A stretch of DNA of 64,000 bases from Micrococcus endophyticus (GTDB lineage Bacteria > Actinomycetota > Actinomycetes > Actinomycetales > Micrococcaceae), in assembly GCF_014205115.1 (NCBI RefSeq), contig NZ_JACHMW010000001.1, positions 1 through 64,000 of the forward strand, given 5' to 3'. The position numbers and the translations under genes are program-made. Numbering within the stretch: the stretch's first letter is position 1; each line of letters opens with the position of its first letter. The notes under the pieces are model-generated. The model saw nothing but the letters and a program-made list of their open reading frames with translations, had not been told where the DNA came from and ran no database searches. Shown here piece after piece: positions 1-64,000 of this stretch.

Positions 1-434
1 AGCTCGGCCAGGCCCACGCGGGCCAGCTGGCGGCGGGCCACCTCGGCGGCCTCGGCCTTGGAGCGCTTGAGCACCTTCACCTGGGCCACCGTGCAGTTCT
101 CCAGCACGGACAGGTGGGGGAACAGGTTGAACTGCTGGAACACCATGCCCACGTGGCGGCGCAGGGCGTCCAGATCCACGTCCTCGTCCGTGACGTCGAA
201 CTCCCCGACGGTGATGCGGCCGGAGTCCGGCTTCTCCAGGAGGTTCACGCAGCGCAGCAGCGTGGACTTGCCCGAGCCGGAGGGGCCGATCAGGCACACG
301 ACCTCGCCCGGGGCGACGTCGAGGTCGATCCCGCGCAGGACGTGGTTGGACCCGTAGGACTTGTTCAGGTCGGCGACGTGCACGCCGGCGGCGTCCACGG
401 CGGGCGCGGCGGACTGGGGGGTCTGCTGGGCCAT
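1..434 (-). CDS. Polar amino-acid ABC importer, ATPase subunit (partial; 3' end beyond window)
   Basis: ATP-hydrolysing subunit of a polar amino-acid uptake system, acting on the inner face of the membrane. 144 codons are visible from the ATG at 434; the gene runs off the left edge. Walker A is GPSGSGKST at residues 50-58 and the Q-loop is in [10 protein letters not shown] near residue 100, both typical of the GlnQ/HisP family. Walker B, signature and H-loop would lie outside. It begins one base after the permease stop, so it is the third gene of a binding protein-permease-ATPase operon. The substrate cannot be told from this part. Confidence 0.93.
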
Positions 435-435
435 G

Positions 436-1257
436 TCAGTGCCCCTTCTTGGTCGAGCGGGCCTCGAAGCGGCGCGCCAGCAGGGACAGCGGCACGGTGA
501 TCACGAGGTAGAACAGGCCGGCCACGAGGATCGGCGTCATGCCGGCGTCGAGGGCGGAGATGCCGTCGCGGCCGAACTTGGTGAGCTCGTACTCGTGCGC
601 GGCCAGGCCGAGCACGTAGACCAGCGAGGAGTCCTTGGTCAGCAGGATGACCTCGTTGGTGAGCGGGGGCAGGACGATCCGGAAGGCCTGGGGGATCACG
701 ATGGTGATCATGGCCTGCCACGCGGGCATGCCGAGCGAGCGGGCGGCCTCCATCTGCCCCGGGGGGACGGCCTGCAGGCCGGCGCGCAGGGTCTCCGCGA
801 TGTACGCGGCCGCCACCATGCCCAGGGCCGTCATCACGACGACGGGGATCGGCCACGAGACGCCGAACGCGAAGGGCACGCCGTAGCCGAAGGCGAGGAA
901 CACGAGCAGGGCGGGGACGCCGCGGAAGAACTCCACGTACGCGGTGGCGAGCCAGCGGTACGGGGCGAACGCGCTCATGCGCATCAGGGCCAGGACGATG
1001 CCGCCCAGCAGGCCGACCACGAACGAGGTGGCGGTGTAGAACAGCGTGTTGCCCAGGCCCACCAGGATGATGTTCGGGAACAGCGGCGCCACGGCCGGGA
1101 AGTTTAGGACGTTCTCGCCGATGGTGCCCCAGTCGATCAGCAGTGCGAGCACCACGATCGCCAGGACGAACACGGCGGCCTGGATCGCCAGGGAGACGGT
1201 GCGGCGGCGCCGGGCGCGGCCGGGCCGCGCGGGGGCGGCGGTGGTCTGCGTGCTCAT
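436..1257 (-). CDS. Polar amino-acid ABC importer, permease subunit
   Basis: Membrane subunit of the same amino-acid importer (HisM/GlnP type, 273 aa, usual size for a single-permease system). A basic N-terminal stretch (RARRRR) precedes the first of about five hydrophobic segments. The EAA cytoplasmic loop that docks on the ATPase is visible as [12 protein letters not shown] near residue 170. Its ATG overlaps the stop of the binding-protein gene by four bases (ATGA), which points to translational coupling. Only one permease gene is present, so the channel is probably a homodimer (inference). Confidence 0.94.
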
Positions 1258-2075
1258 CGGTAGTCCTCCTGGGCCAGGCCGAACCAGCGCTCCTGGAGCT
1301 CGGCGACCGTGCCGTCGTTGCGCAGCTGCTGCAGGGCGCGGTTCACGGCGGAGCCGAGCTGGGCGTTCTGCGGGGCGACCGCCATGCCGAGCTGTTCGCC
1401 GGTGGGCAGGTTCTCGACGACCTCGAAGCGCTCGTCGTCCTTGAGCGAGTAGAGGATCACGGACTGGTTGCCCAGCAGCGCGTCCACGGTGCCGGCCTGG
1501 AGGGCCTGGACCTGCATGCCGCCGTCCTCGAACTCGATGGGGTTCAGCCCGTTCTCCTTGGCGTACGCGTCGCCCGTGGTGGCGGCCTGGACGCCCACGC
1601 GGCGGCCCTTCGCGGACTCGACGTCGGTGATGCCCGAGTCCGTGGCGGCCACGAGCACGAGGTCGTCGTCCAGGTAGGGCAGCGTAAAGGCCATGGCCCG
1701 CTGGCGCTGCTCCGTGATGGAGATGGAGGAGGCGTTCAGGTCGCAGCCGGTGAGCGAGGCGCCGGACTCGATGGCCTCGAAGGAGGAGTCGATGACGTTC
1801 ACCCCGAGCCCCAGCTCCTCCGCGATCGCGTTCACGAGCTGGATGTCGTAGCCGGTGAGCTCGCCGTCCAGCTCGAACTCGAACGGCGGGTAGGGGATGT
1901 CGGAGCAGACCGTCAGGACGCCGGGCTGCACCAGGTTGTACGTGGTGCTGAGGTCGTCGTCGGAGACGACGCCGGCCACGCCGGAGTCACCTCCCAGGAC
2001 GGCGCAGCCGCTGAGCGCCAGGGCGCCGGCGCCGAGCGCCAGGGCGCGGAGCGCGCGGGTGGGGGTGCGGTTCAT
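1254..2075 (-). CDS. Polar amino-acid ABC importer, substrate-binding lipoprotein
   Basis: Extracellular solute-binding lipoprotein (SBP_bac_3 family, 273 aa) that delivers a polar amino acid to the downstream permease. The N-terminus has a basic start, a hydrophobic core and a lipobox LSGC with Cys24 as lipid anchor. Family features include SDIPYPPFEF early in the mature part, GYDIQLVNAIAEELG, and GRRVGVQAATTGDAYAKE. It is the first gene of the operon; a -10-like TACGAT on this strand at 2175-2170 would give a leader of about 90 nt. Ligand not deducible by eye. Confidence 0.93.
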   Translation of the reverse strand: MNRTPTRALRALALGAGALALSGCAVLGGDSGVAGVVSDDDLSTTYNLVQPGVLTVCSDIPYPPFEFELDGELTGYDIQLVNAIAEELGLGVNVIDSSFEAIESGASLTGCDLNASSISITEQRQRAMAFTLPYLDDDLVLVAATDSGITDVESAKGRRVGVQAATTGDAYAKENGLNPIEFEDGGMQVQALQAGTVDALLGNQSVILYSLKDDERFEVVENLPTGEQLGMAVAPQNAQLGSAVNRALQQLRNDGTVAELQERWFGLAQEDYR

Positions 2076-2351
2076 GGGGGCCTTCCGGGCCTGCGCGGCC
2101 GGGGTGAGGGGGCGGGCGGAGGTGGGCGGCGTCGGCGGGGTGCGGCCGGGCCGTCCGGGTCAGGGTGACATCGTAGGGCTCCGGCGGCGTCGGGTGTCCA
2201 GCATGCGGAAGCGTGACGGGCCCCGGCGGGCCCGCGCGGCCCGCACCGGGAGGGGCCCGGTCCCGACGCGTGGGGCCTGGCCACCGGGCCCCGCGCCGGG
2301 GAGGATGGCACCGAGGAGCCCGCACGACAGACCGACCCCTGGAGGATCCCG
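2076..2351. promoter_or_regulatory. Divergent intergenic region (importer operon / lipoprotein)
   Basis: 276 bases separate the importer operon (leftward) from the lipoprotein gene (rightward). On the minus strand TACGAT (2175-2170) is a plausible -10 for the importer operon. On the plus strand the only clear signal is the GGAGG Shine-Dalgarno at about 2341. I see no gene, repeat or strong operator here. Confidence 0.35.
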
Positions 2352-3218
2352 ATGCGCCGCACCGACCGACCCCGCAGCCGTCCCGCCCGAGCCCGCGTGG
2401 TCGCGGCGCCGGCCCTGCTCTCCGCCGCCGCGCTGGCCCTGGTCGGCTGCGGCGGCGGGGACGACGCCGAGCCCTCGGCCGCCCAGACGGTGACCGTCAC
2501 GGCGAGCCCCGAGGAGGCTGCGTCGTCGTCGCCCACGACCTCGGAGGCCGCCTCGTCCTCGGTGGCGGCGTCCGCGTCGGCCGACGCGTCCGAGTCCGGC
2601 CCGACGGGGGCCGGTTCGGACCTCACGGACGAGCAGGAGGAGCGCGTGGAGGCGCTCGAGGGCGTCCTGCTCACGCCCCAGACCGCGCCCGACGGCGTGT
2701 TCACGGACATGGAGACCCAGGCCGGCGTCGGCGGCGAGCCGATCAGCACCAGCCTGAGCCTGACGGGCGTCACCCCCACGGGCGCCTGCGCAGACCTCAT
2801 CGAGCAGATCAACACGCAGCAGGCCCCCGGTCTCGGCGGTGCCCTGGCCCAGTACGAGGTGGACCCGGCCGCCGTCACCGGACTGGCCGGCTCCCAGGCC
2901 GGGGCGTTCGGCATGGTCGCGGTCACCGAGGGCGGCACCGATCTGCTGGCGCCCTTCGGCGAGCTGGCCGACACGTGCGGCACGTTCGGCGACCCGGACG
3001 GCGTCGAGGCGGCCTTCACGAAGGTGCCCGGCGTGCCGGACGCGGCCCACATCGCCCTGGGGAACTCGGGCATGGACACGGCCCTGTTCACCATGACCGT
3101 CGGCGGCGTCACGGACGGGGACGAGCTCGTGTACCTCGGCATGGTGGGCCTCGACGAGGAGATCGCGGCCGAGACGCTGCGTGCCCAGGTCGAGGCGTTC
3201 GAGAAGCGGGAGCGCTGA
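2352..3218 (+). CDS. Secreted lipoprotein of unknown function
   Basis: 288-aa predicted lipoprotein. After an Arg-rich start and a hydrophobic core the lipobox is LVGC with Cys33 as anchor. Residues about 45-90 are a Ser/Ala/Glu-rich low-complexity linker that would hold the folded part (about 95-288) away from the membrane. The folded part has one pair of cysteines (ACADLIEQ and DTCGTFG) that could form a disulfide. A GGAGG Shine-Dalgarno sits 7 bases before the ATG. No family was recognised. It converges on the YihY gene with four bases between the stops and no visible terminator. Confidence 0.75.
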   Translation: MRRTDRPRSRPARARVVAAPALLSAAALALVGCGGGDDAEPSAAQTVTVTASPEEAASSSPTTSEAASSSVAASASADASESGPTGAGSDLTDEQEERVEALEGVLLTPQTAPDGVFTDMETQAGVGGEPISTSLSLTGVTPTGACADLIEQINTQQAPGLGGALAQYEVDPAAVTGLAGSQAGAFGMVAVTEGGTDLLAPFGELADTCGTFGDPDGVEAAFTKVPGVPDAAHIALGNSGMDTALFTMTVGGVTDGDELVYLGMVGLDEEIAAETLRAQVEAFEKRER

Positions 3219-3222
3219 CCTC

Positions 3223-4404
3223 TCAGTCGTCGGGCCGGGACGTCGGCTCGAGGCGGGCGCCGTCGTCGAGCACCGGGGCCGCGTGGAACGGGCGGCCGGA
3301 GCTGACCTCGGCCGCCGTGCGCCGGGCGGAGCCGATGGCGAACATCCGCCCCTCCTGGGAGAGCAGGGGGGTGGCGTCGATCGAGAGGTCCTCGTCCTCG
3401 CGCACGGCCTCGGCCACGAGGCGGGCCAGGCGCCGGCTGCGGTCCTCGTGGCGCTCGGCCGCCTCGAGGACCACGGTGTGCCGCGTGGCCAGCTGGATCT
3501 CGGAGGCGGCGTCCACGCCCACGGCGAGCTGGCGGCCGCGCAGCATCTCCGCGTCCAGGGCGGCCCCCGCGAGCAGGACGATGCACGCGATCCAGGCCAG
3601 GACGAGCACGCCGATCGCCGAGTTGATCCGGCCGACCACGGCGAACTGGCCGAACCGGTCCGTGATCCAGCCCAGGGCCAGCGTGGCCGCGAACAGCAGG
3701 ACCACCACGGAGACCGCCCCCGCGGACAGCGGGCGGTAGCGCGGCGGCACCACGTTGGGCCCGAGCCGGTAGGCCAGGGTGACCGTCAGGGCGATCACCA
3801 CGAGGATCACCGGCCACTTCACCACGTTCCAGGTCAGGACCGTCTCCTCGGGCAGGCCCACCGCCTGGCCGATGCGCAGGGAGAGGTCGCCGCCGAGGAC
3901 CACGAGGATGACCACGAGCACCGTGCCGACCATGAGGGCCAGGGTCTCCACGAGCAGCACGAGCCGGAACTGCAGGAACGGCCGGCCCTCGCGGGTGTCG
4001 TGGATGCGGTGCATGGCCCGGTGGAACGCGCCCACGGCGCCCGAGGCGGAGACCACGGCGCCCAGGACGCCCAGCACGACGGCGGAGGTGCCGGTCCCGG
4101 CGGAGCCGAGGGTGAGGATCCACTCGCGCACGGTGTCCGGGGCCAGGGACGGCCAGATCTCGGTGGCGAGCTGGGCCGCGGCGTCCACCGTCTCCTCCTG
4201 GACGCCCAGCAGGGAGACGAGGGAGACGAGGGCCACCACGGTGGGCAGCAGGGACAGAGCGGCGAAGAAGGTCATGGCCGCGGCCACGTCCCAGACCTGC
4301 AGCTCCAGCAGGCGGTGCGTGGTGCGCCGCAGCACGTACAGGAGGGACACGCGGGGGCGTGCGTACGTGCGCAGGCGGCGGGGCGCCGCGGTGGAGCCGG
4401 ACAT
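3223..4404 (-). CDS. YihY/virulence factor BrkB family membrane protein
   Basis: Inner-membrane protein of the YihY/BrkB family (formerly called RNase BN), 393 aa with about six hydrophobic segments. Family landmarks are WDVAAAMTFFAALSLLPT near the N-terminus, the SASGAVGAFHRAMHRIHDTREGRPF region and GRINSAIGVLVLAWIACIVLLAGA. The C-terminal 100 residues are soluble. Function in the family is poorly known; a transporter or envelope role is usual. The ATG at 4404 lies 6 bases after a TAGCGT -10 box (minus strand), so the mRNA is probably leaderless. Confidence 0.88.
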   Translation of the reverse strand: MSGSTAAPRRLRTYARPRVSLLYVLRRTTHRLLELQVWDVAAAMTFFAALSLLPTVVALVSLVSLLGVQEETVDAAAQLATEIWPSLAPDTVREWILTLGSAGTGTSAVVLGVLGAVVSASGAVGAFHRAMHRIHDTREGRPFLQFRLVLLVETLALMVGTVLVVILVVLGGDLSLRIGQAVGLPEETVLTWNVVKWPVILVVIALTVTLAYRLGPNVVPPRYRPLSAGAVSVVVLLFAATLALGWITDRFGQFAVVGRINSAIGVLVLAWIACIVLLAGAALDAEMLRGRQLAVGVDAASEIQLATRHTVVLEAAERHEDRSRRLARLVAEAVREDEDLSIDATPLLSQEGRMFAIGSARRTAAEVSSGRPFHAAPVLDDGARLEPTSRPDD

Positions 4405-4446
4405 GACTCCACGCTAGTGCCCGGGGCCGGGGTGCCTCGCCACGCT

Positions 4447-4496
4447 GGGCGCACTACTGCCAGGTAGCGCTGAATTTACTTGGCAGTAGTGCGCCC
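4447..4496. repeat. 16-bp perfect inverted repeat between yihY-like gene and clpB
   Basis: GGGCGCACTACTGCCA (4447-4462) is repeated as its exact reverse complement at 4481-4496, with 18 bases between. The symmetry continues weakly inward (GGTA against TACT). It lies 43 bases upstream of the YihY start and 53 bases upstream of the HAIR operator, between two divergent genes. It has no T-run and ends neither gene, so an operator or a single copy of a REP-like element is likelier than a terminator. Confidence 0.6.
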
Positions 4497-4548
4497 GGTG
4501 CGGACGCCGGGGCGAGGTCTGGGGCGGAATACCTCTGGCCCCGGAAGA

Positions 4549-4569
4549 GTTGAGCTGAATAGACTCAAC
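4549..4569 (+). promoter_or_regulatory. HAIR-type operator (HspR binding site) of clpB
   Basis: GTTGAGC, seven bases, ACTCAAC. This matches the actinobacterial HAIR consensus CTTGAGT-N7-ACTCAAG in arm sequence and exact spacing. HspR uses HAIR elements to repress dnaK and clpB outside heat shock (established for Streptomyces and mycobacteria). It lies 83 bases upstream of the clpB start, where a repressor would cover the promoter. The hspR gene is not in the window. Confidence 0.8.
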
Positions 4570-4652
4570 TTCCTCTCGGCGGTGGGAATGGCCCGCTGTC
4601 GACGGTTGTCCGACACCCCCGGGACACGGGGGAGAGAAGGAGCGATGCGCAC

Positions 4653-7244
<2,592 letters not shown>

Positions 7245-7291
7245 CCGGCTCGCGCCGCCCGCCCGGCCGGCCCCGCCACCCCGCCCACCCC

Positions 7292-7352
7292 GCTTTCGTG
7301 TGGGAAACGGGAGCCTTCCGGAGGGCTTTCGTGCGGGAGGCGGGAGGCTTCC
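7292..7352 (+). repeat. Family A repeat pair (A1, A2), forward
   Basis: Two copies of a 28-bp repeat beginning GCTTTCGTG and ending GGGAGNCTTCC, at 7292-7319 and 7325-7352. They are direct repeats with a 33-base period, between clpB and its terminator. The same unit recurs at 9.1, 11.6, 12.3 and 13.5 kb, always between genes. Confidence 0.85.
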
Positions 7353-7360
7353 CTTCCGCC

Positions 7361-7396
7361 GAGACCGGCCGTCCCCGTCAGGGGGCGGCCGGTCTC
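7361..7396 (+). terminator. Terminator hairpin after clpB
   Basis: GAGACCGGCCGTCCCC (7361-7376), loop GTCA, GGGGGCGGCCGGTCTC (7381-7396): a 16-bp stem with one T-G pair. There is no long T-run, as is common in very GC-rich actinobacteria. A nearly identical hairpin follows the aminopeptidase at 8994-9025. Confidence 0.7.
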
Positions 7397-7511
7397 GTCC
7401 GTCGCGAGGCCTGCGGGGCCTGCGGGGTGCGGGCGTGTCGCTGGTTCCCTGCGGAACCCGGGTCTGACTAGGGCGTGAGTCGCATCACGTCACCCGATCG
7501 AGAGGTCCTCC

Positions 7512-8948
7512 ATGTCCATGCGACGTCGTCCCGCCCTCCTCGCCGCGAGCGTGCTCGCCGCGAGCCTCGCCGTGGCTCCGGCCGCCGCGGCGATCCCCGC
7601 CCACGCGGCCGGCGGACCCGCCTCCGCGGCCTCCGCGGCGGCCCCCGCCGCGGACCGTGCCGGCGGCAACCCCAACAGCCCCGAGAAGCTCGTGGCGGCC
7701 ATCAGCGCCGCCAACCTGGAGCGGGACATCCGCGCCTTCGCGGACATCGCCGAGGAGCACGGCAACCGCGCCGCGGGCACCCCCGGCTACGACGCCTCGG
7801 TGGACTACGCCGTGGCCGAGCTCGAGAAGGCGGGCTACGACGTCGAGCTCGAGGAGTTCGAGATCACCTACACCGAGACTCTGCGGGACGAGTTCACCCA
7901 GGAGGGCCCCGTGCAGCGGGAGCTGCCCCATCAGGTGCTCACCTACTCGCCCTCGGCCACCGCCGAGTCCGCGCAGCTGGCCGTGCCGACCGGCGCCCTC
8001 GGCTGCACCACGGCGGACTGGGGCGACGCGGACCTCACCGGCCGGATCGCGCTCGTCTCGCGCGGCGAGTGCCCCTTTGCCCAGAAGTCGACGACGGCGG
8101 CCGAGCTCGGTGCCGAGGCCGTGGTCATCTACAACAACGCGGACGGGCCGCTCAACGGCACGCTCGGGGCGCCGTCGGACGACTACGTGGGCACCGTGGG
8201 CATCACCCGGGCTCTCGGCCAGGAGCTCGTGGCCCAGGCCGCCGCGGGCCCGGTCACCGTCAGCCTCGACCTCGAGCAGCTCGTGGAGCAGCGCCCGACC
8301 GTGAACATCCTTGCGGAGACCCGCACCGGCCGCGACGACAACGTCGTCATGGTGGGCGCCCACCTCGACGGCGTCCCTGCCGGCCCCGGCATCCACGACA
8401 ACGCCTCCGGCTCCGCCGTGACCCTCGAGGTGGCCCGCCAGATGGCGAAGGTCAACAAGACCGGGAACACGGTCCGCTTCGCCCTGTGGGGCGCCGAGGA
8501 GATCGGCCTGCTCGGGGCCGCGCACCACGTGGCCGAGCTGAGCCAGTCCGAGCGCGACGCCATCGCGATGTACGTGAACCTGGACATGGTGGCCCCGCTG
8601 GACCACCAGAACACCCTGGGCGTCCTGACCGGCGACTTCTCGCTGGGCGCGGAGTCCTTCCTCCAGGAGCAGCTCGAGCGCGACGGCCACGAGCACGGCC
8701 CGGCCGGCAACGGCGGCAACTCGGACTACGCGCCGTTCGTGGCCGCGGGCATCCCGGCCACCGGCCTGCTGTCCTACTACGACGACAACTACCACACCGC
8801 CCAGGACGACATCGAGAACGTCTCCATCACCTCGCTGACGCACTCGGCCCGGGCCGTGGCGAACCTGGTGGGCACGTTCATGCACGACACCTCGTCCGTG
8901 AACGACAAGTGCAACGCCGGCAAGTCCGGCAAGCCGAAGCAGTGCTGA
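7512..8948 (+). CDS. Secreted M28 family zinc aminopeptidase with PA domain
   Basis: Exported dizinc aminopeptidase (peptidase family M28, 478 aa) that trims N-terminal residues from peptides outside the cell. A Sec signal peptide covers about residues 1-32 (RRR, Ala-rich core, AHA cleavage region). A protease-associated (PA) insert lies at about 155-255, with GRIALVSRGECPF and AEAVVIYNNADG. Metal ligands of the family are all in place: H284 (GAHLDG), D296 (HDNASG), E329/E330 (GAEEIG), D358 (NLDMV) and H428 (YHTAQDD). The C-terminus carries a CNAGKSGKPKQC pair of cysteines. Flanked on both sides by family A repeats and a shared terminator. Confidence 0.94.
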   Translation: MSMRRRPALLAASVLAASLAVAPAAAAIPAHAAGGPASAASAAAPAADRAGGNPNSPEKLVAAISAANLERDIRAFADIAEEHGNRAAGTPGYDASVDYAVAELEKAGYDVELEEFEITYTETLRDEFTQEGPVQRELPHQVLTYSPSATAESAQLAVPTGALGCTTADWGDADLTGRIALVSRGECPFAQKSTTAAELGAEAVVIYNNADGPLNGTLGAPSDDYVGTVGITRALGQELVAQAAAGPVTVSLDLEQLVEQRPTVNILAETRTGRDDNVVMVGAHLDGVPAGPGIHDNASGSAVTLEVARQMAKVNKTGNTVRFALWGAEEIGLLGAAHHVAELSQSERDAIAMYVNLDMVAPLDHQNTLGVLTGDFSLGAESFLQEQLERDGHEHGPAGNGGNSDYAPFVAAGIPATGLLSYYDDNYHTAQDDIENVSITSLTHSARAVANLVGTFMHDTSSVNDKCNAGKSGKPKQC

Positions 8949-8993
8949 TCCGGCGGGGACGCCCGTCCCCGCCTCCGCCCGCGTGACGGGTGC

Positions 8994-9025
8994 GACCGGC
9001 CGTCCCCGTGCGGGGGCGGCCGGTC
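8994..9025 (+). terminator. Terminator hairpin after the aminopeptidase
   Basis: GACCGGCCGTCCCC (8994-9007), loop GTGC, GGGGGCGGCCGGTC (9012-9025). A smaller hairpin (GGCGGGGA/TCCCCGCC, 8952-8973) lies just before it. The stem has the same sequence as the clpB terminator, so the two may share an origin. Confidence 0.7.
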
Positions 9026-9086
9026 TCGTCTGCGCCGGGCGATGAAGAGGTGCCGGGGTCGGGGGCGCCGTCGTCGTGGCGGAGCG

Positions 9087-9147
9087 GGGAGACTCCCCTT
9101 TCCCGCACGAAAGCGGTGGGGGAGGCTCCCTTTTCCCGCACGAAGGC
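9087..9147 (-). repeat. Family A repeat pair (A3, A4), reverse
   Basis: Two copies of the 28-bp family A unit in reverse orientation, 9087-9114 and 9120-9147, again 33 bases apart. Readable as CTTTCCCGCACGAAAGC and TTTTCCCGCACGAAGGC. The pair ends three bases from the stop of the truncated leftward gene. Confidence 0.85.
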
Positions 9148-9149
9148 GA

Positions 9150-9400
9150 TCAGAAGGCGCCGGGCAGGGAGGCCTCGACGCCGGCGCGCGCGGCCCAGCC
9201 GATCAGCCCGGCGGCCAGCAGGCCGGTGAACACCGTGTAGACCACGATGGAGACGACCTGCCAGAGCATCACGTACCCCTTGGTCGCGCCGAGCCCCACC
9301 ATCGCCGGCCCGGCCACGTGCCCGGGCAGGAAGACCCACGGGCCGAGCATGCTCACGCCCGGCACGCCCCACCGCTCGAAGCGCTCCCGAATCCGGGCGT
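9150..9400 (-). pseudogene. 5'-truncated remnant of a small-multidrug-export-like membrane protein
   Basis: Reading leftward from about 9400 the frame gives RERFERWGVPGVSMLGPWVF, then LPGHVAGPAMVGLGATKGY and a transmembrane stretch MLWQVVSIVVYTVF, stopping at 9150. This resembles the C-terminal half of the small multidrug export (COG2426-like) membrane proteins of actinobacteria. A GTG at 9365 could start a 71-aa product, but the homologous-looking frame continues upstream of it and then stops making sense at the junction with the kinase remnant. The family name is from memory and needs a search. Confidence 0.55.
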
Positions 9401-9409
9401 CGGCGGCCG

Positions 9410-9646
9410 GCGGACGGGGCGGCGGGAGGGGTGCGGCTCACCGTGGCCAACGACGGCGCCCGCCCACCCACCGCCCCGCCGGGCACCGGCCTGGCCGGGC
9501 TCGCGGCCCGCGCCGCGGAGGTCAGCGGGCGGCTGTCCGCCGGGCCCGACGACGACGGCGGGTTCCGCCTCGAGCTGACCGTGCCGACGTCGTCAGGGGC
9601 GACGACGCGCACGGACCTGACCACGACGACGGGGGAGGACACATGA
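9410..9646 (+). pseudogene. 5'-truncated sensor histidine kinase (C-terminal ATPase fragment)
   Basis: The frame reads VRLTVANDGARPP, then GTGLAGLAARAAEVSGRLSAG and GGFRLELTVPT, which are the D-box (N-D-G), G-box and last strands of a NarL-partner histidine kinase ATPase domain. The sensor, dimerisation and N-box parts are missing; coding sense begins only near 9410, directly against the remnant on the other strand. The stop overlaps the start of the response regulator (ATGA), so this is the end of its former partner. A GTG at 9431 could give a 71-aa fragment, but it lacks the catalytic core. Confidence 0.8.
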
Positions 9647-10245
9647 TCCGCGTGCTGGTGGCCGACGACGAGGCGCTGATCCGCGGCGCCGTGGAGGCCC
9701 TGCTGGCCCTCGAGGAGGACCTCGACGTGCTGCCGGGCGTCGGCACGGGGGACGACGCCGTCGCCGCTGCCCGCGCGCTCGTGCCGGACGTCTGCCTGCT
9801 GGACCTGGAGATGCCGGGGCTGGACGGCGTCGAGGCGGCGCGGGAGATCCTGCGCTCCGTGCCCACCCGTGTGGTGATCTTCACGCGCCACGCGCGGCCC
9901 GGCGTGCTGCGGCGGGCGCTCGCGGAGCGCGTGTCCGGGTTCGTGCCCAAGTCGACGCCGGCCGAGGCGCTCGCGGACGTCCTGCGCCAGGTGGCGGCCG
10001 GGCGGCGCTACGTGGACCCGGAGATCGCGGCCTCCGCGCTCTCGGGCGAGCGCAGCCCGCTCACCGACCGCGAGCTCGACGTGCTGCGCGCCGGACGCAC
10101 GGCGGCGCGGGTCGAGGACATCGCCGAACGGCTCCACCTCGCGCCCGGCACGGTGCGCAACCACCTCTCCCACGCCATGGGCAAGCTCGGCGTGCGCACC
10201 CGCCACGAGGCCGCCGAGCGGGCGTGGGAGGAGGGCTGGATCTGA
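9643..10245 (+). CDS. NarL/LuxR-type response regulator (partner kinase truncated)
   Basis: DNA-binding response regulator, 200 aa, DesR/NarL type. Receiver domain 1-120 has the acidic pair DD (9-10), the phospho-acceptor Asp in CLLDLEMPG at about 54, and K104-type lysine in VPKST. A LuxR-type helix-turn-helix follows (LTDRELDVLRAGR, then APGTVRNHLSHAMGKLGVRTR). The ATG at 9643 overlaps the kinase fragment's stop. Because the kinase gene is broken, this regulator is either unphosphorylated, cross-phosphorylated or decaying. Its own promoter was lost with the kinase 5' half, so expression may depend on read-through. Confidence 0.92.
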   Translation: MIRVLVADDEALIRGAVEALLALEEDLDVLPGVGTGDDAVAAARALVPDVCLLDLEMPGLDGVEAAREILRSVPTRVVIFTRHARPGVLRRALAERVSGFVPKSTPAEALADVLRQVAAGRRYVDPEIAASALSGERSPLTDRELDVLRAGRTAARVEDIAERLHLAPGTVRNHLSHAMGKLGVRTRHEAAERAWEEGWI

Positions 10246-10460
10246 GGCTCCCGCGCCCCGGGAGGGCGGCCGCGGGCGGCCCCCGGCGGGGCGCCGCGGT
10301 CGGGTCGGCGGTGCGGGCTGAGGCCGCACCGACCTGGGCCGGGACCGCGGGGGAGTGATGTATCCTTGTCCGCACGAACCATATTGACCAGTGAGTACCT
10401 CGGCGGGCCCCTGTGCGCCACAGATCCGAGGCGGCGAGAGATGCGAAGGGGGTCACGCTC
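10246..10460 (+). promoter_or_regulatory. Promoter and leader of the DUF3073 gene
   Basis: TATCCT at 10361-10366 is the best -10 candidate and would give a leader of about 90 nt. The leader holds CCTCGG (from about 10398) and CCGAGG (from about 10427), which could pair. GAAGGGGG (10444-10451) is the Shine-Dalgarno for the ATG at 10461. The earlier part (10246-10350) is GC-rich filler with short hairpins that may end the regulator transcript. Confidence 0.4.
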
Positions 10461-10676
10461 ATGGGGCGCGGCCGTCAGAAGGCGAAGGCCACGAAGCAGG
10501 CACGGGAGATGAAGTACTTCTCTCCCGGAACGGACCTCTCGGCACTGGAGCGAGAGCTCACGGGCGGGCGCACGCGCGCCCCGGAGCCGGAGTTGGACCA
10601 GGAGCCCGAGTACGAGGATCCCTACGCGGACCTCTACACGGACGACGATGAGGACGACGACGCGCGGGCCCGATGA
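10461..10676 (+). CDS. DUF3073 family protein
   Basis: 71-aa conserved actinobacterial protein of unknown function. The conserved N-terminal half reads MGRGRQKAKATKQAREMKYF, followed by SPGTDLSALERELTGG; the C-terminal half is acidic (TDDDEDDD). The ATG at 10461 is chosen because GAAGGGGG precedes it at the right distance and it begins the family-conserved sequence; an in-frame start at 10413 would add an unconserved leader. Overlaps the sirtuin gene by four bases, so the two are co-transcribed. Confidence 0.9.
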   Translation: MGRGRQKAKATKQAREMKYFSPGTDLSALERELTGGRTRAPEPELDQEPEYEDPYADLYTDDDEDDDARAR

Positions 10677-11617
10677 CGCCCGCACGCCACCCCGCCCTGG
10701 ACGGACACCAGGCCGCACTGCGGTCGATCGCCCGGGTGGTGGATGAGACAGCACCGCTGCAGGACCCCGAGACCGCGTCTCGGGGTCTGCTGCGTCTGCT
10801 GGAGGAGGCCCGGCCGCTCGTGATCACCGGCGCGGGCGTCTCCACCGACTCCGGCATCCCGGACTACCGCGGGCCGAACGGCTCGCTGCACCGGCACCGG
10901 CCGATGACCTACCAGGAGTTCCGGGACGACCCGGCCGCCCGGCACCGCTACTGGGCCCGATCGTTCGTGGGCTGGCGGCGCATGGACCAGGCGCGCCCGA
11001 ACGCCGCGCACCGGATCCTCGCCGGCTGGGCCGCGCGCGGACTGGTCTCCGGGATCCTCACGCAGAACGTGGACGGGCTGCACGCGCAGGCCGCCGCGGA
11101 GGCGGGCGCGCCCGAGGACCGGCTGATCGAGCTGCACGGCGACCTCGCCCGCGTGGTCTGCCTGCACTGCGGCGCCACCGAGTCCCGCCGCGACCTGGAC
11201 GTGCGGCTCGAGGCCGCGAACCTTGGGTACCTGGAGCGCGTGAGCATCGACCCGGAGGCCGTCAACCCGGACGGCGACGTCACCCTCGACCGGCACTGGG
11301 TGGACGAGTTCGCCATGGTCGGCTGCCTGCGCTGCGGGTCCGTGGAGCTCAAGCCGGACGTCGTGTACTTCGGCGAGTCCGTGCCCGTGGCGCGCCGGGA
11401 GGCCGCCGAGGCCATGGCCGACGACGGCGGCGCCGTGCTCGCCGTGGGCACCTCGCTGGCCGTGATGAGCGGCTACCGGTTCGTGCTGCGCGCCGAGCGG
11501 GCCGGCAAGGACACCGGGCTGATCAACCTGGGGCCCACGCGGGCCGACCCCAAGGCGAGCTGGCGCTGGCGCGCCCCCGTGGCCGACGCGCTGGCCTGGC
11601 TCGACTCCCGCCTCTGA
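10673..11617 (+). CDS. NAD-dependent protein deacylase of the SIR2 family
   Basis: Sirtuin, 314 aa: removes acyl groups from protein lysines using NAD. The NAD-binding motif is GAGVSTDSGIPDYRG near residue 57; NVDGLH and the catalytic His in ELHGD follow; a zinc site is formed by CLHC and CLRC about 60 residues apart. The window also carries acetyl-CoA synthetase (44.9 kb), the classic sirtuin substrate in bacteria, but the two are not linked. Start ATG overlaps the DUF3073 stop. Confidence 0.95.
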   Translation: MTPARHPALDGHQAALRSIARVVDETAPLQDPETASRGLLRLLEEARPLVITGAGVSTDSGIPDYRGPNGSLHRHRPMTYQEFRDDPAARHRYWARSFVGWRRMDQARPNAAHRILAGWAARGLVSGILTQNVDGLHAQAAAEAGAPEDRLIELHGDLARVVCLHCGATESRRDLDVRLEAANLGYLERVSIDPEAVNPDGDVTLDRHWVDEFAMVGCLRCGSVELKPDVVYFGESVPVARREAAEAMADDGGAVLAVGTSLAVMSGYRFVLRAERAGKDTGLINLGPTRADPKASWRWRAPVADALAWLDSRL

Positions 11618-11623
11618 CCCGGT

Positions 11624-11684
11624 GCTTTCGTGCGGGAAACGGGAGGCTCCGGGGGTGCTTTCGTGCGGGAAACGGGAGGCTTTC
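11624..11684 (+). repeat. Family A repeat pair (A5, A6), forward
   Basis: 11624-11651 and 11657-11684, 33 bases apart, both with the full GCTTTCGTGCGGGAAACGGG core. The pair begins seven bases after the sirtuin stop and precedes a membrane-protein gene. Confidence 0.9.
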
Positions 11685-11727
11685 CGCCCCGTAAAGTTGC
11701 ATGATGGATGCGAGTATCATGGATCCC

Positions 11728-12291
11728 GTGAGCACCCCCACCGATCCGCACCGTCACCCGGCACCCGACGCACGCGTCCGCGTCCACGCGGGGGACGCCG
11801 TCGTCGCCGACGGGCCGCTGTGGGCGCGCGCCGCCATGTTCGCCGTGCCGGCGGTGTGGTTGGGACTGCTGGTCGGGATCTCGCTGATCGAGGCGCCGCT
11901 GAAGTTCACCGCGCCCGGCATCACGATCCCGCTCGGGCTGGGCATCGGGCGCCGCGTGTTCTTCGCGATGAACCTCGTGGAGGTCGTGCTCGCGGTGGTG
12001 CTGCTGGTCGCGCTCGCCTGCGTCCTCGGGCGCCCGCGCGGGCTCACCGCGCCCGGCCCCGGCCGCCTGTGGCTGGGCGGGCTGACGGCCGCCGGGCTGC
12101 TGGCGGTGAAGGCCGTCGCGATCCGCCCGTTCCTCAACCGGCGCACGGACCTGGTCCTGGCCGGGGTCGACGACGGCGGCTCGTCCTGGCACTACCTCTA
12201 CATCGCGGTGGACGGGCTGCTCATCCTCACCGTCGTCGCGCTGATCGTGGCGGCGGCGCGCCACCTGCTGGTCCGCCCGGTCGCGGCCTGA
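11728..12291 (+). CDS. Integral membrane protein of unknown function
   Basis: 187-aa protein with four hydrophobic segments (starting near residues 38, 78, 110 and 155). The stretch GISLIEAPLKFTAPG and then GLGIGRRVFFAMNLVEVVL is of a type common in actinobacterial membrane proteins without known role. Start choice: TATCAT (11715-11720) followed by seven bases and GTG (11728) fits the leaderless pattern seen across this window; in-frame ATGs at 11701, 11704 and 11719 lie upstream and cannot be excluded. No Shine-Dalgarno is visible for any of them. Confidence 0.75.
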   Translation: MSTPTDPHRHPAPDARVRVHAGDAVVADGPLWARAAMFAVPAVWLGLLVGISLIEAPLKFTAPGITIPLGLGIGRRVFFAMNLVEVVLAVVLLVALACVLGRPRGLTAPGPGRLWLGGLTAAGLLAVKAVAIRPFLNRRTDLVLAGVDDGGSSWHYLYIAVDGLLILTVVALIVAAARHLLVRPVAA

Positions 12292-12302
12292 CCCGCCCCG
12301 CC

Positions 12303-12330
12303 GCTTTCGTGCGGGAAACGGGAGGCTTCG
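12303..12330 (+). repeat. Family A repeat, single copy (A7), forward
   Basis: GCTTTCGTGCGGGAAACGGG plus AGGCTTCG. It sits four bases before the TCCTGCACA motif that precedes the first DUF559 gene. Confidence 0.85.
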
Positions 12331-12334
12331 CCGC

Positions 12335-12373
12335 TCCTGCACACCCCGCGCGTCGGCTGCTCTCCTCCCCAGC
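12335..12373 (+). promoter_or_regulatory. Bipartite motif, site 1 (before DUF559 gene 1)
   Basis: TCCTGCACA at 12335 and TCCCCAGC at 12366, start-to-start distance 31. A -10-like CACGCT lies at 12411-12416, 45 bases after the second half, and the gene's ATG at 12423 is 6 bases further. The same arrangement occurs at 30035, 51058 and 53791. Confidence 0.6.
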
Positions 12374-12422
12374 CGGCTCCGCCGCGCCCCGCGCACACCC
12401 CTGACGCGCCCACGCTGGGTGC

Positions 12423-13463
12423 ATGTCCACGTCCACGTCCACGTCCACGTCCCTGCCCCGCCCCCAGGACCACCGCCCGCCCGTCCCCGCGCGGCCGCTC
12501 GACGTCGTCGCCGGCGCACCGCTGTTCACGCGAGCGGACCTGAGCGCGGCCGGCCTCCCCGCGGACCGCCTGCGCGCCGCCGATGTCCGGCGCGTCACCC
12601 ACGGCGTCCATCGGCGGGCCGACGACGTCCCCGGCGACTGGGGCGCCCTCGGCTACGCGAAGCCCCCGGTCGCGTTCGCCCCGGAGGAGACGGCGGCGAT
12701 CGTGGCGGCTTCCCGGGGCGTCGCCTCCCACCTCAGCGCGCTGCTCCTGCACGGCATCCCGGTGCCGCCCTTCCTCGTCGACGACGGGCGGATCCACGTC
12801 TCGCGCCCGCACGGCCGCGGCGCCAGCGAGCGCCCGGAGGTCCGCAGCCACGCGCGCAGCGTCCCGGAGGCGGACGCGGTGGTCCTGCATGGCATCCGCG
12901 TGACGAGCGTCGAGCGCACGTGGGCGGACCTCGCCGCGCTGGTGCGCCCCGGCCATCTCGATCCGGTCGTGGCGGCGGGCGACGCCGTCGTCACCGGGAT
13001 CTGGACCCCGCAGGGCCGCCTGCCCCCGCGCACGACGATCCCGAGGCTGCGCGCGGGGCTGGCCCGGTCCGGGCGGTTCAAGGGGGCGCGGACGGCACGT
13101 GCGGCGCTGGGGCTGATCCGCGCCGGGGCGGACTCGCCCCCGGAGACGGCCCTGCGCCTGGCGCTGCTGCACGCCGGGCTTCCAGAGCCGGAGCTGCAGC
13201 TGGTCCTGCACCGCGGGCGCCGGCGCTCGCCGGACGCGGACCTGGGCTGGCGCGCCTGGCGCCTGGTGGTCCACTACGACGGCGACCCCCACCTCGATCC
13301 CGCGCAGCAGGCGGTGGACGCGTGGCGGAACGGGGGATGGGCCCGGGCGGGGTGGTCGCAGATCGTGGCCACCGTGGACGACGCGCGGGACGACTTCCGC
13401 AGGGTCGTGGCGGAGGTCTTGGCGCACCGGGCCCGCCTCGGCGGGCGGGTCTACGTCGCGTAG
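12423..13463 (+). CDS. DUF559/Vsr-like nuclease-fold protein with N-terminal winged-helix-like region (paralog 1)
   Basis: 346 aa. The N-terminus has a STSTSTSTS tract encoded by four TCCACG hexamers. Residues about 30-120 resemble the AbiEi-type winged helix (FTRADLSAAGLPADRLRA, VTHGVHRRAD). The C-terminal 110 residues look like a DUF559 (Vsr-related PD-(D/E)XK) domain: SPPETALRLALLHAGLPEPE, then DADLGWRAWRLVVHYDGDPH. In this family the last motif is normally EYDG; here it is HYDG, so catalysis is uncertain. It is clearly paralogous to the protein at 30124 (shared SVERTW, GRFKG, GADSPPET). Leaderless start; a repeat follows the stop at zero distance. Biological role unknown. Confidence 0.8.
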   Translation: MSTSTSTSTSLPRPQDHRPPVPARPLDVVAGAPLFTRADLSAAGLPADRLRAADVRRVTHGVHRRADDVPGDWGALGYAKPPVAFAPEETAAIVAASRGVASHLSALLLHGIPVPPFLVDDGRIHVSRPHGRGASERPEVRSHARSVPEADAVVLHGIRVTSVERTWADLAALVRPGHLDPVVAAGDAVVTGIWTPQGRLPPRTTIPRLRAGLARSGRFKGARTARAALGLIRAGADSPPETALRLALLHAGLPEPELQLVLHRGRRRSPDADLGWRAWRLVVHYDGDPHLDPAQQAVDAWRNGGWARAGWSQIVATVDDARDDFRRVVAEVLAHRARLGGRVYVA

Positions 13464-13618
13464 GGGAGGCTCCCGTTTCCCGCACTAAAGTGCCGGGGAA
13501 GCCTCCCGTTTCCCGCACGAAAGCGGGCCGGAAGGCTCCGGTTCCCCGAACGACAACGGGAGCCTCCCGTTTCCCGCACGAAAGCGCCGGGGAAGGCTCC
13601 CGTTTCCCGGACGAAAGT
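13464..13618 (-). repeat. Family A repeat array (A8-A12), reverse, five tandem copies
   Basis: Copies begin at 13464, 13497, 13530, 13558 and 13591 (steps 33, 33, 28, 33). Four keep the TCCCGTTTCCCG core; the third (13530) is degenerate (GGTTCCCCGAACGACAAC). The array starts at the base after the DUF559 stop and lies between that gene and the end of purM, which come together tail to tail. Confidence 0.9.
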
Positions 13619-13651
13619 GCCGGGGGAGGGGGACGGCGCAACCGCCGCGGA

Positions 13652-14809
13652 TCAGGCGGCGTAGGCGCCCCGCATGAGGACGGCGCCGCCGTCGACGCCC
13701 TTGGCGCCCTGGACGAAATCCAGGCCGGCGCCGGCGGCCTCGTCGGTGACCTGGCCGATGGTGCCCATCTCCCAGGCGTCGATGCCGGCGTCCACGAGCA
13801 CGGAGATCGACTTCGCGGCGATCTCCGGGTCCACCACGGCCACCATGCCCACGCCGAGGTTGAGCGTGCGCTCCAGGTCGGGCTGCGGGACGCGGCCAGC
13901 CTCGGCGAGCAGGCGGAACACGGGCGGCAGGGACCAGGTCTCGCGCTCCACGGTGGCCATCAGGCCCTGCGGGAGCACGCGCGCCAGGTTCGCGGCCAGG
14001 CCGCCGCCGGTCACGTGGCTGAACGCGCGGACGGGCAGGTCGGAGCCGCCGTCGTGCCCGTTGAGGCGCTGCACGAGGTCCAGGCAGGCGCGCGCGTAGA
14101 TGCGGGTCGGCACGAGCAGCTCCTCGCCGAGGGTGCAGCCGAGCTCGGTGACCTCGCGGTCGAGGGACCAGCCCGCAGCGTTCACCACGCGGCGCACGAG
14201 CGAGTAGCCGTTCGAGTGGATGCCGGAGGAGGCCATGCCGATCACGACGTCGCCGGACTGCACCCGCTCCGCGCCCAGGACCATGTCCGCCTCGACCACG
14301 CCGGTGGCGGCGCCCGCCACGTCGTACTCGTCCGCGGCCAGCAGACCTGGGTGCTCGGCGGTCTCTCCGCCCACGAGCGCGGTGTCCGCGAGGCGGCAGC
14401 CCTCGGCCACGCCGCGCACGATGTCCGCGATGCGCTCCGGGACCACCTTGCCGCAGGCGATGTAGTCGGTCATGAACAGGGGCTTGGCGCCGACCACCAC
14501 GATGTCGTCCACCACCATGCCCACGAGGTCCTGGCCGATGGTGTCGTGCTTGTCCATGGCCTGCGCGATGGCGACCTTGGTGCCCACGCCGTCCGTGGAG
14601 GTGGTGAGCAGCGGCTTGCGGTACTGCAGCAGCGCCGAGGCGTCCCACATGCCGGCGAAGCCGCCGATGCCGCCCATCACCTCGGGGGAGTGGGTGGCCT
14701 TGACGGCGTCCTTCATGAGCTCGACGGCGCGGTCGCCGGCCTCCACGTCGACGCCGGCGGAGGCATAGGTGATGGGGGTGTCGTCGGCGGTGTTCTGGTT
14801 CTCGGTCAC
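13652..14809 (-). CDS. purM: Phosphoribosylformylglycinamidine cyclo-ligase (AIR synthetase)
   Basis: Fifth step of purine synthesis: closes the imidazole ring of FGAM to AIR using ATP. 385 aa. Family landmarks: YASAGVDVEAGDRAVELM, STDGVGTKVAIAQAM, DIVVVGAKPLFMTDYIACGK, GGETAEHPGL, GIHSNGYSLVR and the C-terminal GVGMVAVVDPE. The GTG start at 14809 overlaps the purF stop by four bases (GTGA) and begins the conserved region at a normal distance. Followed by the repeat array rather than a simple terminator. Confidence 0.97.
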   Translation of the reverse strand: MTENQNTADDTPITYASAGVDVEAGDRAVELMKDAVKATHSPEVMGGIGGFAGMWDASALLQYRKPLLTTSTDGVGTKVAIAQAMDKHDTIGQDLVGMVVDDIVVVGAKPLFMTDYIACGKVVPERIADIVRGVAEGCRLADTALVGGETAEHPGLLAADEYDVAGAATGVVEADMVLGAERVQSGDVVIGMASSGIHSNGYSLVRRVVNAAGWSLDREVTELGCTLGEELLVPTRIYARACLDLVQRLNGHDGGSDLPVRAFSHVTGGGLAANLARVLPQGLMATVERETWSLPPVFRLLAEAGRVPQPDLERTLNLGVGMVAVVDPEIAAKSISVLVDAGIDAWEMGTIGQVTDEAAGAGLDFVQGAKGVDGGAVLMRGAYAA

Positions 14810-16419
14810 AGCGGGGTCCTGTCCGTCTCGGTGAGGAGCTTCTCGTCGTCGGCGTCGGGGCCGGGCTCGCAGCCGGTGGAGGCCACGGTGGTGGCGTCCC
14901 CGTCCGTGGCCGTCACGGTGACGGCGGCGGCGGAGCCGGCGTCGGTCTCGAGCACGGACTTGCCGCGCTCGCTCTCGTCCGCCAGCTCGATGGGGTACGT
15001 GCCGGTGAAGCAGGCGGTGCACAGCCGCTCGCGGGGCTGGCCGGTGGCGGCGATCATGGCCTCCTCGCTGATGTAGCCCAGCGAGTCGGCGCCGATGGAG
15101 GAGGCGATCTCGGTCACGCCGGCGCCGTTGGCGATCAGCTCGGCGCGGGAGGCGAAGTCGATCCCGTAGAAGCAGGGCCACTTCACGGGCGGCGAGGAGA
15201 TCTTCACGTGCACCTCGGCGGCGCCGGCCTCCTTGAGCATGCGCACGATGGCGCGTTGGGTGTTGCCGCGCACGATCGAGTCGTCGACGACGACGACGCG
15301 CTTGCCCGCCACCACGGACGGCTGCACGTTGAGCTTGAGCCGGATGCCGAGCTGGCGCAGGGTCTGGGAGGGCTGGATGAAGGTGCGGCCCACGTAGGCG
15401 TTCTTCACGAAGCCCTGGCGGAACGGCAGCCCGGAGGCCTCGGCGTAGCCCACGGCGGCGGGGGTGCCGGACTCGGGGACGGGGATCACGACGTCGGCGT
15501 CCACCGGCCCCTCGAGGGCGAGGCGCCGCCCCATGTCCACGCGGGACTCGTACACGGAGCGGCCGGAGATGGAGGCGTCCGGGCGGGCGAGGTAGACGTA
15601 CTCGAACACGCAGCCTGCGGGGGTGGCCTCGGCGAAGCGGGTGGAGCGGATGCCCTCCTCGTCGATGGCGATCATCTCGCCGGGCTCGACCTCGCGGATG
15701 AAGGAGGCGCCGACGGTGGCGAGGGCGGACTGCTCGGAGGCCACCACCCAGCCGCGCTCGAGGCGCCCGAGCACGAGGGGGCGGACGCCGTGCGGGTCGC
15801 GTGCGGCGTAGAGCGTGTGCTCGTCCATGAACACGAAGCAGTAGGCGCCGCGGACCTTGGGCAGCAGCTCGAGGGCGGTCTCCTCGAGCTTGCGGCCCTC
15901 CTCGCCGTGGAGCAGGGCGGTGACGAGGGCGGTGTCCGTGGTGTTGCCCTGCTTCATCTCGCCGCGCAGCTGGAGCCCGTCCCGGGCCTGGACCATGCGC
16001 AGCAGCTCGGCGGAGTTCACGAGGTTGCCGTTGTGGGCCAGGGCCACGGTGTCCCCGCCGGCGGTGGCGCCGAGGGTGGGCTGGGCGTTGGCCCACTTGT
16101 TGGCGCCGGTGGTGGAGTAGCGGCAGTGGCCGACGGCGATGTGGCCGGTGAGGGTGGCCAGGGTGGACTCGTCGAACACCTGGGAGACGAGGCCGATGTC
16201 CTTGTAGACGCCGATGCGCTTGCCGTCCGAGGCGGCGATGCCGGCGGACTCCTGGCCGCGGTGCTGGAGGGCGTAGAGGCCGTAGTAGGCCAGCTTCGCG
16301 ACCTCCTCGCCGGGCGCCCACACGCCGAAGACGCCGCATTCGTCCTGGGGCCCCTGGTCCTGGGGGTCGAGGGCGGCGGTCAGGCGGCCGTCTCCTCGTC
16401 GGGTGCGCGATGCGATCAC
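14806..16419 (-). CDS. purF: Amidophosphoribosyltransferase
   Basis: First committed step of purine synthesis: transfers glutamine amide nitrogen to PRPP. 537 aa. The catalytic cysteine is Cys28 in DECGVFG, so the first 27 residues are a propeptide. The glutaminase half contains GHCRYSTTGANKWANAQP and GNLVNS; the transferase half has the PRPP motif VVVVDDSIVRGNT. Cysteines in the C-terminal part (KWPCFYGIDF, ERLCTACFTG) match the iron-sulfur ligands of the B. subtilis-type enzyme. GTG start at 16419 overlaps the upstream stop by four bases. Confidence 0.97.
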   Translation of the reverse strand: MIASRTRRGDGRLTAALDPQDQGPQDECGVFGVWAPGEEVAKLAYYGLYALQHRGQESAGIAASDGKRIGVYKDIGLVSQVFDESTLATLTGHIAVGHCRYSTTGANKWANAQPTLGATAGGDTVALAHNGNLVNSAELLRMVQARDGLQLRGEMKQGNTTDTALVTALLHGEEGRKLEETALELLPKVRGAYCFVFMDEHTLYAARDPHGVRPLVLGRLERGWVVASEQSALATVGASFIREVEPGEMIAIDEEGIRSTRFAEATPAGCVFEYVYLARPDASISGRSVYESRVDMGRRLALEGPVDADVVIPVPESGTPAAVGYAEASGLPFRQGFVKNAYVGRTFIQPSQTLRQLGIRLKLNVQPSVVAGKRVVVVDDSIVRGNTQRAIVRMLKEAGAAEVHVKISSPPVKWPCFYGIDFASRAELIANGAGVTEIASSIGADSLGYISEEAMIAATGQPRERLCTACFTGTYPIELADESERGKSVLETDAGSAAAVTVTATDGDATTVASTGCEPGPDADDEKLLTETDRTPL

Positions 16420-16823
16420 TGCTCGGGGGTCCTCTCGGTGGGGGCGGTGCGGCTGCGGAGCGCGTCCGCGGCGGAGCGGTCCAGGCGGACGTCCGCCGCG
16501 GCGGGGTCGTCGGTGCGCTCGAGGACCACGGTGCGGGTGGTGGCGCGGGAGCGGCGGTCCAGCAGGAGCCACACGAGCAGCCCCAGGACGCCGGCGCCCA
16601 GCAGGGAGATCAGGCTCACGAACCCGAAGGTGTCCGCGAAGGACAGGGGGATGCCGGAGTACGGGTCCGCGGGCGGGGTGGGGGAGGCGTGGATGGCCGT
16701 GGTGGCCACGAGGGCGGCCAGGATGCCGAGCACGGCGGCCACGGCGAGCACCGCGGACAGCCGCGGCGCGCGGCGGACCGTGTAGGCGTGCTGATCGGCG
16801 GGGTGCGCGGGGCCGGAGGTCAT
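16416..16823 (-). CDS. Small two-TM membrane protein of the purF operon
   Basis: 135 aa with two hydrophobic segments (about 24-45 and 68-90) and a basic, then acidic C-terminal tail. No family recognised. The ATG at 16823 follows TAGACT by seven bases on the minus strand (leaderless), so this gene carries the promoter from which purF and purM are probably read. Its stop overlaps the purF GTG. Confidence 0.75.
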   Translation of the reverse strand: MTSGPAHPADQHAYTVRRAPRLSAVLAVAAVLGILAALVATTAIHASPTPPADPYSGIPLSFADTFGFVSLISLLGAGVLGLLVWLLLDRRSRATTRTVVLERTDDPAAADVRLDRSAADALRSRTAPTERTPEQ

Positions 16824-16863
16824 GCGGGGAAGTCTATCCAGTGGGGCGGTCGCCCTACGCCGA

Positions 16864-18921
16864 TCACCCGCGCAGGGCGTCTGCGGGACGCTGGCGGCTC
16901 GCCATCCAGGCCGGGTAGAGGGCGCTCACGACGCCGGCCGCGAGTCCCAGCGCCAGGGCCAGGGGCACGGCGGTGGGCGGCAGCACGGCGGCCCAGCCGC
17001 GGGACTGGGAGACGGCGAGGATCACGGCGGTGCCGACCGCAGACCCCACCGCTCCGCCGGCCAGGCCGATGAGCGTCCCCTCGAGGAGGAAGAGACGGGC
17101 GATCAGTCCTCGAGACGAGCCGATGGCCCGCCGCAGTGCGATCTCCGAGGTCCTCGACTGCACGGACAGGTACATGGCCGTGGACGCGCTGATCACGGCG
17201 AGCACGAGCAGCACGGCGGAGAGCACGCCGACGAACGCGCCGAGGTCGTCGGCGACGCCGGCGCGCAGCTCCCGCAAGTCGGCCACGGTCCGCACGGACA
17301 CGCTGCCGGGCGCCTCGGGGGCGATCGCCAGCGGGGCCGCCTGGGAGACGGGGTAGGGGAAGCCGGTCTCGGTGCGCACGACGAGCTCGGGGGCGGCCTG
17401 GCCCACGCCGGTGAGGACGGCGGGGGTGGCCAGCAGCGCGGTGGTCAGGGTGGGGGTGCGCTCGGTGGTGCGCACGATCCCGGCCACGTCCACGGCCGTC
17501 CCGCCGATCCACACCCGGTAGCCGGGGGCGAGGACGCCGGACTCGGGGACGGGCAGGTGCAGGGCCTGAGCGGCGGCGGGCGTGGCCCAGACCAGGCGGG
17601 CGTCCGGGGCGTCCAGCAGGGCGCGGGCGGTCTCCGAGGGCAGGCCCAGCTCGGCCAGGCGGGTGTAGGAGGCGGAGGCGCCCACGAGGGAGATGGCGGC
17701 GGGTGGCTCGGGCTCGCCGGGGCCGTTGCGGGTGATCTCGACGTCGGCGGGTGCCACCTGCACCACGTGCCCGGCTCCGAGCACGCGCGGCAGCGCGGCC
17801 AGGTCGGCCGTCCAGTCGGCCAGGCGGCGGTCGCCGGGGTCGAGCAGGCCTTCGGCCTGGGGCACGGTGACCACCACCTCGTCCAGGGCGGCGGCGGTGA
17901 GCCGGGCGCCCACCTGGGCGGTGGCGGTCTGGGTGAGCCCGAGGGCCGCGAGCAGCCCGCCGACGCCCACGGCGAAGGCCGCCATGAGCAGCACCGTCCG
18001 CAGGAAGCGCGAGGACAGGGAGGAGAGGGCGTCCACGGCGTCGTCCACCACGGCCCAGGCGCGTCGGGGTCCGTGCCGGTCCGCGCGGTCCCGGCGCGGA
18101 CCGGCCACCCGCGCCGCGGGGGCCGCAGCGTCGAGCGTGCCTGGCCGCGCCGTCGTCGTCCCGGAGGCCGTCGGCGGGACGGCGGCGAGGGTGAGCTCGG
18201 TGAGGACGCCGTCGGCGATGCGGACCTGCCGGTCCGCCACGGCGGCGACCCCGGGGTCGTGGGTGATGAGCAGGATGGTGGTGCCCTCCGCGTGGAGGCG
18301 GCGCAGGTGCTCCACCACGATCCGGCCGTTCTCGGTGTCCAGGTTGCCGGTCGGCTCGTCCGCGAGCACGACGCGCGGGCGGGTGGCCACGGCGCGCGCG
18401 ATCGCCAGGCGCTGCCGCTCGCCGCCGGAGAGCAGCTTGGCGCGGGAGCCGAGCCGGTGGCCGAGGCCGAGCAGCCTCAGCGTCTCCCCGGCGCGGGCGT
18501 CCCGTTCGACCGGCGGCACCCGCTGGATGCGCAGACCGAGTGCCGCGTTGACGGCCACGGACTCCTCGCTGAGCACGTGGCTGGACTGGAACACGAACCC
18601 GAAGGTCTCCGAGCGCAGCCGGTCCCGTTCGCCCTCGCCCATGCCGGTGGTGTCGCGGCCGCGCACGCGGTAGATGCCGGAGTCGGGCCGGTCCAGCAGT
18701 CCGACGACGTTGAGCAGGGTGGACTTGCCGGATCCGGAGGGTCCCACGATCGCCACGAACTCGCCGGCGTGGACGGTGAGGTCCACGGAGTCCAGGGCCG
18801 GCCGTTGCGCGCCGGCGAACGCCTTGCGGACGCCGGCGAGCTCCAGCAGGGGGACCGGCGGGTCGTCCGGCCGGCGGTCCGGGGCCTCCGCCGCGGCCGG
18901 CACGTCCGACCGCTCGCTCAT
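16864..18921 (-). CDS. MacB-like ABC protein (fused ATPase and FtsX-type permease)
   Basis: 685 aa. An N-terminal LolD/MacB-type ATPase (residues 1-250) has Walker [10 protein letters not shown] at 60-68, signature LLSGGERQRLAIARA and Walker B VVLADEPTGNLD. A Pro/Ala linker leads to a permease with a first TM near residue 315, a large extracellular domain, then three TMs near the C-terminus (FVGVLSAVLLVLAVISAS and following), the MacB topology. Such pumps work with a periplasmic-type adaptor to move peptides from the outer face of the membrane rather than transport from the cytosol (established for MacB). Third gene of the operon; ATG overlaps the adaptor stop. Confidence 0.9.
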   Translation of the reverse strand: MSERSDVPAAAEAPDRRPDDPPVPLLELAGVRKAFAGAQRPALDSVDLTVHAGEFVAIVGPSGSGKSTLLNVVGLLDRPDSGIYRVRGRDTTGMGEGERDRLRSETFGFVFQSSHVLSEESVAVNAALGLRIQRVPPVERDARAGETLRLLGLGHRLGSRAKLLSGGERQRLAIARAVATRPRVVLADEPTGNLDTENGRIVVEHLRRLHAEGTTILLITHDPGVAAVADRQVRIADGVLTELTLAAVPPTASGTTTARPGTLDAAAPAARVAGPRRDRADRHGPRRAWAVVDDAVDALSSLSSRFLRTVLLMAAFAVGVGGLLAALGLTQTATAQVGARLTAAALDEVVVTVPQAEGLLDPGDRRLADWTADLAALPRVLGAGHVVQVAPADVEITRNGPGEPEPPAAISLVGASASYTRLAELGLPSETARALLDAPDARLVWATPAAAQALHLPVPESGVLAPGYRVWIGGTAVDVAGIVRTTERTPTLTTALLATPAVLTGVGQAAPELVVRTETGFPYPVSQAAPLAIAPEAPGSVSVRTVADLRELRAGVADDLGAFVGVLSAVLLVLAVISASTAMYLSVQSRTSEIALRRAIGSSRGLIARLFLLEGTLIGLAGGAVGSAVGTAVILAVSQSRGWAAVLPPTAVPLALALGLAAGVVSALYPAWMASRQRPADALRG

Positions 18922-20081
18922 GAGACCCTCACCCGGTCTCCCGCCGCGAGGTCCCCGGTGACGGCGGCCCAGCCGCTGCCCGTGCGCTCCACGGTGACGG
19001 GCACGCGCCGCTCGGCCGGGGCGCTCGGGGAGGCTCGGCCGGGGGCGGCGGCACCGGCGGGATCCTGGACCAGCACATAGCTGCCGGACGCGTCCGCGCG
19101 CACGGCGGTCTGCGGGACGGCGAGCGAGGGTGCGGCGGCGTCCTCGGCGGCCGGGGTCACGGTGACGCTCTGACCCACGGGGGGTGCACCGTCCGCTGCG
19201 GAGTCGTAGGCCACGGTGACCTCGTGCCCGGCGCGCGCGGTGCCCTGGGCGGCCTGGAACGCGCCCACGGACCGGATGGTGCCGGGGATGGTCCCGGAGG
19301 CGGTGCCCACCTGCACGTCCTGCCCCTTGGCGAGGGAGGCCGCCTGCGCCACGTCCGCGGTGAAGCGGACGGTGGGGGCGGAGGTCTGAAGGGTCAGGAG
19401 CGGGCGCTCGTCCGTGAGGGTGGTGCCGTATCCGGCGGCGGAGGCCACCACGGCGCCGTCCTCGCCAAGGGGGATGAACTGCCGCCAGCCCACCGTGACG
19501 GGGTCGTCCTTCGGAAGGGGCGAGCCGGCCTGGCGGAACTGCTCCCGCAGGGCACGGGCGGTGCTGGGGCCGAACACGCCGTCCGTGGCGGTCCACCGCC
19601 CGGCCTGCCGGAGCGCCCGCTGGAGGGAGGCGACGTCCTCGCCGCGGTCCCCCTCGGTGAGGTCCCGATACAGGGCGAGCGGCTCGGCGAGGAACAGGTA
19701 GGTGACGCCGGAGACCTCCCCGGCGGCGTCGCCGGGTCGGACGGTCTCTCCCGCCTCGGCGGTCTGGCGGAGCACGACGGCGGGCCCGTCCGCCGCTGTC
19801 ACGGTCACGCTCCTCGTCTGCCCCGCGGCCACGGTGCCGGCGAAGGACGCGGCGTCCCCCACTACGCGTTCCTCGGCCGAGGCCCACACGTCGATGGGTG
19901 CGGCCACTGCGGCGGCGTCCGCCTCCGTGGTCGGCGGCTGGAAGAACCGCCCGGCCACGAAGGAGGCAGCCAGCAGCAGGGCCACCAGCGTCACGACGGC
20001 GGCCACGCGCCACGGGTGCGCCACGCGCCGGGTCCGGACGGGGGCGGCGTGGTCACCGCCACCGTGTATGACGGTGCTCAC
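18918..20081 (-). CDS. Membrane-fusion (adaptor) protein with peptidoglycan-binding domain
   Basis: 387 aa. One TM near the N-terminus (about 25-45) anchors an extracellular HlyD/MacA-like protein. A peptidoglycan-binding domain (PG_binding_1) is inserted at about 140-180: DRGEDVASLQRALRQAGRW, then DGVFGPSTARALREQ. The C-terminal half is beta-rich with VPQTAVRADASGSYVL. This is the partner of the MacB-like protein downstream; binding peptidoglycan would position the pump in the wall. GTG start at 20081 overlaps the lipoprotein stop by four bases. Confidence 0.88.
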   Translation of the reverse strand: MSTVIHGGGDHAAPVRTRRVAHPWRVAAVVTLVALLLAASFVAGRFFQPPTTEADAAAVAAPIDVWASAEERVVGDAASFAGTVAAGQTRSVTVTAADGPAVVLRQTAEAGETVRPGDAAGEVSGVTYLFLAEPLALYRDLTEGDRGEDVASLQRALRQAGRWTATDGVFGPSTARALREQFRQAGSPLPKDDPVTVGWRQFIPLGEDGAVVASAAGYGTTLTDERPLLTLQTSAPTVRFTADVAQAASLAKGQDVQVGTASGTIPGTIRSVGAFQAAQGTARAGHEVTVAYDSAADGAPPVGQSVTVTPAAEDAAAPSLAVPQTAVRADASGSYVLVQDPAGAAAPGRASPSAPAERRVPVTVERTGSGWAAVTGDLAAGDRVRVS

Positions 20082-20944
20082 TGGTTATTCGCGAGGTAGG
20101 CGCGGGCGGCTTCGAGATTGCCTTCCGTGGTGCGCTTCTCCTCGGCGAGCGCGGCCTCGTGGCCCTTGATGAGTGCTGCCTGGTATCCGGCCTCGATGTC
20201 GCCCAGGCGTTGGGTGAGGTTGGTCAGCTCATTGCACGAGGCCTCGATGACGGCGATCCTGATCTCCTCGCGCTGGGCGGTGGGACTTGACTGGTCTTGC
20301 CGTCCCAGGAGTGCCATGGATTCCATGCTGCCCCAGGTGCCCTCGCCCTCCTCCGGCGTCAGGCCGCGGTCGCGAAGGCATTGCTGCCACTCGCCGCGGG
20401 CATCAGTCCACCGAGGGTCGGCGGCAGCGAGGGACGCTGCCTCCACGGCGAGCGCGCCGGCGGCGCTTTGAGTGCTCACCGGTGGGCCGGACACGCTCTC
20501 CATCTGGTCCATGACGTGGGATGCGCACTCGTCGTAGTCGGCGTTGAAGGTCGGATCCGCCTCGTCGCTCCAGCCTCCGGGCGGCGGCGTCAGATCCGGG
20601 GCGTCGCCGAGCGGCTGGAGCGCGAATCCGTTCGATGCGGCGAATTCCGGCAGCCACAGGCCGTAGGGACGCTCCTCGGTGGAGCCGGCGGACGCTGGCG
20701 GGGCGACACCGTTGTGGCCCTTGGGCTGCAGACAGCTGCGCAGAATGGCGAGGCGAGCGCGGGTCATGACGTCTTCGTCCGCGCGCGTGATCGCGTAGTC
20801 GTCCAAGGGCAGGATCACCTGCCCGCTGTCCCTGTCGAGGCGAGCCGTCGCATCCGGGTCGGGGGTGACGGACCCGTCCCCACAGGCGGAGAGCAGGAGT
20901 GAACCCATCAAGGCAAATGCAGCTGCGGTGAAGCGGGTCTTCAT
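20078..20944 (-). CDS. Lipoprotein of the peptide/MacB cluster
   Basis: 288-aa lipoprotein with signal peptide and lipobox LSAC (Cys21). The body is helical-looking with four further cysteines (RSCLQPKG, DECASHV, WQQCLRDRGL, EASCNELTN), enough for two disulfides. Start at 20944 is supported by AAGGA nine bases upstream; codons are less GC-rich than in neighbours. Family not recognised with confidence; lipoproteins with this WQQCL-type motif occur beside adaptor/MacB genes in other actinobacteria (from memory). It could be an immunity or receptor component for the 49-aa peptide, which is inference from position only. Confidence 0.75.
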   Translation of the reverse strand: MKTRFTAAAFALMGSLLLSACGDGSVTPDPDATARLDRDSGQVILPLDDYAITRADEDVMTRARLAILRSCLQPKGHNGVAPPASAGSTEERPYGLWLPEFAASNGFALQPLGDAPDLTPPPGGWSDEADPTFNADYDECASHVMDQMESVSGPPVSTQSAAGALAVEAASLAAADPRWTDARGEWQQCLRDRGLTPEEGEGTWGSMESMALLGRQDQSSPTAQREEIRIAVIEASCNELTNLTQRLGDIEAGYQAALIKGHEAALAEEKRTTEGNLEAARAYLANNQ

Positions 20945-20990
20945 GGAGAGCGATCCTTGGTGAACGATGGTGGCACGGGAAATCGACGTT

Positions 20991-21024
20991 GCGAGGGGGC
21001 GGCCGAAGGTGGCCGCTCCCTCGC
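20991..21024 (-). terminator. Hairpin between the 49-aa peptide gene and the lipoprotein gene
   Basis: GCGAGGGGGCGGCC (20991-21004), loop GAAGGT, GGCCGCTCCCTCGC (21011-21024): 14 bp with one mismatch, nine bases after the peptide stop. It would act as an attenuator or RNA-processing stem, allowing more peptide mRNA than transporter mRNA. Confidence 0.5.
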
Positions 21025-21032
21025 CATCGTGA

Positions 21033-21182
21033 TCAGCTGGCGTACCAGCTGCTGATCTGGTCGTTACCCAGAGCGGCGCCCCCGTCGTTGATGTGTTCGT
21101 AGATCGTCGCGGCCGAAGCCCCCGGTGCGATGACAGCGGCGGCCACAACGACGGCGGCGAGGGCGGAATGGATTCGCTTCAT
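21033..21182 (-). CDS. Secreted 49-aa peptide with beta/gamma-crystallin-like motif
   Basis: Tiny exported peptide. MKRIHSALAAVVVAAAVIAP and GASA form a Sec signal peptide cleaved near residue 24; the mature part is about 25 residues beginning ATIYEHINDGG and ending NDQISSWYAS. The pattern Y-E-H-x-N-x-G-G followed by N-D-x-I-S-S resembles half of a beta/gamma-crystallin Greek key as found in some secreted bacterial inhibitors; this is a resemblance seen by eye. First gene before lipoprotein, adaptor and MacB-like pump, so it is the likely cargo, signal or toxin of that system. ATG 21182 chosen for the signal peptide; no strong Shine-Dalgarno. Confidence 0.65.
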   Translation of the reverse strand: MKRIHSALAAVVVAAAVIAPGASAATIYEHINDGGAALGNDQISSWYAS

Positions 21183-21202
21183 GTGTATGAGCTCTCTGAC
21201 TG

Positions 21203-21219
21203 GCATCCGAATCGGATGC
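21203..21219. promoter_or_regulatory. 17-bp perfect palindrome in the leader of the peptide operon
   Basis: GCATCCGA-A-TCGGATGC, 20 bases upstream of the peptide ATG. A second short inverted repeat (CAGGCC/GGCCTG, 21243-21258) lies just upstream. On the minus strand TATGAT near 21280 is a candidate -10, placing both in the leader. Operator or RNA element. Confidence 0.55.
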
Positions 21220-21339
21220 ATCAGCGGGGGTGCGGACGCTCACAGGCCCCCCGGCCTGACCGCTGTGCGGATGAGCAGATCATAGTCTCGGCCGGGGTAT
21301 TTCCCAGAGAGTACTTTCGGCCAGTCTTTTCGGCATGCG

Positions 21340-21355
21340 TGTGACCCGCGTCACA
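21340..21355. promoter_or_regulatory. CRP/GlxR-type operator upstream of the peptide operon
   Basis: TGTGACCCGCGTCACA is a perfect TGTGA-N6-TCACA palindrome. It lies between the end of the SCP2-like gene and the peptide operon, about 75 bases upstream of the likely transcription start, a usual activator position. A CRP-family regulator is encoded at 40093-40770. Confidence 0.7.
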
Positions 21356-21361
21356 GGAGTC

Positions 21362-21763
21362 TCACGGCCGGATCAGCGGCAGGTGCGCGCCGAGGTCCGC
21401 GCGGGTGCCGGAGGCGCGCACCGCGCCGGTCCCGACGGCGTCCGCCCACCCCAGCAGCCCCGTGGCCAGGGACATCCACGTGACCGCGTCCATCTCCACC
21501 ACGTTGGGCGGGGTGCCGCGGGTGTGGCGGGGCCCGGGGATCGCCTGGGCGACGCCGAAGGGCGGCACCCGCACTTCCACCGAGTTCCCGGGCACGCGGG
21601 TGGCGAGCTCTTCAAGGGCGAAGCGCACGGCGGTGGCCCGCGTGGAGCGCGGCAGGGCGGCCGCGGAGGCAGGGTCCTGCGCGTGCGTGCGCGCCCACGA
21701 GGTCAGCGCCGCGTGCCCCTCGGGCACGGGGATGCGGCGGCGGGGGACGGAGCCGGTGGTCAT
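21362..21763 (-). CDS. SCP2 sterol-carrier-like family protein
   Basis: 133 aa, matching the short sterol carrier family proteins of actinobacteria. Core: [33 protein letters not shown], then [18 protein letters not shown] and a final [12 protein letters not shown]. Such domains bind a hydrophobic ligand; the bacterial role is unknown. ATG 21763 lies eight bases after the asparaginase stop, so the two are probably co-transcribed. Confidence 0.82.
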
Positions 21764-21771
21764 CGGCCCGT

Positions 21772-22803
21772 TCAGTCCAGCAGGTCCAGGACGGGGCGGG
21801 CCAGGCGCACTGCGCCCACGGGCTCGCCCTTGCCGAGGATCTTCGGGGCCACCGTCTCCAGCACCGCGGGCAGCCGGTCCGCGTCCACGTGGTCCGGGGC
21901 GAACTGGGCCAGGAGCGCGAGCGCCACGAGGTTGCCGGCCCGCGTGCCGCCGTCGAGCGCTTTGACGGCCACGGCCGTGCCGTCCGGGGCGGCCATGACC
22001 ATCACCCCGTCCGCGCCGAGCTTGGCCAGCAGGCCCAGCTCGCGCATCACCACGGTGTTGGAGCTGGACTGCCCGTGCACCGCCCACGGGTGCTCGAGCA
22101 TCGCGTTCGCCACGGTGGCCGCGTGGATCTCGGCGTCCCGGCGGCACGGTGCGGAGGCCACCTTTCCGATGCCCCGGGCCAGCGCCGTCAGGGACAGCAC
22201 GGCGGCCGGCGCCCCGCAGCCGTCCGTGCCCGTGTGGGCCACGGGCTCGCCGCAGTACTCCTCGATGACCCGCTCCACCTCGGCCTGCAGCGGGTGGTCG
22301 GGCTCAAGGTACGTGCCGACGTCGTGCCCCGCGGCCACGCACGCGGCCAGGAAGCCCGCGTGCTTGCCGGAGCAATTGTACGCCAGCGGCGTCTTCTCCG
22401 CGCCGTGCTCGAGGTCCTGGGCGAACCGCACGATCTCCGCGGCGTCCGCCGGATAGTCCGGCGGGCACTGCAGGTCCGCCGCGGACAGTCCGGCCTCGGC
22501 GAGGATCCGCGCGGCCAGCTCGCGGTGGGCCGCGGTGCCACGGTGGGAGCCGCACGCGATGGCCACCTCCTCGCCCTCCAGGCGAGCGCCGTGGCGCAGC
22601 GAGGCGATGGCCTGGAACGGCTTGAGCGTGGAGCGGGGGTAGATCAGCGCGTCCACCGGGCCGAGCGCGGCCAGCACGGCCCCGTCCGGGCCGGTCACCA
22701 CGGCCGCGCCGGGGGTGCGGGACTCCACGAAGCCGTTGCGGACCACGTGGACGAGCTCGACGGCGTCGGCGAGGGCGAACGTGGCGGAGGGGGTCTGCGT
22801 CAT
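21772..22803 (-). CDS. Asparaginase (type II family of the Rhizobium etli type)
   Basis: 343 aa, PF06089-type L-asparaginase, hydrolysing asparagine to aspartate and ammonia; unrelated to the E. coli fold. Landmarks: [29 protein letters not shown] with the active-site Ser-Thr-x-Lys, [24 protein letters not shown] and TDGCGAPA. No signal peptide, so cytoplasmic. ATG at 22803 follows TAGGAT by six bases on the minus strand (leaderless). Confidence 0.9.
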
Positions 22804-22879
22804 GCGCCCATCCTAGGGAGCGCGGCGGACGCGGCGGGCCGCGGGCCGGGGCGCCACCCAGCGGCCGCGCCCCGCGGGC

Positions 22880-23677
22880 TCAGTCGGTCAGCCGCCCGTC
22901 CACCATGTTTAGCGTGCGGTCCGTGGCGGCGAGGAACTCGTGGTCGTGCGTGACCATCAGCGTGGCCGTGCCCTCGTCCCGGGTCAGCGCCCCCAGCAGG
23001 TCGACGACGGCGGCCGAGCGCTCGCGGTCCAGCGCCGAGGTGGGCTCGTCCACGAGCAGCAGCGCGGGCGAGGCCATGAGGGCACGCACGATGTTCACGC
23101 GCTGCCGCTGCCCGCCCGAGAGCTGGTGCGGCCGCTTGCCGGCCTGGTCGGCCAGGTCCACGCGCTCCAGCAGCGCCATGGCCCGGTCCCTGGCGGCCTT
23201 CCGGTCCGCGCGCGTGGCGTCCCGGTCCAGGTGCACGGAGAGCTCGAGCTGCTCCGCCGCCGTGAGCGAGGGGATGAGGTTCGGCTGCTGGAAGATCACG
23301 CCGATCTCCCGGCCCCGCAGCCCCGTGCGCTCCGTGCGGGAGAGCCCGGTGAGTTCGCGGCCGGCCACGGTCACGGTCCCGGAGGTCGGGGGCACGAGGC
23401 CTGCGGCAACGGCCAGCAGCGAGGACTTGCCGGAGCCGGACGGGCCCACCAGGGCCGTGAACGTGCCGGCGTGCAGGTCCAGGGAGACCTCGTCCAGGGC
23501 GCGCAGCACGCCGCGCTCGCCGTCCGGGTACTCCAGGACGAGGTCCCGCACGGACAGGGCAGGGGCGCCGCCGGAGTCGTCCGGGGCCGCGGTGCCCGAG
23601 GCGATCCGATGGGCGGCCGCGGCGGCCGGGGTGCGCATCGGGTCGAGGTCGGTCTGCGGGGCGAGGCTCGTGGTCAT
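22880..23677 (-). CDS. LolD/MacB-type ABC transporter ATPase
   Basis: 265 aa ATPase with about 40 extra residues at the N-terminus. Walker [10 protein letters not shown] near residue 80, Q-loop in VIFQQPNLIP, signature QLSGGQRQRVNIVRA, Walker B LLLVDEPTSALD, H-loop VTHDHEF. Works with the FtsX-type permease upstream (23753-24904); together they resemble DevCA- or MacB-like systems that act on envelope substrates or antimicrobial peptides. The kinase/regulator pair on the other strand is the probable control. Confidence 0.93.
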   Translation of the reverse strand: MTTSLAPQTDLDPMRTPAAAAAHRIASGTAAPDDSGGAPALSVRDLVLEYPDGERGVLRALDEVSLDLHAGTFTALVGPSGSGKSSLLAVAAGLVPPTSGTVTVAGRELTGLSRTERTGLRGREIGVIFQQPNLIPSLTAAEQLELSVHLDRDATRADRKAARDRAMALLERVDLADQAGKRPHQLSGGQRQRVNIVRALMASPALLLVDEPTSALDRERSAAVVDLLGALTRDEGTATLMVTHDHEFLAATDRTLNMVDGRLTD

Positions 23678-23719
23678 GGTGGTCCTTCTTCCTTCTCCAG
23701 GGGGCGCGGGCAGGCGGGG

Positions 23720-23747
23720 GACGACGGCGCCGCGGGGCGCCGTCGTC
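23720..23747 (-). terminator. Intra-operon hairpin between permease and ATPase genes
   Basis: GACGACGGCGCC (23720-23731), loop GCGG, GGCGCCGTCGTC (23736-23747): a perfect 12-bp stem directly after the permease stop. No T-run. It may lower expression of the ATPase or protect the upstream message. Confidence 0.5.
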
Positions 23748-23752
23748 GGCGG

Positions 23753-24904
23753 TCAGTTGCCGCCCAGGGCGACCAGCGGGTCGATGCGGGTCACGCGGAA
23801 CACCGCGGTGACGGCGGCGAGCATGCCGAGCACGAGGATCCCGGCGGCGGGCACGAGAGTGGTGGCCCAGGACAGCTCGAACGGCACGCCCCGCGCGGCG
23901 AGCACGCCGATCCCGGCGGCCAGCGCGGTGCCCACCAGGACGCCGCCCAGCAGCACGAACGCCGCCTGCGTGAGCGCGTCCTTCAGGACCCACCCGTCCG
24001 TGCCGCCGAGGGCCTTGAGCACCGCGATGTCCCGCGTGCGCTGGACCGTCCAGATGGACAGGAACGCGATCACCACGAGCGCCGAGATGCCGTAGAGGAA
24101 GCCCTGCATCGTCGTGAGCGAGCCGTTCTCGGAGCGGTAGCTGGGCAGCGCCGCGTAGGAGCCGCGGACCGTGTCCGAGACCGTGCCGGCCGCGGCGTCG
24201 CCCGCCGCGGCGACGGCGTCCGGGTCCGCACCCGCGGCGAACCGCACAAGGCCCGCGGTGCCGAGCACCGCGTCGTCTGCGGTGTGGGAGATCGCCCTCC
24301 AGTCCTCGAGCGCCAGCCAGGTCACCGGGGAGTGGGAGTAGAACTCGTTCGGGACCACCTCCGCCACCGTGAACACGAAGCCGGAGACGGCGACGGCGTC
24401 GCCCGCCTGCGCACCGAGGGAGTCGGCGACGTCGGAGCTCAGCACGACCTCGCCCGGCGCGAGCGCGGCCGGGGCGTCGGCGCCGCCCGGGACCAGGCCG
24501 AGGAACGCGGTGGAGGCCACGCCTGTGGTGGGCACGTCGGCGACGTCGGCCCGGCCCGCCTCGTCCGTCTCCACGCCGTGCGCCAGGCCGACCGCGCGGC
24601 CCTGGCTGACGCCCAGCGGCTCCACGGAGGCCACGCCGTCCGTGGCGGCCCACGCGTCGCGCTGCTCTGCGGTGAACTCCGACTGGGTGAAGGAGGCGGT
24701 GGCCTCCTGGCCGGCCGCGCCGCCGAACACGAGGCGCTGCACGCCCTGCTCCTCGAGCCGGTCCAGGGCGGCCGTGTTCTGGCCGCCCAGCCCTGCGGTG
24801 AGGCCGGAGAGCATGACCAGCAGCAGGCTGATGAGGGCCACCACGGAGCCCATGAGGGCGAATCGTCCGGTGGCGAAGCGCAGGTCGCGGAGCGCGAGGA
24901 ACAC
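23753..24904 (-). CDS. FtsX-like ABC transporter permease
   Basis: 383 aa with one N-terminal TM (about 18-42), an extracellular domain of about 200 residues, and three C-terminal TMs, the FtsX/MacB topology. The TM2 region reads LYGISALVVIAFLSIWTVQR followed by DIAVLKALGG, a conserved FtsX-family loop. Likely first gene of a two-gene operon with the ATPase. Expression is probably controlled from the inverted repeat at 25088. Confidence 0.9.
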   Translation of the reverse strand: MFLALRDLRFATGRFALMGSVVALISLLLVMLSGLTAGLGGQNTAALDRLEEQGVQRLVFGGAAGQEATASFTQSEFTAEQRDAWAATDGVASVEPLGVSQGRAVGLAHGVETDEAGRADVADVPTTGVASTAFLGLVPGGADAPAALAPGEVVLSSDVADSLGAQAGDAVAVSGFVFTVAEVVPNEFYSHSPVTWLALEDWRAISHTADDAVLGTAGLVRFAAGADPDAVAAAGDAAAGTVSDTVRGSYAALPSYRSENGSLTTMQGFLYGISALVVIAFLSIWTVQRTRDIAVLKALGGTDGWVLKDALTQAAFVLLGGVLVGTALAAGIGVLAARGVPFELSWATTLVPAAGILVLGMLAAVTAVFRVTRIDPLVALGGN

Positions 24905-25087
24905 GGCGTGCGTCCTTTCGGGGGAGGAGGAGGGTGAGGAGGTCGGGGCGGGCGGTGGTGCGGGGGCCGGGCGGTGGTCCGGGGCCGGCAGGCGGGGTGC
25001 GGGGTGCCGGAGGGCCCGGATCCGAGGCTTCCTCCACCCTTCCGCCGCGGCGCCGCGGGCGCATCGCCCGTGGCGGATGGCCCCGGG

Positions 25088-25103
25088 TCAACCGAATGGT
25101 TGA
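25088..25103. promoter_or_regulatory. Inverted repeat between ABC exporter and kinase genes
   Basis: TCAACC-GAAT-GGTTGA, with a partial extension to GG and CC outside. It is the only clear dyad in the 261 bases between the divergent permease and kinase genes, so it is a good candidate binding site for the response regulator at 26569. Confidence 0.5.
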
Positions 25104-25165
25104 TCCGGCGCCGGACCCCCGGGGCAGGGCCGTGTCGCGTCCGGGGGCGGTCCTACGCTGGAGCC

Positions 25166-26572
25166 ATGCCCGCCACCCGACTCTCCGCCGACACCGCCGG
25201 GGCACCCGCCGAGACCGGTGCCGCCGCCGTGCTCGCCGGCCTGCGCGTGGCCCTGCACGTGGCGTTCGCCGTGCTCCTGGCCGTGGGCCTGGGACGGGCG
25301 CTCGCGGACCTGTCCCGGACGGGGGCGCCGGCCCCGGCGGCGCTCGCGCTGACCGGGTGCACCGCACTGCTGGCCGGCGTCTACCTGGCCGGCACGCTCG
25401 TGGAGCGCCGCCGCTGGGGCCGGGGCGAGGACGTGGGGCGCGGCCCGGCGCTGCTCTGGCTGGCGCTCGTGCTCGCCCTGTGGGGCCTGCTCGTGGCCCA
25501 GCACCGGGACTTCGCATGGGTGGCCTTCCCCCTGTTCTTCGTGGCGCTGCACGTGGTGGCGCGCACGGCCCGCACGGCGACGGCCCGGCGGATCGCCGGG
25601 CCGGTCCTCGTGGCGGCGATGGCCGCTGTCGTGGTGGCCGGGATGGCCGCCGGCGTGGACGAGGGCGTGCGCCCGGCCGCGGTGATCGGCCCGCTCGTGG
25701 GCGCGGCCGTGGCCGTGGTGCTCTCCGGGGCATACCGCGCCCTGCACCAGGAGTCCGAGCGACAGCGGGACGTGGCCGAGCAACTGCGCGCCGCCCAGGC
25801 CGAGCTCGCCCGCACCCAGCACCGCGCCGGCGTGGGCGAGGAGCGCGAGCGCTTGGCCCGCGAGATCCACGACACCCTCACCCAGGGCCTGGCCTCGATC
25901 GTGCTGGTCTCCCGTGCCGCGCAGGACGCCCTGGACGCGCAGGACCCCGCGCTCGCCCGCACCCGCATGGAGACCGTCCGCACCACCGCCGCGGAGAACC
26001 TCGACGAGTCGCGCCGGTTCGTGCGGGACCTGCGCGCCACCGGCGGGGCCTCCCTCGTGGCGGCGGTCGAGCGCGCGGTCGCCGGGTTCGCCGAGCGGCA
26101 GGCGGCGGCGGGCACGCCCGTGGCCGCGGACGTGGAGGTGGTGGGCACGCCGGTGCCCGTGGCCGAGGCCGTGGAGGCCGCGCTGCTGCGCGCCGTCCAG
26201 GCGTCCCTGGCCAACGTGGCCGCCCACGCGAGGGGCACGCGCGCCCGCGTCACCCTCGCGTGGCTGCCGGGGGAGCTCGCCGTGGACGTCGCCGACGACG
26301 GCGTCGGGTTCCGCCCGGAGGCCGTGGTCACGGGAGACGCGGGGACGCAGGGGACTGGGGCCGGGACGCAGGGGGCCGGGGCACGGAGGCCCGCCGGCCC
26401 TGGGGCCGGGACCGGCGTCGGGCTGGCGAGCGTGCGCGAGCGGCTCGCGGGCGTCGGTGGTCATGCCTCGGTGGAGTCTGCGCCGGGCGAGGGCACCGTC
26501 GTCGCCCTGCGCGTGCCCCTGCCCGCCGCTGCGGGTCGGGCCGAGGAGGACGAGAGGCGGGAGCGGGGATGA
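25166..26572 (+). CDS. Sensor histidine kinase (NarL-partner, HisKA_3)
   Basis: 468 aa. Four to six hydrophobic segments fill residues 25-190 without a large external loop, so it senses in or at the membrane. The dimerisation helix holds the phospho-acceptor His in REIHDTLTQGLASIVL near 235. The ATPase domain has N-box LANVAAHARG, D-box VADDGVGF and G-box GVGLASVRERL, separated by a Gly/Thr/Ala-rich insert (GTQGTGAGTQGAGA). ATG at 25166 follows TACGCT by six bases (leaderless). Divergent to the ABC exporter. Confidence 0.94.
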   Translation: MPATRLSADTAGAPAETGAAAVLAGLRVALHVAFAVLLAVGLGRALADLSRTGAPAPAALALTGCTALLAGVYLAGTLVERRRWGRGEDVGRGPALLWLALVLALWGLLVAQHRDFAWVAFPLFFVALHVVARTARTATARRIAGPVLVAAMAAVVVAGMAAGVDEGVRPAAVIGPLVGAAVAVVLSGAYRALHQESERQRDVAEQLRAAQAELARTQHRAGVGEERERLAREIHDTLTQGLASIVLVSRAAQDALDAQDPALARTRMETVRTTAAENLDESRRFVRDLRATGGASLVAAVERAVAGFAERQAAAGTPVAADVEVVGTPVPVAEAVEAALLRAVQASLANVAAHARGTRARVTLAWLPGELAVDVADDGVGFRPEAVVTGDAGTQGTGAGTQGAGARRPAGPGAGTGVGLASVRERLAGVGGHASVESAPGEGTVVALRVPLPAAAGRAEEDERRERG

Positions 26573-27198
26573 CCGTGCACGTGATGCTGGTGGACGACCA
26601 CCCGGTGGTGCGGGCGGGGGTGCGCGCCGTCGTCGAGGCCCACCCGGACCTGCGGGTGGTGGCCGAGGCCGCCGACGGCGCCGAGGCGCTCCGGATCCTG
26701 GAGGCCGCGGCCGGCCCCGTGGACGTGGTGCTGATGGACCTGCAGATGGGCGAGGGCATGGACGGGGTCAGCGCCACGCGGGCCGTGCGCGAGCGGCGGC
26801 CGGACGTGCAGGTGCTCATCCTCACCACGTTCGACACCGAGGCGGACATCCTCGCCGCCGTGGACGCCGGGGCGGCCGGCTACCTGCTCAAGGACGCGCC
26901 CAGCGAGGAGATCGCCCGCGCCGTGCGGCAGGCCGCCGCCGGACAGAAGGCGCTCGCCCCGCAGGTGGCCGCCACCCTCATGGGCCGGATGGCCGGCGGC
27001 GCGGACGTGCTCTCTGCGCGGGAGATCGAGCTGCTGGAGCTGATCGCGCGCGGGGCCACCAACAAGGCCGCCGCGAAGGAGCTGTTCATCTCCGAGGCCA
27101 CCGTGAAGACGCACCTGGTGCACGTGTTCCAGAAGCTCGGCGTGGACAACCGCACCCGCGCCGTGGACGAGGCCCGGCGCCGCCGCATCATCCGGTGA
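26569..27198 (+). CDS. NarL/LuxR-type response regulator
   Basis: 209 aa. Receiver: acidic DD at 9-10, phospho-acceptor Asp in VVLMDLQMG near 58, Thr in LTTFDT and Lys in LLKDAP. LuxR-type HTH: LSAREIELLELIARGATNKA, then SEATVKTHLVHVFQKLGV. ATG overlaps the kinase stop. Probably controls the divergent ABC exporter in response to envelope stress or a peptide, by analogy with LiaRS/BceRS-like pairs (inference from gene order). Confidence 0.95.
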   Translation: MTVHVMLVDDHPVVRAGVRAVVEAHPDLRVVAEAADGAEALRILEAAAGPVDVVLMDLQMGEGMDGVSATRAVRERRPDVQVLILTTFDTEADILAAVDAGAAGYLLKDAPSEEIARAVRQAAAGQKALAPQVAATLMGRMAGGADVLSAREIELLELIARGATNKAAAKELFISEATVKTHLVHVFQKLGVDNRTRAVDEARRRRIIR

Positions 27199-27270
27199 GG
27201 CCGGCCGTCCGGACCGGGGCCTGGCGGACCGCCCTGCGGGCCGCCCGTCGGCGCCCCCGGGCGGCGGCCG

Positions 27271-27549
27271 TCAGCGGCGCCGCACGAACCGGGTGATCAC
27301 CGCGGCGGCCACCGCCGCCACCGCCAGCACGCCCAGGGCGGCCGGCAGGCTCAGGTCGCCGCGGGCGAACCCCAGCCCGCGCAGCGTCCAGAACCCGATC
27401 AGGGCGCACGTGAACATCACGCCCACGAACAGCCACGCCGAGTTCAGTCTCGGGCCCATGCCGCGTCCGACCGCGCGTCGGGGATCGCGGGGGTCCCCGT
27501 CGTCGTCGGGTCGGCCGTGGTGCAGGGGAGGCATCGTCATGCACCCCAC
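27271..27549 (-). CDS. Small two-TM membrane protein
   Basis: 92 aa: polar N-terminus (HHGRPDDDGDPRDPRRA), then two hydrophobic segments (SAWLFVGVMFTCALIGFW and LPAALGVLAVAAVAAAVI) ending in RFVRRR. Unrecognised. GTG at 27549 has GGAGG nine bases upstream; ATG at 27540 is an alternative. Converges with the response regulator and is divergent to purD. Confidence 0.65.
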   Translation of the reverse strand: MGCMTMPPLHHGRPDDDGDPRDPRRAVGRGMGPRLNSAWLFVGVMFTCALIGFWTLRGLGFARGDLSLPAALGVLAVAAVAAAVITRFVRRR

Positions 27550-27602
27550 GGTAGGGGTCCTCCGCCCGGACCGGCCAGGGCCACCGCGTAGGCTTGAGGC
27601 TC

Positions 27603-28916
27603 GTGAAGACCCTTGTGCTCGGCAACGGCGGCCGCGAACACGCGCTGCTCGCCGCCCTCTCCCGTGATCCGCAGGTCGGCGAGCTCCACGCGGCCCCCGG
27701 CAACGCCGGCATGGCCGCCCTCGCGGCCCTGCACGCCGTCGAAGCCACCGACCCCGACGCCGTCGTCGCCCTGGCCCGCGAGCTGGCCGCCGACCTCGTG
27801 GTGGTCGGCCCTGAGGCCCCGCTCGCCGCCGGCGTCTCCGACGCCTTGCGCGAGGCCGGCTTCGCCGTGTTCGGCCCCTCCCGGGCCGCCGCGCAGCTCG
27901 AGGCGTCCAAGGCGTTCGCCAAGGAGGTCATGGCCGCCGCGGGCGTGCCCACCGCCGGCTCCCGCATCTGCGCCACCGCCGAGGAGGCAGCCGCCGCCCT
28001 GGACGAATTCGGCGCCCCGCACGTGGTCAAGGACGACGGCCTCGCCGCCGGCAAGGGCGTCGTGGTCACCTCCGACCGGGCCGAGGCCCTCGCCCACGCC
28101 CAGGCCTGCTTCGACGCCGGCGGGACCGTGGTCATCGAGGACTTCCTCGACGGCCCCGAGGTCTCCCTCTTCGTGCTCTGCGACGGCACCGACGCCGTCG
28201 CCCTCACCCCCGCGCAGGACTTCAAGCGCATCCACGACGGCGACGCCGGCCCCAACACCGGCGGCATGGGCGCCTACACGCCGCTGCCGTGGCTGCCCGA
28301 GGGCTTCACCGAGGAGGTCATGGACCGCGTGGCCCGCCCCGTGCTGGCCGAGATGGCCCGCCGCGGCACCCCCTTCACGGGCGTGCTGTTCTGCGGCCTC
28401 GCCGTGACCGCCAAGGGCGTCGAGGTCATCGAGTTCAACGTGCGCTTCGGCGACCCCGAGACGCAGGCCGTGCTCGCCCGCCTGACGACCCCGCTGGGCG
28501 GGCTGCTCGCCGACGCCGCCGCCGGCCGGCTCGGCGCCGACCGCGCGCTGGAGTGGAGCGACGACGTCGCCGTGGACGTGGTCATGGCCTCCGCCGGCTA
28601 CCCCGCGACCTCCTCCAAGGGCGACGTCATCACGGGCCTGGCGGACGCCGAGGCGCTCGAGGGCGTGCACGTGATCCACGCGGGCACCGCGACGTCCGGG
28701 GACGACGTGGTGACCGCCGGCGGCCGGGTGCTGGCCGTCGTCGGCCGCGGCGCCGACCTCGCGCAGGCGCGCGAGCGGGCCTACGCCGGCGTGGAGCGGA
28801 TCCGCTTCGACGGCGCCCAGTGGCGCACCGACATCGGGCTCAAGGCCGAGCGCGGCGAGATCGCCGTCCCCGCCGCCGTCGGGCAGGCCGGACAGGCCGG
28901 GGAGGACGCACGATGA
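27603..28916 (+). CDS. purD: Phosphoribosylamine-glycine ligase (GAR synthetase)
   Basis: Second step of purine synthesis: joins glycine to phosphoribosylamine with ATP. 437 aa. ATP-grasp enzyme with KTLVLGNGGREHALL at the start, VVGPEAPLAAGVSDALR, ASKAFAKEVM, VVKDDGLAAGKGVVV, and GPNTGGMGAYTP plus EFNVRFGDPETQ. GTG 27603 is chosen: TAGGCT (27589-27594) precedes it by eight bases, the leaderless arrangement; an upstream TTG at 27594 would overlap the -10. First gene of purDC. Confidence 0.96.
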   Translation: MKTLVLGNGGREHALLAALSRDPQVGELHAAPGNAGMAALAALHAVEATDPDAVVALARELAADLVVVGPEAPLAAGVSDALREAGFAVFGPSRAAAQLEASKAFAKEVMAAAGVPTAGSRICATAEEAAAALDEFGAPHVVKDDGLAAGKGVVVTSDRAEALAHAQACFDAGGTVVIEDFLDGPEVSLFVLCDGTDAVALTPAQDFKRIHDGDAGPNTGGMGAYTPLPWLPEGFTEEVMDRVARPVLAEMARRGTPFTGVLFCGLAVTAKGVEVIEFNVRFGDPETQAVLARLTTPLGGLLADAAAGRLGADRALEWSDDVAVDVVMASAGYPATSSKGDVITGLADAEALEGVHVIHAGTATSGDDVVTAGGRVLAVVGRGADLAQARERAYAGVERIRFDGAQWRTDIGLKAERGEIAVPAAVGQAGQAGEDAR

Positions 28917-29899
28917 GCCACGAGACCCCCGCGTCCGACACCGCGCCCCATTCCGGAGCCGCGCCCCGCGGCTTCGCCGGCGCCGAGGCCCTCGAGCTGC
29001 CGGGCTGGCGCCACGTGTACTCCGGCAAGGTGCGCGACCTCTACGAGCCCGCCGACGCCGCCCCCGGCGAGTCCGAGACCCTGCTCGTGGTGGCCTCCGA
29101 CCGGATCAGCGCCTACGACCACGTGCTCTCCCCGCCCATCCCGGACAAGGGCGCCGTGCTCACCCAGCTCACGCTGTGGTGGTTCGAGCGGCTCTCCGAG
29201 GGGTACAACGGCGCCGCCGGCGCGCCTGTGGAGCACCACGTGGTGAGCACGGACGTGCCCGAGGCCGTGGCCGGCCGTGCCATGGTGGTCAAGCGCCTGC
29301 GGATGTTCCCCGTGGAGTGCATCGCCCGCGGCTACCTCACCGGCTCCGGCCTGGCCGAGTACCGCGAGTCCGGGACCGTCACCGGCCTGCCGCTGCCCAC
29401 GGGGCTCGTGGACGGCTCCCGCCTGGACCCGGCGATCTTCACCCCGTCCGCGAAGGCGGAGGTCGGCGAGCACGACGAGAACATCACGTTCGAGCAGATG
29501 AGCGAGCGGGTGGGGGCCGAGGCCGCCGAGCGGCTGCGCTACCTCACCCTGGACCTGTACTCCCGCGCCGAGGCGATCGCGCGCGACGCCGGCATCATCC
29601 TGGCCGACACGAAGGTCGAGTTCGGCGTGGACCCCGCCACCGGCCAGGTGGTGCTCGGCGACGAGGTCCTCACCCCCGACTCCTCCCGCTTCTGGGACGC
29701 CGAGGACTACGAGCCCGGCCGCGCCCAGGCCAGCTTCGACAAGCAGTTCGTCCGCGACTGGCTCACGAGCGACGCATCCGGCTGGGACCGCGCCTCCGGG
29801 GCCGAGCCGCCGGAGCTGCCCGCCGACGTCGTGGAGAAGACCCGCGCCCGCTACGTGGAGGCGTACGAGCGGCTCACGGGCCGCCCCTTCGAGGCCTGA
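28913..29899 (+). CDS. purC: Phosphoribosylaminoimidazole-succinocarboxamide synthase (SAICAR synthetase)
   Basis: Purine step joining aspartate to CAIR. 328 aa, the long yeast-like form. Landmarks: VYSGKVRDLYE, VVASDRISAYDHVLSPPIPD, ECIARGYLTGSGLAEY, SAKAEVGEHDENITFE, and ILADTKVEFG with DEVLTPDSSRFWD. ATG overlaps the purD stop (ATGA). purM and purF are 13 kb away on the other strand, so the pathway is split into two units here. Confidence 0.97.
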   Translation: MSHETPASDTAPHSGAAPRGFAGAEALELPGWRHVYSGKVRDLYEPADAAPGESETLLVVASDRISAYDHVLSPPIPDKGAVLTQLTLWWFERLSEGYNGAAGAPVEHHVVSTDVPEAVAGRAMVVKRLRMFPVECIARGYLTGSGLAEYRESGTVTGLPLPTGLVDGSRLDPAIFTPSAKAEVGEHDENITFEQMSERVGAEAAERLRYLTLDLYSRAEAIARDAGIILADTKVEFGVDPATGQVVLGDEVLTPDSSRFWDAEDYEPGRAQASFDKQFVRDWLTSDASGWDRASGAEPPELPADVVEKTRARYVEAYERLTGRPFEA

Positions 29900-29940
29900 C
29901 CCCCGGCCCACAACGGGCGCTTTCGCCGCCCACACGGGCG

Positions 29941-30010
29941 CTTTCGCTCGGGAAATCGTCGCTACCATGCCGGGATTTCGGCGCGGTAGCGACGATTCCC
30001 CGAGCGAAAG
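29941..30010 (+). repeat. Family B palindromic element, copy B1
   Basis: 26-base arms beginning CTTTCGCTCGGGAAATCGTC (29941-29966) and its complement ending GAGCGAAAG (29985-30010), one mismatch, loop of 18 bases. A direct repeat ACGGGCGCTTTCG (29913 and 29934) suggests an older partial copy just before it. The loop is also similar to that of copy B2, so the whole 70 bp is conserved. Confidence 0.9.
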
Positions 30011-30034
30011 TCCGGGGGTGGGTGGGGCGTCCGG

Positions 30035-30073
30035 TCCTGCACAGACGACGGCGGCCGCGCGCCCGTCCACGGA
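30035..30073 (+). promoter_or_regulatory. Bipartite motif, site 2 (before DUF559 gene 2)
   Basis: TCCTGCACAG at 30035 and TCCACGGA at 30066 (31 apart). CAGTGT at 30111-30116, 45 bases after the second half, is the matching -10-like hexamer, with the ATG seven bases after it. Confidence 0.6.
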
Positions 30074-30123
30074 CGGCCCGCTCCGGTGATCGGCCCGACG
30101 CCGGACGGGCCAGTGTTCGCGAC

Positions 30124-31092
30124 ATGTCGCCTCGTGAACCCGCCCCCCTGCCCGCCGCCTTCTCCGACCTCCCCTTCGGCGCGGCCGACCTCCGCCGCGC
30201 CGGCGTCTCGGTCGAGCGCACCCGCCGCGCCGATCTGCGCCGCGTGAGCCAGGGGCTCCACCGGGCCCGGGAGGCCGAGCGCGGCGAGTGGGCCGACCTC
30301 GGCTACCCCGTGGACCCCCTGCCGTGGGTGCCGGAGGAGGCAGCCGCCGTCGTGCCCTTGACCGGGGGAGTGGTCTCCCACCTGAGCGCGCTGCTGCTGC
30401 ACCGGCTGACGGTGCCGCCGTGGGTGCGGCCGGACGGGCGGCTGCACGTGAGCCGGCGGCACGGGCGCGGCGTCTGCGACCGGTCCGGGGTGGTCACGCA
30501 CGGGCGCTCCGTGCCGCAGGAGGACGTGGTGGCGCTGCACGGGATCGCCGTCACGTCGGTGGAGCGGACGTGGCTGGACCTGGCCTCGCTGATGCCGCGG
30601 GGTCCGGTGGATCCGCTGGTGATCGCCGGGGACGCGCTCGTGAACCGTCCGTGGATCGCGGGGGACGGGCGGCGGGGCGAGCCCGTGACGAGCGTCGAGG
30701 CGCTGCGGGCGGCGCTGCGCCGGGCGGGGCGGTTCAAGGGCGTGCGCGCGGCCCGGGGGGCCCTGGACCTGGTGCGGGTGGGGGCCGACTCGCCGCCGGA
30801 GACCGAGCTGCGGCTCGCGCTGGTGGACGCCGGCCTTCCGGAGCCGGAGCTGCAGGTCTCCGGGGACCCCGGCGACCGGTTCGCGCCCGTCGCGGACCTG
30901 GGGTATCGGGACTGGAGGCTGGCGCTGCAGTACGACGGCGGGCATCACCGTTCTCGCGAGCAGCAGGCCCGCGACGCGCGGCGGGACGGCTGGTTCCACG
31001 ACCGCGGCTGGCGGTCGCTGAGGCTCACCGCCGACGACCGGCTCGACGGGTTCCGGCGCGCCATCGCCTGGGTGCGCCGCCACCGTCCCTGA
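30124..31092 (+). CDS. DUF559/Vsr-like nuclease-fold protein with N-terminal winged-helix-like region (paralog 2)
   Basis: 322 aa, paralog of the 12423 protein over its full length. N-terminal part: DLRRAGVSVERTRRADLRRV, then SQGLHRARE, the AbiEi/DUF559 lead-in. Middle: VTSVERTWLDLASLM and GRFKGVRAARGALDLVR. C-terminal domain: SPPETELRLALVDAGLPEPE, DLGYRDWRLALQYDGGHH and a final GWRSLRLTADD. The usual EYDG is QYDG here. Leaderless ATG; palindrome B2 begins at the last base of the stop codon and B1 lies upstream. Many actinobacterial homologues are annotated only as endonuclease-domain proteins; function unknown. Confidence 0.82.
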   Translation: MSPREPAPLPAAFSDLPFGAADLRRAGVSVERTRRADLRRVSQGLHRAREAERGEWADLGYPVDPLPWVPEEAAAVVPLTGGVVSHLSALLLHRLTVPPWVRPDGRLHVSRRHGRGVCDRSGVVTHGRSVPQEDVVALHGIAVTSVERTWLDLASLMPRGPVDPLVIAGDALVNRPWIAGDGRRGEPVTSVEALRAALRRAGRFKGVRAARGALDLVRVGADSPPETELRLALVDAGLPEPELQVSGDPGDRFAPVADLGYRDWRLALQYDGGHHRSREQQARDARRDGWFHDRGWRSLRLTADDRLDGFRRAIAWVRRHRP

Positions 31093-31163
31093 CTTTCGCT
31101 CGGGAAATCGTCGCTACCATCCCAGGATTCCGGCGACGTAGCGACGATTTCCCGAGCGAAAGT
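31092..31163 (+). repeat. Family B palindromic element, copy B2
   Basis: Perfect 26-bp arms (31092-31117 and 31138-31163) with the same CTTTCGCTCGGGAAATCGTC start as B1 and a 20-base loop similar to B1's. Same orientation as B1, so gene 30124-31092 lies between two direct copies. Confidence 0.92.
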
Positions 31164-31180
31164 GCCCGAGGCCGGGCCGG

Positions 31181-33124
31181 TCAGGCGTCGTCGGGGACGA
31201 GCGAGTCCTCCCAGGCCCGGTGCAGGGCGGCGAAGCGGCCGCCGACGGCCACGAGCTCGGCGGGGGAGCCGTCCTCCACCACGCGGCCGTCGTGCACCAC
31301 GAGAACGCGGTCGGCGATCTCCACGGTGCTCAGCCGGTGCGCGATGATCAGCGCCGTCCGGTTGCCCAGCAGCCGCTCGAGGCCGTCCTGGACCAGCCGC
31401 TCGCTGGGCAGGTCCAGGGAGCTGGTGGCCTCGTCGAGGATGAGCACGGCCGGGTCGGCCAGGAACGCGCGGGCGAAGGACACGAGCTGCCGCTGGCCGG
31501 CGGAGAGCCGCCCGCCGCGCTTGGAGACGTCTGTGTCGTACCCCTCGGGCAGGTCGAGGATGAACTCGTGGGCGCCCACAGCGCGCGCGGCGGCCTGGAT
31601 CTCGGCCTCGGAGGCGCCCGGTCGGCCCAGCGCGATGTTCTCGGCCACCGTCCCGGAGAACAGGAACGCCTCCTGGGTCACCATCACCACGTTGCGCCGC
31701 AGGTCCGCGCTCGCCAGCTCCTTCAGCTCGACCCCGTCCAGGGTGAGGGAGCCGGACGTGAGGTCGTAGAACCGCGCGATCAGCTTCACCAGCGTGGACT
31801 TGCCGGCGCCGGTCTGGCCCACCACGGCCACGGTCTGCCCGGCCGGCACGGTGAGGTCGAACTCGGGCAGGACCACTTTCTCGGGGCCGTAGCCGAAAAC
31901 GGCGTCCCGGAACGCGATCCGCCCGGAGGCCACGCCCTCGCCGGCGGCCGCGGCCCCGGGCAGTGGGGTGGGCTCGGGCGCCTCGACCACGGCGGGCTCC
32001 TCCTCGAGCAGGCCCGAGACCTTCTCCAGGGCCGCGCCGGCGGACTGGAACGAGGAGTAGAACATGGCCACCATCTCCATGGGCTGGAACACGCGGCGGC
32101 CGGCGAGCACGAGGGCCACGAGCACGCCCACCTCGAGGTCGCCGGAGAGCACCCGGAGCCCGCCGAACACGAGCAGCGCCGCCACGGTGAGGTTGCCGGT
32201 CACCACGAGCACGGGCTGCAGGACGCCGAACAGGGTGAGCGTGTGCACCATGTCGTCCCGGTAGTCGGTGGCCAGGCGGGTGTACTTCGCCTCGTTGGCG
32301 CGCTGGCGGCGGAAGGCCTGCACGGCGCGGATGCCGGTCATGGTCTCCACGAAGTGCACGATCGCGCGCGCCGAGGACACCCGGGAGCGCCGGTAGGCCT
32401 CCTCGGAGCGCTTCTGGTACCAGCGCACGGCGACGGCCACGGGGATGAACGCCACGAGCAGCACGAGGGCCGAGGGCGGGTCCAGCAGCACGATGGACAC
32501 CGCGGTGAACGCCATGAACAGTACGCCGGAGACGAGCGAGGACACGCCCTGGTCGAGCAGCTCGCGCAGCGCCTCGAGGTCCGAGGTCTGCCGGGAGATC
32601 ACGCGCCCGGACGTGTACTTCTCGTGGAAGCCCAGGGAGAGCCGCTGGGTGTGCCGGAACACGCGCACGCGCAGCGCGAGCAGCATGCGCTGGCTCGCGC
32701 GCGCCGTGAGCCACTGGTACAGGCCCAGCAGCACGCCGCCGGTGACGCCGGTGAGGGCGTAGGCCCCGCCCACCAGCACGACGACGCCCCACGCGTCTGC
32801 CCCGGTGCGCACGGCCTCGACGACCTGGGGCAGGCCCCAGTCGATCGCCCAGGCGATCACCAGCGGCACCGCAGCGCGCGCGGCGTTGGAGACGACCACG
32901 AGGACCACCGTGAGCCACAGCATCCCCTTCACGGGGCCGGCGAGCTGGCGCAGCAGCGCCCAGGAACGGCGGCGGACGTGGCGGCGCTCCTCGGGGGTGT
33001 ACTCGAGGGTCTCCTCGGCGCGCACGCCGAGCACCCGCAGGTCCCGGGCCGCGGCGGCGTCCACCACTGACAGGGTGGAGGTCTCGGGCGCGGCGGTCGA
33101 TCCGGTGCGGCGGCGCGGGCTCAT
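31181..33124 (-). CDS. ABC exporter half-transporter, subunit 2
   Basis: 647 aa: six-TM exporter domain (about 55-340) fused to an ATPase domain (about 400-647). Walker A GQTGAGKST, Walker B AVLILDEATSSLD with the catalytic Glu, H-loop IIAHRLSTV. The signature is LSAGQ rather than LSGGQ. Partner of the 33121 protein; ATG at 33124 overlaps its stop. Family: heterodimeric multidrug/lipid exporters (BmrCD, TM287/288, Rv1272c/1273c types); substrate unknown. Confidence 0.93.
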   Translation of the reverse strand: MSPRRRTGSTAAPETSTLSVVDAAAARDLRVLGVRAEETLEYTPEERRHVRRRSWALLRQLAGPVKGMLWLTVVLVVVSNAARAAVPLVIAWAIDWGLPQVVEAVRTGADAWGVVVLVGGAYALTGVTGGVLLGLYQWLTARASQRMLLALRVRVFRHTQRLSLGFHEKYTSGRVISRQTSDLEALRELLDQGVSSLVSGVLFMAFTAVSIVLLDPPSALVLLVAFIPVAVAVRWYQKRSEEAYRRSRVSSARAIVHFVETMTGIRAVQAFRRQRANEAKYTRLATDYRDDMVHTLTLFGVLQPVLVVTGNLTVAALLVFGGLRVLSGDLEVGVLVALVLAGRRVFQPMEMVAMFYSSFQSAGAALEKVSGLLEEEPAVVEAPEPTPLPGAAAAGEGVASGRIAFRDAVFGYGPEKVVLPEFDLTVPAGQTVAVVGQTGAGKSTLVKLIARFYDLTSGSLTLDGVELKELASADLRRNVVMVTQEAFLFSGTVAENIALGRPGASEAEIQAAARAVGAHEFILDLPEGYDTDVSKRGGRLSAGQRQLVSFARAFLADPAVLILDEATSSLDLPSERLVQDGLERLLGNRTALIIAHRLSTVEIADRVLVVHDGRVVEDGSPAELVAVGGRFAALHRAWEDSLVPDDA

Positions 33125-35148
33125 CGGGTCTCCTCCCGGCCGGCGGTCCGGCCTGCGGGTGGGCGCGCGGCTCCGGCCGGGGGCCGGGCGGCGTCCGTGG
33201 CGGCGGCGAGCGCCGCGTCGTCGTGGGCGGCGTCCGCGAGCCCGGCGAGGCTGCGGTCCTCGGCGGCGCCGGTGGTGATGATCTCCCGGTAGGCGGCCGA
33301 GCGGGCGAGCAGCTCGGCGTGCGTGCCGACGTCGTGGATCGCCCCGTCCTGCAGCACGGCCACGCGGTCGGCGAGGGCCACGGTGGAGGGCCGGTGGGCC
33401 ACGATGAGCGTGGTGGTGCCCGCCAGGACCTCGCGCAGCCGGCCGGTGACGGCCTCCTCGGTGCGCACGTCCAGGGCGGAGAGCGGGTCGTCCAGGACGA
33501 GCACGTCCGGGCGGGCGGCGATCGCGCGGGCCAGGGCGATGCGCTGGCGCTGCCCGCCGGACAGGCTCAGCCCCTCCTCGCCGATCTCCGTGTCCACGCC
33601 CACGGGCAGGTCGCGGGCGAACCCGGCCTGGGCGGTGTCCAGGGCCAGGTCCAGCAGCGCCTGGGCGCGTGGGGAGTCCAGCCCGTCCGCGGTGACCTCG
33701 GCGGGGGCGCCGAGCAGCACGTTGGCGCGGACGGTGTCCGAGAACAGGGTGGCGTCCTCGAAGGCGATGGACACGCGGCGGCGCAGCTCGTCCAGCGGGT
33801 ACGCGCGCACGTCCGTGCCGTCCACCTCGACGACGCCCGCGGTGACGTCCAGCAGGCGCGGCACGAGCTGCACGAGGGTGGACTTGCCGGAGCCCGTGAC
33901 GCCCACGAGCGCCATGGTCTCCCCGGGCGTCAGCTCCAGGTCCACCCCGGCGAGCAGGGGGCGGGAGTCCTCGGGGGCGTCCGGGTAGCGGAAGACGACG
34001 TCCCGGAAGGCGAGCCGGCCCGACGACGGCGGCAGCCCGTCCGTCACGACGGGCGAGTCCTCCGCCGCGCTCGAGGCCACGGCACGGGAGGTGGCCTCCT
34101 CCTCCGCGGCGTCCGTGCCGGCGGGGGAGGCGACGGCCACGGGCACGCGCATCACCTCGAGGTGGCGGTCGATGGCGGTCTTGGCGGAGAGGGTCATGCC
34201 CATCAGCTGGCCCACGCCCTCCACGGGGCGGGCGAGCACCGCCGTCGTGGCGAAGTATGCGGCCAGCGCGCCCACCGTGAGGTCCCCGACCGCCACGAGG
34301 TACAGGCCGAGGCCCAGCGCGACGCCGAGCACGAGCTCCGGCAGGGACACGGTGAGGGAGATGAACTTGGCCAGCACGGAGGCCTTGTGCACCTCGGTGC
34401 CCTGCAGGGTCTCGGCCTCGCCGCGGAAGCCGTCCAGCGCGTCCGGGCCGCGGCCGAAGGCCTTGAGCACGCGGATGCCGTGCACGGACTCCTCCACGGT
34501 GGTGGCGAGGTCGCCGGCCTGGTCCTGGGAGAGGCGGGAGGCTGCCCGGAAGTCGGTGCGGAAGCGGAACGAGCGGATCATGATCGGCACGGCCGCGACC
34601 AGGTACAGCAGGGCCAGCTGCCAGGACATCACGAACAGCAGGACGAGGCCGACCACGATGGTCACCGACTCCACCACGAGCATCACGGAGCCGAAGGCGA
34701 TCCAGCGGCGCAGCAGCGCCAGGTCCCCCTGGGCGCGGGAGAGCAGCTGGCCGGAGGCCCAGGCGTCGTGGAACGCGACGGGCAGGCGCTGCAGGCGCCG
34801 GTAGATGCTGATGCGGGCCCGGTTCTCCACGTCCGCCGCCGGCGGCAGGATGAAGAAGCGGCGCAGCCAGATGAACAGCGCCTCGGCCAGGCCGAGCAGG
34901 GCCAGCGCGCCGGCCGCCCACCACACGCCCGCGGCGGGGTCGGCGGTGCCGGCCGTCCCGGGAGCGGCCTCGGCGAACACGGTGTTCACGAGCACCTGGA
35001 CGACCTGCGGGATCGCGAGGGCGACCAGGCCCGCGGCCATCGCGGAGAGCAGGCCGAGCACCCATCGCCCGCGCACGCCCTGCAGGTAGGGGGCGACGCC
35101 CTGGAGGGCCTCGCGCAGGGGCAGCGGTCGGGTTGCGGTGCGCGTCAC
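33121..35148 (-). CDS. ABC exporter half-transporter, subunit 1 (degenerate ATPase site)
   Basis: 675 aa: exporter TM domain then ATPase. Walker A GVTGSGKST, signature LSGGQRQRIALARA canonical, but Walker B reads VLVLDDPLSALD, with Asp in place of the catalytic Glu. H-loop VAHRPSTV. With the partner's LSAGQ signature this forms one degenerate and one consensus ATP site, as in known heterodimeric exporters. GTG at 35148 follows TAGAGT by seven bases on the minus strand (leaderless). The C-terminus has an Ala/Pro-rich tail with two ARPPAG repeats. Confidence 0.93.
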   Translation of the reverse strand: MTRTATRPLPLREALQGVAPYLQGVRGRWVLGLLSAMAAGLVALAIPQVVQVLVNTVFAEAAPGTAGTADPAAGVWWAAGALALLGLAEALFIWLRRFFILPPAADVENRARISIYRRLQRLPVAFHDAWASGQLLSRAQGDLALLRRWIAFGSVMLVVESVTIVVGLVLLFVMSWQLALLYLVAAVPIMIRSFRFRTDFRAASRLSQDQAGDLATTVEESVHGIRVLKAFGRGPDALDGFRGEAETLQGTEVHKASVLAKFISLTVSLPELVLGVALGLGLYLVAVGDLTVGALAAYFATTAVLARPVEGVGQLMGMTLSAKTAIDRHLEVMRVPVAVASPAGTDAAEEEATSRAVASSAAEDSPVVTDGLPPSSGRLAFRDVVFRYPDAPEDSRPLLAGVDLELTPGETMALVGVTGSGKSTLVQLVPRLLDVTAGVVEVDGTDVRAYPLDELRRRVSIAFEDATLFSDTVRANVLLGAPAEVTADGLDSPRAQALLDLALDTAQAGFARDLPVGVDTEIGEEGLSLSGGQRQRIALARAIAARPDVLVLDDPLSALDVRTEEAVTGRLREVLAGTTTLIVAHRPSTVALADRVAVLQDGAIHDVGTHAELLARSAAYREIITTGAAEDRSLAGLADAAHDDAALAAATDAARPPAGAARPPAGRTAGREETR

Positions 35149-35198
35149 AGCGGGTACTCTACCGCCGGGCCCGGACAGGACAGCCCCAGGTCAGCCGC

Positions 35199-36209
35199 TC
35201 AAGCGCGGGGGAGCAGCTCCAGCACCACGGCCTCGGGCCGGCACGCGAAGCGCACGGGGGCCGACGGCGCGGTGCCCAGTCCCGCCGACACCTCGAGCGG
35301 CACGGTGCGCCCGGCGGCGGTCCACGTGGAGACCCCGGAGGCCTGGGCGCGCGGCAGGTCGCAGTTGGTCACGAGGGCGCCGAACCCGGGGAGGCAGACC
35401 TGGCCGCCGTGGGTGTGCCCGGCCAGCAGCAGGTCGGCGCCGTCGGCGGTCATGGCGTCCAGCACGCGGCGGTAGGGGGCGTGGGTGACCCCGAGCCGGA
35501 ACCGGCCGTCCCCGCCGGGCCCGGCCGCGCCGTCGTCGTGGGCGGACGCCGGGCCGGAGGCCGCGGCGTCCCCCGGAGCCGGAGCCGGGGCCGGGAAGCC
35601 GCCCCAGTCGTCGAGGCCCAGGTGCGGGTCGTCGGTGCCGGCGGCGAGGACCTCGAGCACGGTCCCGGCGCGCGTGGGCACGCTCAGCACGGACCCGCGG
35701 TTGGTCAGGTCGGCCCAGCCGGCGGCCCGGAAAGCCCCGAAGAGCGCCTCGGTGGGCAGCCGGGCCCGGTCCTCGTCCATCCGGGACGGCCCGGCGAAGT
35801 AGCGGAACGGGTTGGCCGGCTTGGGCTCGTAGTAGTCGTTCGAGCCGGGCACGAACACGCCGGGGCGGCGCAGCAGCGGGCCCAACGCGTTCAGGACGAG
35901 CGGCACGGACGCGGCGGCGGAGATGTTGTCCCCCGTGTTGACCACGAGGTCCGGCTCGAGCGCGTCCAGCCCGCGCAGCCACGCCATCCGGGAGCGGTTG
36001 CGGGGCAGCAGGTGGATGTCCGAGAGGTGCAGCACCCGGACCGGGTTCGCGCCGGCGGGCAGCACGGCGAGCCGGTGCGTGCGGACCACGCGGGCCTCGG
36101 CCTCCACGAGGCCCCAGGCCAGCCCCAGCGCGGCGGCGGCCCCCATCCCGACGGCGGCCCGGGACCCCGCGCGGACGAGCCGGCGCGGGGCGGTGACGGA
36201 AGGACGCAT
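35199..36209 (-). CDS. Metallophosphoesterase (membrane-anchored, calcineurin-like)
   Basis: 336 aa. A hydrophobic N-terminal segment (about 18-34) anchors it, with the catalytic domain outside. Metal-binding motifs: HLSDIHLLPRN (D-x-H), VNTGDNIS (GDN), GSNDYYEP (G-N-D variant of GNHE), GVTHAPYR (His) and LLAGHTHGGQ (GHTH). A Gly/Ala/Pro-rich insert lies at about 210-235. In this genus group it commonly follows the class A PBP gene, as here (five bases after its stop), so an envelope role is likely. Confidence 0.9.
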   Translation of the reverse strand: MRPSVTAPRRLVRAGSRAAVGMGAAAALGLAWGLVEAEARVVRTHRLAVLPAGANPVRVLHLSDIHLLPRNRSRMAWLRGLDALEPDLVVNTGDNISAAASVPLVLNALGPLLRRPGVFVPGSNDYYEPKPANPFRYFAGPSRMDEDRARLPTEALFGAFRAAGWADLTNRGSVLSVPTRAGTVLEVLAAGTDDPHLGLDDWGGFPAPAPAPGDAAASGPASAHDDGAAGPGGDGRFRLGVTHAPYRRVLDAMTADGADLLLAGHTHGGQVCLPGFGALVTNCDLPRAQASGVSTWTAAGRTVPLEVSAGLGTAPSAPVRFACRPEAVVLELLPRA

Positions 36210-36214
36210 GCGGG

Positions 36215-38401
36215 TCAGTTGCCCGGGACGGCCTGGGGCTGGGGCCCGCCGCGGTCGAGGTCGTCGATGTGGAAGGCGGTGCCGTCCGGGTGCTCGCCCT
36301 CCGCGCCCGGGTCCTCGGACTGCGGGCCGTCCCAGTCGGGCAGCTCGCCCGGCGGGTACTTCTCCTTGGCGAGCTGGTTGTACTCGAGCCACGAGGGGCC
36401 GTTGATGGAGGTCGAGTAGAACGGGTTGCGGACCTCGCCGTTCACGGTCTCGCCGGTCATGGACTTCAGGTTGTTGTAGCGGCCGGTCCACACGGCGGTG
36501 GCCAGCTCGGTGGTGAAGCCCGTGAACCAGGTGGAGGAGACGTTGTCGTTGGTGCCGGTCTTGCCGCCGAACTCGTAGCCGGCGCCCTCCTCGGCGATGT
36601 TGAAGCCGCCGATGTGCCGCAGGACCGGCATCAGCTCGGCGATGTGCTTCGGGTCCACCACCTGGTCGCACTGCGGGCCGGCGACGTCGTACTGGTTGCC
36701 CATGGTGTCCGTGACCTCCAGGATGGCGCGGGGCTCGCAGTAGAGGCCGTCCGCGGCGATGGCCGCGTAGGCGCCGGCCAGGGAGAGCGGGGCGATGGAG
36801 TCCTTGCCGAGCAGGAACGAGGGGTCGTCCGGCTGCAGCGGCGAGCTGTCCAACGCGCGGGTGATGCCCAGCTGGGTGGTCAGGCTCGTGATGTCGCACA
36901 GGTCCATCTGGTACGCCGTGGCCACGGTGGGGGTGTTCACGGACCAGAACAGGCCCTCGTCCACGCGGACCTGGCGGAGCATCCCGGGGATGACGTTCTT
37001 GAACTGCCAGGTGCCGCCGATGGTGGTGTAGCCGCCCGGCCGGCAGGAGGCCTCGAAGCGGGTGCCCGTGGGGTAGACGTTGCGGGACGCGTCCACGGAG
37101 TCGACCATCCGGTTGCCGTTGCGCAGCCAGGTCAGGGCCACGAAGGGCTTGAGGGTCGAGCCGGCCTGGAAGCCCTGGCCGCCGCCCCACTCGCGGTCCA
37201 CGTTGAAGTTCAGCGAGGTGTGGCCGAGCTCGTCCTGGATGGCGTACTCGGTGTTCTGCGCCATGGTGACGATGTTGCCGGTGCCGGCCTGCACGGAGGT
37301 CAGCGCGTGGCCGGCGCCCAGAGACTCGTTGTTGGGCACGGACTTGCGCAGGTTCTCCTCCGCGGCCTTCTGCAGCTCGGAGTCGATCGTGGTGCGGATG
37401 GTCAGGCCGCCGCGGTCCAGCAGGGCCTGGCGGGACTGCGGGTCCGGGCCGAAGGCCGGGTCCGCGAGGATCTGGCGCTCCACGTAGTCGCAGAAGTAGG
37501 AGCCGAACTTGGAGTACAGGCAGCCCGAGGGGCGCGACTCCATGACGACCTCCATGGGCTTGGCCACGGCCTCGGCGTGCTCCTCCTCGGTGAGGTAGCC
37601 GTTCTTCTCCATGGCACCCAGCACGAGGTTGCGGCGCTCGGTGGCCTCCTCGGGGTTGCGGGCCGGGTTGAAGCGGGTGGGGGACTGGACCATGCCGGCG
37701 AGGGTGGCGGCCTCCCAGCTCTCCAGCTCTGCGGCGGACTTGCCGAACACGTACCGGGAGGCTGCCTCCACGCCGTAGGCCCGGCCGGAGAACAGGACGA
37801 TGTTGAGGTAGCCCTCGAGGATCTCGTCCTTGGTCATCTGCTCCTCGACGGCGACCGCGAGCTTGATCTCCTTCACCTTGTCCGAGACGTTCTTGGTGCC
37901 GGAGAGGGTCAGGCGGGAGTCGCCGCGGATCTGCTGCACGTTCACGAGCATGTTGTTCACGAACTGCTGCGTGAGCGTGGACGCGCCCTGCGTGGAGTCG
38001 GACGTGGCGTTGTTCACGGTCGCGCGGATCAGGCCGCGGGCGTCCACGCCGTCGTGCTCGTAGAAGCGCTCGTCCTCGACGGCCACGATCGCATTGCGCA
38101 TGTGCTCGGAGATCTGGTCCAGGGGCACCGGGATGCGGTTCTCCTCGTAGAAGACCGCGATCTCCTCGCCGTCCTCCGAGATCATGCGGGAGGGCACGGA
38201 CACCGGCTCAGCGGGCAGCTCGTCCGGCAGCTCGTCCAGCATCTCGCGGCCCGAGGCGGCGGCCACGCCGGTCAGGCCGGCCAGCGGCAGCAGCAGTGCC
38301 GCCACCAGCAGCCCGGCGAGGGCGGACAGGCCCAGGAAGGCGAGCAGGCGGCCGAGGGCGCTCGAGGGCTCGGGGAGACGACGGGACGTGCGGGAGGCCA
38401 T
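36215..38401 (-). CDS. ponA: Class A penicillin-binding protein (PBP1-type)
   Basis: Bifunctional peptidoglycan synthase, 728 aa: one TM near residue 20-45, a GT51 glycosyltransferase domain (VEDERFYEHDGVD with the catalytic Glu, GASTLTQQFVNN, SGRAYGVEAASRYVFGK) and a transpeptidase domain with SxxK in GSTLKPF, SxN in FWSVNTPT and KTG in GGKTGTND. The C-terminal tail is Pro/Asp-rich. ATG at 38401 follows TACACT by seven bases on the minus strand (leaderless). Symbol by domain architecture. Confidence 0.94.
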   Translation of the reverse strand: MASRTSRRLPEPSSALGRLLAFLGLSALAGLLVAALLLPLAGLTGVAAASGREMLDELPDELPAEPVSVPSRMISEDGEEIAVFYEENRIPVPLDQISEHMRNAIVAVEDERFYEHDGVDARGLIRATVNNATSDSTQGASTLTQQFVNNMLVNVQQIRGDSRLTLSGTKNVSDKVKEIKLAVAVEEQMTKDEILEGYLNIVLFSGRAYGVEAASRYVFGKSAAELESWEAATLAGMVQSPTRFNPARNPEEATERRNLVLGAMEKNGYLTEEEHAEAVAKPMEVVMESRPSGCLYSKFGSYFCDYVERQILADPAFGPDPQSRQALLDRGGLTIRTTIDSELQKAAEENLRKSVPNNESLGAGHALTSVQAGTGNIVTMAQNTEYAIQDELGHTSLNFNVDREWGGGQGFQAGSTLKPFVALTWLRNGNRMVDSVDASRNVYPTGTRFEASCRPGGYTTIGGTWQFKNVIPGMLRQVRVDEGLFWSVNTPTVATAYQMDLCDITSLTTQLGITRALDSSPLQPDDPSFLLGKDSIAPLSLAGAYAAIAADGLYCEPRAILEVTDTMGNQYDVAGPQCDQVVDPKHIAELMPVLRHIGGFNIAEEGAGYEFGGKTGTNDNVSSTWFTGFTTELATAVWTGRYNNLKSMTGETVNGEVRNPFYSTSINGPSWLEYNQLAKEKYPPGELPDWDGPQSEDPGAEGEHPDGTAFHIDDLDRGGPQPQAVPGN

Positions 38402-38469
38402 GGGCGCGAGTGTAGCGCGGGCGCCTGGGACGCAGCCGGGCGTCCGCGGGCCTCGCTAGGCTGTCGGAC

Positions 38470-38637
38470 ATGACTGAGCAGACCAAGTGGGAGTACGCCA
38501 CGATCCCCCTCCTGATCCACGCGACCAAGCAGATCCTCGACCAGTGGGGCGAGGACGGCTGGGAGCTCGTCGCGGTGGTCCCGGGCCCGGACGGCCCCAA
38601 CCCCGTGGCCTACCTCAAGCGCCCGAAGGCGGCCTGA
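38470..38637 (+). CDS. DUF4177-like small protein
   Basis: 55 aa: MTEQTKWEYATIPLLIHATK, then QILDQWGEDGWELVAVVPGP, ending AYLKRPKAA. The W-E-Y...W-G-x-D-G-W-E-L-V pattern is that of DUF4177-type proteins, function unknown. TAGGCT (38457-38462) plus seven bases precedes the ATG, the leaderless pattern. Its stop is two bases before the RidA GTG. Confidence 0.85.
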   Translation: MTEQTKWEYATIPLLIHATKQILDQWGEDGWELVAVVPGPDGPNPVAYLKRPKAA

Positions 38638-38639
38638 CC

Positions 38640-39134
38640 GTGGCGGAGAAGGCGCAGGCCCCCACGTGGGGCGAGGGCGCCGTGGCCGACCGCCTCGCCG
38701 AGCTCGGGCTCGAGCGTCCGGCCGTGGCCGCCCCGGTGGGCTCCTACGTCCCGGCGATCCGGGACGGCGACCTCGTGCTCACCTCCGGCCAGCTGCCGTT
38801 CGTGGCCGGGTCCCTGCCCGCCACGGGCAAGGTCGGCGCCGAGGTGAGCGCGGAGCGCGCCCAAGAGCTCGCCCGCGTCTGCGCGGTGAACGCCGTGGCC
38901 GCCGTCCACGAGCTGATCGGCGACCTGGACCGCGTGGCCCAGGTCGTCAAGGTCGTCGGCTTCGTGGCCTCCGACCCCTCCTTCACGGGACAGCCCGGCG
39001 TGCTCAACGGCGCCTCGGACGTGCTGGCCGAGATCTTCGGCGAGGCCGGGCGCCACGCCCGCTCCGCCGTCGGGGTGGCCGTGCTGCCCCTGGACGCCCC
39101 GGTCGAGGTGGAGATCACTGTCCGCGTCCGCTGA
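38640..39134 (+). CDS. RidA/YjgF family imine deaminase
   Basis: 164 aa, the actinobacterial long RidA form: hydrolyses reactive enamine/imine intermediates made by PLP enzymes. Landmarks: GSYVPAIRDGDLVLTSGQLP near residue 35, VNAVAAVHELIGDLDRV, VVKVVGFVASDPSF, and HARSAVGVAVLPLDAPVEVE with the conserved Arg. GTG start at 38640 two bases after the DUF4177 stop. Confidence 0.9.
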   Translation: MAEKAQAPTWGEGAVADRLAELGLERPAVAAPVGSYVPAIRDGDLVLTSGQLPFVAGSLPATGKVGAEVSAERAQELARVCAVNAVAAVHELIGDLDRVAQVVKVVGFVASDPSFTGQPGVLNGASDVLAEIFGEAGRHARSAVGVAVLPLDAPVEVEITVRVR

Positions 39135-39240
39135 CCCGGCCGGCACGCTGCTGCCGGTCCCGGAACCCGAGGCGGAGCAGACCCGCCAGTGGCTGGAGCA
39201 GCGCTTCCGCCAGGTCCGCCCCGCCCGGCCCGCCTCCTCC

Positions 39241-40026
39241 GTGGTGCTGGTGCGCGACGGCGAGGACGGGCCGGAGGTGTTCCTGCGGCACCGTCCCGGG
39301 CGCACCCCGCTGGGGCGGGTCGGCCTGCCGGGCGGCGCGCTCTCCGAGGCCGACGCCGACGCGTGCGCGTGGTTCGGCCCGGACCCGGCCCACTGGGCCC
39401 GCGTGCTGGGCACCACGGACCGCCGCTGCGCGCGGCAGCAGGTGGTCGCCGCCGTCCGCGAGCTCCACGACGAGGCCGGCGTCCTGCTGGCCGGGCGCAC
39501 CGACGCCGACGTGGTGCTCGACGCGCGGGGCGAGACCTGGGGCGGCGGCGGCAGCTCCCTCGAGGAGGGCGCGGAGAGCCTGCCGCGGATGCTGGCCGCG
39601 CGCGGGCTCGGTCTGCGCACCGACCTGCTGCGGCCCGTGGCCCGCTGGCACTCGGCGCCGCACGCGCACCGGCGCTTCGACACGGCCGTGTTCGCCGCCG
39701 CCGTGCCGCCGCTGCAACGGCCCCTCGAGCGCCCGGAGACCGCGCCCGCGCTCCAGGCGTGGGTGTCGGCCCGCCGCGCCGTCGCCGGCCCGGTGATCCT
39801 GCCCGGCCCGGCGGGGGAGGAGGGCGTCGCGCCGCTGGACCAGGTGGCCACGCCCCTGACCCAGGTGCTCGTGCGCCGCGTGGCCGCGCACCGCACCGCC
39901 GCCGCCTTCCTGCTCTCCCTCACCCAGGGCGCGGGGCGCGGGCCGGTGCCCGAGTACCGCCTGGTGACCGAGGCCGGCGACGACGGCGCTCCCCGGATGC
40001 GCGTGGAGCGGGTCACCCGGGACTGA
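39241..40026 (+). CDS. NUDIX hydrolase (NUDT19/NUDT7-like); start uncertain
   Basis: At least 261 aa. The Nudix box is split by an insert: GLPGGALSEAD, then about 35 residues, then AAVRELHDEAGVLL (RE-x2-DE-x-G). The enzyme splits nucleoside diphosphates linked to another group; this subfamily often takes CoA or its esters. Start: GTG 39241 is the first standard start in frame, but the in-frame sequence before it ([20 protein letters not shown]) looks coding, and a CTG at 39118 overlapping the RidA 3' end is possible. Last gene of the DUF4177-RidA-NUDIX group. Confidence 0.82.
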   Translation: MVLVRDGEDGPEVFLRHRPGRTPLGRVGLPGGALSEADADACAWFGPDPAHWARVLGTTDRRCARQQVVAAVRELHDEAGVLLAGRTDADVVLDARGETWGGGGSSLEEGAESLPRMLAARGLGLRTDLLRPVARWHSAPHAHRRFDTAVFAAAVPPLQRPLERPETAPALQAWVSARRAVAGPVILPGPAGEEGVAPLDQVATPLTQVLVRRVAAHRTAAAFLLSLTQGAGRGPVPEYRLVTEAGDDGAPRMRVERVTRD

Positions 40027-40057
40027 CCGGGCGACCCGCTCCACGGCGGTGCGCTGG

Positions 40058-40081
40058 GACGTCGGCGCGCGGGCCGACGTC
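40058..40081. terminator. Bidirectional terminator between NUDIX and crp genes
   Basis: GACGTCGGC (40058-40066), loop GCGCGG, GCCGACGTC (40073-40081): perfect 9-bp stem between two converging genes. Confidence 0.65.
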
Positions 40082-40092
40082 GGGGCCTGGCG

Positions 40093-40770
40093 TCAGCGCG
40101 AGCGCTGGCGCAGGCGCTGCAGGTCCAGGATGACCACGGCGCGGTTCTCGAGCCGGATCCAGCCGCGCTGCACGAACTCGGCGAGGGCCTTGTTCACGGT
40201 CTCGCGGGAGGCGCCGACCAGCTGGGCGAGCTCCTCCTGGGTGAGGTCGTGGGCCACGAGCAGGCCGTCCGCGGCCGGGCGGCCGAAGCGGTCCGCCAGG
40301 TCCAGGAGGGCCTTGGCCACGCGGCCGGGCACATCCGAGAACACGAGGTCCGCGAGGGACTCGTTGGTCTTGGACAGGCGCTGGGCCAGGGCCTGCAGGA
40401 GCTGGACGGAGACGTCCGGCGAGGAGCCGATGGCGCGGCGCAGGTTCTCGTGGCGCAGGCCGGCCAGGCGCGTGGCGGAGACCGCGGTGGCGGTGGCGCT
40501 GCGCGGGGCCGGGTTGAACAGGGCCATCTCGCCGAAGATCTCGCCGGGGCCGAGGACGGCCACCAGGTTCTCGCGGCCGTCCGAGGCTGTGCGGCCGAGC
40601 TTGATCTTGCCGGACATGATCACGTACAGCTGATCGCCCTGATCGCCCTCGTGGAACGCGGACGCGCCGCGGGAGAGCTCCACCTCCGTGAGCTCGGAGG
40701 TCAGGATGGCGAACACCTCGTCGTCCAGGTTGGTGAACAGCGGAGCTTTCCGCAGGACCTCGAGATCCAT
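40093..40770 (-). CDS. crp: Crp/Fnr-family transcription regulator (CRP/GlxR type)
   Basis: 225 aa. cAMP-binding domain (about 20-110) with GEIFGEMALFNPAPRSATATA, matching the phosphate-binding cassette (G-E-x-A, R-S-A-T). Dimer helix follows; C-terminal winged helix has DLTQEELAQLVGASRETVNK as recognition unit. Residues fit the GlxR/Rv3676 global regulators that bind TGTGA-N6-TCACA. Sites of this type are seen at 21340 and 46910. Divergent from the MarP-like gene. Symbol by family. Confidence 0.93.
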   Translation of the reverse strand: MDLEVLRKAPLFTNLDDEVFAILTSELTEVELSRGASAFHEGDQGDQLYVIMSGKIKLGRTASDGRENLVAVLGPGEIFGEMALFNPAPRSATATAVSATRLAGLRHENLRRAIGSSPDVSVQLLQALAQRLSKTNESLADLVFSDVPGRVAKALLDLADRFGRPAADGLLVAHDLTQEELAQLVGASRETVNKALAEFVQRGWIRLENRAVVILDLQRLRQRSR

Positions 40771-40950
40771 GGTGTGCGTGTCCTCTCTGTAACGAGTTCC
40801 TGGCACCGCGACGGCAGGGCCGCCCGGTCCACTGCGCTCCATTGTGCCCCATACCCCGGATCGGACCGATACCCTGGACGCTCCGGCGGCCCGACCGGGC
40901 CCTCCGCCCCCGCCGCCGCCGGTGCCCGCCGCCGCCGAAGGAGGACGCCC

Positions 40951-42390
40951 GTGCCGCTGAGCCTGACTTGGCTGGACGCCGTGCTCCTGGTGCTGCTGGT
41001 GGTGCTCCTGGTGCAGGGGCATCGCCGCGGCCTGTGGGTGGTCCTGGGCAATCTGGTGGGCCTCGTCGGCGGCGCGGCGATCGCGTTCTACGCCATGCCC
41101 GAGGTCGCGCAGCTGGTCACCGCGCCGCAGTGGCGGTGGGCGGCCCTGCTCGCCACGCTCGTGCTGCTCGTGGCCGCGGGCCAGTACGTGGGCGCGGCCA
41201 TCGGCGAGGCGATCCGCCTGCGCGTGAACCTGCCCGCCCTGCGCCTCGTGGACCGGATCCTCGGCGCGCTCGCGGCCGGCGTGGCCGGGGCGCTCGTGGT
41301 GTGGCTCGTCTCCTTCTCCATGTCCACGGCCGGCTCCGGCGCGGTGACCCGCGAGGTGGCCCGCTCCCAGGTGATCGCCGCGATCGACCGCGTCCTGCCG
41401 GACTCCGCCCTCGCCTGGGCCGCCCGCTCGCGCTCGGCCGTGGCGGACCTGGACATACTCCCCGAGCTGCGGCTCCCCGAGCCTGTGCCCGTCCCTGACG
41501 ACGACGGCGGCGTGCGTGCCGCGCCCCCGACCTCCTCCTCGCCCGCCACGACGCCGGCCCGGCCCGCCGAGCCGGAGGACGCGGCCCCGGTGTCCGGCGG
41601 CTCCGCCACGCCGGAGGAGCCGGCCCCCGGCACCCCAGACGACGACGCCCCCGCCCCTTCCGACACCGAGGCCCCGGCGCCCGCCGAGACCTCCGCCTCG
41701 GCGCCCGCCGAGGCCGCCGATCCCGAGCCCGCGGAGACCGACCCCGCCGAACCCGCCCCCGCCGAGACCGAGCCGGCCGGCGTCCCCGCCGAGACCGCCG
41801 TCGTGCGCCTCACCGGCACCGCGGCCCAGTGCGGCCAGGTGCAGAGCGGCTCCGGGGTGGCCGTGGCCCCGGACCGCGTGCTGACCAACGCGCACGTGGT
41901 GCTCGGCGTGGACGCACCCACGGTGACGGACGCGCAGCGCGGCGTCCACGACGCGCGGATCGTCCACCTGGACACCGCCCGCGACCTCGCGGTGCTCGCC
42001 CTCGACGGCGCCGACCTGCCGGTGATGCCCCTGGGCGCGGAGCTGGTCGGCGGGGAGTCGGCGCTCGTGATGGGCCATCCCGACGGCGGCCCGTTCGCCT
42101 CGATCCCGGCCACCGTCCAGGCCGTGGGCGAGGTGCCGCTCGGGGACGTCGTGACCGGCGCCGCCAGCATGGTGGACGTCTACACGCTGGCCGCGGACAT
42201 CCGGCACGGCTACTCCGGCGGCCCCGTGGTGGACGCCGCGGGCTCCCTGGCCGGCCTGGTCTTCGCCCGCGCCCCCGGGGCGGACCCCGTGGGCTACGCG
42301 CTCAGCGCCGACTCGATCGCCCCCGCCGTGGCCGCCGCCCCGGGCATGAGCGCCACCGTCCCCTCGGGGGACTGCATCCCGGGCGCCTGA
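40951..42390 (+). CDS. MarP-like membrane-anchored serine protease (CvpA + trypsin fold)
   Basis: 479 aa. Four TM segments (1-160) form a CvpA-type domain; a linker of about 110 residues is rich in Pro/Ala/Glu with many APAE-like steps; the trypsin-like domain follows outside the membrane. Triad: H315 (TNAHVV), D345 (TARDLAV), S422 (GYSGGPV). MarP in M. tuberculosis defends the cell against acid and acts on cell-wall hydrolases; the same is inferred here. GTG 40951 has AAGGAGG (40938-40944) at ideal distance. Confidence 0.92.
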   Translation: MPLSLTWLDAVLLVLLVVLLVQGHRRGLWVVLGNLVGLVGGAAIAFYAMPEVAQLVTAPQWRWAALLATLVLLVAAGQYVGAAIGEAIRLRVNLPALRLVDRILGALAAGVAGALVVWLVSFSMSTAGSGAVTREVARSQVIAAIDRVLPDSALAWAARSRSAVADLDILPELRLPEPVPVPDDDGGVRAAPPTSSSPATTPARPAEPEDAAPVSGGSATPEEPAPGTPDDDAPAPSDTEAPAPAETSASAPAEAADPEPAETDPAEPAPAETEPAGVPAETAVVRLTGTAAQCGQVQSGSGVAVAPDRVLTNAHVVLGVDAPTVTDAQRGVHDARIVHLDTARDLAVLALDGADLPVMPLGAELVGGESALVMGHPDGGPFASIPATVQAVGEVPLGDVVTGAASMVDVYTLAADIRHGYSGGPVVDAAGSLAGLVFARAPGADPVGYALSADSIAPAVAAAPGMSATVPSGDCIPGA

Positions 42391-42510
42391 CCCGCCACGG
42401 GGCCGCCTCCGGCGGGGGCCTCCTCCCGGACGCACCCGCCCACGGAACCGGGAACTGGAGTATTGTGGCCGCCGTCACACTTGCATTCCCCAGACCTTCG
42501 GAGGTCCTGC
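42391..42510 (+). promoter_or_regulatory. Promoter and SD-containing hairpin before metP
   Basis: TATTGT (42461-42466) is the best -10. GACCTTCGGAGGTC (42493-42506) folds into a 5-bp hairpin that contains the Shine-Dalgarno GGAGG of the following ATG, so ribosome access may depend on melting or on a ligand/protein. Upstream, GGCCGCCTCCGGCGGGGGCC can form a hairpin that may end the protease gene. Confidence 0.4.
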
Positions 42511-44154
42511 ATGTCCAGCACCGTCTCCGCGCCCGCCGCGGCGCCGACGCGCACCCGGGAGGAGTTCGCCGGTCGGTGGGCGTTCATCCTGGCCGCGATC
42601 GGCTCCGCCGTGGGCCTCGGCAACATCTGGCGCTTCCCGTACGTGGCCTATGAGAACGGCGGCGGCGCGTTCGTCATCCCGTACCTGATCGCGCTGCTCA
42701 CTGCGGGCATCCCGCTGCTGTTCTTCGACTACGCGATCGGCCACCGCTTCCGCGGCTCCGCCCCGCTGGCCTTCCGTCGCCTCTCCCGCTGGACCGAGTC
42801 CGTCGGCTGGTGGCAGGTGCTGATCTGCGTCGTCATCGCCGTGTACTACGCGGCCATCATCGGCTGGGCCATCATGTACACCTGGTTCTCGGTGGACCAG
42901 CGCTGGGGCGCCGACCCCGAGACGTTCATGATGGGCGAGTTCCTGCAGGTCTCCGAGACCCCGAACCCGACCTTCGACGTCGTCTCCGGCGTGTTCTGGC
43001 CCATGCTCGCCGTGTGGGTCATCACCCTGCTGATCATGGGCTTCGGCGTGCGCCGCGGCGTCGCTAAGGCCTCGATGATCGGCATCCCGCTGCTCGTCGT
43101 CATGTTCCTCGTGCTCGTGGGCATCGCCCTCACCCTGCCCGGCGCCGCCCAGGGCCTCGACGCCCTGTTCACCCCGAACTGGGCCGCGCTCGCGGACCCG
43201 GGCGTGTGGATCGCCGCGTACGGCCAGATCTTCTTCTCACTGTCCGTGGGCTTCGGCATCATGATCACCTACGCCTCCTACCTGAAGAAGCGCACCAACC
43301 TGACCAGCTCCGGCCTGGTCGTGGGCTTCTCCAACTCCGGCTTCGAGATCCTCGCCGGCATCGGCGTGTTCTCCGCCTTGGGCTTCATGGCCCAGGCCTC
43401 CGGGGTGTCCGTGGCGGACGTGGCCGGCAGCGGCATCGGCCTCGCGTTCATCGCGTTCCCCACCCTGATCTCGCAGGCCCCCGTGGGCGCCCTGATCGGC
43501 GTGCTGTTCTTCGGCTCGCTCGTGGTGGCCGGCTTCACCTCCCTGATCTCGATCCTCGAGGTGGTCATCTCCGCCGTGAAGGACAAGCTCGGCTGGGGCC
43601 GCTGGACCGCCACGATCATCGTGGTCGGCCTGGCCGGCGTCGTCTCGATGGCCCTGTTCTCCACCACCTCGGGCCTGCACATGCTGGACACCATGGACGC
43701 CTTCGCCAACAACTTCGGCATCGTGGGCGCCGCCCTCGTGTCCGTGCTGCTGGTCACCGGCGTGCTGGGCTCGGCCCGCCGCGTCACCGCGCACCTGAAC
43801 GCGGTCTCCTCGTTCAAGCTCGGCCGCGGCTACGTCCTGCTGATCGGCGTGCTCATGCCGATCGTCCTGGCCTACATCTGGCTGTCCTGGATCATGAAGG
43901 TCATCTCCGAGGGCTACGGCGGCTACCCGGGCGACTTCCTGGGCGTCTACGGCTGGGGCGTGGCCATCGGCTCCGTGGTCCTGGCCGTGGTGCTCTCGCT
44001 GATCCCGTGGTCCCGCAAGTCCAACCTCTACGCCGAGGAGATGGAGACCGAGATCCACGGCGACCTCATCCCGCACAACGCGGTGCCCGAGGGCACCACC
44101 CCCACGGGCGCCATCCCGCTCGTGCCGGCGGACCACACCCGGAAGGAGCTCTGA
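42511..44154 (+). CDS. metP: Sodium-dependent methionine/alanine importer, main subunit (NSS family)
   Basis: 547 aa, 12 TM neurotransmitter:sodium symporter. Signature GSAVGLGNIWRFPY at 31-44 forms the Na+ and substrate site; YENGGGAFVIPYL and GFGIMITYASYLKK follow. The next gene encodes the tiny MetS subunit, which defines the C. glutamicum MetPS-type methionine/alanine uptake system (established there). GGAGG before the ATG at 42511. Symbol by this gene pair; substrate inferred. Confidence 0.9.
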   Translation: MSSTVSAPAAAPTRTREEFAGRWAFILAAIGSAVGLGNIWRFPYVAYENGGGAFVIPYLIALLTAGIPLLFFDYAIGHRFRGSAPLAFRRLSRWTESVGWWQVLICVVIAVYYAAIIGWAIMYTWFSVDQRWGADPETFMMGEFLQVSETPNPTFDVVSGVFWPMLAVWVITLLIMGFGVRRGVAKASMIGIPLLVVMFLVLVGIALTLPGAAQGLDALFTPNWAALADPGVWIAAYGQIFFSLSVGFGIMITYASYLKKRTNLTSSGLVVGFSNSGFEILAGIGVFSALGFMAQASGVSVADVAGSGIGLAFIAFPTLISQAPVGALIGVLFFGSLVVAGFTSLISILEVVISAVKDKLGWGRWTATIIVVGLAGVVSMALFSTTSGLHMLDTMDAFANNFGIVGAALVSVLLVTGVLGSARRVTAHLNAVSSFKLGRGYVLLIGVLMPIVLAYIWLSWIMKVISEGYGGYPGDFLGVYGWGVAIGSVVLAVVLSLIPWSRKSNLYAEEMETEIHGDLIPHNAVPEGTTPTGAIPLVPADHTRKEL

Positions 44155-44157
44155 CCC

Positions 44158-44361
44158 ATGAGCACCGCAGCGATCGTCATGATGTCCCTGGCCATCCTCC
44201 TCGTGTGGGGCGGGCTCGCGCTCTCCGCCGTCCACCTGCTCCGCCACCCGGACCACTCCTCGGGCGACCTCGCCCTGGGCGACCGGCTCGCCCCGGCCGC
44301 GTGGGAGCGCGAGGACGAGCTCGGCCGCGAGGACGAGCGCCTCGACGCCCGGCGCGGCTGA
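44158..44361 (+). CDS. metS: MetS-type small subunit of the NSS importer
   Basis: 67 aa: one TM (AIVMMSLAILLVWGGLALSA) and the short polar tail LLRHPDHSSGDLALGD typical of MetS-like subunits, then an acidic/basic C-terminus (REDELGREDERLD). Starts three bases after the metP stop. In C. glutamicum MetS is needed for MetP activity. Confidence 0.88.
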   Translation: MSTAAIVMMSLAILLVWGGLALSAVHLLRHPDHSSGDLALGDRLAPAAWEREDELGREDERLDARRG

Positions 44362-44365
44362 GTCG

Positions 44366-44812
44366 ATGACCGCGACTCCGTCCGGCGCGGCCCCGTCCCC
44401 GGCTTCAGCCGAGGGCGGGGCCGCGCGCGTGGTCTCCGCCTCGCTGCCCGTGGTGGCGGTGGACGGAGCCCTGACCGCCCCGCCCTACCGGCAGATCACG
44501 GACGCGGTGCTGGCCGGCGTCGCCTCGGGCTGCCTGGCCCGCGGCGACCGGCTGCCGCCGGTCCGCGCCCTCGCCTCCGAGCTCGGCGTGGCGCCGGGCA
44601 CGGTGGCCCGGGCCTACAAGGAGCTCGAGGCGCGGGGGACCATCCTCACCCGCGGCCGGGCGGGCACGTTCGTGGCCGCCTCCGCGGATGCCCGGGCGGA
44701 CGCCGCCCACCAGGCTGTCCGGCGTTGCCTGGACACCCTGCTCGATCGGCTGGGCTACACGGCGGACGAGGCCGTGGAGCTGGTCCGTCGGGACGCGGCC
44801 GCCCGCGCCTGA
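44366..44812 (+). CDS. GntR-family regulator, YtrA type
   Basis: 148 aa. A winged helix spans about 40-105: PPYRQITDAVLAGVASGCLA, GDRLPPVRALASELGVAPGT, VARAYKELEARGTI. The effector part is only about 40 residues, as in the YtrA subfamily, which lacks a large ligand domain. Starts four bases after metS, so it probably regulates this operon or a linked transporter. Confidence 0.88.
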   Translation: MTATPSGAAPSPASAEGGAARVVSASLPVVAVDGALTAPPYRQITDAVLAGVASGCLARGDRLPPVRALASELGVAPGTVARAYKELEARGTILTRGRAGTFVAASADARADAAHQAVRRCLDTLLDRLGYTADEAVELVRRDAAARA

Positions 44813-44858
44813 CGGGCCCGCCCGCGCCCGGCCCCCTCGCGCGCCCGACGTGCCCCCT

Positions 44859-44915
44859 CACGACGACGCCGCCCCGGCCCGCACACTGCGTGCGGACCGG
44901 GGCGGCGTCGTCGTG
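44859..44915. terminator. Strong bidirectional terminator between GntR gene and acs
   Basis: A 19-bp perfect outer stem (CACGACGACGCCGCCCCGG, 44859-44877, with its complement at 44897-44915), one mismatch, and a 6-bp inner stem (CCGCAC/GTGCGG) with a five-base loop. It serves two converging genes. Confidence 0.85.
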
Positions 44916-44920
44916 CCGGC

Positions 44921-46861
44921 TCAGGCGCCGGGGGCCAGCGTCTCCACGATGCGCTGCATGACCGTGGGGTCGGCCAGCGTGGTGGCGTCGCCCGGATCGC
45001 GGCCCTCGGCCACGTCCTTGAGGAGACGGCGCATGATCTTGCCGGAGCGGGTCTTCGGCAGCTCCGGGACCACGAGGACGCGCTTGGGCTTGGCGATCGG
45101 GCCGATGTCCCGGCCCACGTGCTGGCGCAGCTCCTCCTCGACCTCGGCGACGTCGCGGCCGGACGCGGCGGCCTCCTCGGTGAGCAGCACGAAGGCGACG
45201 ACGGCCTCGCCCGTGGTCTCGTCGGCGGCGCCCACCACGGCGGACTCGGCGACGGACGGGTGCGCCACGAGGGAGGACTCGATCTCCGTGGTGGACAGGC
45301 GGTGCCCGGAGACGTTCATGACGTCGTCCACGCGGCCGAGCAGCCAGATGTCCCCGTCCTCGTCGTAGCGGGCGCCGTCGCCGGCGAAGTACATGCCGGG
45401 GAAGCGGGACCAGTAGGTCTCCTTGAAGCGCTCCGGGTTGCCCCAGATGCCGCGCAGCATGGACGGCCACGGCTCGCGGGCCACGAGGAAGCCGGCGGAG
45501 GTGTCCTTCATGGGCTCGCCGATCTCGTCCACCACCTCGAGCGTCACGCCGGGCACCGGGGTCTGCGCGGAGCCGGGCTTGAGCGTGGTCACGCCGGGCA
45601 GCGGGGTGAGCATGTGGGCGCCGGTCTCGGTCTGCCACCAGGTGTCCACGATCGGGCAGCGGCCGCCGCCGATGACCTCGTGGTACCAGCGCCAGGCCTC
45701 GGGGTTGATGGCCTCGCCCACGGTGCCGAGCACGCGCAGGCTGGACAGGTCGTACTCGTCCGGGATCTGGCGGCCCCACTTCATGCAGGTGCGGATGGCG
45801 GTGGGCGCCGTGTAGAGGATGCTCACGCCGTACTTCTGGACGATCTCCCACCAGCGGCCCTGGTGCGGGGAGTCGGGGGTGCCCTCGTAGATCACCTGGG
45901 TGGCGCCGTTGACGAGCGGCGCGTAGGCCACGTAGGAGTGACCGGTGACCCAGCCGACGTCGGCGGTGCACCAGTAGACGTCCGTCTCCGGGTGCAGGTC
46001 GAAGGTGTCGTGGTGGGTGGCCGCGGTCTGCACGAGGTAGCCGCCGGTGGTGTGCAGGATGCCCTTGGGCTTCCCGGTGGTGCCGGAGGTGTAGAGGATG
46101 TAGAGCGGGTGCTCGGCGTCGTGCCAGACCAGCTCGTGCTCGTCGGACTGCGCGGGGACCACGTCGTGCCACCACAGGTCGCGGCCCTCGACGAGGGACA
46201 CCTCGGCCTCGTTGCGGCGCACCACGAGCACGTGCTGCACGGAGTGGCCGGGCGCGGAGAGCGCCTCGTCCACGGCGGGCTTGAGCATGGAGGGCTTGCC
46301 GCGGCGGAAGGAGCCGTCCGCGGTGACCACGAGCTTGGCCTCGGCGTCGTCCACGCGGGAGCGCAGGGCGTCGGCGGAGAAGCCGCCGAACACCACGGAG
46401 TGCACCGCCCCGATGCGCGCGCAGGCGAGCATCGTGATGACGGCCTCGGGGATCATCGGCAGGTACACGGCCACGCGGTCGCCCTTGGCCACGCCGAGGG
46501 ACTCGAACGCGTTGGCGGTGCGGCGGACCTCGGAGGCCAGCTCGGCGTAGGTGTAGGTGCGGGTGTCGCCCGGCTCGCCCTGGAAGTGGACGGCCACGCG
46601 GTCCCCGTTGCCGGCCTCCACGTGCCGGTCCAGCGCGTTGTAGGCGGCGTTGGTGGTGCCGCCGACGAACCACTTGGCGAACGGCGCGTCCGACCAGTCG
46701 AGCACCTCGGTGAAGTCCTGCTCCCAGTGGAGCACCTCGCGGGCGCGGCGGCCCCAGTAGGCCAGGCGGTCCTCGGCGGCCTCCTCGTAGAGGTCGGCGC
46801 CGGCCACGGCCTGGGCGGCGAACTCGGCGGGCGGCGGGAACGTGGGGATCTGCTCGTCCAT
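44921..46861 (-). CDS. acs: Acetyl-CoA synthetase
   Basis: Makes acetyl-CoA from acetate, ATP and CoA. 646 aa, the usual length. Landmarks: [34 protein letters not shown] (AMP-binding P-loop), [27 protein letters not shown] and the acetylation-site region [11 protein letters not shown], whose lysine is the sirtuin-controlled residue in other bacteria. ATG 46861 has GAAAGGA upstream at good distance. Two CRP-like sites lie before it, so cAMP/CRP control of acetate use is likely. Confidence 0.97.
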
Positions 46862-46909
46862 CGACGGGTGTCCTTTCGGGGTGAGGGCGGGCGGTGCCCG
46901 CGTCGCGGG

Positions 46910-46925
46910 TGTGACGTCGAGCACA
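46910..46925. promoter_or_regulatory. CRP/GlxR-type site before acs
   Basis: TGTGA-CGTCGA-GCACA, one base from the TGTGA-N6-TCACA consensus, centred about 56 bases upstream of the acs start codon. Confidence 0.6.
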
Positions 46926-46981
46926 CATGCTTCGGGGCCCAGCATGCCGCGCCCGGGAGGGTGTCACAAATCTTCGGGCGC

Positions 46982-46997
46982 TGTGTGTCGCATCACG
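46982..46997. promoter_or_regulatory. Weaker CRP-like site between acs and nth
   Basis: TGTGT-GTCGCA-TCACG, four of five bases in each half. It lies about 130 bases upstream of acs and 90 bases upstream of nth, so it could serve either. A nearby GTGTCACA (46961-46968) adds a further half-site-like match. Confidence 0.35.
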
Positions 46998-47085
46998 TCG
47001 GCGCCGGTGAGGGGCGACGTCGGCCCGGCCCGGGTTCCTAGGATGGTCGGACTCAGCGGCGACGGATCAGAGCGGGAGGACGCGG

Positions 47086-47892
47086 ATGGACGCGGAGCAG
47101 GCGGACACGCCCACGGGGGAGAGCCGGCTGGCGCTGGTGCGCCGGGCCCGGCGGATCGACCGCGAGCTCGCGGCCACGTACCCGTACGCCGTCGCGGAGC
47201 TGGACTTCGAGACCCCGTTCGAGCTCCTCGTGGCGACCGTGCTCTCCGCCCAGACCACGGACGTGCGCGTCAACGCGGCCACCCCCGCCCTGTTCGCCCG
47301 CTTCCCGGACGCCGCCGCGATGGCCGGGGCCTCCGAGGCGGAGCTGCAGGAGCTGGTGCGCTCCACCGGGTTCTATCGCAACAAGGCGTCCGCGATCCTG
47401 CGGCTGTCCCAGGAGCTCGTGGAGCGGCACGGCGGCGAGGTCCCGGGCCGCCTCGAGGACCTCGTCGCGCTGCCCGGGGTGGGCCGCAAGACGGCGTTCG
47501 TGGTGCTCGGCAACGCGTTCGGGCGGCCCGGGATCACCGTGGACACGCACTTCGGCCGGCTGGCCCGGCGGCTGGGGTTCACGCAGGAGACGGACCCGGT
47601 GAAGGTGGAGCACGCCGTGGCGGAGCTGTTCCCCCGCCGGGACTGGACGATGCTCTCCCACCGCCTGATCTTCCACGGCCGGCGGATCTGCCACGCGCGC
47701 CGGCCCGCGTGCGGGGCCTGCCCGATCGCCCGGTGGTGCCCCTCCTACGGCGAGGGGGAGACCGACCCGGAGAAGGCGCGGGCGCTGCTGTCCTACGAGC
47801 TCAAGCCGGGCCGCGAGGAGCTGCTCGCGCTGATGCGCGCCGGGCTCTCGCGCCGCGAGCTGCGGGCCCGGGGGCACGGCCTGGACGCCTGA
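47086..47892 (+). CDS. nth: Endonuclease III (DNA glycosylase/AP lyase)
   Basis: Base-excision repair enzyme for oxidised pyrimidines, 268 aa. HhH-GPD core: [35 protein letters not shown] with the catalytic Lys, and [15 protein letters not shown] with the catalytic Asp. A [4Fe-4S] loop follows: C-x6-C-x2-C-x5-C in [20 protein letters not shown] 47086 follows GGGAGG by a few bases. TAGGAT at 47039-47044 is a candidate -10. Confidence 0.96.
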
Positions 47893-47908
47893 GGGGCCGC
47901 GCTCAGCG

Positions 47909-47936
47909 GGCCGGCGCGGGGTCCGCTCCGCCGGCC
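47909..47936. terminator. Hairpin between nth and the flavoprotein gene
   Basis: GGCCGGCG (47909-47916), 12-base loop, CGCCGGCC (47929-47936). It lies 17 bases after the nth stop, between converging genes. Confidence 0.5.
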
Positions 47937-47940
47937 GCGA

Positions 47941-48009
47941 GGCGCGCGCTCAGCCGGCGGCGAGGCGCGCGCTCAGCCGGCGGCGAGGCGCGCGCTCAGC
48001 CGGCGGCGA
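47941..48009. repeat. Three tandem 23-bp repeats at the end of the flavoprotein gene
   Basis: GGCGCGCGCTCAGCCGGCGG plus CGA, repeated three times without a mismatch (47941, 47964, 47987). Each unit holds a stop codon for the leftward strand; 23 is not a multiple of three, so together they close all three frames. Confidence 0.95.
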
Positions 48010-49189
48010 GGCCGGCCAGTACGTCGTCGACCGCACCGCGGGCGTGGACGCCCACGCCCACGAGGGTGGCGGTGGCCGCGCCGCACCAGTCGTCGTAGCC
48101 GAGCAGGTGCAGGCCCGGCACGTCCACGGAGGCCGTGGGCACCTCCCGCCGCGTCGCCGGGACGCCGGAGGAGCGGTGCGTCAGGTCGAGGCCGCGCAGG
48201 TGGCGCAGGTCGGCCCGGAAGCCCGTGCACCACACCACCGCGTCCAGGGCCCGCTCCGCGCCGCGCACCTCGGCCGCCAGGCGGCTCGAGGCCGCCCAGC
48301 CGTGCACCGCGCCGGCGTCGGGATCCCACCGGGCGCCGTCGGGGATGAAGGCCGAGACCATCGGCACGGCGTGGAGGCCGGCCTCGTCGCGGGCGCGGCG
48401 CACCGGCGGGAGCATGACGATGTCCCCGAGATCGCCCACGCGCGCCTCCGAGCGGCCCAGCACCCGGGCCGAGGCGGTCTGGAAGAGGTGCCGGCCGTCC
48501 ACGTCGTCCGGCATGAACCGCGGCGGACGGCGCGTGGCCCACGTGGTCTCCACGCCGGCCAGCAGCAGGTCCGCGGCGATCTGGGCCCCCGAGTTGCCGC
48601 CGCCCACCACCAGCACGCGACGCCCGGCGAAGGGCCCCGGACGCCGGTAGGCCGAGGAGTGCAGCTGCTCGCCGCGGAAGCCGTCCCCGAAGGCCACCGC
48701 GGGCAGGAACGGCCGCGTGAAGGAGCCGGTCGCGGAAATCACGGCGCGGGCGGCCACGGGCGGGCCGTCCTCCCGGTGGAGGGTGAACGGATGCGGCGCG
48801 TCGGCGTCGTGCTCCACGCGCGTGACGCGGACGCCGTGCCGCACGGGCAGGGCGTAGCGCTGCTCGTAGTCGGCGAGGTAGGCCACCACATGGTCCGCGC
48901 CCGGCGTGTCCGGGCCGGGGGACGGCGGCATGCGGCGGCCGGGCAGGGAGGAGTGCTCGGCCGGGGAGAACAGGCGCAGGGAGTCCCAGTGGTGCGGCCA
49001 CGCGCCGCCCGGGCCGGGGGAGGCGTCCAGCAGGACGAACGACGACGGCGGCCCCGGTCGGCGCCCGCGCTCGGCCTCGCGGGCGGCGCGGGCCAGGAAG
49101 TAGCCGGCCGCGAGCCCGGACTGGCCGGCCCCGATCACCGCGACGTCCACGGCCGAGGGCGGAGCCGGCGGTGTGGTCCGGGTGGTCAT
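47996..49189 (-). CDS. FAD-dependent flavoprotein monooxygenase-like oxidoreductase
   Basis: 397 aa, two-dinucleotide-binding-domain flavoprotein. FAD site: VAVIGAGQSGLAAGYFLAR at about 15-33; NADPH site: RRVLVVGGGNSGAQIAADLL near 200; the ATG motif before it is SATGSFTRP. Closest types are CzcO/ArsO-like or YUCCA-like monooxygenases; the substrate is unknown. ATG at 49189 follows TAGCCT by seven bases on the minus strand (leaderless). The stop codon lies inside the third of three tandem 23-bp repeats. Confidence 0.88.
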   Translation of the reverse strand: MTTRTTPPAPPSAVDVAVIGAGQSGLAAGYFLARAAREAERGRRPGPPSSFVLLDASPGPGGAWPHHWDSLRLFSPAEHSSLPGRRMPPSPGPDTPGADHVVAYLADYEQRYALPVRHGVRVTRVEHDADAPHPFTLHREDGPPVAARAVISATGSFTRPFLPAVAFGDGFRGEQLHSSAYRRPGPFAGRRVLVVGGGNSGAQIAADLLLAGVETTWATRRPPRFMPDDVDGRHLFQTASARVLGRSEARVGDLGDIVMLPPVRRARDEAGLHAVPMVSAFIPDGARWDPDAGAVHGWAASSRLAAEVRGAERALDAVVWCTGFRADLRHLRGLDLTHRSSGVPATRREVPTASVDVPGLHLLGYDDWCGAATATLVGVGVHARGAVDDVLAGLAAG

Positions 49190-49296
49190 GGCCTCGAGGC
49201 TACGGCCCCGGGAGGCGCGGCGGGAGGGGTGCCGGGGCGCCGTCGTCGGGCCGGGGATCGGGCCGGGGATCGGGTGGTCGGCCCACCGCAGTCCTG

Positions 49297-49302
49297 TAAA
49301 CT
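49297..49302 (+). promoter_or_regulatory. Extended -10 promoter of the FMN reductase gene
   Basis: TGTAAACT gives an extended -10 (TG then TAAACT), inside an unusually AT-rich stretch (TGTAAACTTGAAATAAAG, 49295-49312). The stretch after it may also hold a regulator site. A three-codon ORF ATGGACCCATGA (49329) overlaps the real ATG at 49337. Confidence 0.5.
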
Positions 49303-49336
49303 TGAAATAAAGCGTGAACTGGTCCAGGATGGACCC

Positions 49337-49900
49337 ATGACCAAGATCGCCATCATCACCGGATCCACCCGCCCCAACCGCCTGAACCGCCAGGTGGCCG
49401 ACTGGGTGCTGGAGCGCGCCAACGGCCGCGGCGACGCCGCCGAGTACGAGCTCGTGGACATCGCCGACTTCGACCTGCCGCTGCTGGACGAGCCGATGCC
49501 CGCCGCCTGGCAGCAGTACGCCAACGAGCACACCAAGGCCTGGTCGGCGAAGATCTCCGAGTTCGACGGCTTCGTGTTCGTGACCCCGGAGTACAACCAC
49601 TCCCTCGCCCCGGCCCTGGCCAACGCGCTGTCCTACCTGAACGCCGAGTGGGCCAACAAGGCCGCCGGCATCGTGGGCTACGGCTCCGCCATGGGCGTGC
49701 GTGCCACCGAGCACCTGCGCGCCATCCTCTCGGAGCTGCAGGTGGCCCACGTCCAGAAGCACGGCATGTTCAGCCTCTTCACCGACTTCAAGGACTTCGC
49801 CGAGTTCCAGCCCACCGAGCTGCAGGCCGCCTCGGTGGACCCGATGTTCGACCAGCTGCTGTCCTGGACCGAGGCCATGAAGACGGTCCGCCAGGGCTGA
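49337..49900 (+). CDS. NADPH-dependent FMN reductase family protein
   Basis: 187-aa flavodoxin-fold quinone or FMN reductase. FMN phosphate site: IITGSTRPNRLNRQVADWVL; isoalloxazine loop: VFVTPEYNHSLAPALANALSYL, highly conserved (PEYNHS). Uses NAD(P)H to reduce flavin, quinones or azo dyes in the cytoplasm. Its divergent neighbour is a flavoprotein monooxygenase, so it could supply or share reduced flavin, but each has its own promoter. Confidence 0.93.
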   Translation: MTKIAIITGSTRPNRLNRQVADWVLERANGRGDAAEYELVDIADFDLPLLDEPMPAAWQQYANEHTKAWSAKISEFDGFVFVTPEYNHSLAPALANALSYLNAEWANKAAGIVGYGSAMGVRATEHLRAILSELQVAHVQKHGMFSLFTDFKDFAEFQPTELQAASVDPMFDQLLSWTEAMKTVRQG

Positions 49901-49929
49901 TCGCCCGCGCCTGACCCCGCACCCAGCGG

Positions 49930-49986
49930 TTTCGGGTGAGTTGTCGGAGGTGTTCGAGCCGAACACCTCCGAGAACCCGCCCGAAT
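49930..49986 (+). repeat. Family C palindromic element, copy C1
   Basis: 27-base arms, 23 matching; the inner GGAGGTGTTCG and CGAACACCTCC pair perfectly around a three-base loop. The left arm begins TTTCGGGTGAGTTGTCGGAG. It lies 30 bases after the FMN reductase stop and could double as its terminator. Confidence 0.85.
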
Positions 49987-50045
49987 CTCCACGGCGGGCC
50001 CGACCCCGATGCACCGGGTCCGGGCCCGCCGTCGTCGTGAGCGCG

Positions 50046-50106
50046 GCGAATGGGGTGAGTTGTCGGAGGTGTAAGCGGCCTGGACCCCCGAGAAGTCGCC
50101 CGAATC
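50046..50106 (+). repeat. Family C palindromic element, copy C2
   Basis: Outer arms GGGGTGAGTTGTCGGAGG and CCCCCGAGAAGTCGCCC with the same spacing as C1, but the inner part has diverged. It lies about 50 bases upstream of the NUDIX promoter. Confidence 0.8.
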
Positions 50107-50166
50107 TCTTCCCCCCGGCAGGCCGTCCCGCCGACCCGCGCCAGGGGTGCCGCTACCGTGGAGCCC

Positions 50167-51015
50167 ATGCCCGATCGCCCCGCCCTCACCCACTCCCAGC
50201 CCGGCAGAATGGGGCGAGATGTCGGAGGTGAGGGGCGGAACGACCTCCGAGAAGTCGCCCCGAACGCGCAGGGTGGGGCGGACATGGCCGCGGTCCGGGA
50301 CCGGCTCGCAGCGCTGGTCGAGCGGCACGGCGTGCCTGCGGACCAGGCCCCGCGCGACGCGCTCACGGAGATCCCCGCGAGTGCGGTCAGCACGTGGGGC
50401 TTCGACTGGCCCCGGGCCGAGCGGGCGCGCCCCTCGGCGGTGCTCATCCTCTTCGGCTCCCTCGACGACGTCCCGGCCCACCACGCCGACGACCGCGTCC
50501 ACCCGGACGTGGACGTGCTGCTCACCGAGCGCGCCGCCACCCTGCGCACGCACGCGGGACAGATCGCGTTCCCGGGCGGGCGCGTGGACCCCGAGGACGC
50601 GGACGTCGTGGCCACCGCCCTGCGCGAGGCCGAGGAGGAGACGGGCCTGGACCCGGACGGCGTCGAGGTCCTCGGCGTGCTGCCGCCCGTGCCCGTGGTG
50701 GTCTCCGGGCACGTGGTGCACCCGGTGATCGGCTGGTGGCGGGACCCCAGCCGCGTGGCCGTGGTGGACCAGGCCGAGGCGGCCGCCGTGTTCCGCATGC
50801 CCGTGGGCGACCTGGTGGACCCCGCGAACCGGTGCCGCGTGGCCCGGCCCGGCGGCCGCCGCGGCGAGACGCCCGGGTTCCTCGTGGGGGAGCGGCTCGT
50901 GTGGGGCTTCACCGCCGCCCTGCTGGACCGGATCCTCACGCTGCTGGACTGGGACACGCCCTGGGACGCGGGCCGCGTGATCGACGCGCACACTCACGCG
51001 CCCCTGCGCGGCTGA
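50167..51015 (+). CDS. NUDIX hydrolase, CoA pyrophosphatase type
   Basis: 282 aa. The family signature LLTERAATLRTHAGQIAFPG and the Nudix box GGRVDPEDADVVATALREAE, then EETGL, are those of NudL-type CoA pyrophosphatases, which cut CoA to phosphopantetheine and 3',5'-ADP. TACCGT (50154-50159) plus seven bases precedes ATG 50167 (leaderless). Residues about 15-32 are encoded by repeat C3; the normal N-terminus would resume at MAAVRDRLAAL (50284), an alternative start. Confidence 0.9.
   Translation: MPDRPALTHSQPGRMGRDVGGEGRNDLREVAPNAQGGADMAAVRDRLAALVERHGVPADQAPRDALTEIPASAVSTWGFDWPRAERARPSAVLILFGSLDDVPAHHADDRVHPDVDVLLTERAATLRTHAGQIAFPGGRVDPEDADVVATALREAEEETGLDPDGVEVLGVLPPVPVVVSGHVVHPVIGWWRDPSRVAVVDQAEAAAVFRMPVGDLVDPANRCRVARPGGRRGETPGFLVGERLVWGFTAALLDRILTLLDWDTPWDAGRVIDAHTHAPLRG
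50207..50264 (+). repeat. Family C palindromic element, copy C3, inside a coding region
   Basis: GAATGGGGCGAGATGTCGGAGG on the left is mirrored by CCTCCGAGAAGTCGCCCC on the right. Unlike the other copies it lies 40 bases downstream of the NUDIX ATG and is read through in frame. Confidence 0.8.
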
Positions 51016-51057
51016 CGAGCCGCCGTCCGGCCGACGCCCGGCCGTCCGCATGACGAC

Positions 51058-51096
51058 TCCTGCACAGGCGCCCGCAGGGGCTCCGCGATCCCCAGG
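51058..51096 (+). promoter_or_regulatory. Bipartite motif, site 3 (before tadA)
   Basis: ACTCCTGCACAG (core TCCTGCACA at 51058) and TCCCCAGG at 51089, 31 apart. TGGACT at 51134-51139 is 45 bases after the second half, leaving a leader of about 50 nt with Shine-Dalgarno AGGAGG before the ATG at 51198. Confidence 0.6.
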
Positions 51097-51197
51097 TCTG
51101 GGGCTGCTCGGGGTGGGCGCACCCCGGCGGCGCTGGACTGGAGGGGCCGGCGGCCGCGGACCGCGGCGGCCGTCGCCCGTCCCGCAGGAGGTCCGCC

Positions 51198-52643
51198 ATG
51201 CGCCCGTTCGTCCCCGCCGCCCCGCCGCGCCCGTCCCGTTCCCGACGACGGCGCCGCGGCCCGTCCGCCCTCGCGGTCCCGAGCCCGCGGCTCGCCCCGC
51301 AGCCACCGCCGCGCGAGGCGGCCGACGCGGCGGCCCCGCACCTGTCTGATCCGCGCCCGTCCGACCCGGCGCCCCGCGCCGGTGCCCCTCTTGCCGACAC
51401 TCCGGCCCCGTTCCCCGATCGGACTGCTGCGATTTCCGACGCGCCAGCCCCGCTTCTCGCCGCCCCCGCCCCGCCGCCCACGACACCGAACTCGGAGGCG
51501 GACGCCGTGCGCCGCCGGGTCGCCGAGGCCCGTGCCGCGGCGGCCGAGGGGCAGGAGCCCGCGCTCGCCCCGCTCGTCGCGGAGGCGCTGGGCGTCCCGG
51601 CGACGGATCCGCGCGTGGCCGCGCTCGTGGACGAGCTGGACGGGTTCGGCCCGCTCGCCGGGTGGGTCCGCGCGCCCGGCGTCACCGACGTGCTCGTGGA
51701 CGGCTCCGGCGCCGTGTGGACCGACGGCGCCGAGGGCCTTCTGCGCCGCCCCCAGCGCCTCGACCCGCACGCGGCACAGGCCCTCGCCGTGCGCTTGGTG
51801 CACCGCGCGGGGCGCCGCCTCGACGCCGCCGTGCCGCTGGCCGACGCCCGTGTGGACGGGGTGCGAGTGCACGCCGTCCTGCCGCCCGTCAGTGGCGACG
51901 GGACCCTGCTGAGCCTGCGCATCCCGGCCGCGCGCACGCCCTCGCTGGCGGAGCTGGCCGCGGGCTGGCCCGACGGCGACCTGTGGGGCGAGGCCCTGGA
52001 GGCCCTGGTCCGGGACCGGGCAAGCGTGCTGGTCAGCGGCGCCACGGGCACGGGCAAGACCACCCTCCTCGCCGCCGCCCTGGGCTGTGTGCCGGGCGAC
52101 GAGCGGATCCTCACCGTGGAGGACACCGCGGAGGCCGCCCCGGAGCACCCGCACGTCGTCGCCCTGCAGTGCCGCGCCGCCAACGCCGAGGGCGCGGGCG
52201 CGGTGGGCCTGGCCGAGCTGATCTGCCACGCGCTGCGGATGCGCCCGGACCGGCTCGTCGTGGGGGAGTGCCGCGGCGCCGAGGTGGCCGACTTCCTCAC
52301 GGCGCTCAACACCGGCCACCAGGGCGCGTGGGGCACCCTGCACGCCAACGGTGCGGCGGACGTCCCGGCGCGGCTGACCGCCATGGGCTCCCTGGCCGGC
52401 TGGGGGCCGGACACGGTGGCGGCGCAGGCCCGCGCGGGGGTCGACGCGGTGGTCCACCTGGTCCGGGACCGCCACGGCCGCCACCCGGTGGAGCTGGCCG
52501 TCCCCGATCCCGACGCGCGGGGGTTCGCCCTGCTGCCCGCCCTCACCTGGACGCCTGGACCGGGGCCCGGGGACGGCTCGACCGCGGAGGGGCCGGGCCT
52601 GCGGGCGCTCGCGGCCCGGCTGGCGGGGCGGGGGAGCCGGTGA
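51198..52643 (+). CDS. tadA: TadA/CpaF-type secretion ATPase of the Flp pilus
   Basis: 481 aa. The first 100 residues are Pro/Ala/Arg-rich and low in structure. Then the usual TadA N-domain (ALVDELDGFGPLAGWVRAPG, VTDVLVDGSG) and the ATPase core: Walker A SGATGTGKTTLL near 280, Asp box TVEDTAEA, Walker B MRPDRLVVGECRGAE, His box GTLHANGA. Powers assembly of Flp pili; in M. luteus such pili are required for natural transformation (established). AGGAGG precedes the ATG. Confidence 0.93.
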   Translation: MRPFVPAAPPRPSRSRRRRRGPSALAVPSPRLAPQPPPREAADAAAPHLSDPRPSDPAPRAGAPLADTPAPFPDRTAAISDAPAPLLAAPAPPPTTPNSEADAVRRRVAEARAAAAEGQEPALAPLVAEALGVPATDPRVAALVDELDGFGPLAGWVRAPGVTDVLVDGSGAVWTDGAEGLLRRPQRLDPHAAQALAVRLVHRAGRRLDAAVPLADARVDGVRVHAVLPPVSGDGTLLSLRIPAARTPSLAELAAGWPDGDLWGEALEALVRDRASVLVSGATGTGKTTLLAAALGCVPGDERILTVEDTAEAAPEHPHVVALQCRAANAEGAGAVGLAELICHALRMRPDRLVVGECRGAEVADFLTALNTGHQGAWGTLHANGAADVPARLTAMGSLAGWGPDTVAAQARAGVDAVVHLVRDRHGRHPVELAVPDPDARGFALLPALTWTPGPGPGDGSTAEGPGLRALAARLAGRGSR

Positions 52644-53731
52644 GCGCCGCGGCGCCGGAGGACGCCACGGAGGAGCTCGTCGGCGTCCTGCGCCGCTGGG
52701 CGGCGCTCGTGTCCGCGGGCCTCACCGAGGAGGCGGCCTGGCGGGAGACCGCCCGCATGCTGCCCGACGACGACGGCCACGCCCGTCACGCGGCGCGCCT
52801 GCGGGCCGAGCGGCTCGCCTGGGACGCGGCCGGTGACCTGTCGACCGGCCGGGATGCTCCGGATGTCCGCGGTCTTCGCCGCGACGAGCATCCGCCTGGC
52901 GACACCCACGACGCCTCGCCCGACCGCTCGCGCCGACGCTGGTGCCCGCCGTGGCGCACACCGCCCCCGGACCCCGGGTGGGTGCTGGTGGACGCAGCGC
53001 TGGAGGCCGGTGCCCGCGCGGGCGCCGCACCGGCCGTCGTCGTCCGCCGGCTGGCGGAGTCGCTGGAGGCCGACGTGGACGCGGCCCGGGCCCGGCGCTC
53101 CGCCGCCGCGGGCCCGGCGGCGACGGCCCGGCTGCTGCAGTGGCTGCCCCTCGGCGGCGTGGGCCTGGCGTGGCTGCTCGGCTCGTCCCCGTGGGAGACG
53201 GTCTCGACGCCGTTCGGTGCCGCCGTCGCGGCGGTGGGGCTGCTGTTCTGGCTCGCCGGACGGTCCTGGACCCGGCTGCTGTTGCGCTCGGCCGCCCGGG
53301 AGCCGGCGTCGCTGACGGCGCCGGTCGTGCTGGACGTGCTGGCGGCACTCCTGGGGGCGGGCCGGTCGCTGCCGGCCGCCCTGGACGACCTCGCCCGCAC
53401 CCTGCCCGGGGCGCGCGGCCTGCGCGTGACGTCCGCGCTGCTGCTGTGGGGCCGCGGCTGGGACGAGGCGTGGGCGGGGATCGGGGAGGAGACCGTGTGG
53501 GCCGAGGCCGCCGCGCGGCTGCGCCCGCTGCACCGGTCCGGGATGGCGGGCGCGCGCACCCTGGCGGAGTCCGCAGCCGCGGCGCGGCAGCAGGGCCGGC
53601 GCGCGGACGAGCGCGCCGCGGAGGAGCTCGCGGTCCGGCTGGTGATGCCCCTGGGGCTGTGCCTGCTGCCGGCCTTCGTGTGCTGGGGCGTGATCCCGGT
53701 GGTCATGGCGCTGCTGGAGGCGGGCGCGTGA
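52640..53731 (+). CDS. TadB/TadC-like inner-membrane platform protein (T2SSF domain)
   Basis: 363 aa. Hydrophobic segments at about 170-215 and at the C-terminus (LGLCLLPAFVCWGVIPVVMAL) flank a cytoplasmic T2SSF domain: LDVLAALLGAGRSLPAALDD, RTLAESAAAARQQGRRADER. The first 115 residues form an extra T2SSF-like half (WAALVSAGLTEEAAW) followed by a polar linker, so it may be a fused TadB-TadC pair; only one complete unit is certain. GTG overlaps the tadA stop. Confidence 0.86.
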   Translation: MSAAAPEDATEELVGVLRRWAALVSAGLTEEAAWRETARMLPDDDGHARHAARLRAERLAWDAAGDLSTGRDAPDVRGLRRDEHPPGDTHDASPDRSRRRWCPPWRTPPPDPGWVLVDAALEAGARAGAAPAVVVRRLAESLEADVDAARARRSAAAGPAATARLLQWLPLGGVGLAWLLGSSPWETVSTPFGAAVAAVGLLFWLAGRSWTRLLLRSAAREPASLTAPVVLDVLAALLGAGRSLPAALDDLARTLPGARGLRVTSALLLWGRGWDEAWAGIGEETVWAEAAARLRPLHRSGMAGARTLAESAAAARQQGRRADERAAEELAVRLVMPLGLCLLPAFVCWGVIPVVMALLEAGA

Positions 53732-53790
53732 ACGCCGGGCGCCTGAACACCGGACGCGGCAGGCGACGTCGGCCCACCCGGTCGGTCCAC

Positions 53791-53829
53791 TCCTGCACAG
53801 CCCGCCGACGGGGCCGTCCCCTCCACGGA
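53791..53829 (+). promoter_or_regulatory. Bipartite motif, site 4 (before the prepilin genes)
   Basis: ACTCCTGCACAG (core at 53791) and TCCACGGA at 53822, 31 apart; GAGTCT at 53867-53872 is 45 bases after the second half. It splits the Tad cluster into two units: tadA-tadB and the pilin genes. Confidence 0.6.
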
Positions 53830-53940
53830 TCGGCCCCTATCCCGGCGGGCCGAGGCCCCGGGACCGGAGTCTGGGATCAGCGGCCCGACCGGGACGCGAC
53901 CACCGCCCCGCACACCGGGGCCGATTCCAGGAGGATCACC

Positions 53941-54174
53941 ATGACCCAGCTCTCCCACACCGTCCACGACGCCCTCGCCACCGCCGCCGAGCGCCACCAC
54001 CTCGCCCGCGTGGCAGACGCCGCGGCCGACGAGACCGGCGCCATCACGGCGGAGTACGGCATCCTCACGCTGGCCGCGGTCGGCTTCGCGGGCGTGCTCG
54101 CCGTGGTGCTCACCAGCCCGGACGTGCAGTCCCTGCTGGTCGAGCTCGTCTCGGGGGCGCTCCAGCGTGACTGA
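53941..54174 (+). CDS. Flp-type prepilin (DUF4244 family)
   Basis: 77 aa. After a 32-residue leader comes G-AITAEYGILTLAAVGFAG, in which cleavage after Gly and Glu at +5 are the type IV prepilin hallmarks, then a hydrophobic helix and a short tail (SPDVQSLLVELVSGALQ). Likely the major Flp pilin. AGGAGG precedes the ATG at ideal distance. Confidence 0.88.
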   Translation: MTQLSHTVHDALATAAERHHLARVADAAADETGAITAEYGILTLAAVGFAGVLAVVLTSPDVQSLLVELVSGALQRD

Positions 54175-54619
54175 CCCTCGAATCCCCGTCCCGCCGGCCG
54201 GGCCTCGTGCGGGTGCCCGGCCGGCGGGACGGCCCCGTTCCTCCCCGCGCGGCGAGGCCGGCGCCGTGACCGCGGAGTACGCGGTGCTGCTGCCCGTGAT
54301 CGCGTTCGTCCTGGCGGCGGTGCTCCTGGCCGGGGCGGCCGCCGTGCAGCAGGTCCGCGGTCAGGACGCCGCGGCCGCGGCCGCCCGCATCCTCGCCCGG
54401 GGCGACGGCGAGGCCGAGGCCCGCCGGGCGGTGGCCCGCATGGCCGGCGACGACGCGGCGCTCGCCCACACGGCCGACGGCGGCTGGGTCGCCGTGGAGG
54501 TCTCCCAGCCCGGTCCCGGCCCGCTCGCCTGGGCCGAGGCGCTCACCCTGACCGCACGGGCCGCGGCGCCGCAGCAGCACCCCGGCGCCGCCGTCGACCC
54601 CGCCGGGGGCCGGACGTGA
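54167..54619 (+). CDS. TadE-family minor pilin
   Basis: 150 aa. GEAGAVTAEYAVLLPVIAFV contains the same prepilin-peptidase motif (G, then AVTAE) followed by a TM helix; the remainder is a periplasm-type domain. GTG at 54167 overlaps the DUF4244 gene by eight bases, so it is translationally coupled. Confidence 0.87.
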   Translation: MTDPRIPVPPAGPRAGARPAGRPRSSPRGEAGAVTAEYAVLLPVIAFVLAAVLLAGAAAVQQVRGQDAAAAAARILARGDGEAEARRAVARMAGDDAALAHTADGGWVAVEVSQPGPGPLAWAEALTLTARAAAPQQHPGAAVDPAGGRT

Positions 54620-55113
54620 CGGGCCGTGCGCCGGGGGGCGTTCCTCGCGGGGCCGCCTCCGAGACGGGGTCGGGCACGGTCTCCGTGCTGGGCACCGCCG
54701 CGCTGGGGGCGGGGCTGCTGTTGGCGGTGGCCGCGCTGGGGCAGGCCTCCGTCGCGGGCGCCCAGGCCGCCGGGGCCGCCGACCTGGCCGCGCTCGCGGC
54801 CTCGGACGCCCGCCGGGGCCTCTCCGCGGGCGAACCCTGCGTCCTCGCCGGGCAGACGGCCGCACGCAACCGCGCCGCCGTCGTGGAGTGCGAGGTGCGC
54901 GAGAACGGCACGGTGCGGGTCTCCGTCGAGCGGGGGCGTGCGCCGCTGCCGCCGGCGCTCGCCGCCGCGGTGGCCGGGCCACCGCGGCTGCAGGCGCCTC
55001 AGGCCGTGCCCGAAGACCCGCTCCCCGACGCGTCCTCGTCGTCCACGCCAACGCCGTCGTCGGTCCCGCCGTCCGTCTCGCCCGACCCCTCGGCGACCAC
55101 GGGGACCAGATGA
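54616..55113 (+). CDS. Rv3654c/TadG-like pilus protein
   Basis: 165 aa. N-terminal GSGTVSVLGTAALGAGLLLA is a hydrophobic anchor, then AAGAADLAALAASDARRG, typical of the TadE/TadG-like third pilus protein. One Cys pair (EPCVLAG, VECEVRE). The Ser/Pro/Thr-rich tail overlaps the 3' end of the helicase gene on the other strand by 115 bases. GTG overlaps the TadE stop. Confidence 0.85.
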   Translation: MTGRAPGGVPRGAASETGSGTVSVLGTAALGAGLLLAVAALGQASVAGAQAAGAADLAALAASDARRGLSAGEPCVLAGQTAARNRAAVVECEVRENGTVRVSVERGRAPLPPALAAAVAGPPRLQAPQAVPEDPLPDASSSSTPTPSSVPPSVSPDPSATTGTR

Positions 55114-57677
55114 TCCGCCTGTCCGAGGAGGAAGCGCAGCACCGTCAGCGCCCCGGCCTTGTCCAGGGGGCTGTTGCGGTTGCCGCACTTGGGCGACTGC
55201 ACGCAGGACGGGCAGCCGGCCTCGCACTCGCAGGCGGCGATGGCCCCGGCGGTCGCCTCCACCCAGCGCCGCGCCTGCGCGAAGCCGCGTTCGCCGAAGC
55301 CCGCGCCGCCGGGGCGGCCGTCGTACACGAACACCGCGGGGGATCCGGTGTCCGGGTGCAGCACCATCGAGACGCCGCCGATGTCCCAGCGGTCGTTGGA
55401 GGCCACGAGCGGCATCATGCCGATCATCGCGTGCTCGGCCGCGTGCAGGGCCCCCGGCAGTCGGTCCATGGTCAGGCCGGCGGCGATCAGCTCCTCCGAC
55501 GACGCCTGGAACCACACCGCCGAGGTGAACAGGTCCCGGGCCGGCAGCTCGAGCGGCTCCTCGCCGAGCACCTCCCCGGAGACCAGGGCCTTGCGCTGGA
55601 AGGAGACCACCTGCGTGCGCACCTGCACGTCCCCGAGGCACCAGCGCAGGGTGCCCTCGCGTGCGTCGAGCCGGCGGTGCACGTCCACGATCTCGATCTC
55701 GGTGACGTCCCGGGCCTGCGTGGTGAAATCCGGCCAGGCGCGCGTGACGATCACCGCGTGCGCGTCCTCGTCCAGCTCCTCCACCAGGTACGTACGGTCC
55801 TGGTGCACATACACGGCCCCGGGGTGCGCCTGGTAGTGCGTCTGCGGGGAGTCCATGGTGCCCAGCAGCGTCCCGGACTCGGCGTCGATGATGTCCATGG
55901 GCCCGCCGCCGTCGTCGCGCAGGGAGACCATGCCGGCCGCGTGCTCGGGGTGCGTCCAGAACCAGCCCGCCGGCCGCCGGCGCAGCAGCCCCTGCTCCAC
56001 GAGCACGTCCAGCAGCGCCCGCACCCGCTCGGGGTCGCCGAACCGCTCGAACGCCTCGGGGGTGAGCGGCAGCTCGGCCGCGGCCGCGCACAGCTGCGGG
56101 CCGAGCAGGTGCGGGTTCTCCGGGTCCACCACGGTGTCCTCCACCCCGAGGTCGAACACGGCCTCGGGGTGGTCCACCACGTACGTGTCCAGCGGGTCGT
56201 CCGAGGCCACGAAGAACGCGAGCGCGTCCTGTCCGCCGCGCCCGGCGCGGCCGATCTGCTGGAAGAACGACGCGCGGGTGCCCGGCCAGCCCGCCACCAC
56301 CACGGCGTCCAGGCCGGCGACGTCGATGCCCATCTCCAGCGCGGGCGTGGAGGCCATGCCCAGCAGGCGCCCCGAGCGCAGGTCCGCCTCGAGGGCACGC
56401 CGCTCCTCCGGCAGGTAGCCGGAGCGGTAGGCCGCGATGCGAGAGCCCAGGCCCGCCTCGAGCTCCTCGAGCTGGCGCCGCGCGGCGGAGGCGATGGCCT
56501 CGGCGCCGCGCCGGGAGCGGATGAAGGCGAGGGTGCGCACCTGCTGCAGGGCGAGGTCGGTGAGCAGGTCGGCCGAGGCGGCCATGGCCGAGCGGCGCAC
56601 CGGGGCGCCGTTCTCCCCGCGGCGGTCCGTGAGCTCGGGCTCCCAGAACGCCACGGTGACGGCACCGTGCGGGGAGGCGTCCTCGGCCACGGCGGTCGCC
56701 GGGGCCCCGATGAGCCGGGAGAAGTGCCCTGCCGGGTCCGCCGAGGTGGCGGAGGCCCCGATGAACACGGGCTCGGGCCTGTCCCCGCGCCAGTGCGCGG
56801 CCACGCGGCGCAGCCGCCGCAGCAGGATGCCCACCTGCGAGCCGAACACGCCGCGGTAGGAGTGGGACTCGTCCACCACCACGAACGCGAGGTGCCGGAA
56901 GAACCGCGCCCAGCGCTCGTGGTGGGGCAGGATCCCCACGTGCAGCATGTCCGGGTTGGTCATCAGCACGTTCGCGTGCTCGCGCGCCCAGATCCGGTCC
57001 GGGGGAGCGGTGTCCCCGTCGTAGGGCGCCGCCCGCAGCCAGGTCGCCCCGTCCCGCTCCAGCGCCCGCCACGCGAGCAGCTGGTCCGCGGCGAGGGCCT
57101 TGGTGGGGGACAAGTGCAGCACGGTGGCGTGCGGGTCCCCGGACAGCCGGATGCCGGCCGCGAGCTGGTAGGCGAGGGACTTGCCGGAGGCCGTGCCCGT
57201 GGCCACCACGGTGTGCGTGCCGGCGCCCGCCACGGTGGCGGCGCGGACCTGGTGCGCCCACGGCCGTTCGATCCCGCGGCCGGCGAACGCCCGCACGAGC
57301 GCCTCGGGTGCCTCCGAGGGCCAGTCGGCGTGCCGAGCCTGGCGCGCGGGCAGGGTCACCACGTGGCGGATCTGCTCGGGCAGGCCGTGGCGTCCGAGGG
57401 CGCCGCGCAGGACGTCGGCCGCCTCGCCCCCGGCCACGGGGTCGCCAGGCCGGGACACGCTCAGCCCCGCGACGACGTCGGCGACCGCGTCCGCCAGCGG
57501 CGCCGGCTCGTCCCAGGGATGGGCCTCGTCCCCGGGGTGGTCCGTCTCGTCGACGTCGGCCGGCGCGTCTCGGCGGTCGCTCGGGCCGTCGTCGGGAGCG
57601 CCCCAGCCCGCGGCCGGGTCGGCCCACGGGTCGAACGCGTCGCCCGCCGCGGCGGGCTCCGGTGGGGGCGTGCTCAC
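54999..57677 (-). CDS. DEAD/DEAH helicase, Hrq1/MrfA (DUF1998) type
   Basis: 892 aa SF2 helicase. A 100-residue acidic N-terminus precedes the core: Q-motif RPWAHQVRAA, Walker A ATGTASGKSLAYQ, motif II VVDESHSYRG (DESH), motif III GASATSADP, motif VI QQIGRAGRGGQ. The C-terminal domain holds four cysteines, CECEAGCPSC and PKCGN, as in MrfA, which repairs mitomycin damage in B. subtilis with nuclease MrfB. No mrfB-like gene is adjacent. GTG overlaps the GNAT stop (GTGA). Confidence 0.93.
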   Translation of the reverse strand: MSTPPPEPAAAGDAFDPWADPAAGWGAPDDGPSDRRDAPADVDETDHPGDEAHPWDEPAPLADAVADVVAGLSVSRPGDPVAGGEAADVLRGALGRHGLPEQIRHVVTLPARQARHADWPSEAPEALVRAFAGRGIERPWAHQVRAATVAGAGTHTVVATGTASGKSLAYQLAAGIRLSGDPHATVLHLSPTKALAADQLLAWRALERDGATWLRAAPYDGDTAPPDRIWAREHANVLMTNPDMLHVGILPHHERWARFFRHLAFVVVDESHSYRGVFGSQVGILLRRLRRVAAHWRGDRPEPVFIGASATSADPAGHFSRLIGAPATAVAEDASPHGAVTVAFWEPELTDRRGENGAPVRRSAMAASADLLTDLALQQVRTLAFIRSRRGAEAIASAARRQLEELEAGLGSRIAAYRSGYLPEERRALEADLRSGRLLGMASTPALEMGIDVAGLDAVVVAGWPGTRASFFQQIGRAGRGGQDALAFFVASDDPLDTYVVDHPEAVFDLGVEDTVVDPENPHLLGPQLCAAAAELPLTPEAFERFGDPERVRALLDVLVEQGLLRRRPAGWFWTHPEHAAGMVSLRDDGGGPMDIIDAESGTLLGTMDSPQTHYQAHPGAVYVHQDRTYLVEELDEDAHAVIVTRAWPDFTTQARDVTEIEIVDVHRRLDAREGTLRWCLGDVQVRTQVVSFQRKALVSGEVLGEEPLELPARDLFTSAVWFQASSEELIAAGLTMDRLPGALHAAEHAMIGMMPLVASNDRWDIGGVSMVLHPDTGSPAVFVYDGRPGGAGFGERGFAQARRWVEATAGAIAACECEAGCPSCVQSPKCGNRNSPLDKAGALTVLRFLLGQADHLVPVVAEGSGETDGGTDDGVGVDDEDASGSGSSGTA

Positions 57678-58447
57678 GCCCCCATGGTGCCGGTGTGCTC
57701 GGCGGTGGGCGTGTCCGCGGCCAGGCCGCGGCCCCAGATGGAGACGGGGCCCAGGTCGGTCCAGGCCAGGTGCTCGTAGAGCTTGCGGCCGTCCGGGGAG
57801 GCGACGAGCAGGCCGAGGCTGATCTCGCCGTCGCTCATTACCTCGGAGGTCAGGTAGCGCATCACGAGGGAGCCGAGGCCGCGGCGGCGGTGGTTCGGGG
57901 AGGTCCAGATGCGGTCGTAGACGGCGGTGCCGTCCTCCCGGGTGACCCAGCCGAGTGCGGCGAGCTCCTCCTCGCCCTCCGGGGCGGTGGAGGCGCCCAC
58001 GGCCATGATGCGCACGCGGACGCTGCCCTCCATGGGCTGGTCCACGCGGGCCTCGTAGCCGTCCGGGAGCAGCGGCGGCTCGATGTCCTGGACCTCGGGG
58101 TCCATGTCCATGGCCATGAAGCGCTCGGGCTCGGCCTGCGGGGTGAGCCCCATGGCCTTCGGGTCCGCGCCGGAGTCCCCGAACACGGTGAGCAGGATCT
58201 GCTCCTCGTCCCGCAGGACCTCGCGCAGCTCTTCGAGCTGCTCGCGGGTGGGGTCCACCACCACGTACTCCCACGTGGCGGGCACGTCCACGGTGGCGCG
58301 GCCGGAGCCGCCGGGGATCATGCGGGCGGGGCGCCGGGTGCGCAGGGCCGCGCGCCGCCCCGCCTCGGGGCTCGTCCTGTAGCCGCGGGAGCGCGACCAG
58401 GCCGCGAACCACGTGTCGACCAGTGCCGTGTCCAGGTGCTCACTCAT
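57674..58447 (-). CDS. GNAT-family acetyltransferase
   Basis: 257 aa. The GNAT fold is C-terminal: RIWTSPNHRRRGLGSLVMRY is the acetyl-CoA pyrophosphate loop (R-R-R-G-L-G) and GLLVASPDGRKLYEHLAW the last helix-strand. The first 120 residues are a separate region. Substrate unknown. ATG 58447 follows TACCCT by seven bases on the minus strand (leaderless). Shares a transcript with the helicase. Confidence 0.9.
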   Translation of the reverse strand: MSEHLDTALVDTWFAAWSRSRGYRTSPEAGRRAALRTRRPARMIPGGSGRATVDVPATWEYVVVDPTREQLEELREVLRDEEQILLTVFGDSGADPKAMGLTPQAEPERFMAMDMDPEVQDIEPPLLPDGYEARVDQPMEGSVRVRIMAVGASTAPEGEEELAALGWVTREDGTAVYDRIWTSPNHRRRGLGSLVMRYLTSEVMSDGEISLGLLVASPDGRKLYEHLAWTDLGPVSIWGRGLAADTPTAEHTGTMGA

Positions 58448-58529
58448 GCCATGAAGGGTAAGCGGTGACCCCCGCCACGGCCAGGGCCCGCGACTTCCTG
58501 CGACGCCGCGCGCACTAGCCTGGACTTCG

Positions 58530-59441
58530 ATGAGCCCCGCCCCCGTCTCCCGCATCGCGCTGTACTACCGCTTCGCCCCGCTCGCCGACCCCGAGGCGGT
58601 GCGGCTGTGGCAGCGCACGCTCGCGGCCTCCCTCGGCCTCACGGGCCGGATCATCGTGTCCCCGCAGGGGATCAACGGCACCGTGGGCGGCCCCGTGGAC
58701 GCGGTGAAGCAGTACGTCAAGGGCACCCGCGAGCACCCGGCGTTGAAGGACCTGGAGGTGAAGTGGTCGGACGGCTCGGCGGCGGACTTCCCGCGCCTGT
58801 CCGTCAAGGTCCGGCCCGAGCTCGTGGCGTTCGGCGTCCCCGAGCGGATCACGGTGGATGAGCACGGCGTCGTCGGCACGGGCGAGCGGCTCACCCCGGA
58901 GCGACTCGAGGCCCTGGTGGCCGAGCGCGCCGGCACGGAGAACCCCGTCCGCTTCCTGGACGGGCGCAACACCGTGGAGGCGCAGATCGGCCGCTTCGAC
59001 GGCGCCGTGGTGCCGGCCGCGCACACCACGCGGGACCTGCTGGCCGCCGTCGACTCCGGCTCCCTGGACCATCTGCGCGACGCCCCGGTGGTCACCTACT
59101 GCACCGGCGGCGTGCGCTGCGAGGTCCTCACTGCGCTGCTGAAGGACCGCGGGTTCCGCGAGGTCTACCAGCTCGACGGCGGCATCGTCCGCTACGGGGA
59201 GGCGTTCGGCGACGCCGGCCTGTGGCGCGGCGAGCTGGCCGTGTTCGACCGGCGGATGGCCCTGCGCTTCTCCGAGGACGCCGAGACGATCGGCCGCTGC
59301 GTCACGTGCGAGGCCCCCACCTCGGCGCTGCGCAACTGCTCCGACCCCGCCTGCACCACCCTCGAGGTCCGCTGCGCCGCCTGCGCCGCCGAGGACCCGG
59401 ACCGCCGCTGTCCCGTCTGCACCGAACGGAGCGCCGCATGA
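58530..59441 (+). CDS. trhO: tRNA uridine-5-hydroxylase TrhO (rhodanese family)
   Basis: 303 aa. N-terminal acylphosphatase-like half ([13 protein letters not shown]), then a rhodanese domain with active loop CTGGVRCE from Cys191, followed by a Cys-rich zinc-like tail ([29 protein letters not shown]). TrhO makes 5-hydroxyuridine at tRNA position 34 using oxygen (established in E. coli and B. subtilis). TAGCCT (58516-58521) plus eight bases gives a leaderless start. Its stop overlaps the methyltransferase ATG. Confidence 0.93.
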
Positions 59442-61144
59442 GCCCGACCGCCCCCGAACTGCCCGCACCGAGCCTGCCCGCCCCCCGCCTCACCCCGGCC
59501 ACGGCCGCCGCGCTCGCCGCGGACCTGGCCGCCCTGCCCTACACCACCGCCGCGGTGGAGGAGCTGCTCGGGCCCGTGGCCGCCGCCGCCCTGGACCGCG
59601 AGCACGCGGAGCCGGCCCGCCGCGTCGTCGCCCGGGTGCTCGCCTCGGCCCCGCACGACGACGGCGACCCCGGCTCCGGCGCACGTCGCGGGCTCGCGGC
59701 CCTCGTCTCCGTGTGGATGCTCGGCGACGCCGCGGACGCGGCCGACGTGGCTGCGGCCCTGCCCGCCCTGGGGCTCGACGGGGCGCGCGAGGCGGGCCTC
59801 GTGGTCAAGGAGGGCGGGGGCACGGTGCGGGGCATCGTGGACCTGTCGCCGTACGAGGCGGACGAGCCGGGTCGGATGTGGGTGGCCTCGGACCAGACTG
59901 CCCTGCAGCGGCGCGGCCCCCTGCCCGAGGACCACGTGCTCGGCATCGGCCGTGCCTCGCTCACCCTCGCCGGGGCCACGCAGCGTCGGCCGGTGGCGCG
60001 CGCCCTGGACGTGGGCGTGGGCTGCGGGATCCAGACGCTGCACCTGCTCGCGCACGCCGAGCATGTCACGGCCACGGACCTCTCCGAGCGCGCCCTCGAG
60101 TTCACCCGCTTCAACCTGCTGCTCAACGCGGACGTGCTGGGACTGGACCGGCAGCGGCTCGAGGACCGCGTGCGCCTGGTGACCGGGGACATGCTGGAGC
60201 CGGTGGCGGGGGAGCGGTTCGACCTCGTGGTCTCCAACCCGCCGTTCGTCATCACCCCGCGCACGGACCCGGACGCGCCCGTGCTCACCTACCGCGACGG
60301 CGGCCGGGAGGGGGACCGGATCGTGGCCGAGCTGATCGCCGCGCTGCCGGAGCACCTGACCGAGGGCGGCACCGCGCAGCTGCTGGCGAACTGGGAGATC
60401 CCCGCAGGCGAAGCCGAGATCCCCGCGGGGGCGGCCGAGGGCGGTGACGGGACAGGCCCCACACCATGGGACGTCCGCCCCCGCTCGTGGATCGCGCCGG
60501 GCATGCAGGCGTGGATCGTGCAGCGCGACAGCCAGGACCCCGCCGGCTACGCGGAGACCTGGCTGCAGGACTCCTCGCTCGAGCTCGACCCGCACCGCTA
60601 CGAGGCCGCCTACCGCGGCTATCTGGAGGACTTCGCCGCGCGGGGCGTGGCTGGCGTCGGTTTCGGCCACGTGTGGCTGCGCCGCCCGGTCGACGACGGC
60701 GCGCAGGGCCGGGCCTGGACGGTGGCGGAGGAGCTGACCCAGCCCGTCGATGAGGCTCTCGGTGCGGCGTGGGCGGCCGCCGTCGCACGCCGGGACCGGC
60801 TGGCTGCGGGCGCCCCGGACGGCGCCGGCGACCCCGCCCTGGCGGCGCTGCGCGGCCTGCACCTGCGCGTCGCCGAGGACGTCAGTGAGGAGCGGCACGG
60901 GCGCTTCGGCGCCGAGCACCCCGAGGTCATCCTCGCGCGGCAGGGCGCCGGCTTCCGGCGCACCGCGCGCCTGGACACCGCGACGGCGGGCGTCCTCTCC
61001 GCCTCGGACGGCGAGCTGTCCGTGGGGCAGCTGGTGGGTGCCGTGGCGGCCCTGCTGGAGCTGGACGACGCCGGCCGCGCCGGCCTGCTTGCCGCGATCC
61101 GCGAGCTCTACGAGGACGGCTTCCTGGTGGAGGCGGCCCAATGA
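59438..61144 (+). CDS. SAM-dependent methyltransferase (HemK/RsmC-like, N6-adenine type motif)
   Basis: 568 aa. Rossmann core at about 185-310: SAM motif [14 protein letters not shown], motif [13 protein letters not shown], catalytic NPPF at 267-270, which marks methylation of an exocyclic or side-chain amide nitrogen. An N-terminal helical domain (1-170) and a long C-terminal domain are the actinobacterial form. Likely RNA or protein substrate. The C-terminal 17 codons have a diverged copy at 61440, after the inserted cold-shock gene. Confidence 0.87.
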
Positions 61145-61395
61145 ACCCCCAGTCAGGCATCGGGCAGGTGGTGCGATGGGACGACGAGGGCGGGTGGGGC
61201 GTGATCGACAGTGCGGTCACGCCCGGCGGCTGCTGGGTCCACTTCAGCCATGTGCTCGCCCGTGGGTCGACCTATTCCCATCTCACCGCGGGTGATGCGG
61301 TGGAGTTCACTTTCGAGTCGCTGGCTGCCGCCGAGAGCCAGGATGGATACTCCTATCGAGCCGTCACCGTCCTTCCGCGCACGGTGTCCCCTTGA
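61141..61395 (+). CDS. Cold-shock-domain-like small protein
   Basis: 84 aa. GIGQVVRWDDEGGWGVIDSA and GGCWVHFSHV match the RNP1 (GWGVI) and RNP2 (VHFSH) strands of the cold shock domain, with an S1/CSD-like end (EFTFESL, YRAVTVLP). It would bind single-stranded RNA or DNA. ATG overlaps the methyltransferase stop. Codons are noticeably less GC-rich (TCA, CGA, AGT, TAT, GAT), suggesting recent arrival. Confidence 0.82.
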   Translation: MNPQSGIGQVVRWDDEGGWGVIDSAVTPGGCWVHFSHVLARGSTYSHLTAGDAVEFTFESLAAAESQDGYSYRAVTVLPRTVSP

Positions 61396-61439
61396 TGCAT
61401 GCCTGCGGCGGTTGCTCCCCTGACGCACTCCCCGTGTGA

Positions 61440-61489
61440 CCGCGATCCGGGAGCTGTACGAGTACGGGTTCCTGGTGGAGGCGGACTGA
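61440..61489 (+). pseudogene. Displaced copy of the methyltransferase 3' end
   Basis: CGCGATCCGGGAGCTGTACG encodes AIRELY and continues EYGFLVEAD-stop, against [16 protein letters not shown] at the real methyltransferase end (61092-61140). Roughly 44 of 49 bases match. It has no start and is a fragment left by the insertion of the cold-shock gene. Confidence 0.8.
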
Positions 61490-61759
61490 CCGCAGCCCGC
61501 GCCCGCACCCCTGACGATCGCGACACGGCCTGGCGGCAGCACCCAGGTGATGTCGCGATCCTCAGACGGGACGGTCTGCGGCGGCCGCACGGCGTCGCGC
61601 GGACCGCTCATCCTGCGCCCCGCTCAGGGCCCGCCCCACTCCACCCGTTATCGTGGGCCACGCGCCCCCTACGATGTGGGGACGTTCCGCCCACGGCCGG
61701 CGGGGGAGACCCCGCCCCGGCCCGGGCCCGCAGCTTTCCCCGTCCGAGGAGGAACCCCC
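61490..61759 (+). promoter_or_regulatory. Intergenic region with inverted repeat and topA promoter
   Basis: GATCGCGACA (61516-61525) and TGTCGCGATC (61551-61560) form a perfect 10-bp inverted repeat with 25 bases between, possibly the terminator of the preceding operon. TACGAT (61670-61675) is the likely -10 of topA, leaving a leader of about 78 nt. GAGGAGG (61746-61752) is the Shine-Dalgarno. Confidence 0.5.
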
Positions 61760-64000
61760 TTGCCCACCACCCCCGCTTCCGTGACCGCCTCTGTGCCCGA
61801 GGGCAAGAAGCTCGTCATCGTGGAGTCCCCGGCCAAGAGCAAGTCCATCGCGAAGTACCTCAACGCGGTGGGCGAGGGCTGGGTGGTGGACTCCTCCGTG
61901 GGGCACATCCGTGACCTGCCCAAGCCCTCGGACCTGCCCGCGGACATGAAGAAGGGCCCCTTCGGCAAGTTCGCCGTGGACACGGAGAACGGCTTCGCCC
62001 CGTACTACGTGGTGCACCCGGACAAGAAGAAGAAGGTCACCGAGCTCAAGCGCGAGCTCAAGGACGCCGTGGCCCTCTACCTGGCCACCGATGCGGACCG
62101 CGAGGGCGAGGCCATCGCGTGGCACCTGCTGGACACGCTCAAGCCCAAGGTGCCGGTCTACCGGATGACCTTCGGCGAGATCACCAAGGAGGGCGTGCGC
62201 CGCGGCCTGGAGAACATCCGCGAGCTGGACACGCACCTCGTGGACGCCCAGGAGACCCGCCGCATCCTGGACCGCCTCTTCGGCTACGAGCTCTCCCCGG
62301 TGCTGTGGCGCAAGGTCTCGCGCGGCCTGTCCGCGGGCCGTGTGCAGTCCGTGGCCACGCGTCTCGTGGTGGAGCGCGAGCGCGAGCGCATGGCGTTCGT
62401 CTCCGCCGCCTACTGGGGCGTGGAGGGCACGTTCACCGTGGCGCCGGGCGCCCAGGCCGCCGACGCCGTTGGCAGCTCCTTCACCGCCCGCCTGTCCACG
62501 GTGGACGGTGAGCGGGTGGCCACGGGCCGGGACTTCGACGACGCCGGCGCGCTGAAGGCCTCCGCCGGCAAGAAGGTGACTCACCTGGACGAGGCCGCCG
62601 CGACCTCGCTCGCCCAGGGCCTGCGCGGCGCGGACTTCACCGTGGACGCGGTGGAGGACAAGCCCTACACGCGGCGCCCGGCCGCCCCGTTCACCACCTC
62701 CACGCTCCAGCAGGAGGCCTCGCGCAAGCTGCGCATGAGCTCGCGGGTGTCCATGCAGGTGGCCCAGCGCCTGTACGAGAACGGCTACATCACCTACATG
62801 CGCACCGACTCGGTGAACCTGTCCCAGGAGGCCGTCCAGGCCGCCCGGCGCCAGGCCACCGAGCTCTACGGCCAGGACGCGGTGCCGGCGCAGCCGCGCG
62901 TGTACGCCAAGCGCAACGAGTCCGCGCAGGAGGCCCACGAGGCCATCCGCCCCGCCGGCGACTCCTTCCGCACCCCGGCCCAGGTCAAGGCCGAGCTGCG
63001 CCCGGACGAGTTCCGCCTCTACGAGCTGATCTGGAAGCGCACCGTCGCCTCGCAGATGGCCGACGCCAAGGGCTACACCGCCACGCTGCGCTTCTCCGCG
63101 ACGGCGAAGGACGGCCGCGCCGCCCAGTTCAGCGCTTCCGGCACCGTCATCACCTTCAAGGGCTTCCTGGACGCCTACGAGGAGGGCAAGGACGCCGAGA
63201 CCGAGGACGAGAAGGCCGAGGCGAAGGACCGCCGCCTCCCGCAGGTCGCCGAGGGCGAGCGCCTCATCGGCGAGCCCATCGAGGCCACCGGCCACGAGAC
63301 CTCCCCGCCCGCGCGGTACACCGAGGCCTCGATCGTCGCAGAGCTCGAGCGCCGCGAGATCGGCCGCCCCTCCACGTACGCGCCCACGATCTCCACGATC
63401 ATGGACCGCGGCTACGTGTCCAAGCGCGGCAACGCCCTGGTCCCGTCCTGGACGGCGTTCGCCGTGATCGGCCTGCTCGAGGACTACTTCGCGAAGTACG
63501 TGGACTACGACTTCACGGCCCGCATGGAGGACGACCTGGACCGGATCGCCGCCGGCGAGCTGGGCCGCGAGGCGTGGCTGCAGACCTTCTACTTCGGCGC
63601 CCCCGCCTCCGAGACCGGCAAGGGCGTGGAGGGCCTGCAGCAGGTGGTGGAGAACCTCGGCGAGATCGACGCGCGGGCCGTGAACTCGCTGCCGATCACG
63701 GACGAGATCACCCTGCGCGTGGGCCAGTACGGCCCCTACCTGGAGAAGCCGCTGCCCGCGGATGCCGAGGCCGGCTCCACGCCGCCGCGCGCCAACGTCC
63801 CCGAGGAGCTGGCCCCGGACGAGCTGACCCCGGCCAAGGCCGAGGAGCTCTTCGCCACCGCCAAGCCCTCCGAGCGCGAGCTGGGCACGGACCCGGAGAC
63901 GGGGCGCGCCGTCGTCGCCAAGGACGGGCGCTACGGGCCCTACGTCACCGAGGTCATCCCCGAGATGACCGAGGAGCAGCTGCAGGCCTGGCTGGACGCC
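61760..64000 (+). CDS. topA: DNA topoisomerase I (partial; 3' end beyond window)
   Basis: Type IA topoisomerase that relaxes negative supercoils. 747 codons are visible. TOPRIM domain: LVIVESPAKSKSIAKYL, then ATDADREGEAIAWH with the DxD metal site. Gate domain: catalytic Tyr346 in ITYMRTDSVNLS; AHEAIRPAG and EASIVAELERREIGRPSTY follow. The C-terminal repeats begin near 63700 (LRVGQYGPYLE) and run off the edge. The TTG start at 61760 is chosen for the GAGGAGG seven bases before it; a GTG at 61787 is an alternative. Confidence 0.97.
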   Translation, partial: MPTTPASVTASVPEGKKLVIVESPAKSKSIAKYLNAVGEGWVVDSSVGHIRDLPKPSDLPADMKKGPFGKFAVDTENGFAPYYVVHPDKKKKVTELKRELKDAVALYLATDADREGEAIAWHLLDTLKPKVPVYRMTFGEITKEGVRRGLENIRELDTHLVDAQETRRILDRLFGYELSPVLWRKVSRGLSAGRVQSVATRLVVERERERMAFVSAAYWGVEGTFTVAPGAQAADAVGSSFTARLSTVDGERVATGRDFDDAGALKASAGKKVTHLDEAAATSLAQGLRGADFTVDAVEDKPYTRRPAAPFTTSTLQQEASRKLRMSSRVSMQVAQRLYENGYITYMRTDSVNLSQEAVQAARRQATELYGQDAVPAQPRVYAKRNESAQEAHEAIRPAGDSFRTPAQVKAELRPDEFRLYELIWKRTVASQMADAKGYTATLRFSATAKDGRAAQFSASGTVITFKGFLDAYEEGKDAETEDEKAEAKDRRLPQVAEGERLIGEPIEATGHETSPPARYTEASIVAELERREIGRPSTYAPTISTIMDRGYVSKRGNALVPSWTAFAVIGLLEDYFAKYVDYDFTARMEDDLDRIAAGELGREAWLQTFYFGAPASETGKGVEGLQQVVENLGEIDARAVNSLPITDEITLRVGQYGPYLEKPLPADAEAGSTPPRANVPEELAPDELTPAKAEELFATAKPSERELGTDPETGRAVVAKDGRYGPYVTEVIPEMTEEQLQAWLDA

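Follow-up and report, generated by a model that had tools for sequence, protein, structure and literature searches.

A bipartite promoter element before DNA-uptake and nuclease-like genes probably marks a natural-competence regulon in Micrococcaceae and Microbacteriaceae

The bipartite element TCCTGCACA-N22-TCCMCRG, found in a 64,000-nucleotide stretch of the Micrococcus endophyticus genome (the window), is probably the cis-element, here called the com-box, of a natural-competence regulon of Micrococcaceae and Microbacteriaceae. Since the box stands before DNA-uptake and nuclease-like genes in related bacteria, it probably defines a natural-transformation regulon. A competence regulon including nuclease-like DUF559 genes had been suggested by the sequence-only reading of the window, and gene content, spacing and recurrence of the element lend support to this suggestion. 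The signature turns the regulon into a list of 18 promoters that can be tested in either of two Micrococcus genomes, makes competence genes predictable in two actinobacterial families, offers a starting point for the function of DUF559/AbiEi-like, DUF4192 and DUF222-HNH proteins, and provides a DNA bait for the hunt for the regulator.

The exact form occurs four times in the window, whereas 0.001 copies per window are expected. In 2,000 first-order Markov windows, two exact bipartite matches were obtained overall and never more than one per window, and shuffling the window (n = 100) gave a mean of 0.33 copies of TCCTGCACA with a maximum of two. The positions given by the sequence-only reading for the first boxes, all on the plus strand, proved exact, and those of the second boxes 31 bases on and of the hexamers are likewise as it had placed them (Table 1). 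A −10-like hexamer is indeed present at all four sites, but TGGACT of site 3 lacks the A which 47 of 64 variant sites have at this position. The description as four unlinked promoters holds for the number of sites only; as the two pilus sites lie 2.7 kb apart in one cluster, there are three loci. A fifth copy of TCCTGCACA in the window (46051–46059, minus strand) lies inside an open coding frame, and the second half is absent at +31.

Table 1 Features of the window connected with the com-box
Feature	Position	Strand	Basis or remark
Site 1 box 1 (TCCTGCACAC)	12335..12344	+	sequence match
Site 1 box 2 (TCCCCAG)	12366..12372	+	sequence match
Site 1 −10-like hexamer CACGCT	12411..12416	+	sequence match
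Site 1 predicted transcription start (A of ATG)	12423	+	prediction by position rule
DUF559-like protein, 346 aa, start codon at +88 of site 1	12423..13463	+	without own Pfam match
Site 2 box 1 (TCCTGCACAG)	30035..30044	+	sequence match
Site 2 box 2 (TCCACGG)	30066..30072	+	sequence match
Site 2 −10-like hexamer CAGTGT	30111..30116	+	sequence match
DUF559 protein, 322 aa, start at +89 of site 2	30124..31092	+	PF04480, E 8e-4, just under cut-off
Site 3 box 1 (TCCTGCACAG)	51058..51067	+	sequence match
Site 3 box 2 (TCCCCAG)	51089..51095	+	sequence match
Site 3 −10-like hexamer TGGACT, weak	51134..51139	+	sequence match
tadA/cpaF pilus ATPase, start at +140 of site 3	51198..52643	+	T2SSE, E 2e-41
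tadBC-type protein, start codon provisional	52640..53731	+	T2SSF, E 6e-9
Site 4 box 1 (TCCTGCACAG)	53791..53800	+	sequence match
Site 4 box 2 (TCCACGG)	53822..53828	+	sequence match
Site 4 −10-like hexamer GAGTCT	53867..53872	+	sequence match
flp pilin, 77 aa, start at +150 of site 4	53941..54174	+	DUF4244, E 3e-18
Pilin-like protein	54167..54619	+	weak DUF4244 and TadE matches, both under cut-offs
TadE/G-like protein	54616..55113	+	weak match, E 0.05

The two DUF559-type proteins behind sites 1 and 2 are 54% identical in an alignment. With a profile of 16 chosen relatives, the endonuclease-like protein 3hrl is matched at E 2e-5, and the residues E226, R230, D258, G272 and R287 are invariant. 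The pilus cluster has the order tadA, tadBC-type gene, then flp and small pilin-like genes.

The whole genome contains 13 exact copies of the element (the site set includes 1778573 and 2500442, both on the minus strand; a two-mismatch site before an integrase gene, 1348201, was excluded as a probable chance match). The fixed 31-base spacing claimed for the window applies genome-wide: TCCMCRG is found at +31 in 12 of the 44 TCCTGCACA sites examined, as against four matches summed over 99 other offsets. Genes with Pfam assignments behind the sites are comEA, SSB, RecA, DnaG, M23, tadA and flp, and further ones are WXG100, DUF4192, Tag, RecQ-like, ComF, UPF0102 and DUF559. The same cis-element, in its exact form, precedes both DNA-uptake and pilus genes (comEA, tadA, flp) and genes for the processing of incoming DNA (ssb, recA), to which dprA is added by the relatives. 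At yraN and comF of this genome only box 1 is good. Some of the targets are housekeeping genes (recA, dnaG and an rpsF gene).

In the relative G108, which is probably M. luteus, each of the 18 sites that differ from the pattern by no more than one mismatch stands before a tblastn counterpart of a box gene of the window's genome, whereas none of the four two-mismatch sites precedes such a counterpart at the right place. The possibility that the motif is as common inside genes as before them, which would have spoken against a regulon, is not borne out by these 18 sites, all of which precede gene starts. The G108 genes concerned are comEA (one mismatch), tadA and flp (both exact), ssb, recA, dnaG, tag, DUF4192, M23, WXG100, DUF559/AbiEi-type genes and two unknown genes. 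G108 also holds the UPF0102-ComM-DprA operon, with box 1 alone good at the UPF0102 gene. The com genes described for M. luteus (comEA/EC, tad-2, dprA) are the same genes as those found here. In the accessible parts of the M. luteus papers, comEA and comEC are reported as co-transcribed (PMC8467076), transformation as requiring comEC and the tad clusters (PMC4322843), and comEA, tadA2 and tadA1 as dropping together about fourfold in one mutant by qRT-PCR (PMC6667448). No promoter motif or regulon is given in those parts of PMC4322843, PMC6667448, PMC8467076 and PMC12849477, and the last, from 2026, calls the competence regulon of the group's model "currently unknown". Among the titles and abstract openings found in literature searches, which cover few subscription journals, none mentions the regulon or the motif. 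The promoter box is absent from the G108 stretches taken for tad-1 and the cpaB locus, although both are required for normal transformation. Since tadA1 drops with tadA2 even though tad-1 of G108 has no box, co-regulation is wider than the box.

The exact form was absent from 133 of the 149 family genomes scanned, and in one genus (g4) it occurs in five of eight genomes. Microbacteriaceae carry the box as well, and outside the order its frequency is close to background. Genes of these kinds also follow a variant, TCCTCCACAG-N21-TCCACA, which was found in 28 of the 110 family genomes scanned and is absent from the other 82; a diverged box recurs at such genes in other genera. Reversed patterns gave no match for either form (149 and 110 genomes, respectively). 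Of the 105 exact-form stretches, 80 were examined and 74 proteins of at least 60 aa were kept, 73 after removal of one from Marinobacter; of the 75 variant sites, 64 were read and 52 proteins aligned, 12 with doubtful reading frames being left out. One exact-form match, in G028, appears to be gene-internal. The presence of comEA/comEC, dprA and further DUF559 genes behind the motif had been proposed as a check. The comEA, DUF559 and pilus genes were found in the window's genome, and in relatives the box also precedes yraN-comM-dprA, comF, cpaB and DUF222-HNH genes. The site before yraN-comM-dprA is exact in Microbacteriaceae: UPF0102 genes with the exact box were found in four Curtobacterium records and one other of that family, comM being next in all five and dprA following in four within the stretch examined. 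Variant boxes precede UPF0102 genes elsewhere. The label "TadZ-like" for L063–L065, L190, L223 and relatives came from reading the sequence; L190, the sole one tested, had no Pfam match and TadZ is therefore not claimed.

Half-sites near −88 and −57, as had been proposed, match the predicted starts across the sites. An ATG lies at +86 to +90 in 37 of 64 variant sites, where other five-base windows average 4.8; among 60 exact sites the count is 31, with 2.5 elsewhere. Neither search pattern includes a start codon. The variant sites also show a −10 signal which the patterns did not ask for, A at +77 in 47/64 and T at +81 in 49/64. Transcripts behind the boxes are predicted to be mostly leaderless, starting with the A of the ATG. 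We propose that a sequence-specific activator would bind the half-sites TCCTSCACAG (−88) and TCCMCRN (−57), which lie roughly three helical turns from each other on the same DNA face, and recruit RNA polymerase to promoters in which a −10 element (NANNNT) is accompanied by no more than a weak −35. The mRNAs of most targets would begin at the A of the ATG. Switching on this activator in competence would produce the Flp pilus and the DNA receptor ComEA together with ComEC, ComF, YraN-ComM-DprA, SSB and RecA, as well as further DNA-handling products, including nuclease-like DUF559/AbiEi-type proteins that may act on incoming DNA. A broader proposal, to which we give roughly even chances, is that the regulon is common to both families under a class of activator new among competent bacteria, with GC-rich, unequal half-sites three turns apart; that DUF559/AbiEi-like and DUF222-HNH proteins are competence proteins processing or policing incoming DNA; and that genera such as Curtobacterium, Microbacterium and Citricoccus would be naturally transformable.

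Known competence systems resemble this arrangement in part. In the ComK regulon of Bacillus subtilis, pairs of AT-rich K-boxes are set at fixed whole-turn spacings of 8, 18 or 31 bases. Two boxes upstream of the promoter at a fixed spacing and DNA-uptake, ssb and recA targets are common to both systems, whereas the com-box halves are GC-rich and unequal, and among the com-box targets are Flp pilus genes and, for the most part, genes with predicted leaderless transcripts. The cin-box of Streptococcus ComX/sigma-X is a sigma-factor site near the transcription start. There too a single short promoter signature governs the late competence genes, but the com-box blocks lie at −88 and −57, not beside the start, with an ordinary −10. 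CRP-S sites of gamma-proteobacteria (TfoX/CRP-S) are palindromes with a TGTGA/TCACA core; an activator site upstream of competence genes is what we propose for the com-box as well, but no palindromic core is seen in it by eye. A ComK homologue was not found in M. luteus according to the accessible parts of PMC4322843 and PMC6667448.

That the sites are instead repressor operators, for example of the HTH_17 protein Mlut_14660, whose loss or change would turn the regulon on, appears unlikely. In the available part of PMC8467076, all but one of the com-up EMS mutants carry a SNP in a 550-bp cluster-13 region comprising this gene and cpaB, the exceptional mutant has its SNP in a further gene with this annotation, and single SNPs in the gene (13-M93) or in its 5' region (13-M1090) reproduced the parental behaviour. 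However, another 5'-region SNP (13-M89) did not behave like the parental mutant and a cpaB SNP or knockout also raised comEA expression (PMC8467076), so the HTH_17 gene is not the sole reading. Simple repression would, moreover, call for sites closer to the polymerase than −88 and −57. Among 24 family genomes compared for regulators, 12 with and 12 without box matches, the HTH_17 protein is present in 23; it is too widespread to discriminate and does not track the box. A Trans_reg_C protein, the putative counterpart of Mlut_03350 by position and domain, is present in all 24, and as both candidates are near-universal, there is no choice between them. The accessible text of PMC6667448 names no competence master activator. 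From a library of mutants deleted for predicted DNA-binding proteins it names two with strongly lowered transformability; its authors tie both to auxotrophy, while allowing that the IclR regulator (Mlut_08730) may act directly.

Slightly less probable still is a general DNA-metabolism or DNA-stress regulon with the competence genes as only part of its membership. The element is carried by recA, ssb, tag, dnaG, recQ-like and nuclease-like genes, and in Curtobacterium also by GH15, polyphosphate kinase, proA-like and DUF11 surface-protein genes, whose competence link is not obvious. On the other hand, comEA, comF, dprA-comM-yraN and the genes of the Flp pilin and the pilus ATPase are found repeatedly behind it in different genera, and recA of the window's genome carries a separate LexA-like palindrome besides (by eye). 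The SOS (LexA) operator is the palindrome GAAC-N4-GTTC, and the conserved columns of the com-box lack it by eye.

DnaA boxes have the sequence TTRTCCACA, and the variant form with TCCACA in both halves resembles them; if the half-sites were such boxes, DnaA would link the regulon to replication. This is very improbable, since TTG precedes only 8 of 64 variant second boxes, the exact-form second boxes read TCCCCAG, TCCACGG and the like, and the window contains no TTRTCCACA. A promoter copied along when DUF559 genes were duplicated or a mobile element moved would agree with the several DUF559 copies per genome that carry the box, but is hardly credible, given that viral contigs gave no exact and two variant matches, that inter-box and flanking sequence differs from site to site (by eye), and that the genes behind the box belong, in different genomes, to many families unrelated to one another.

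The bipartite motif that the sequence-only reading had placed before two DUF559 genes and two Flp pilus genes, TCCTGCACA (box 1) followed by TCCMCRG (box 2) with starts 31 bases apart, was found on re-examination exactly at all positions claimed, and the four exact matches in the window compare with 0.001 expected (2 in 2,000 simulated windows of the same composition). The window also contains a fifth TCCTGCACA (46051, minus strand), which is unpaired and falls within an open coding frame. By itself, TCCTGCACA is in small excess in the 2.71 Mb genome (45 copies vs 35 for the reversed pattern). The non-random part is the pairing of the boxes and not TCCTGCACA alone: TCCMCRG starts at +31 (counted from the start of box 1) in 12 of the 44 TCCTGCACA sites examined vs four times in total at the remaining 99 offsets between 10 and 109, which bears out the 31-base spacing genome-wide. 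The 45th site (2544767), outside this count, is also an exact pair. Altogether, the genome contains 13 exact and at least five one-mismatch pairs (see the table); at a further site (116879), the second half starts at 32, and at 31 in its counterpart in a relative's genome (G108). As predicted, comEA and further DUF559 genes were found downstream of the pair.

Genes behind the box sites in the M. endophyticus genome
Gene or product	Site	Site type	Remark
DUF559-type	12335	exact	no Pfam match of its own
DUF559-type	30035	exact	Pfam match weak, below cut-off
DUF559-type	212729	exact	Pfam match weak, below cut-off
DUF559-type	2185867	one mismatch	Pfam match weak, below cut-off
DUF559-type	2500442	one mismatch	only DUF559-type gene here with Pfam match above cut-off
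AbiEi-like	1642626	one mismatch	no Pfam match
comEA	693459	exact	
tadA	51058	exact	
flp	53791	exact	
ssb	992771	exact	
recA	1270347	exact	
dnaG	1393209	exact	
RecQ-like helicase	1778573	exact	
Tag glycosylase	1191877	one mismatch	
DUF4192	579700	one mismatch	
M23 peptidase	1325474	exact	
WXG100	1672365	exact	
145-aa protein	2544767	exact	no assigned function
comF	413673	box 1, no good box 2	PRTase + zinc ribbon
yraN/UPF0102	1039650	box 1, no good box 2	

G108 (2,501,097 bases) can almost certainly be equated with M. luteus NCTC 2665, as its HTH_17-cpaB locus and the published SNP coordinates differ by no more than about 0.1 kb. It carries 10 exact and 8 one-mismatch sites, and behind every one of them tblastn places the counterpart of a box gene of M. 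endophyticus, i.e. comEA, tadA, flp, ssb, recA, dnaG, tag, DUF4192, M23, WXG100, the counterparts of the 2544767 and 116879 genes, one AbiEi-like and five DUF559-type genes, so that the motif is linked to promoters and is not as common inside genes. None of its four two-mismatch sites has such a counterpart at the right place, and neither the exact nor the variant form of the promoter box was found in its putative tad-1 and cpaB stretches. The prediction for dprA held in part: the UPF0102-ComM-DprA operon of G108 (Pfam) has box 1, but its box 2 is poor. Repeats starting TCCCGCACAG, with arms GGGGTTATCC/GGATAACCCC (G108 2413184-2414068; M. endophyticus 2325362), were rejected as com-boxes.

In M. 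endophyticus, the start codon follows at +87 to +91 in 8 of 13 exact sites, at +134 to +154 in the other five and at +88 in all five one-mismatch sites; 5' leaders are predicted for tadA, flp, WXG100 and recA. In site sets collected with patterns holding no start codon, ATG occurred at +86 to +90 in 31 of 60 exact sites (2.5 per five-base window elsewhere) and 37 of 64 variant sites (4.8 elsewhere). The variant set has A at +77 (47/64) and T at +81 (49/64), which appear to be a -10 element; the sole other notable signal is a weak T preference at +53, corresponding to -35 (30/64). Counted from the start codon, the two -10 positions are -11 (91/133) and -7 (96/133) in sites mostly obtained with a pattern requiring ATG. 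This fits transcription from the A of ATG, which would place the half-sites at -88 and -57, in agreement with the earlier estimate. The fixed 31-base distance and the nearly fixed distance to the start codon (86 to 91) suggest that the putative activator assembles as one rigid unit along a single helical face and would act on polymerase from an upstream position, at promoters whose -35 is slight. A dispersed hairpin-like repeat around GCACTTTCGTGCGGGAAACGGGAG adjoins site 12335 (12295-12334; also 13587-13624, minus strand), with further copies at 240819, 467205 and 787326.

The element is a real and widespread promoter element that very probably marks a competence regulon of actinobacteria. 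The available parts of four M. luteus competence papers contain no description of the motif (PMC12849477, PMC4322843, PMC8467076, PMC6667448). Their regulator candidates are IclR Mlut_08730, response regulator Mlut_03350 and HTH_17 Mlut_14660 (PMC6667448, PMC8467076, in part); proteins of the latter two types are present almost everywhere in the family genomes compared and do not discriminate. Common control is supported by the joint variation of comEA and tadA2, but the variation extends to tadA1, for which G108 shows no box (PMC6667448, in part).

In 16 chosen DUF559-type proteins from several genera, E226, R230, D258, G272 and R287 are invariant (numbering of the 30124 protein). Their profile matches the endonuclease-like protein 3hrl (E 2e-5), which we take to be Vsr-like, and weakly PvuRts1I (E 0.013). 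We infer that these proteins would act on DNA during uptake. A LexA-like palindrome, CGAACATGTGTTCG, seen by eye, lies directly upstream of the recA com-box (L038), and recA may therefore be under two controls.

The exact pair was found in 16 of 149 genomes of the family, taken as Micrococcaceae (reversed control 0): 8/8 of the own genus, 5/8 of genus g4, two of g24 and one of g28, the last looking like chance. A wider scan of named records, which required ATG and from which own-genome and near-identical records may be absent, gave 105 stretches. Ninety-five belong to Micrococcus, Citricoccus, Arthrobacter and Specibacter (Micrococcaceae) or to Microbacteriaceae (Curtobacterium, Microbacterium, Herbiconiux, Subtercola and unnamed members), two to unplaced Actinomycetes MAGs, each with AbiEi/DUF559-like genes in the stretch, and eight, which look like chance, to other organisms. 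Order-wide, the relaxed form with ATG matched 12/376 genomes (three control hits) and the exact form 6/248, including the own genome, the other five being pattern matches only; outside the order, 3/285 genomes matched vs two control genomes. In g4 the box stands before an rpsF gene, assigned by eye (L077, L089, L090), perhaps as a route to an ssb within the ribosomal operon. Curtobacterium also has exact boxes, correctly spaced, ahead of GH15/trehalase-like, polyphosphate kinase, proA-like (by eye) and DUF11 surface-protein genes (L166, L176, L197, L199, L206, L211, L224; L159, L168, L172, L179, L207). Several Microbacteriaceae genera have, behind the box, members of a recurring protein family (about 130-160 aa) that share a WVLFL-like stretch (L147, L163, L165, L169, L180, L182, L194, L195, L204, L221); the one member tested has no Pfam match.

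The variant form, TCCTCCACAG-N21-TCCACAT/A, was discovered upstream of UPF0102 genes (30 of 61 family genomes), where 7 of 30 regions scored at least 15 of 17 in register (shuffles at most 14). It occurs at 75 sites in 28/110 family genomes and 16/32 genera (reversed control 0). Among 52 Pfam-scanned target proteins, any of which may count in two families, were UPF0102 (7), SSB and ComEA-type SLBB+HHH (4 each), DUF4192, WXG100, DUF559, MTES_1575, AbiEi_4 and ComF-type PRTase (3 each), M23, DUF222 and HNH (2 each), and RecA and RcpC/CpaB (1 each). Within the set L339, L341 and L345, the region upstream of yraN keeps box 1 without box 2 in two g32 genomes and has the second box off by one base in a g17 genome. 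Genes for WXG100-type small proteins are recurrent targets (L029, L299, L062, L079, L384, L413, L434; L062, L079 and single variant loci assigned by eye), which would bring ESX-type proteins into the proposed competence set. Two viral contigs (L445, L446) carry the variant box with ATG at the right distance.
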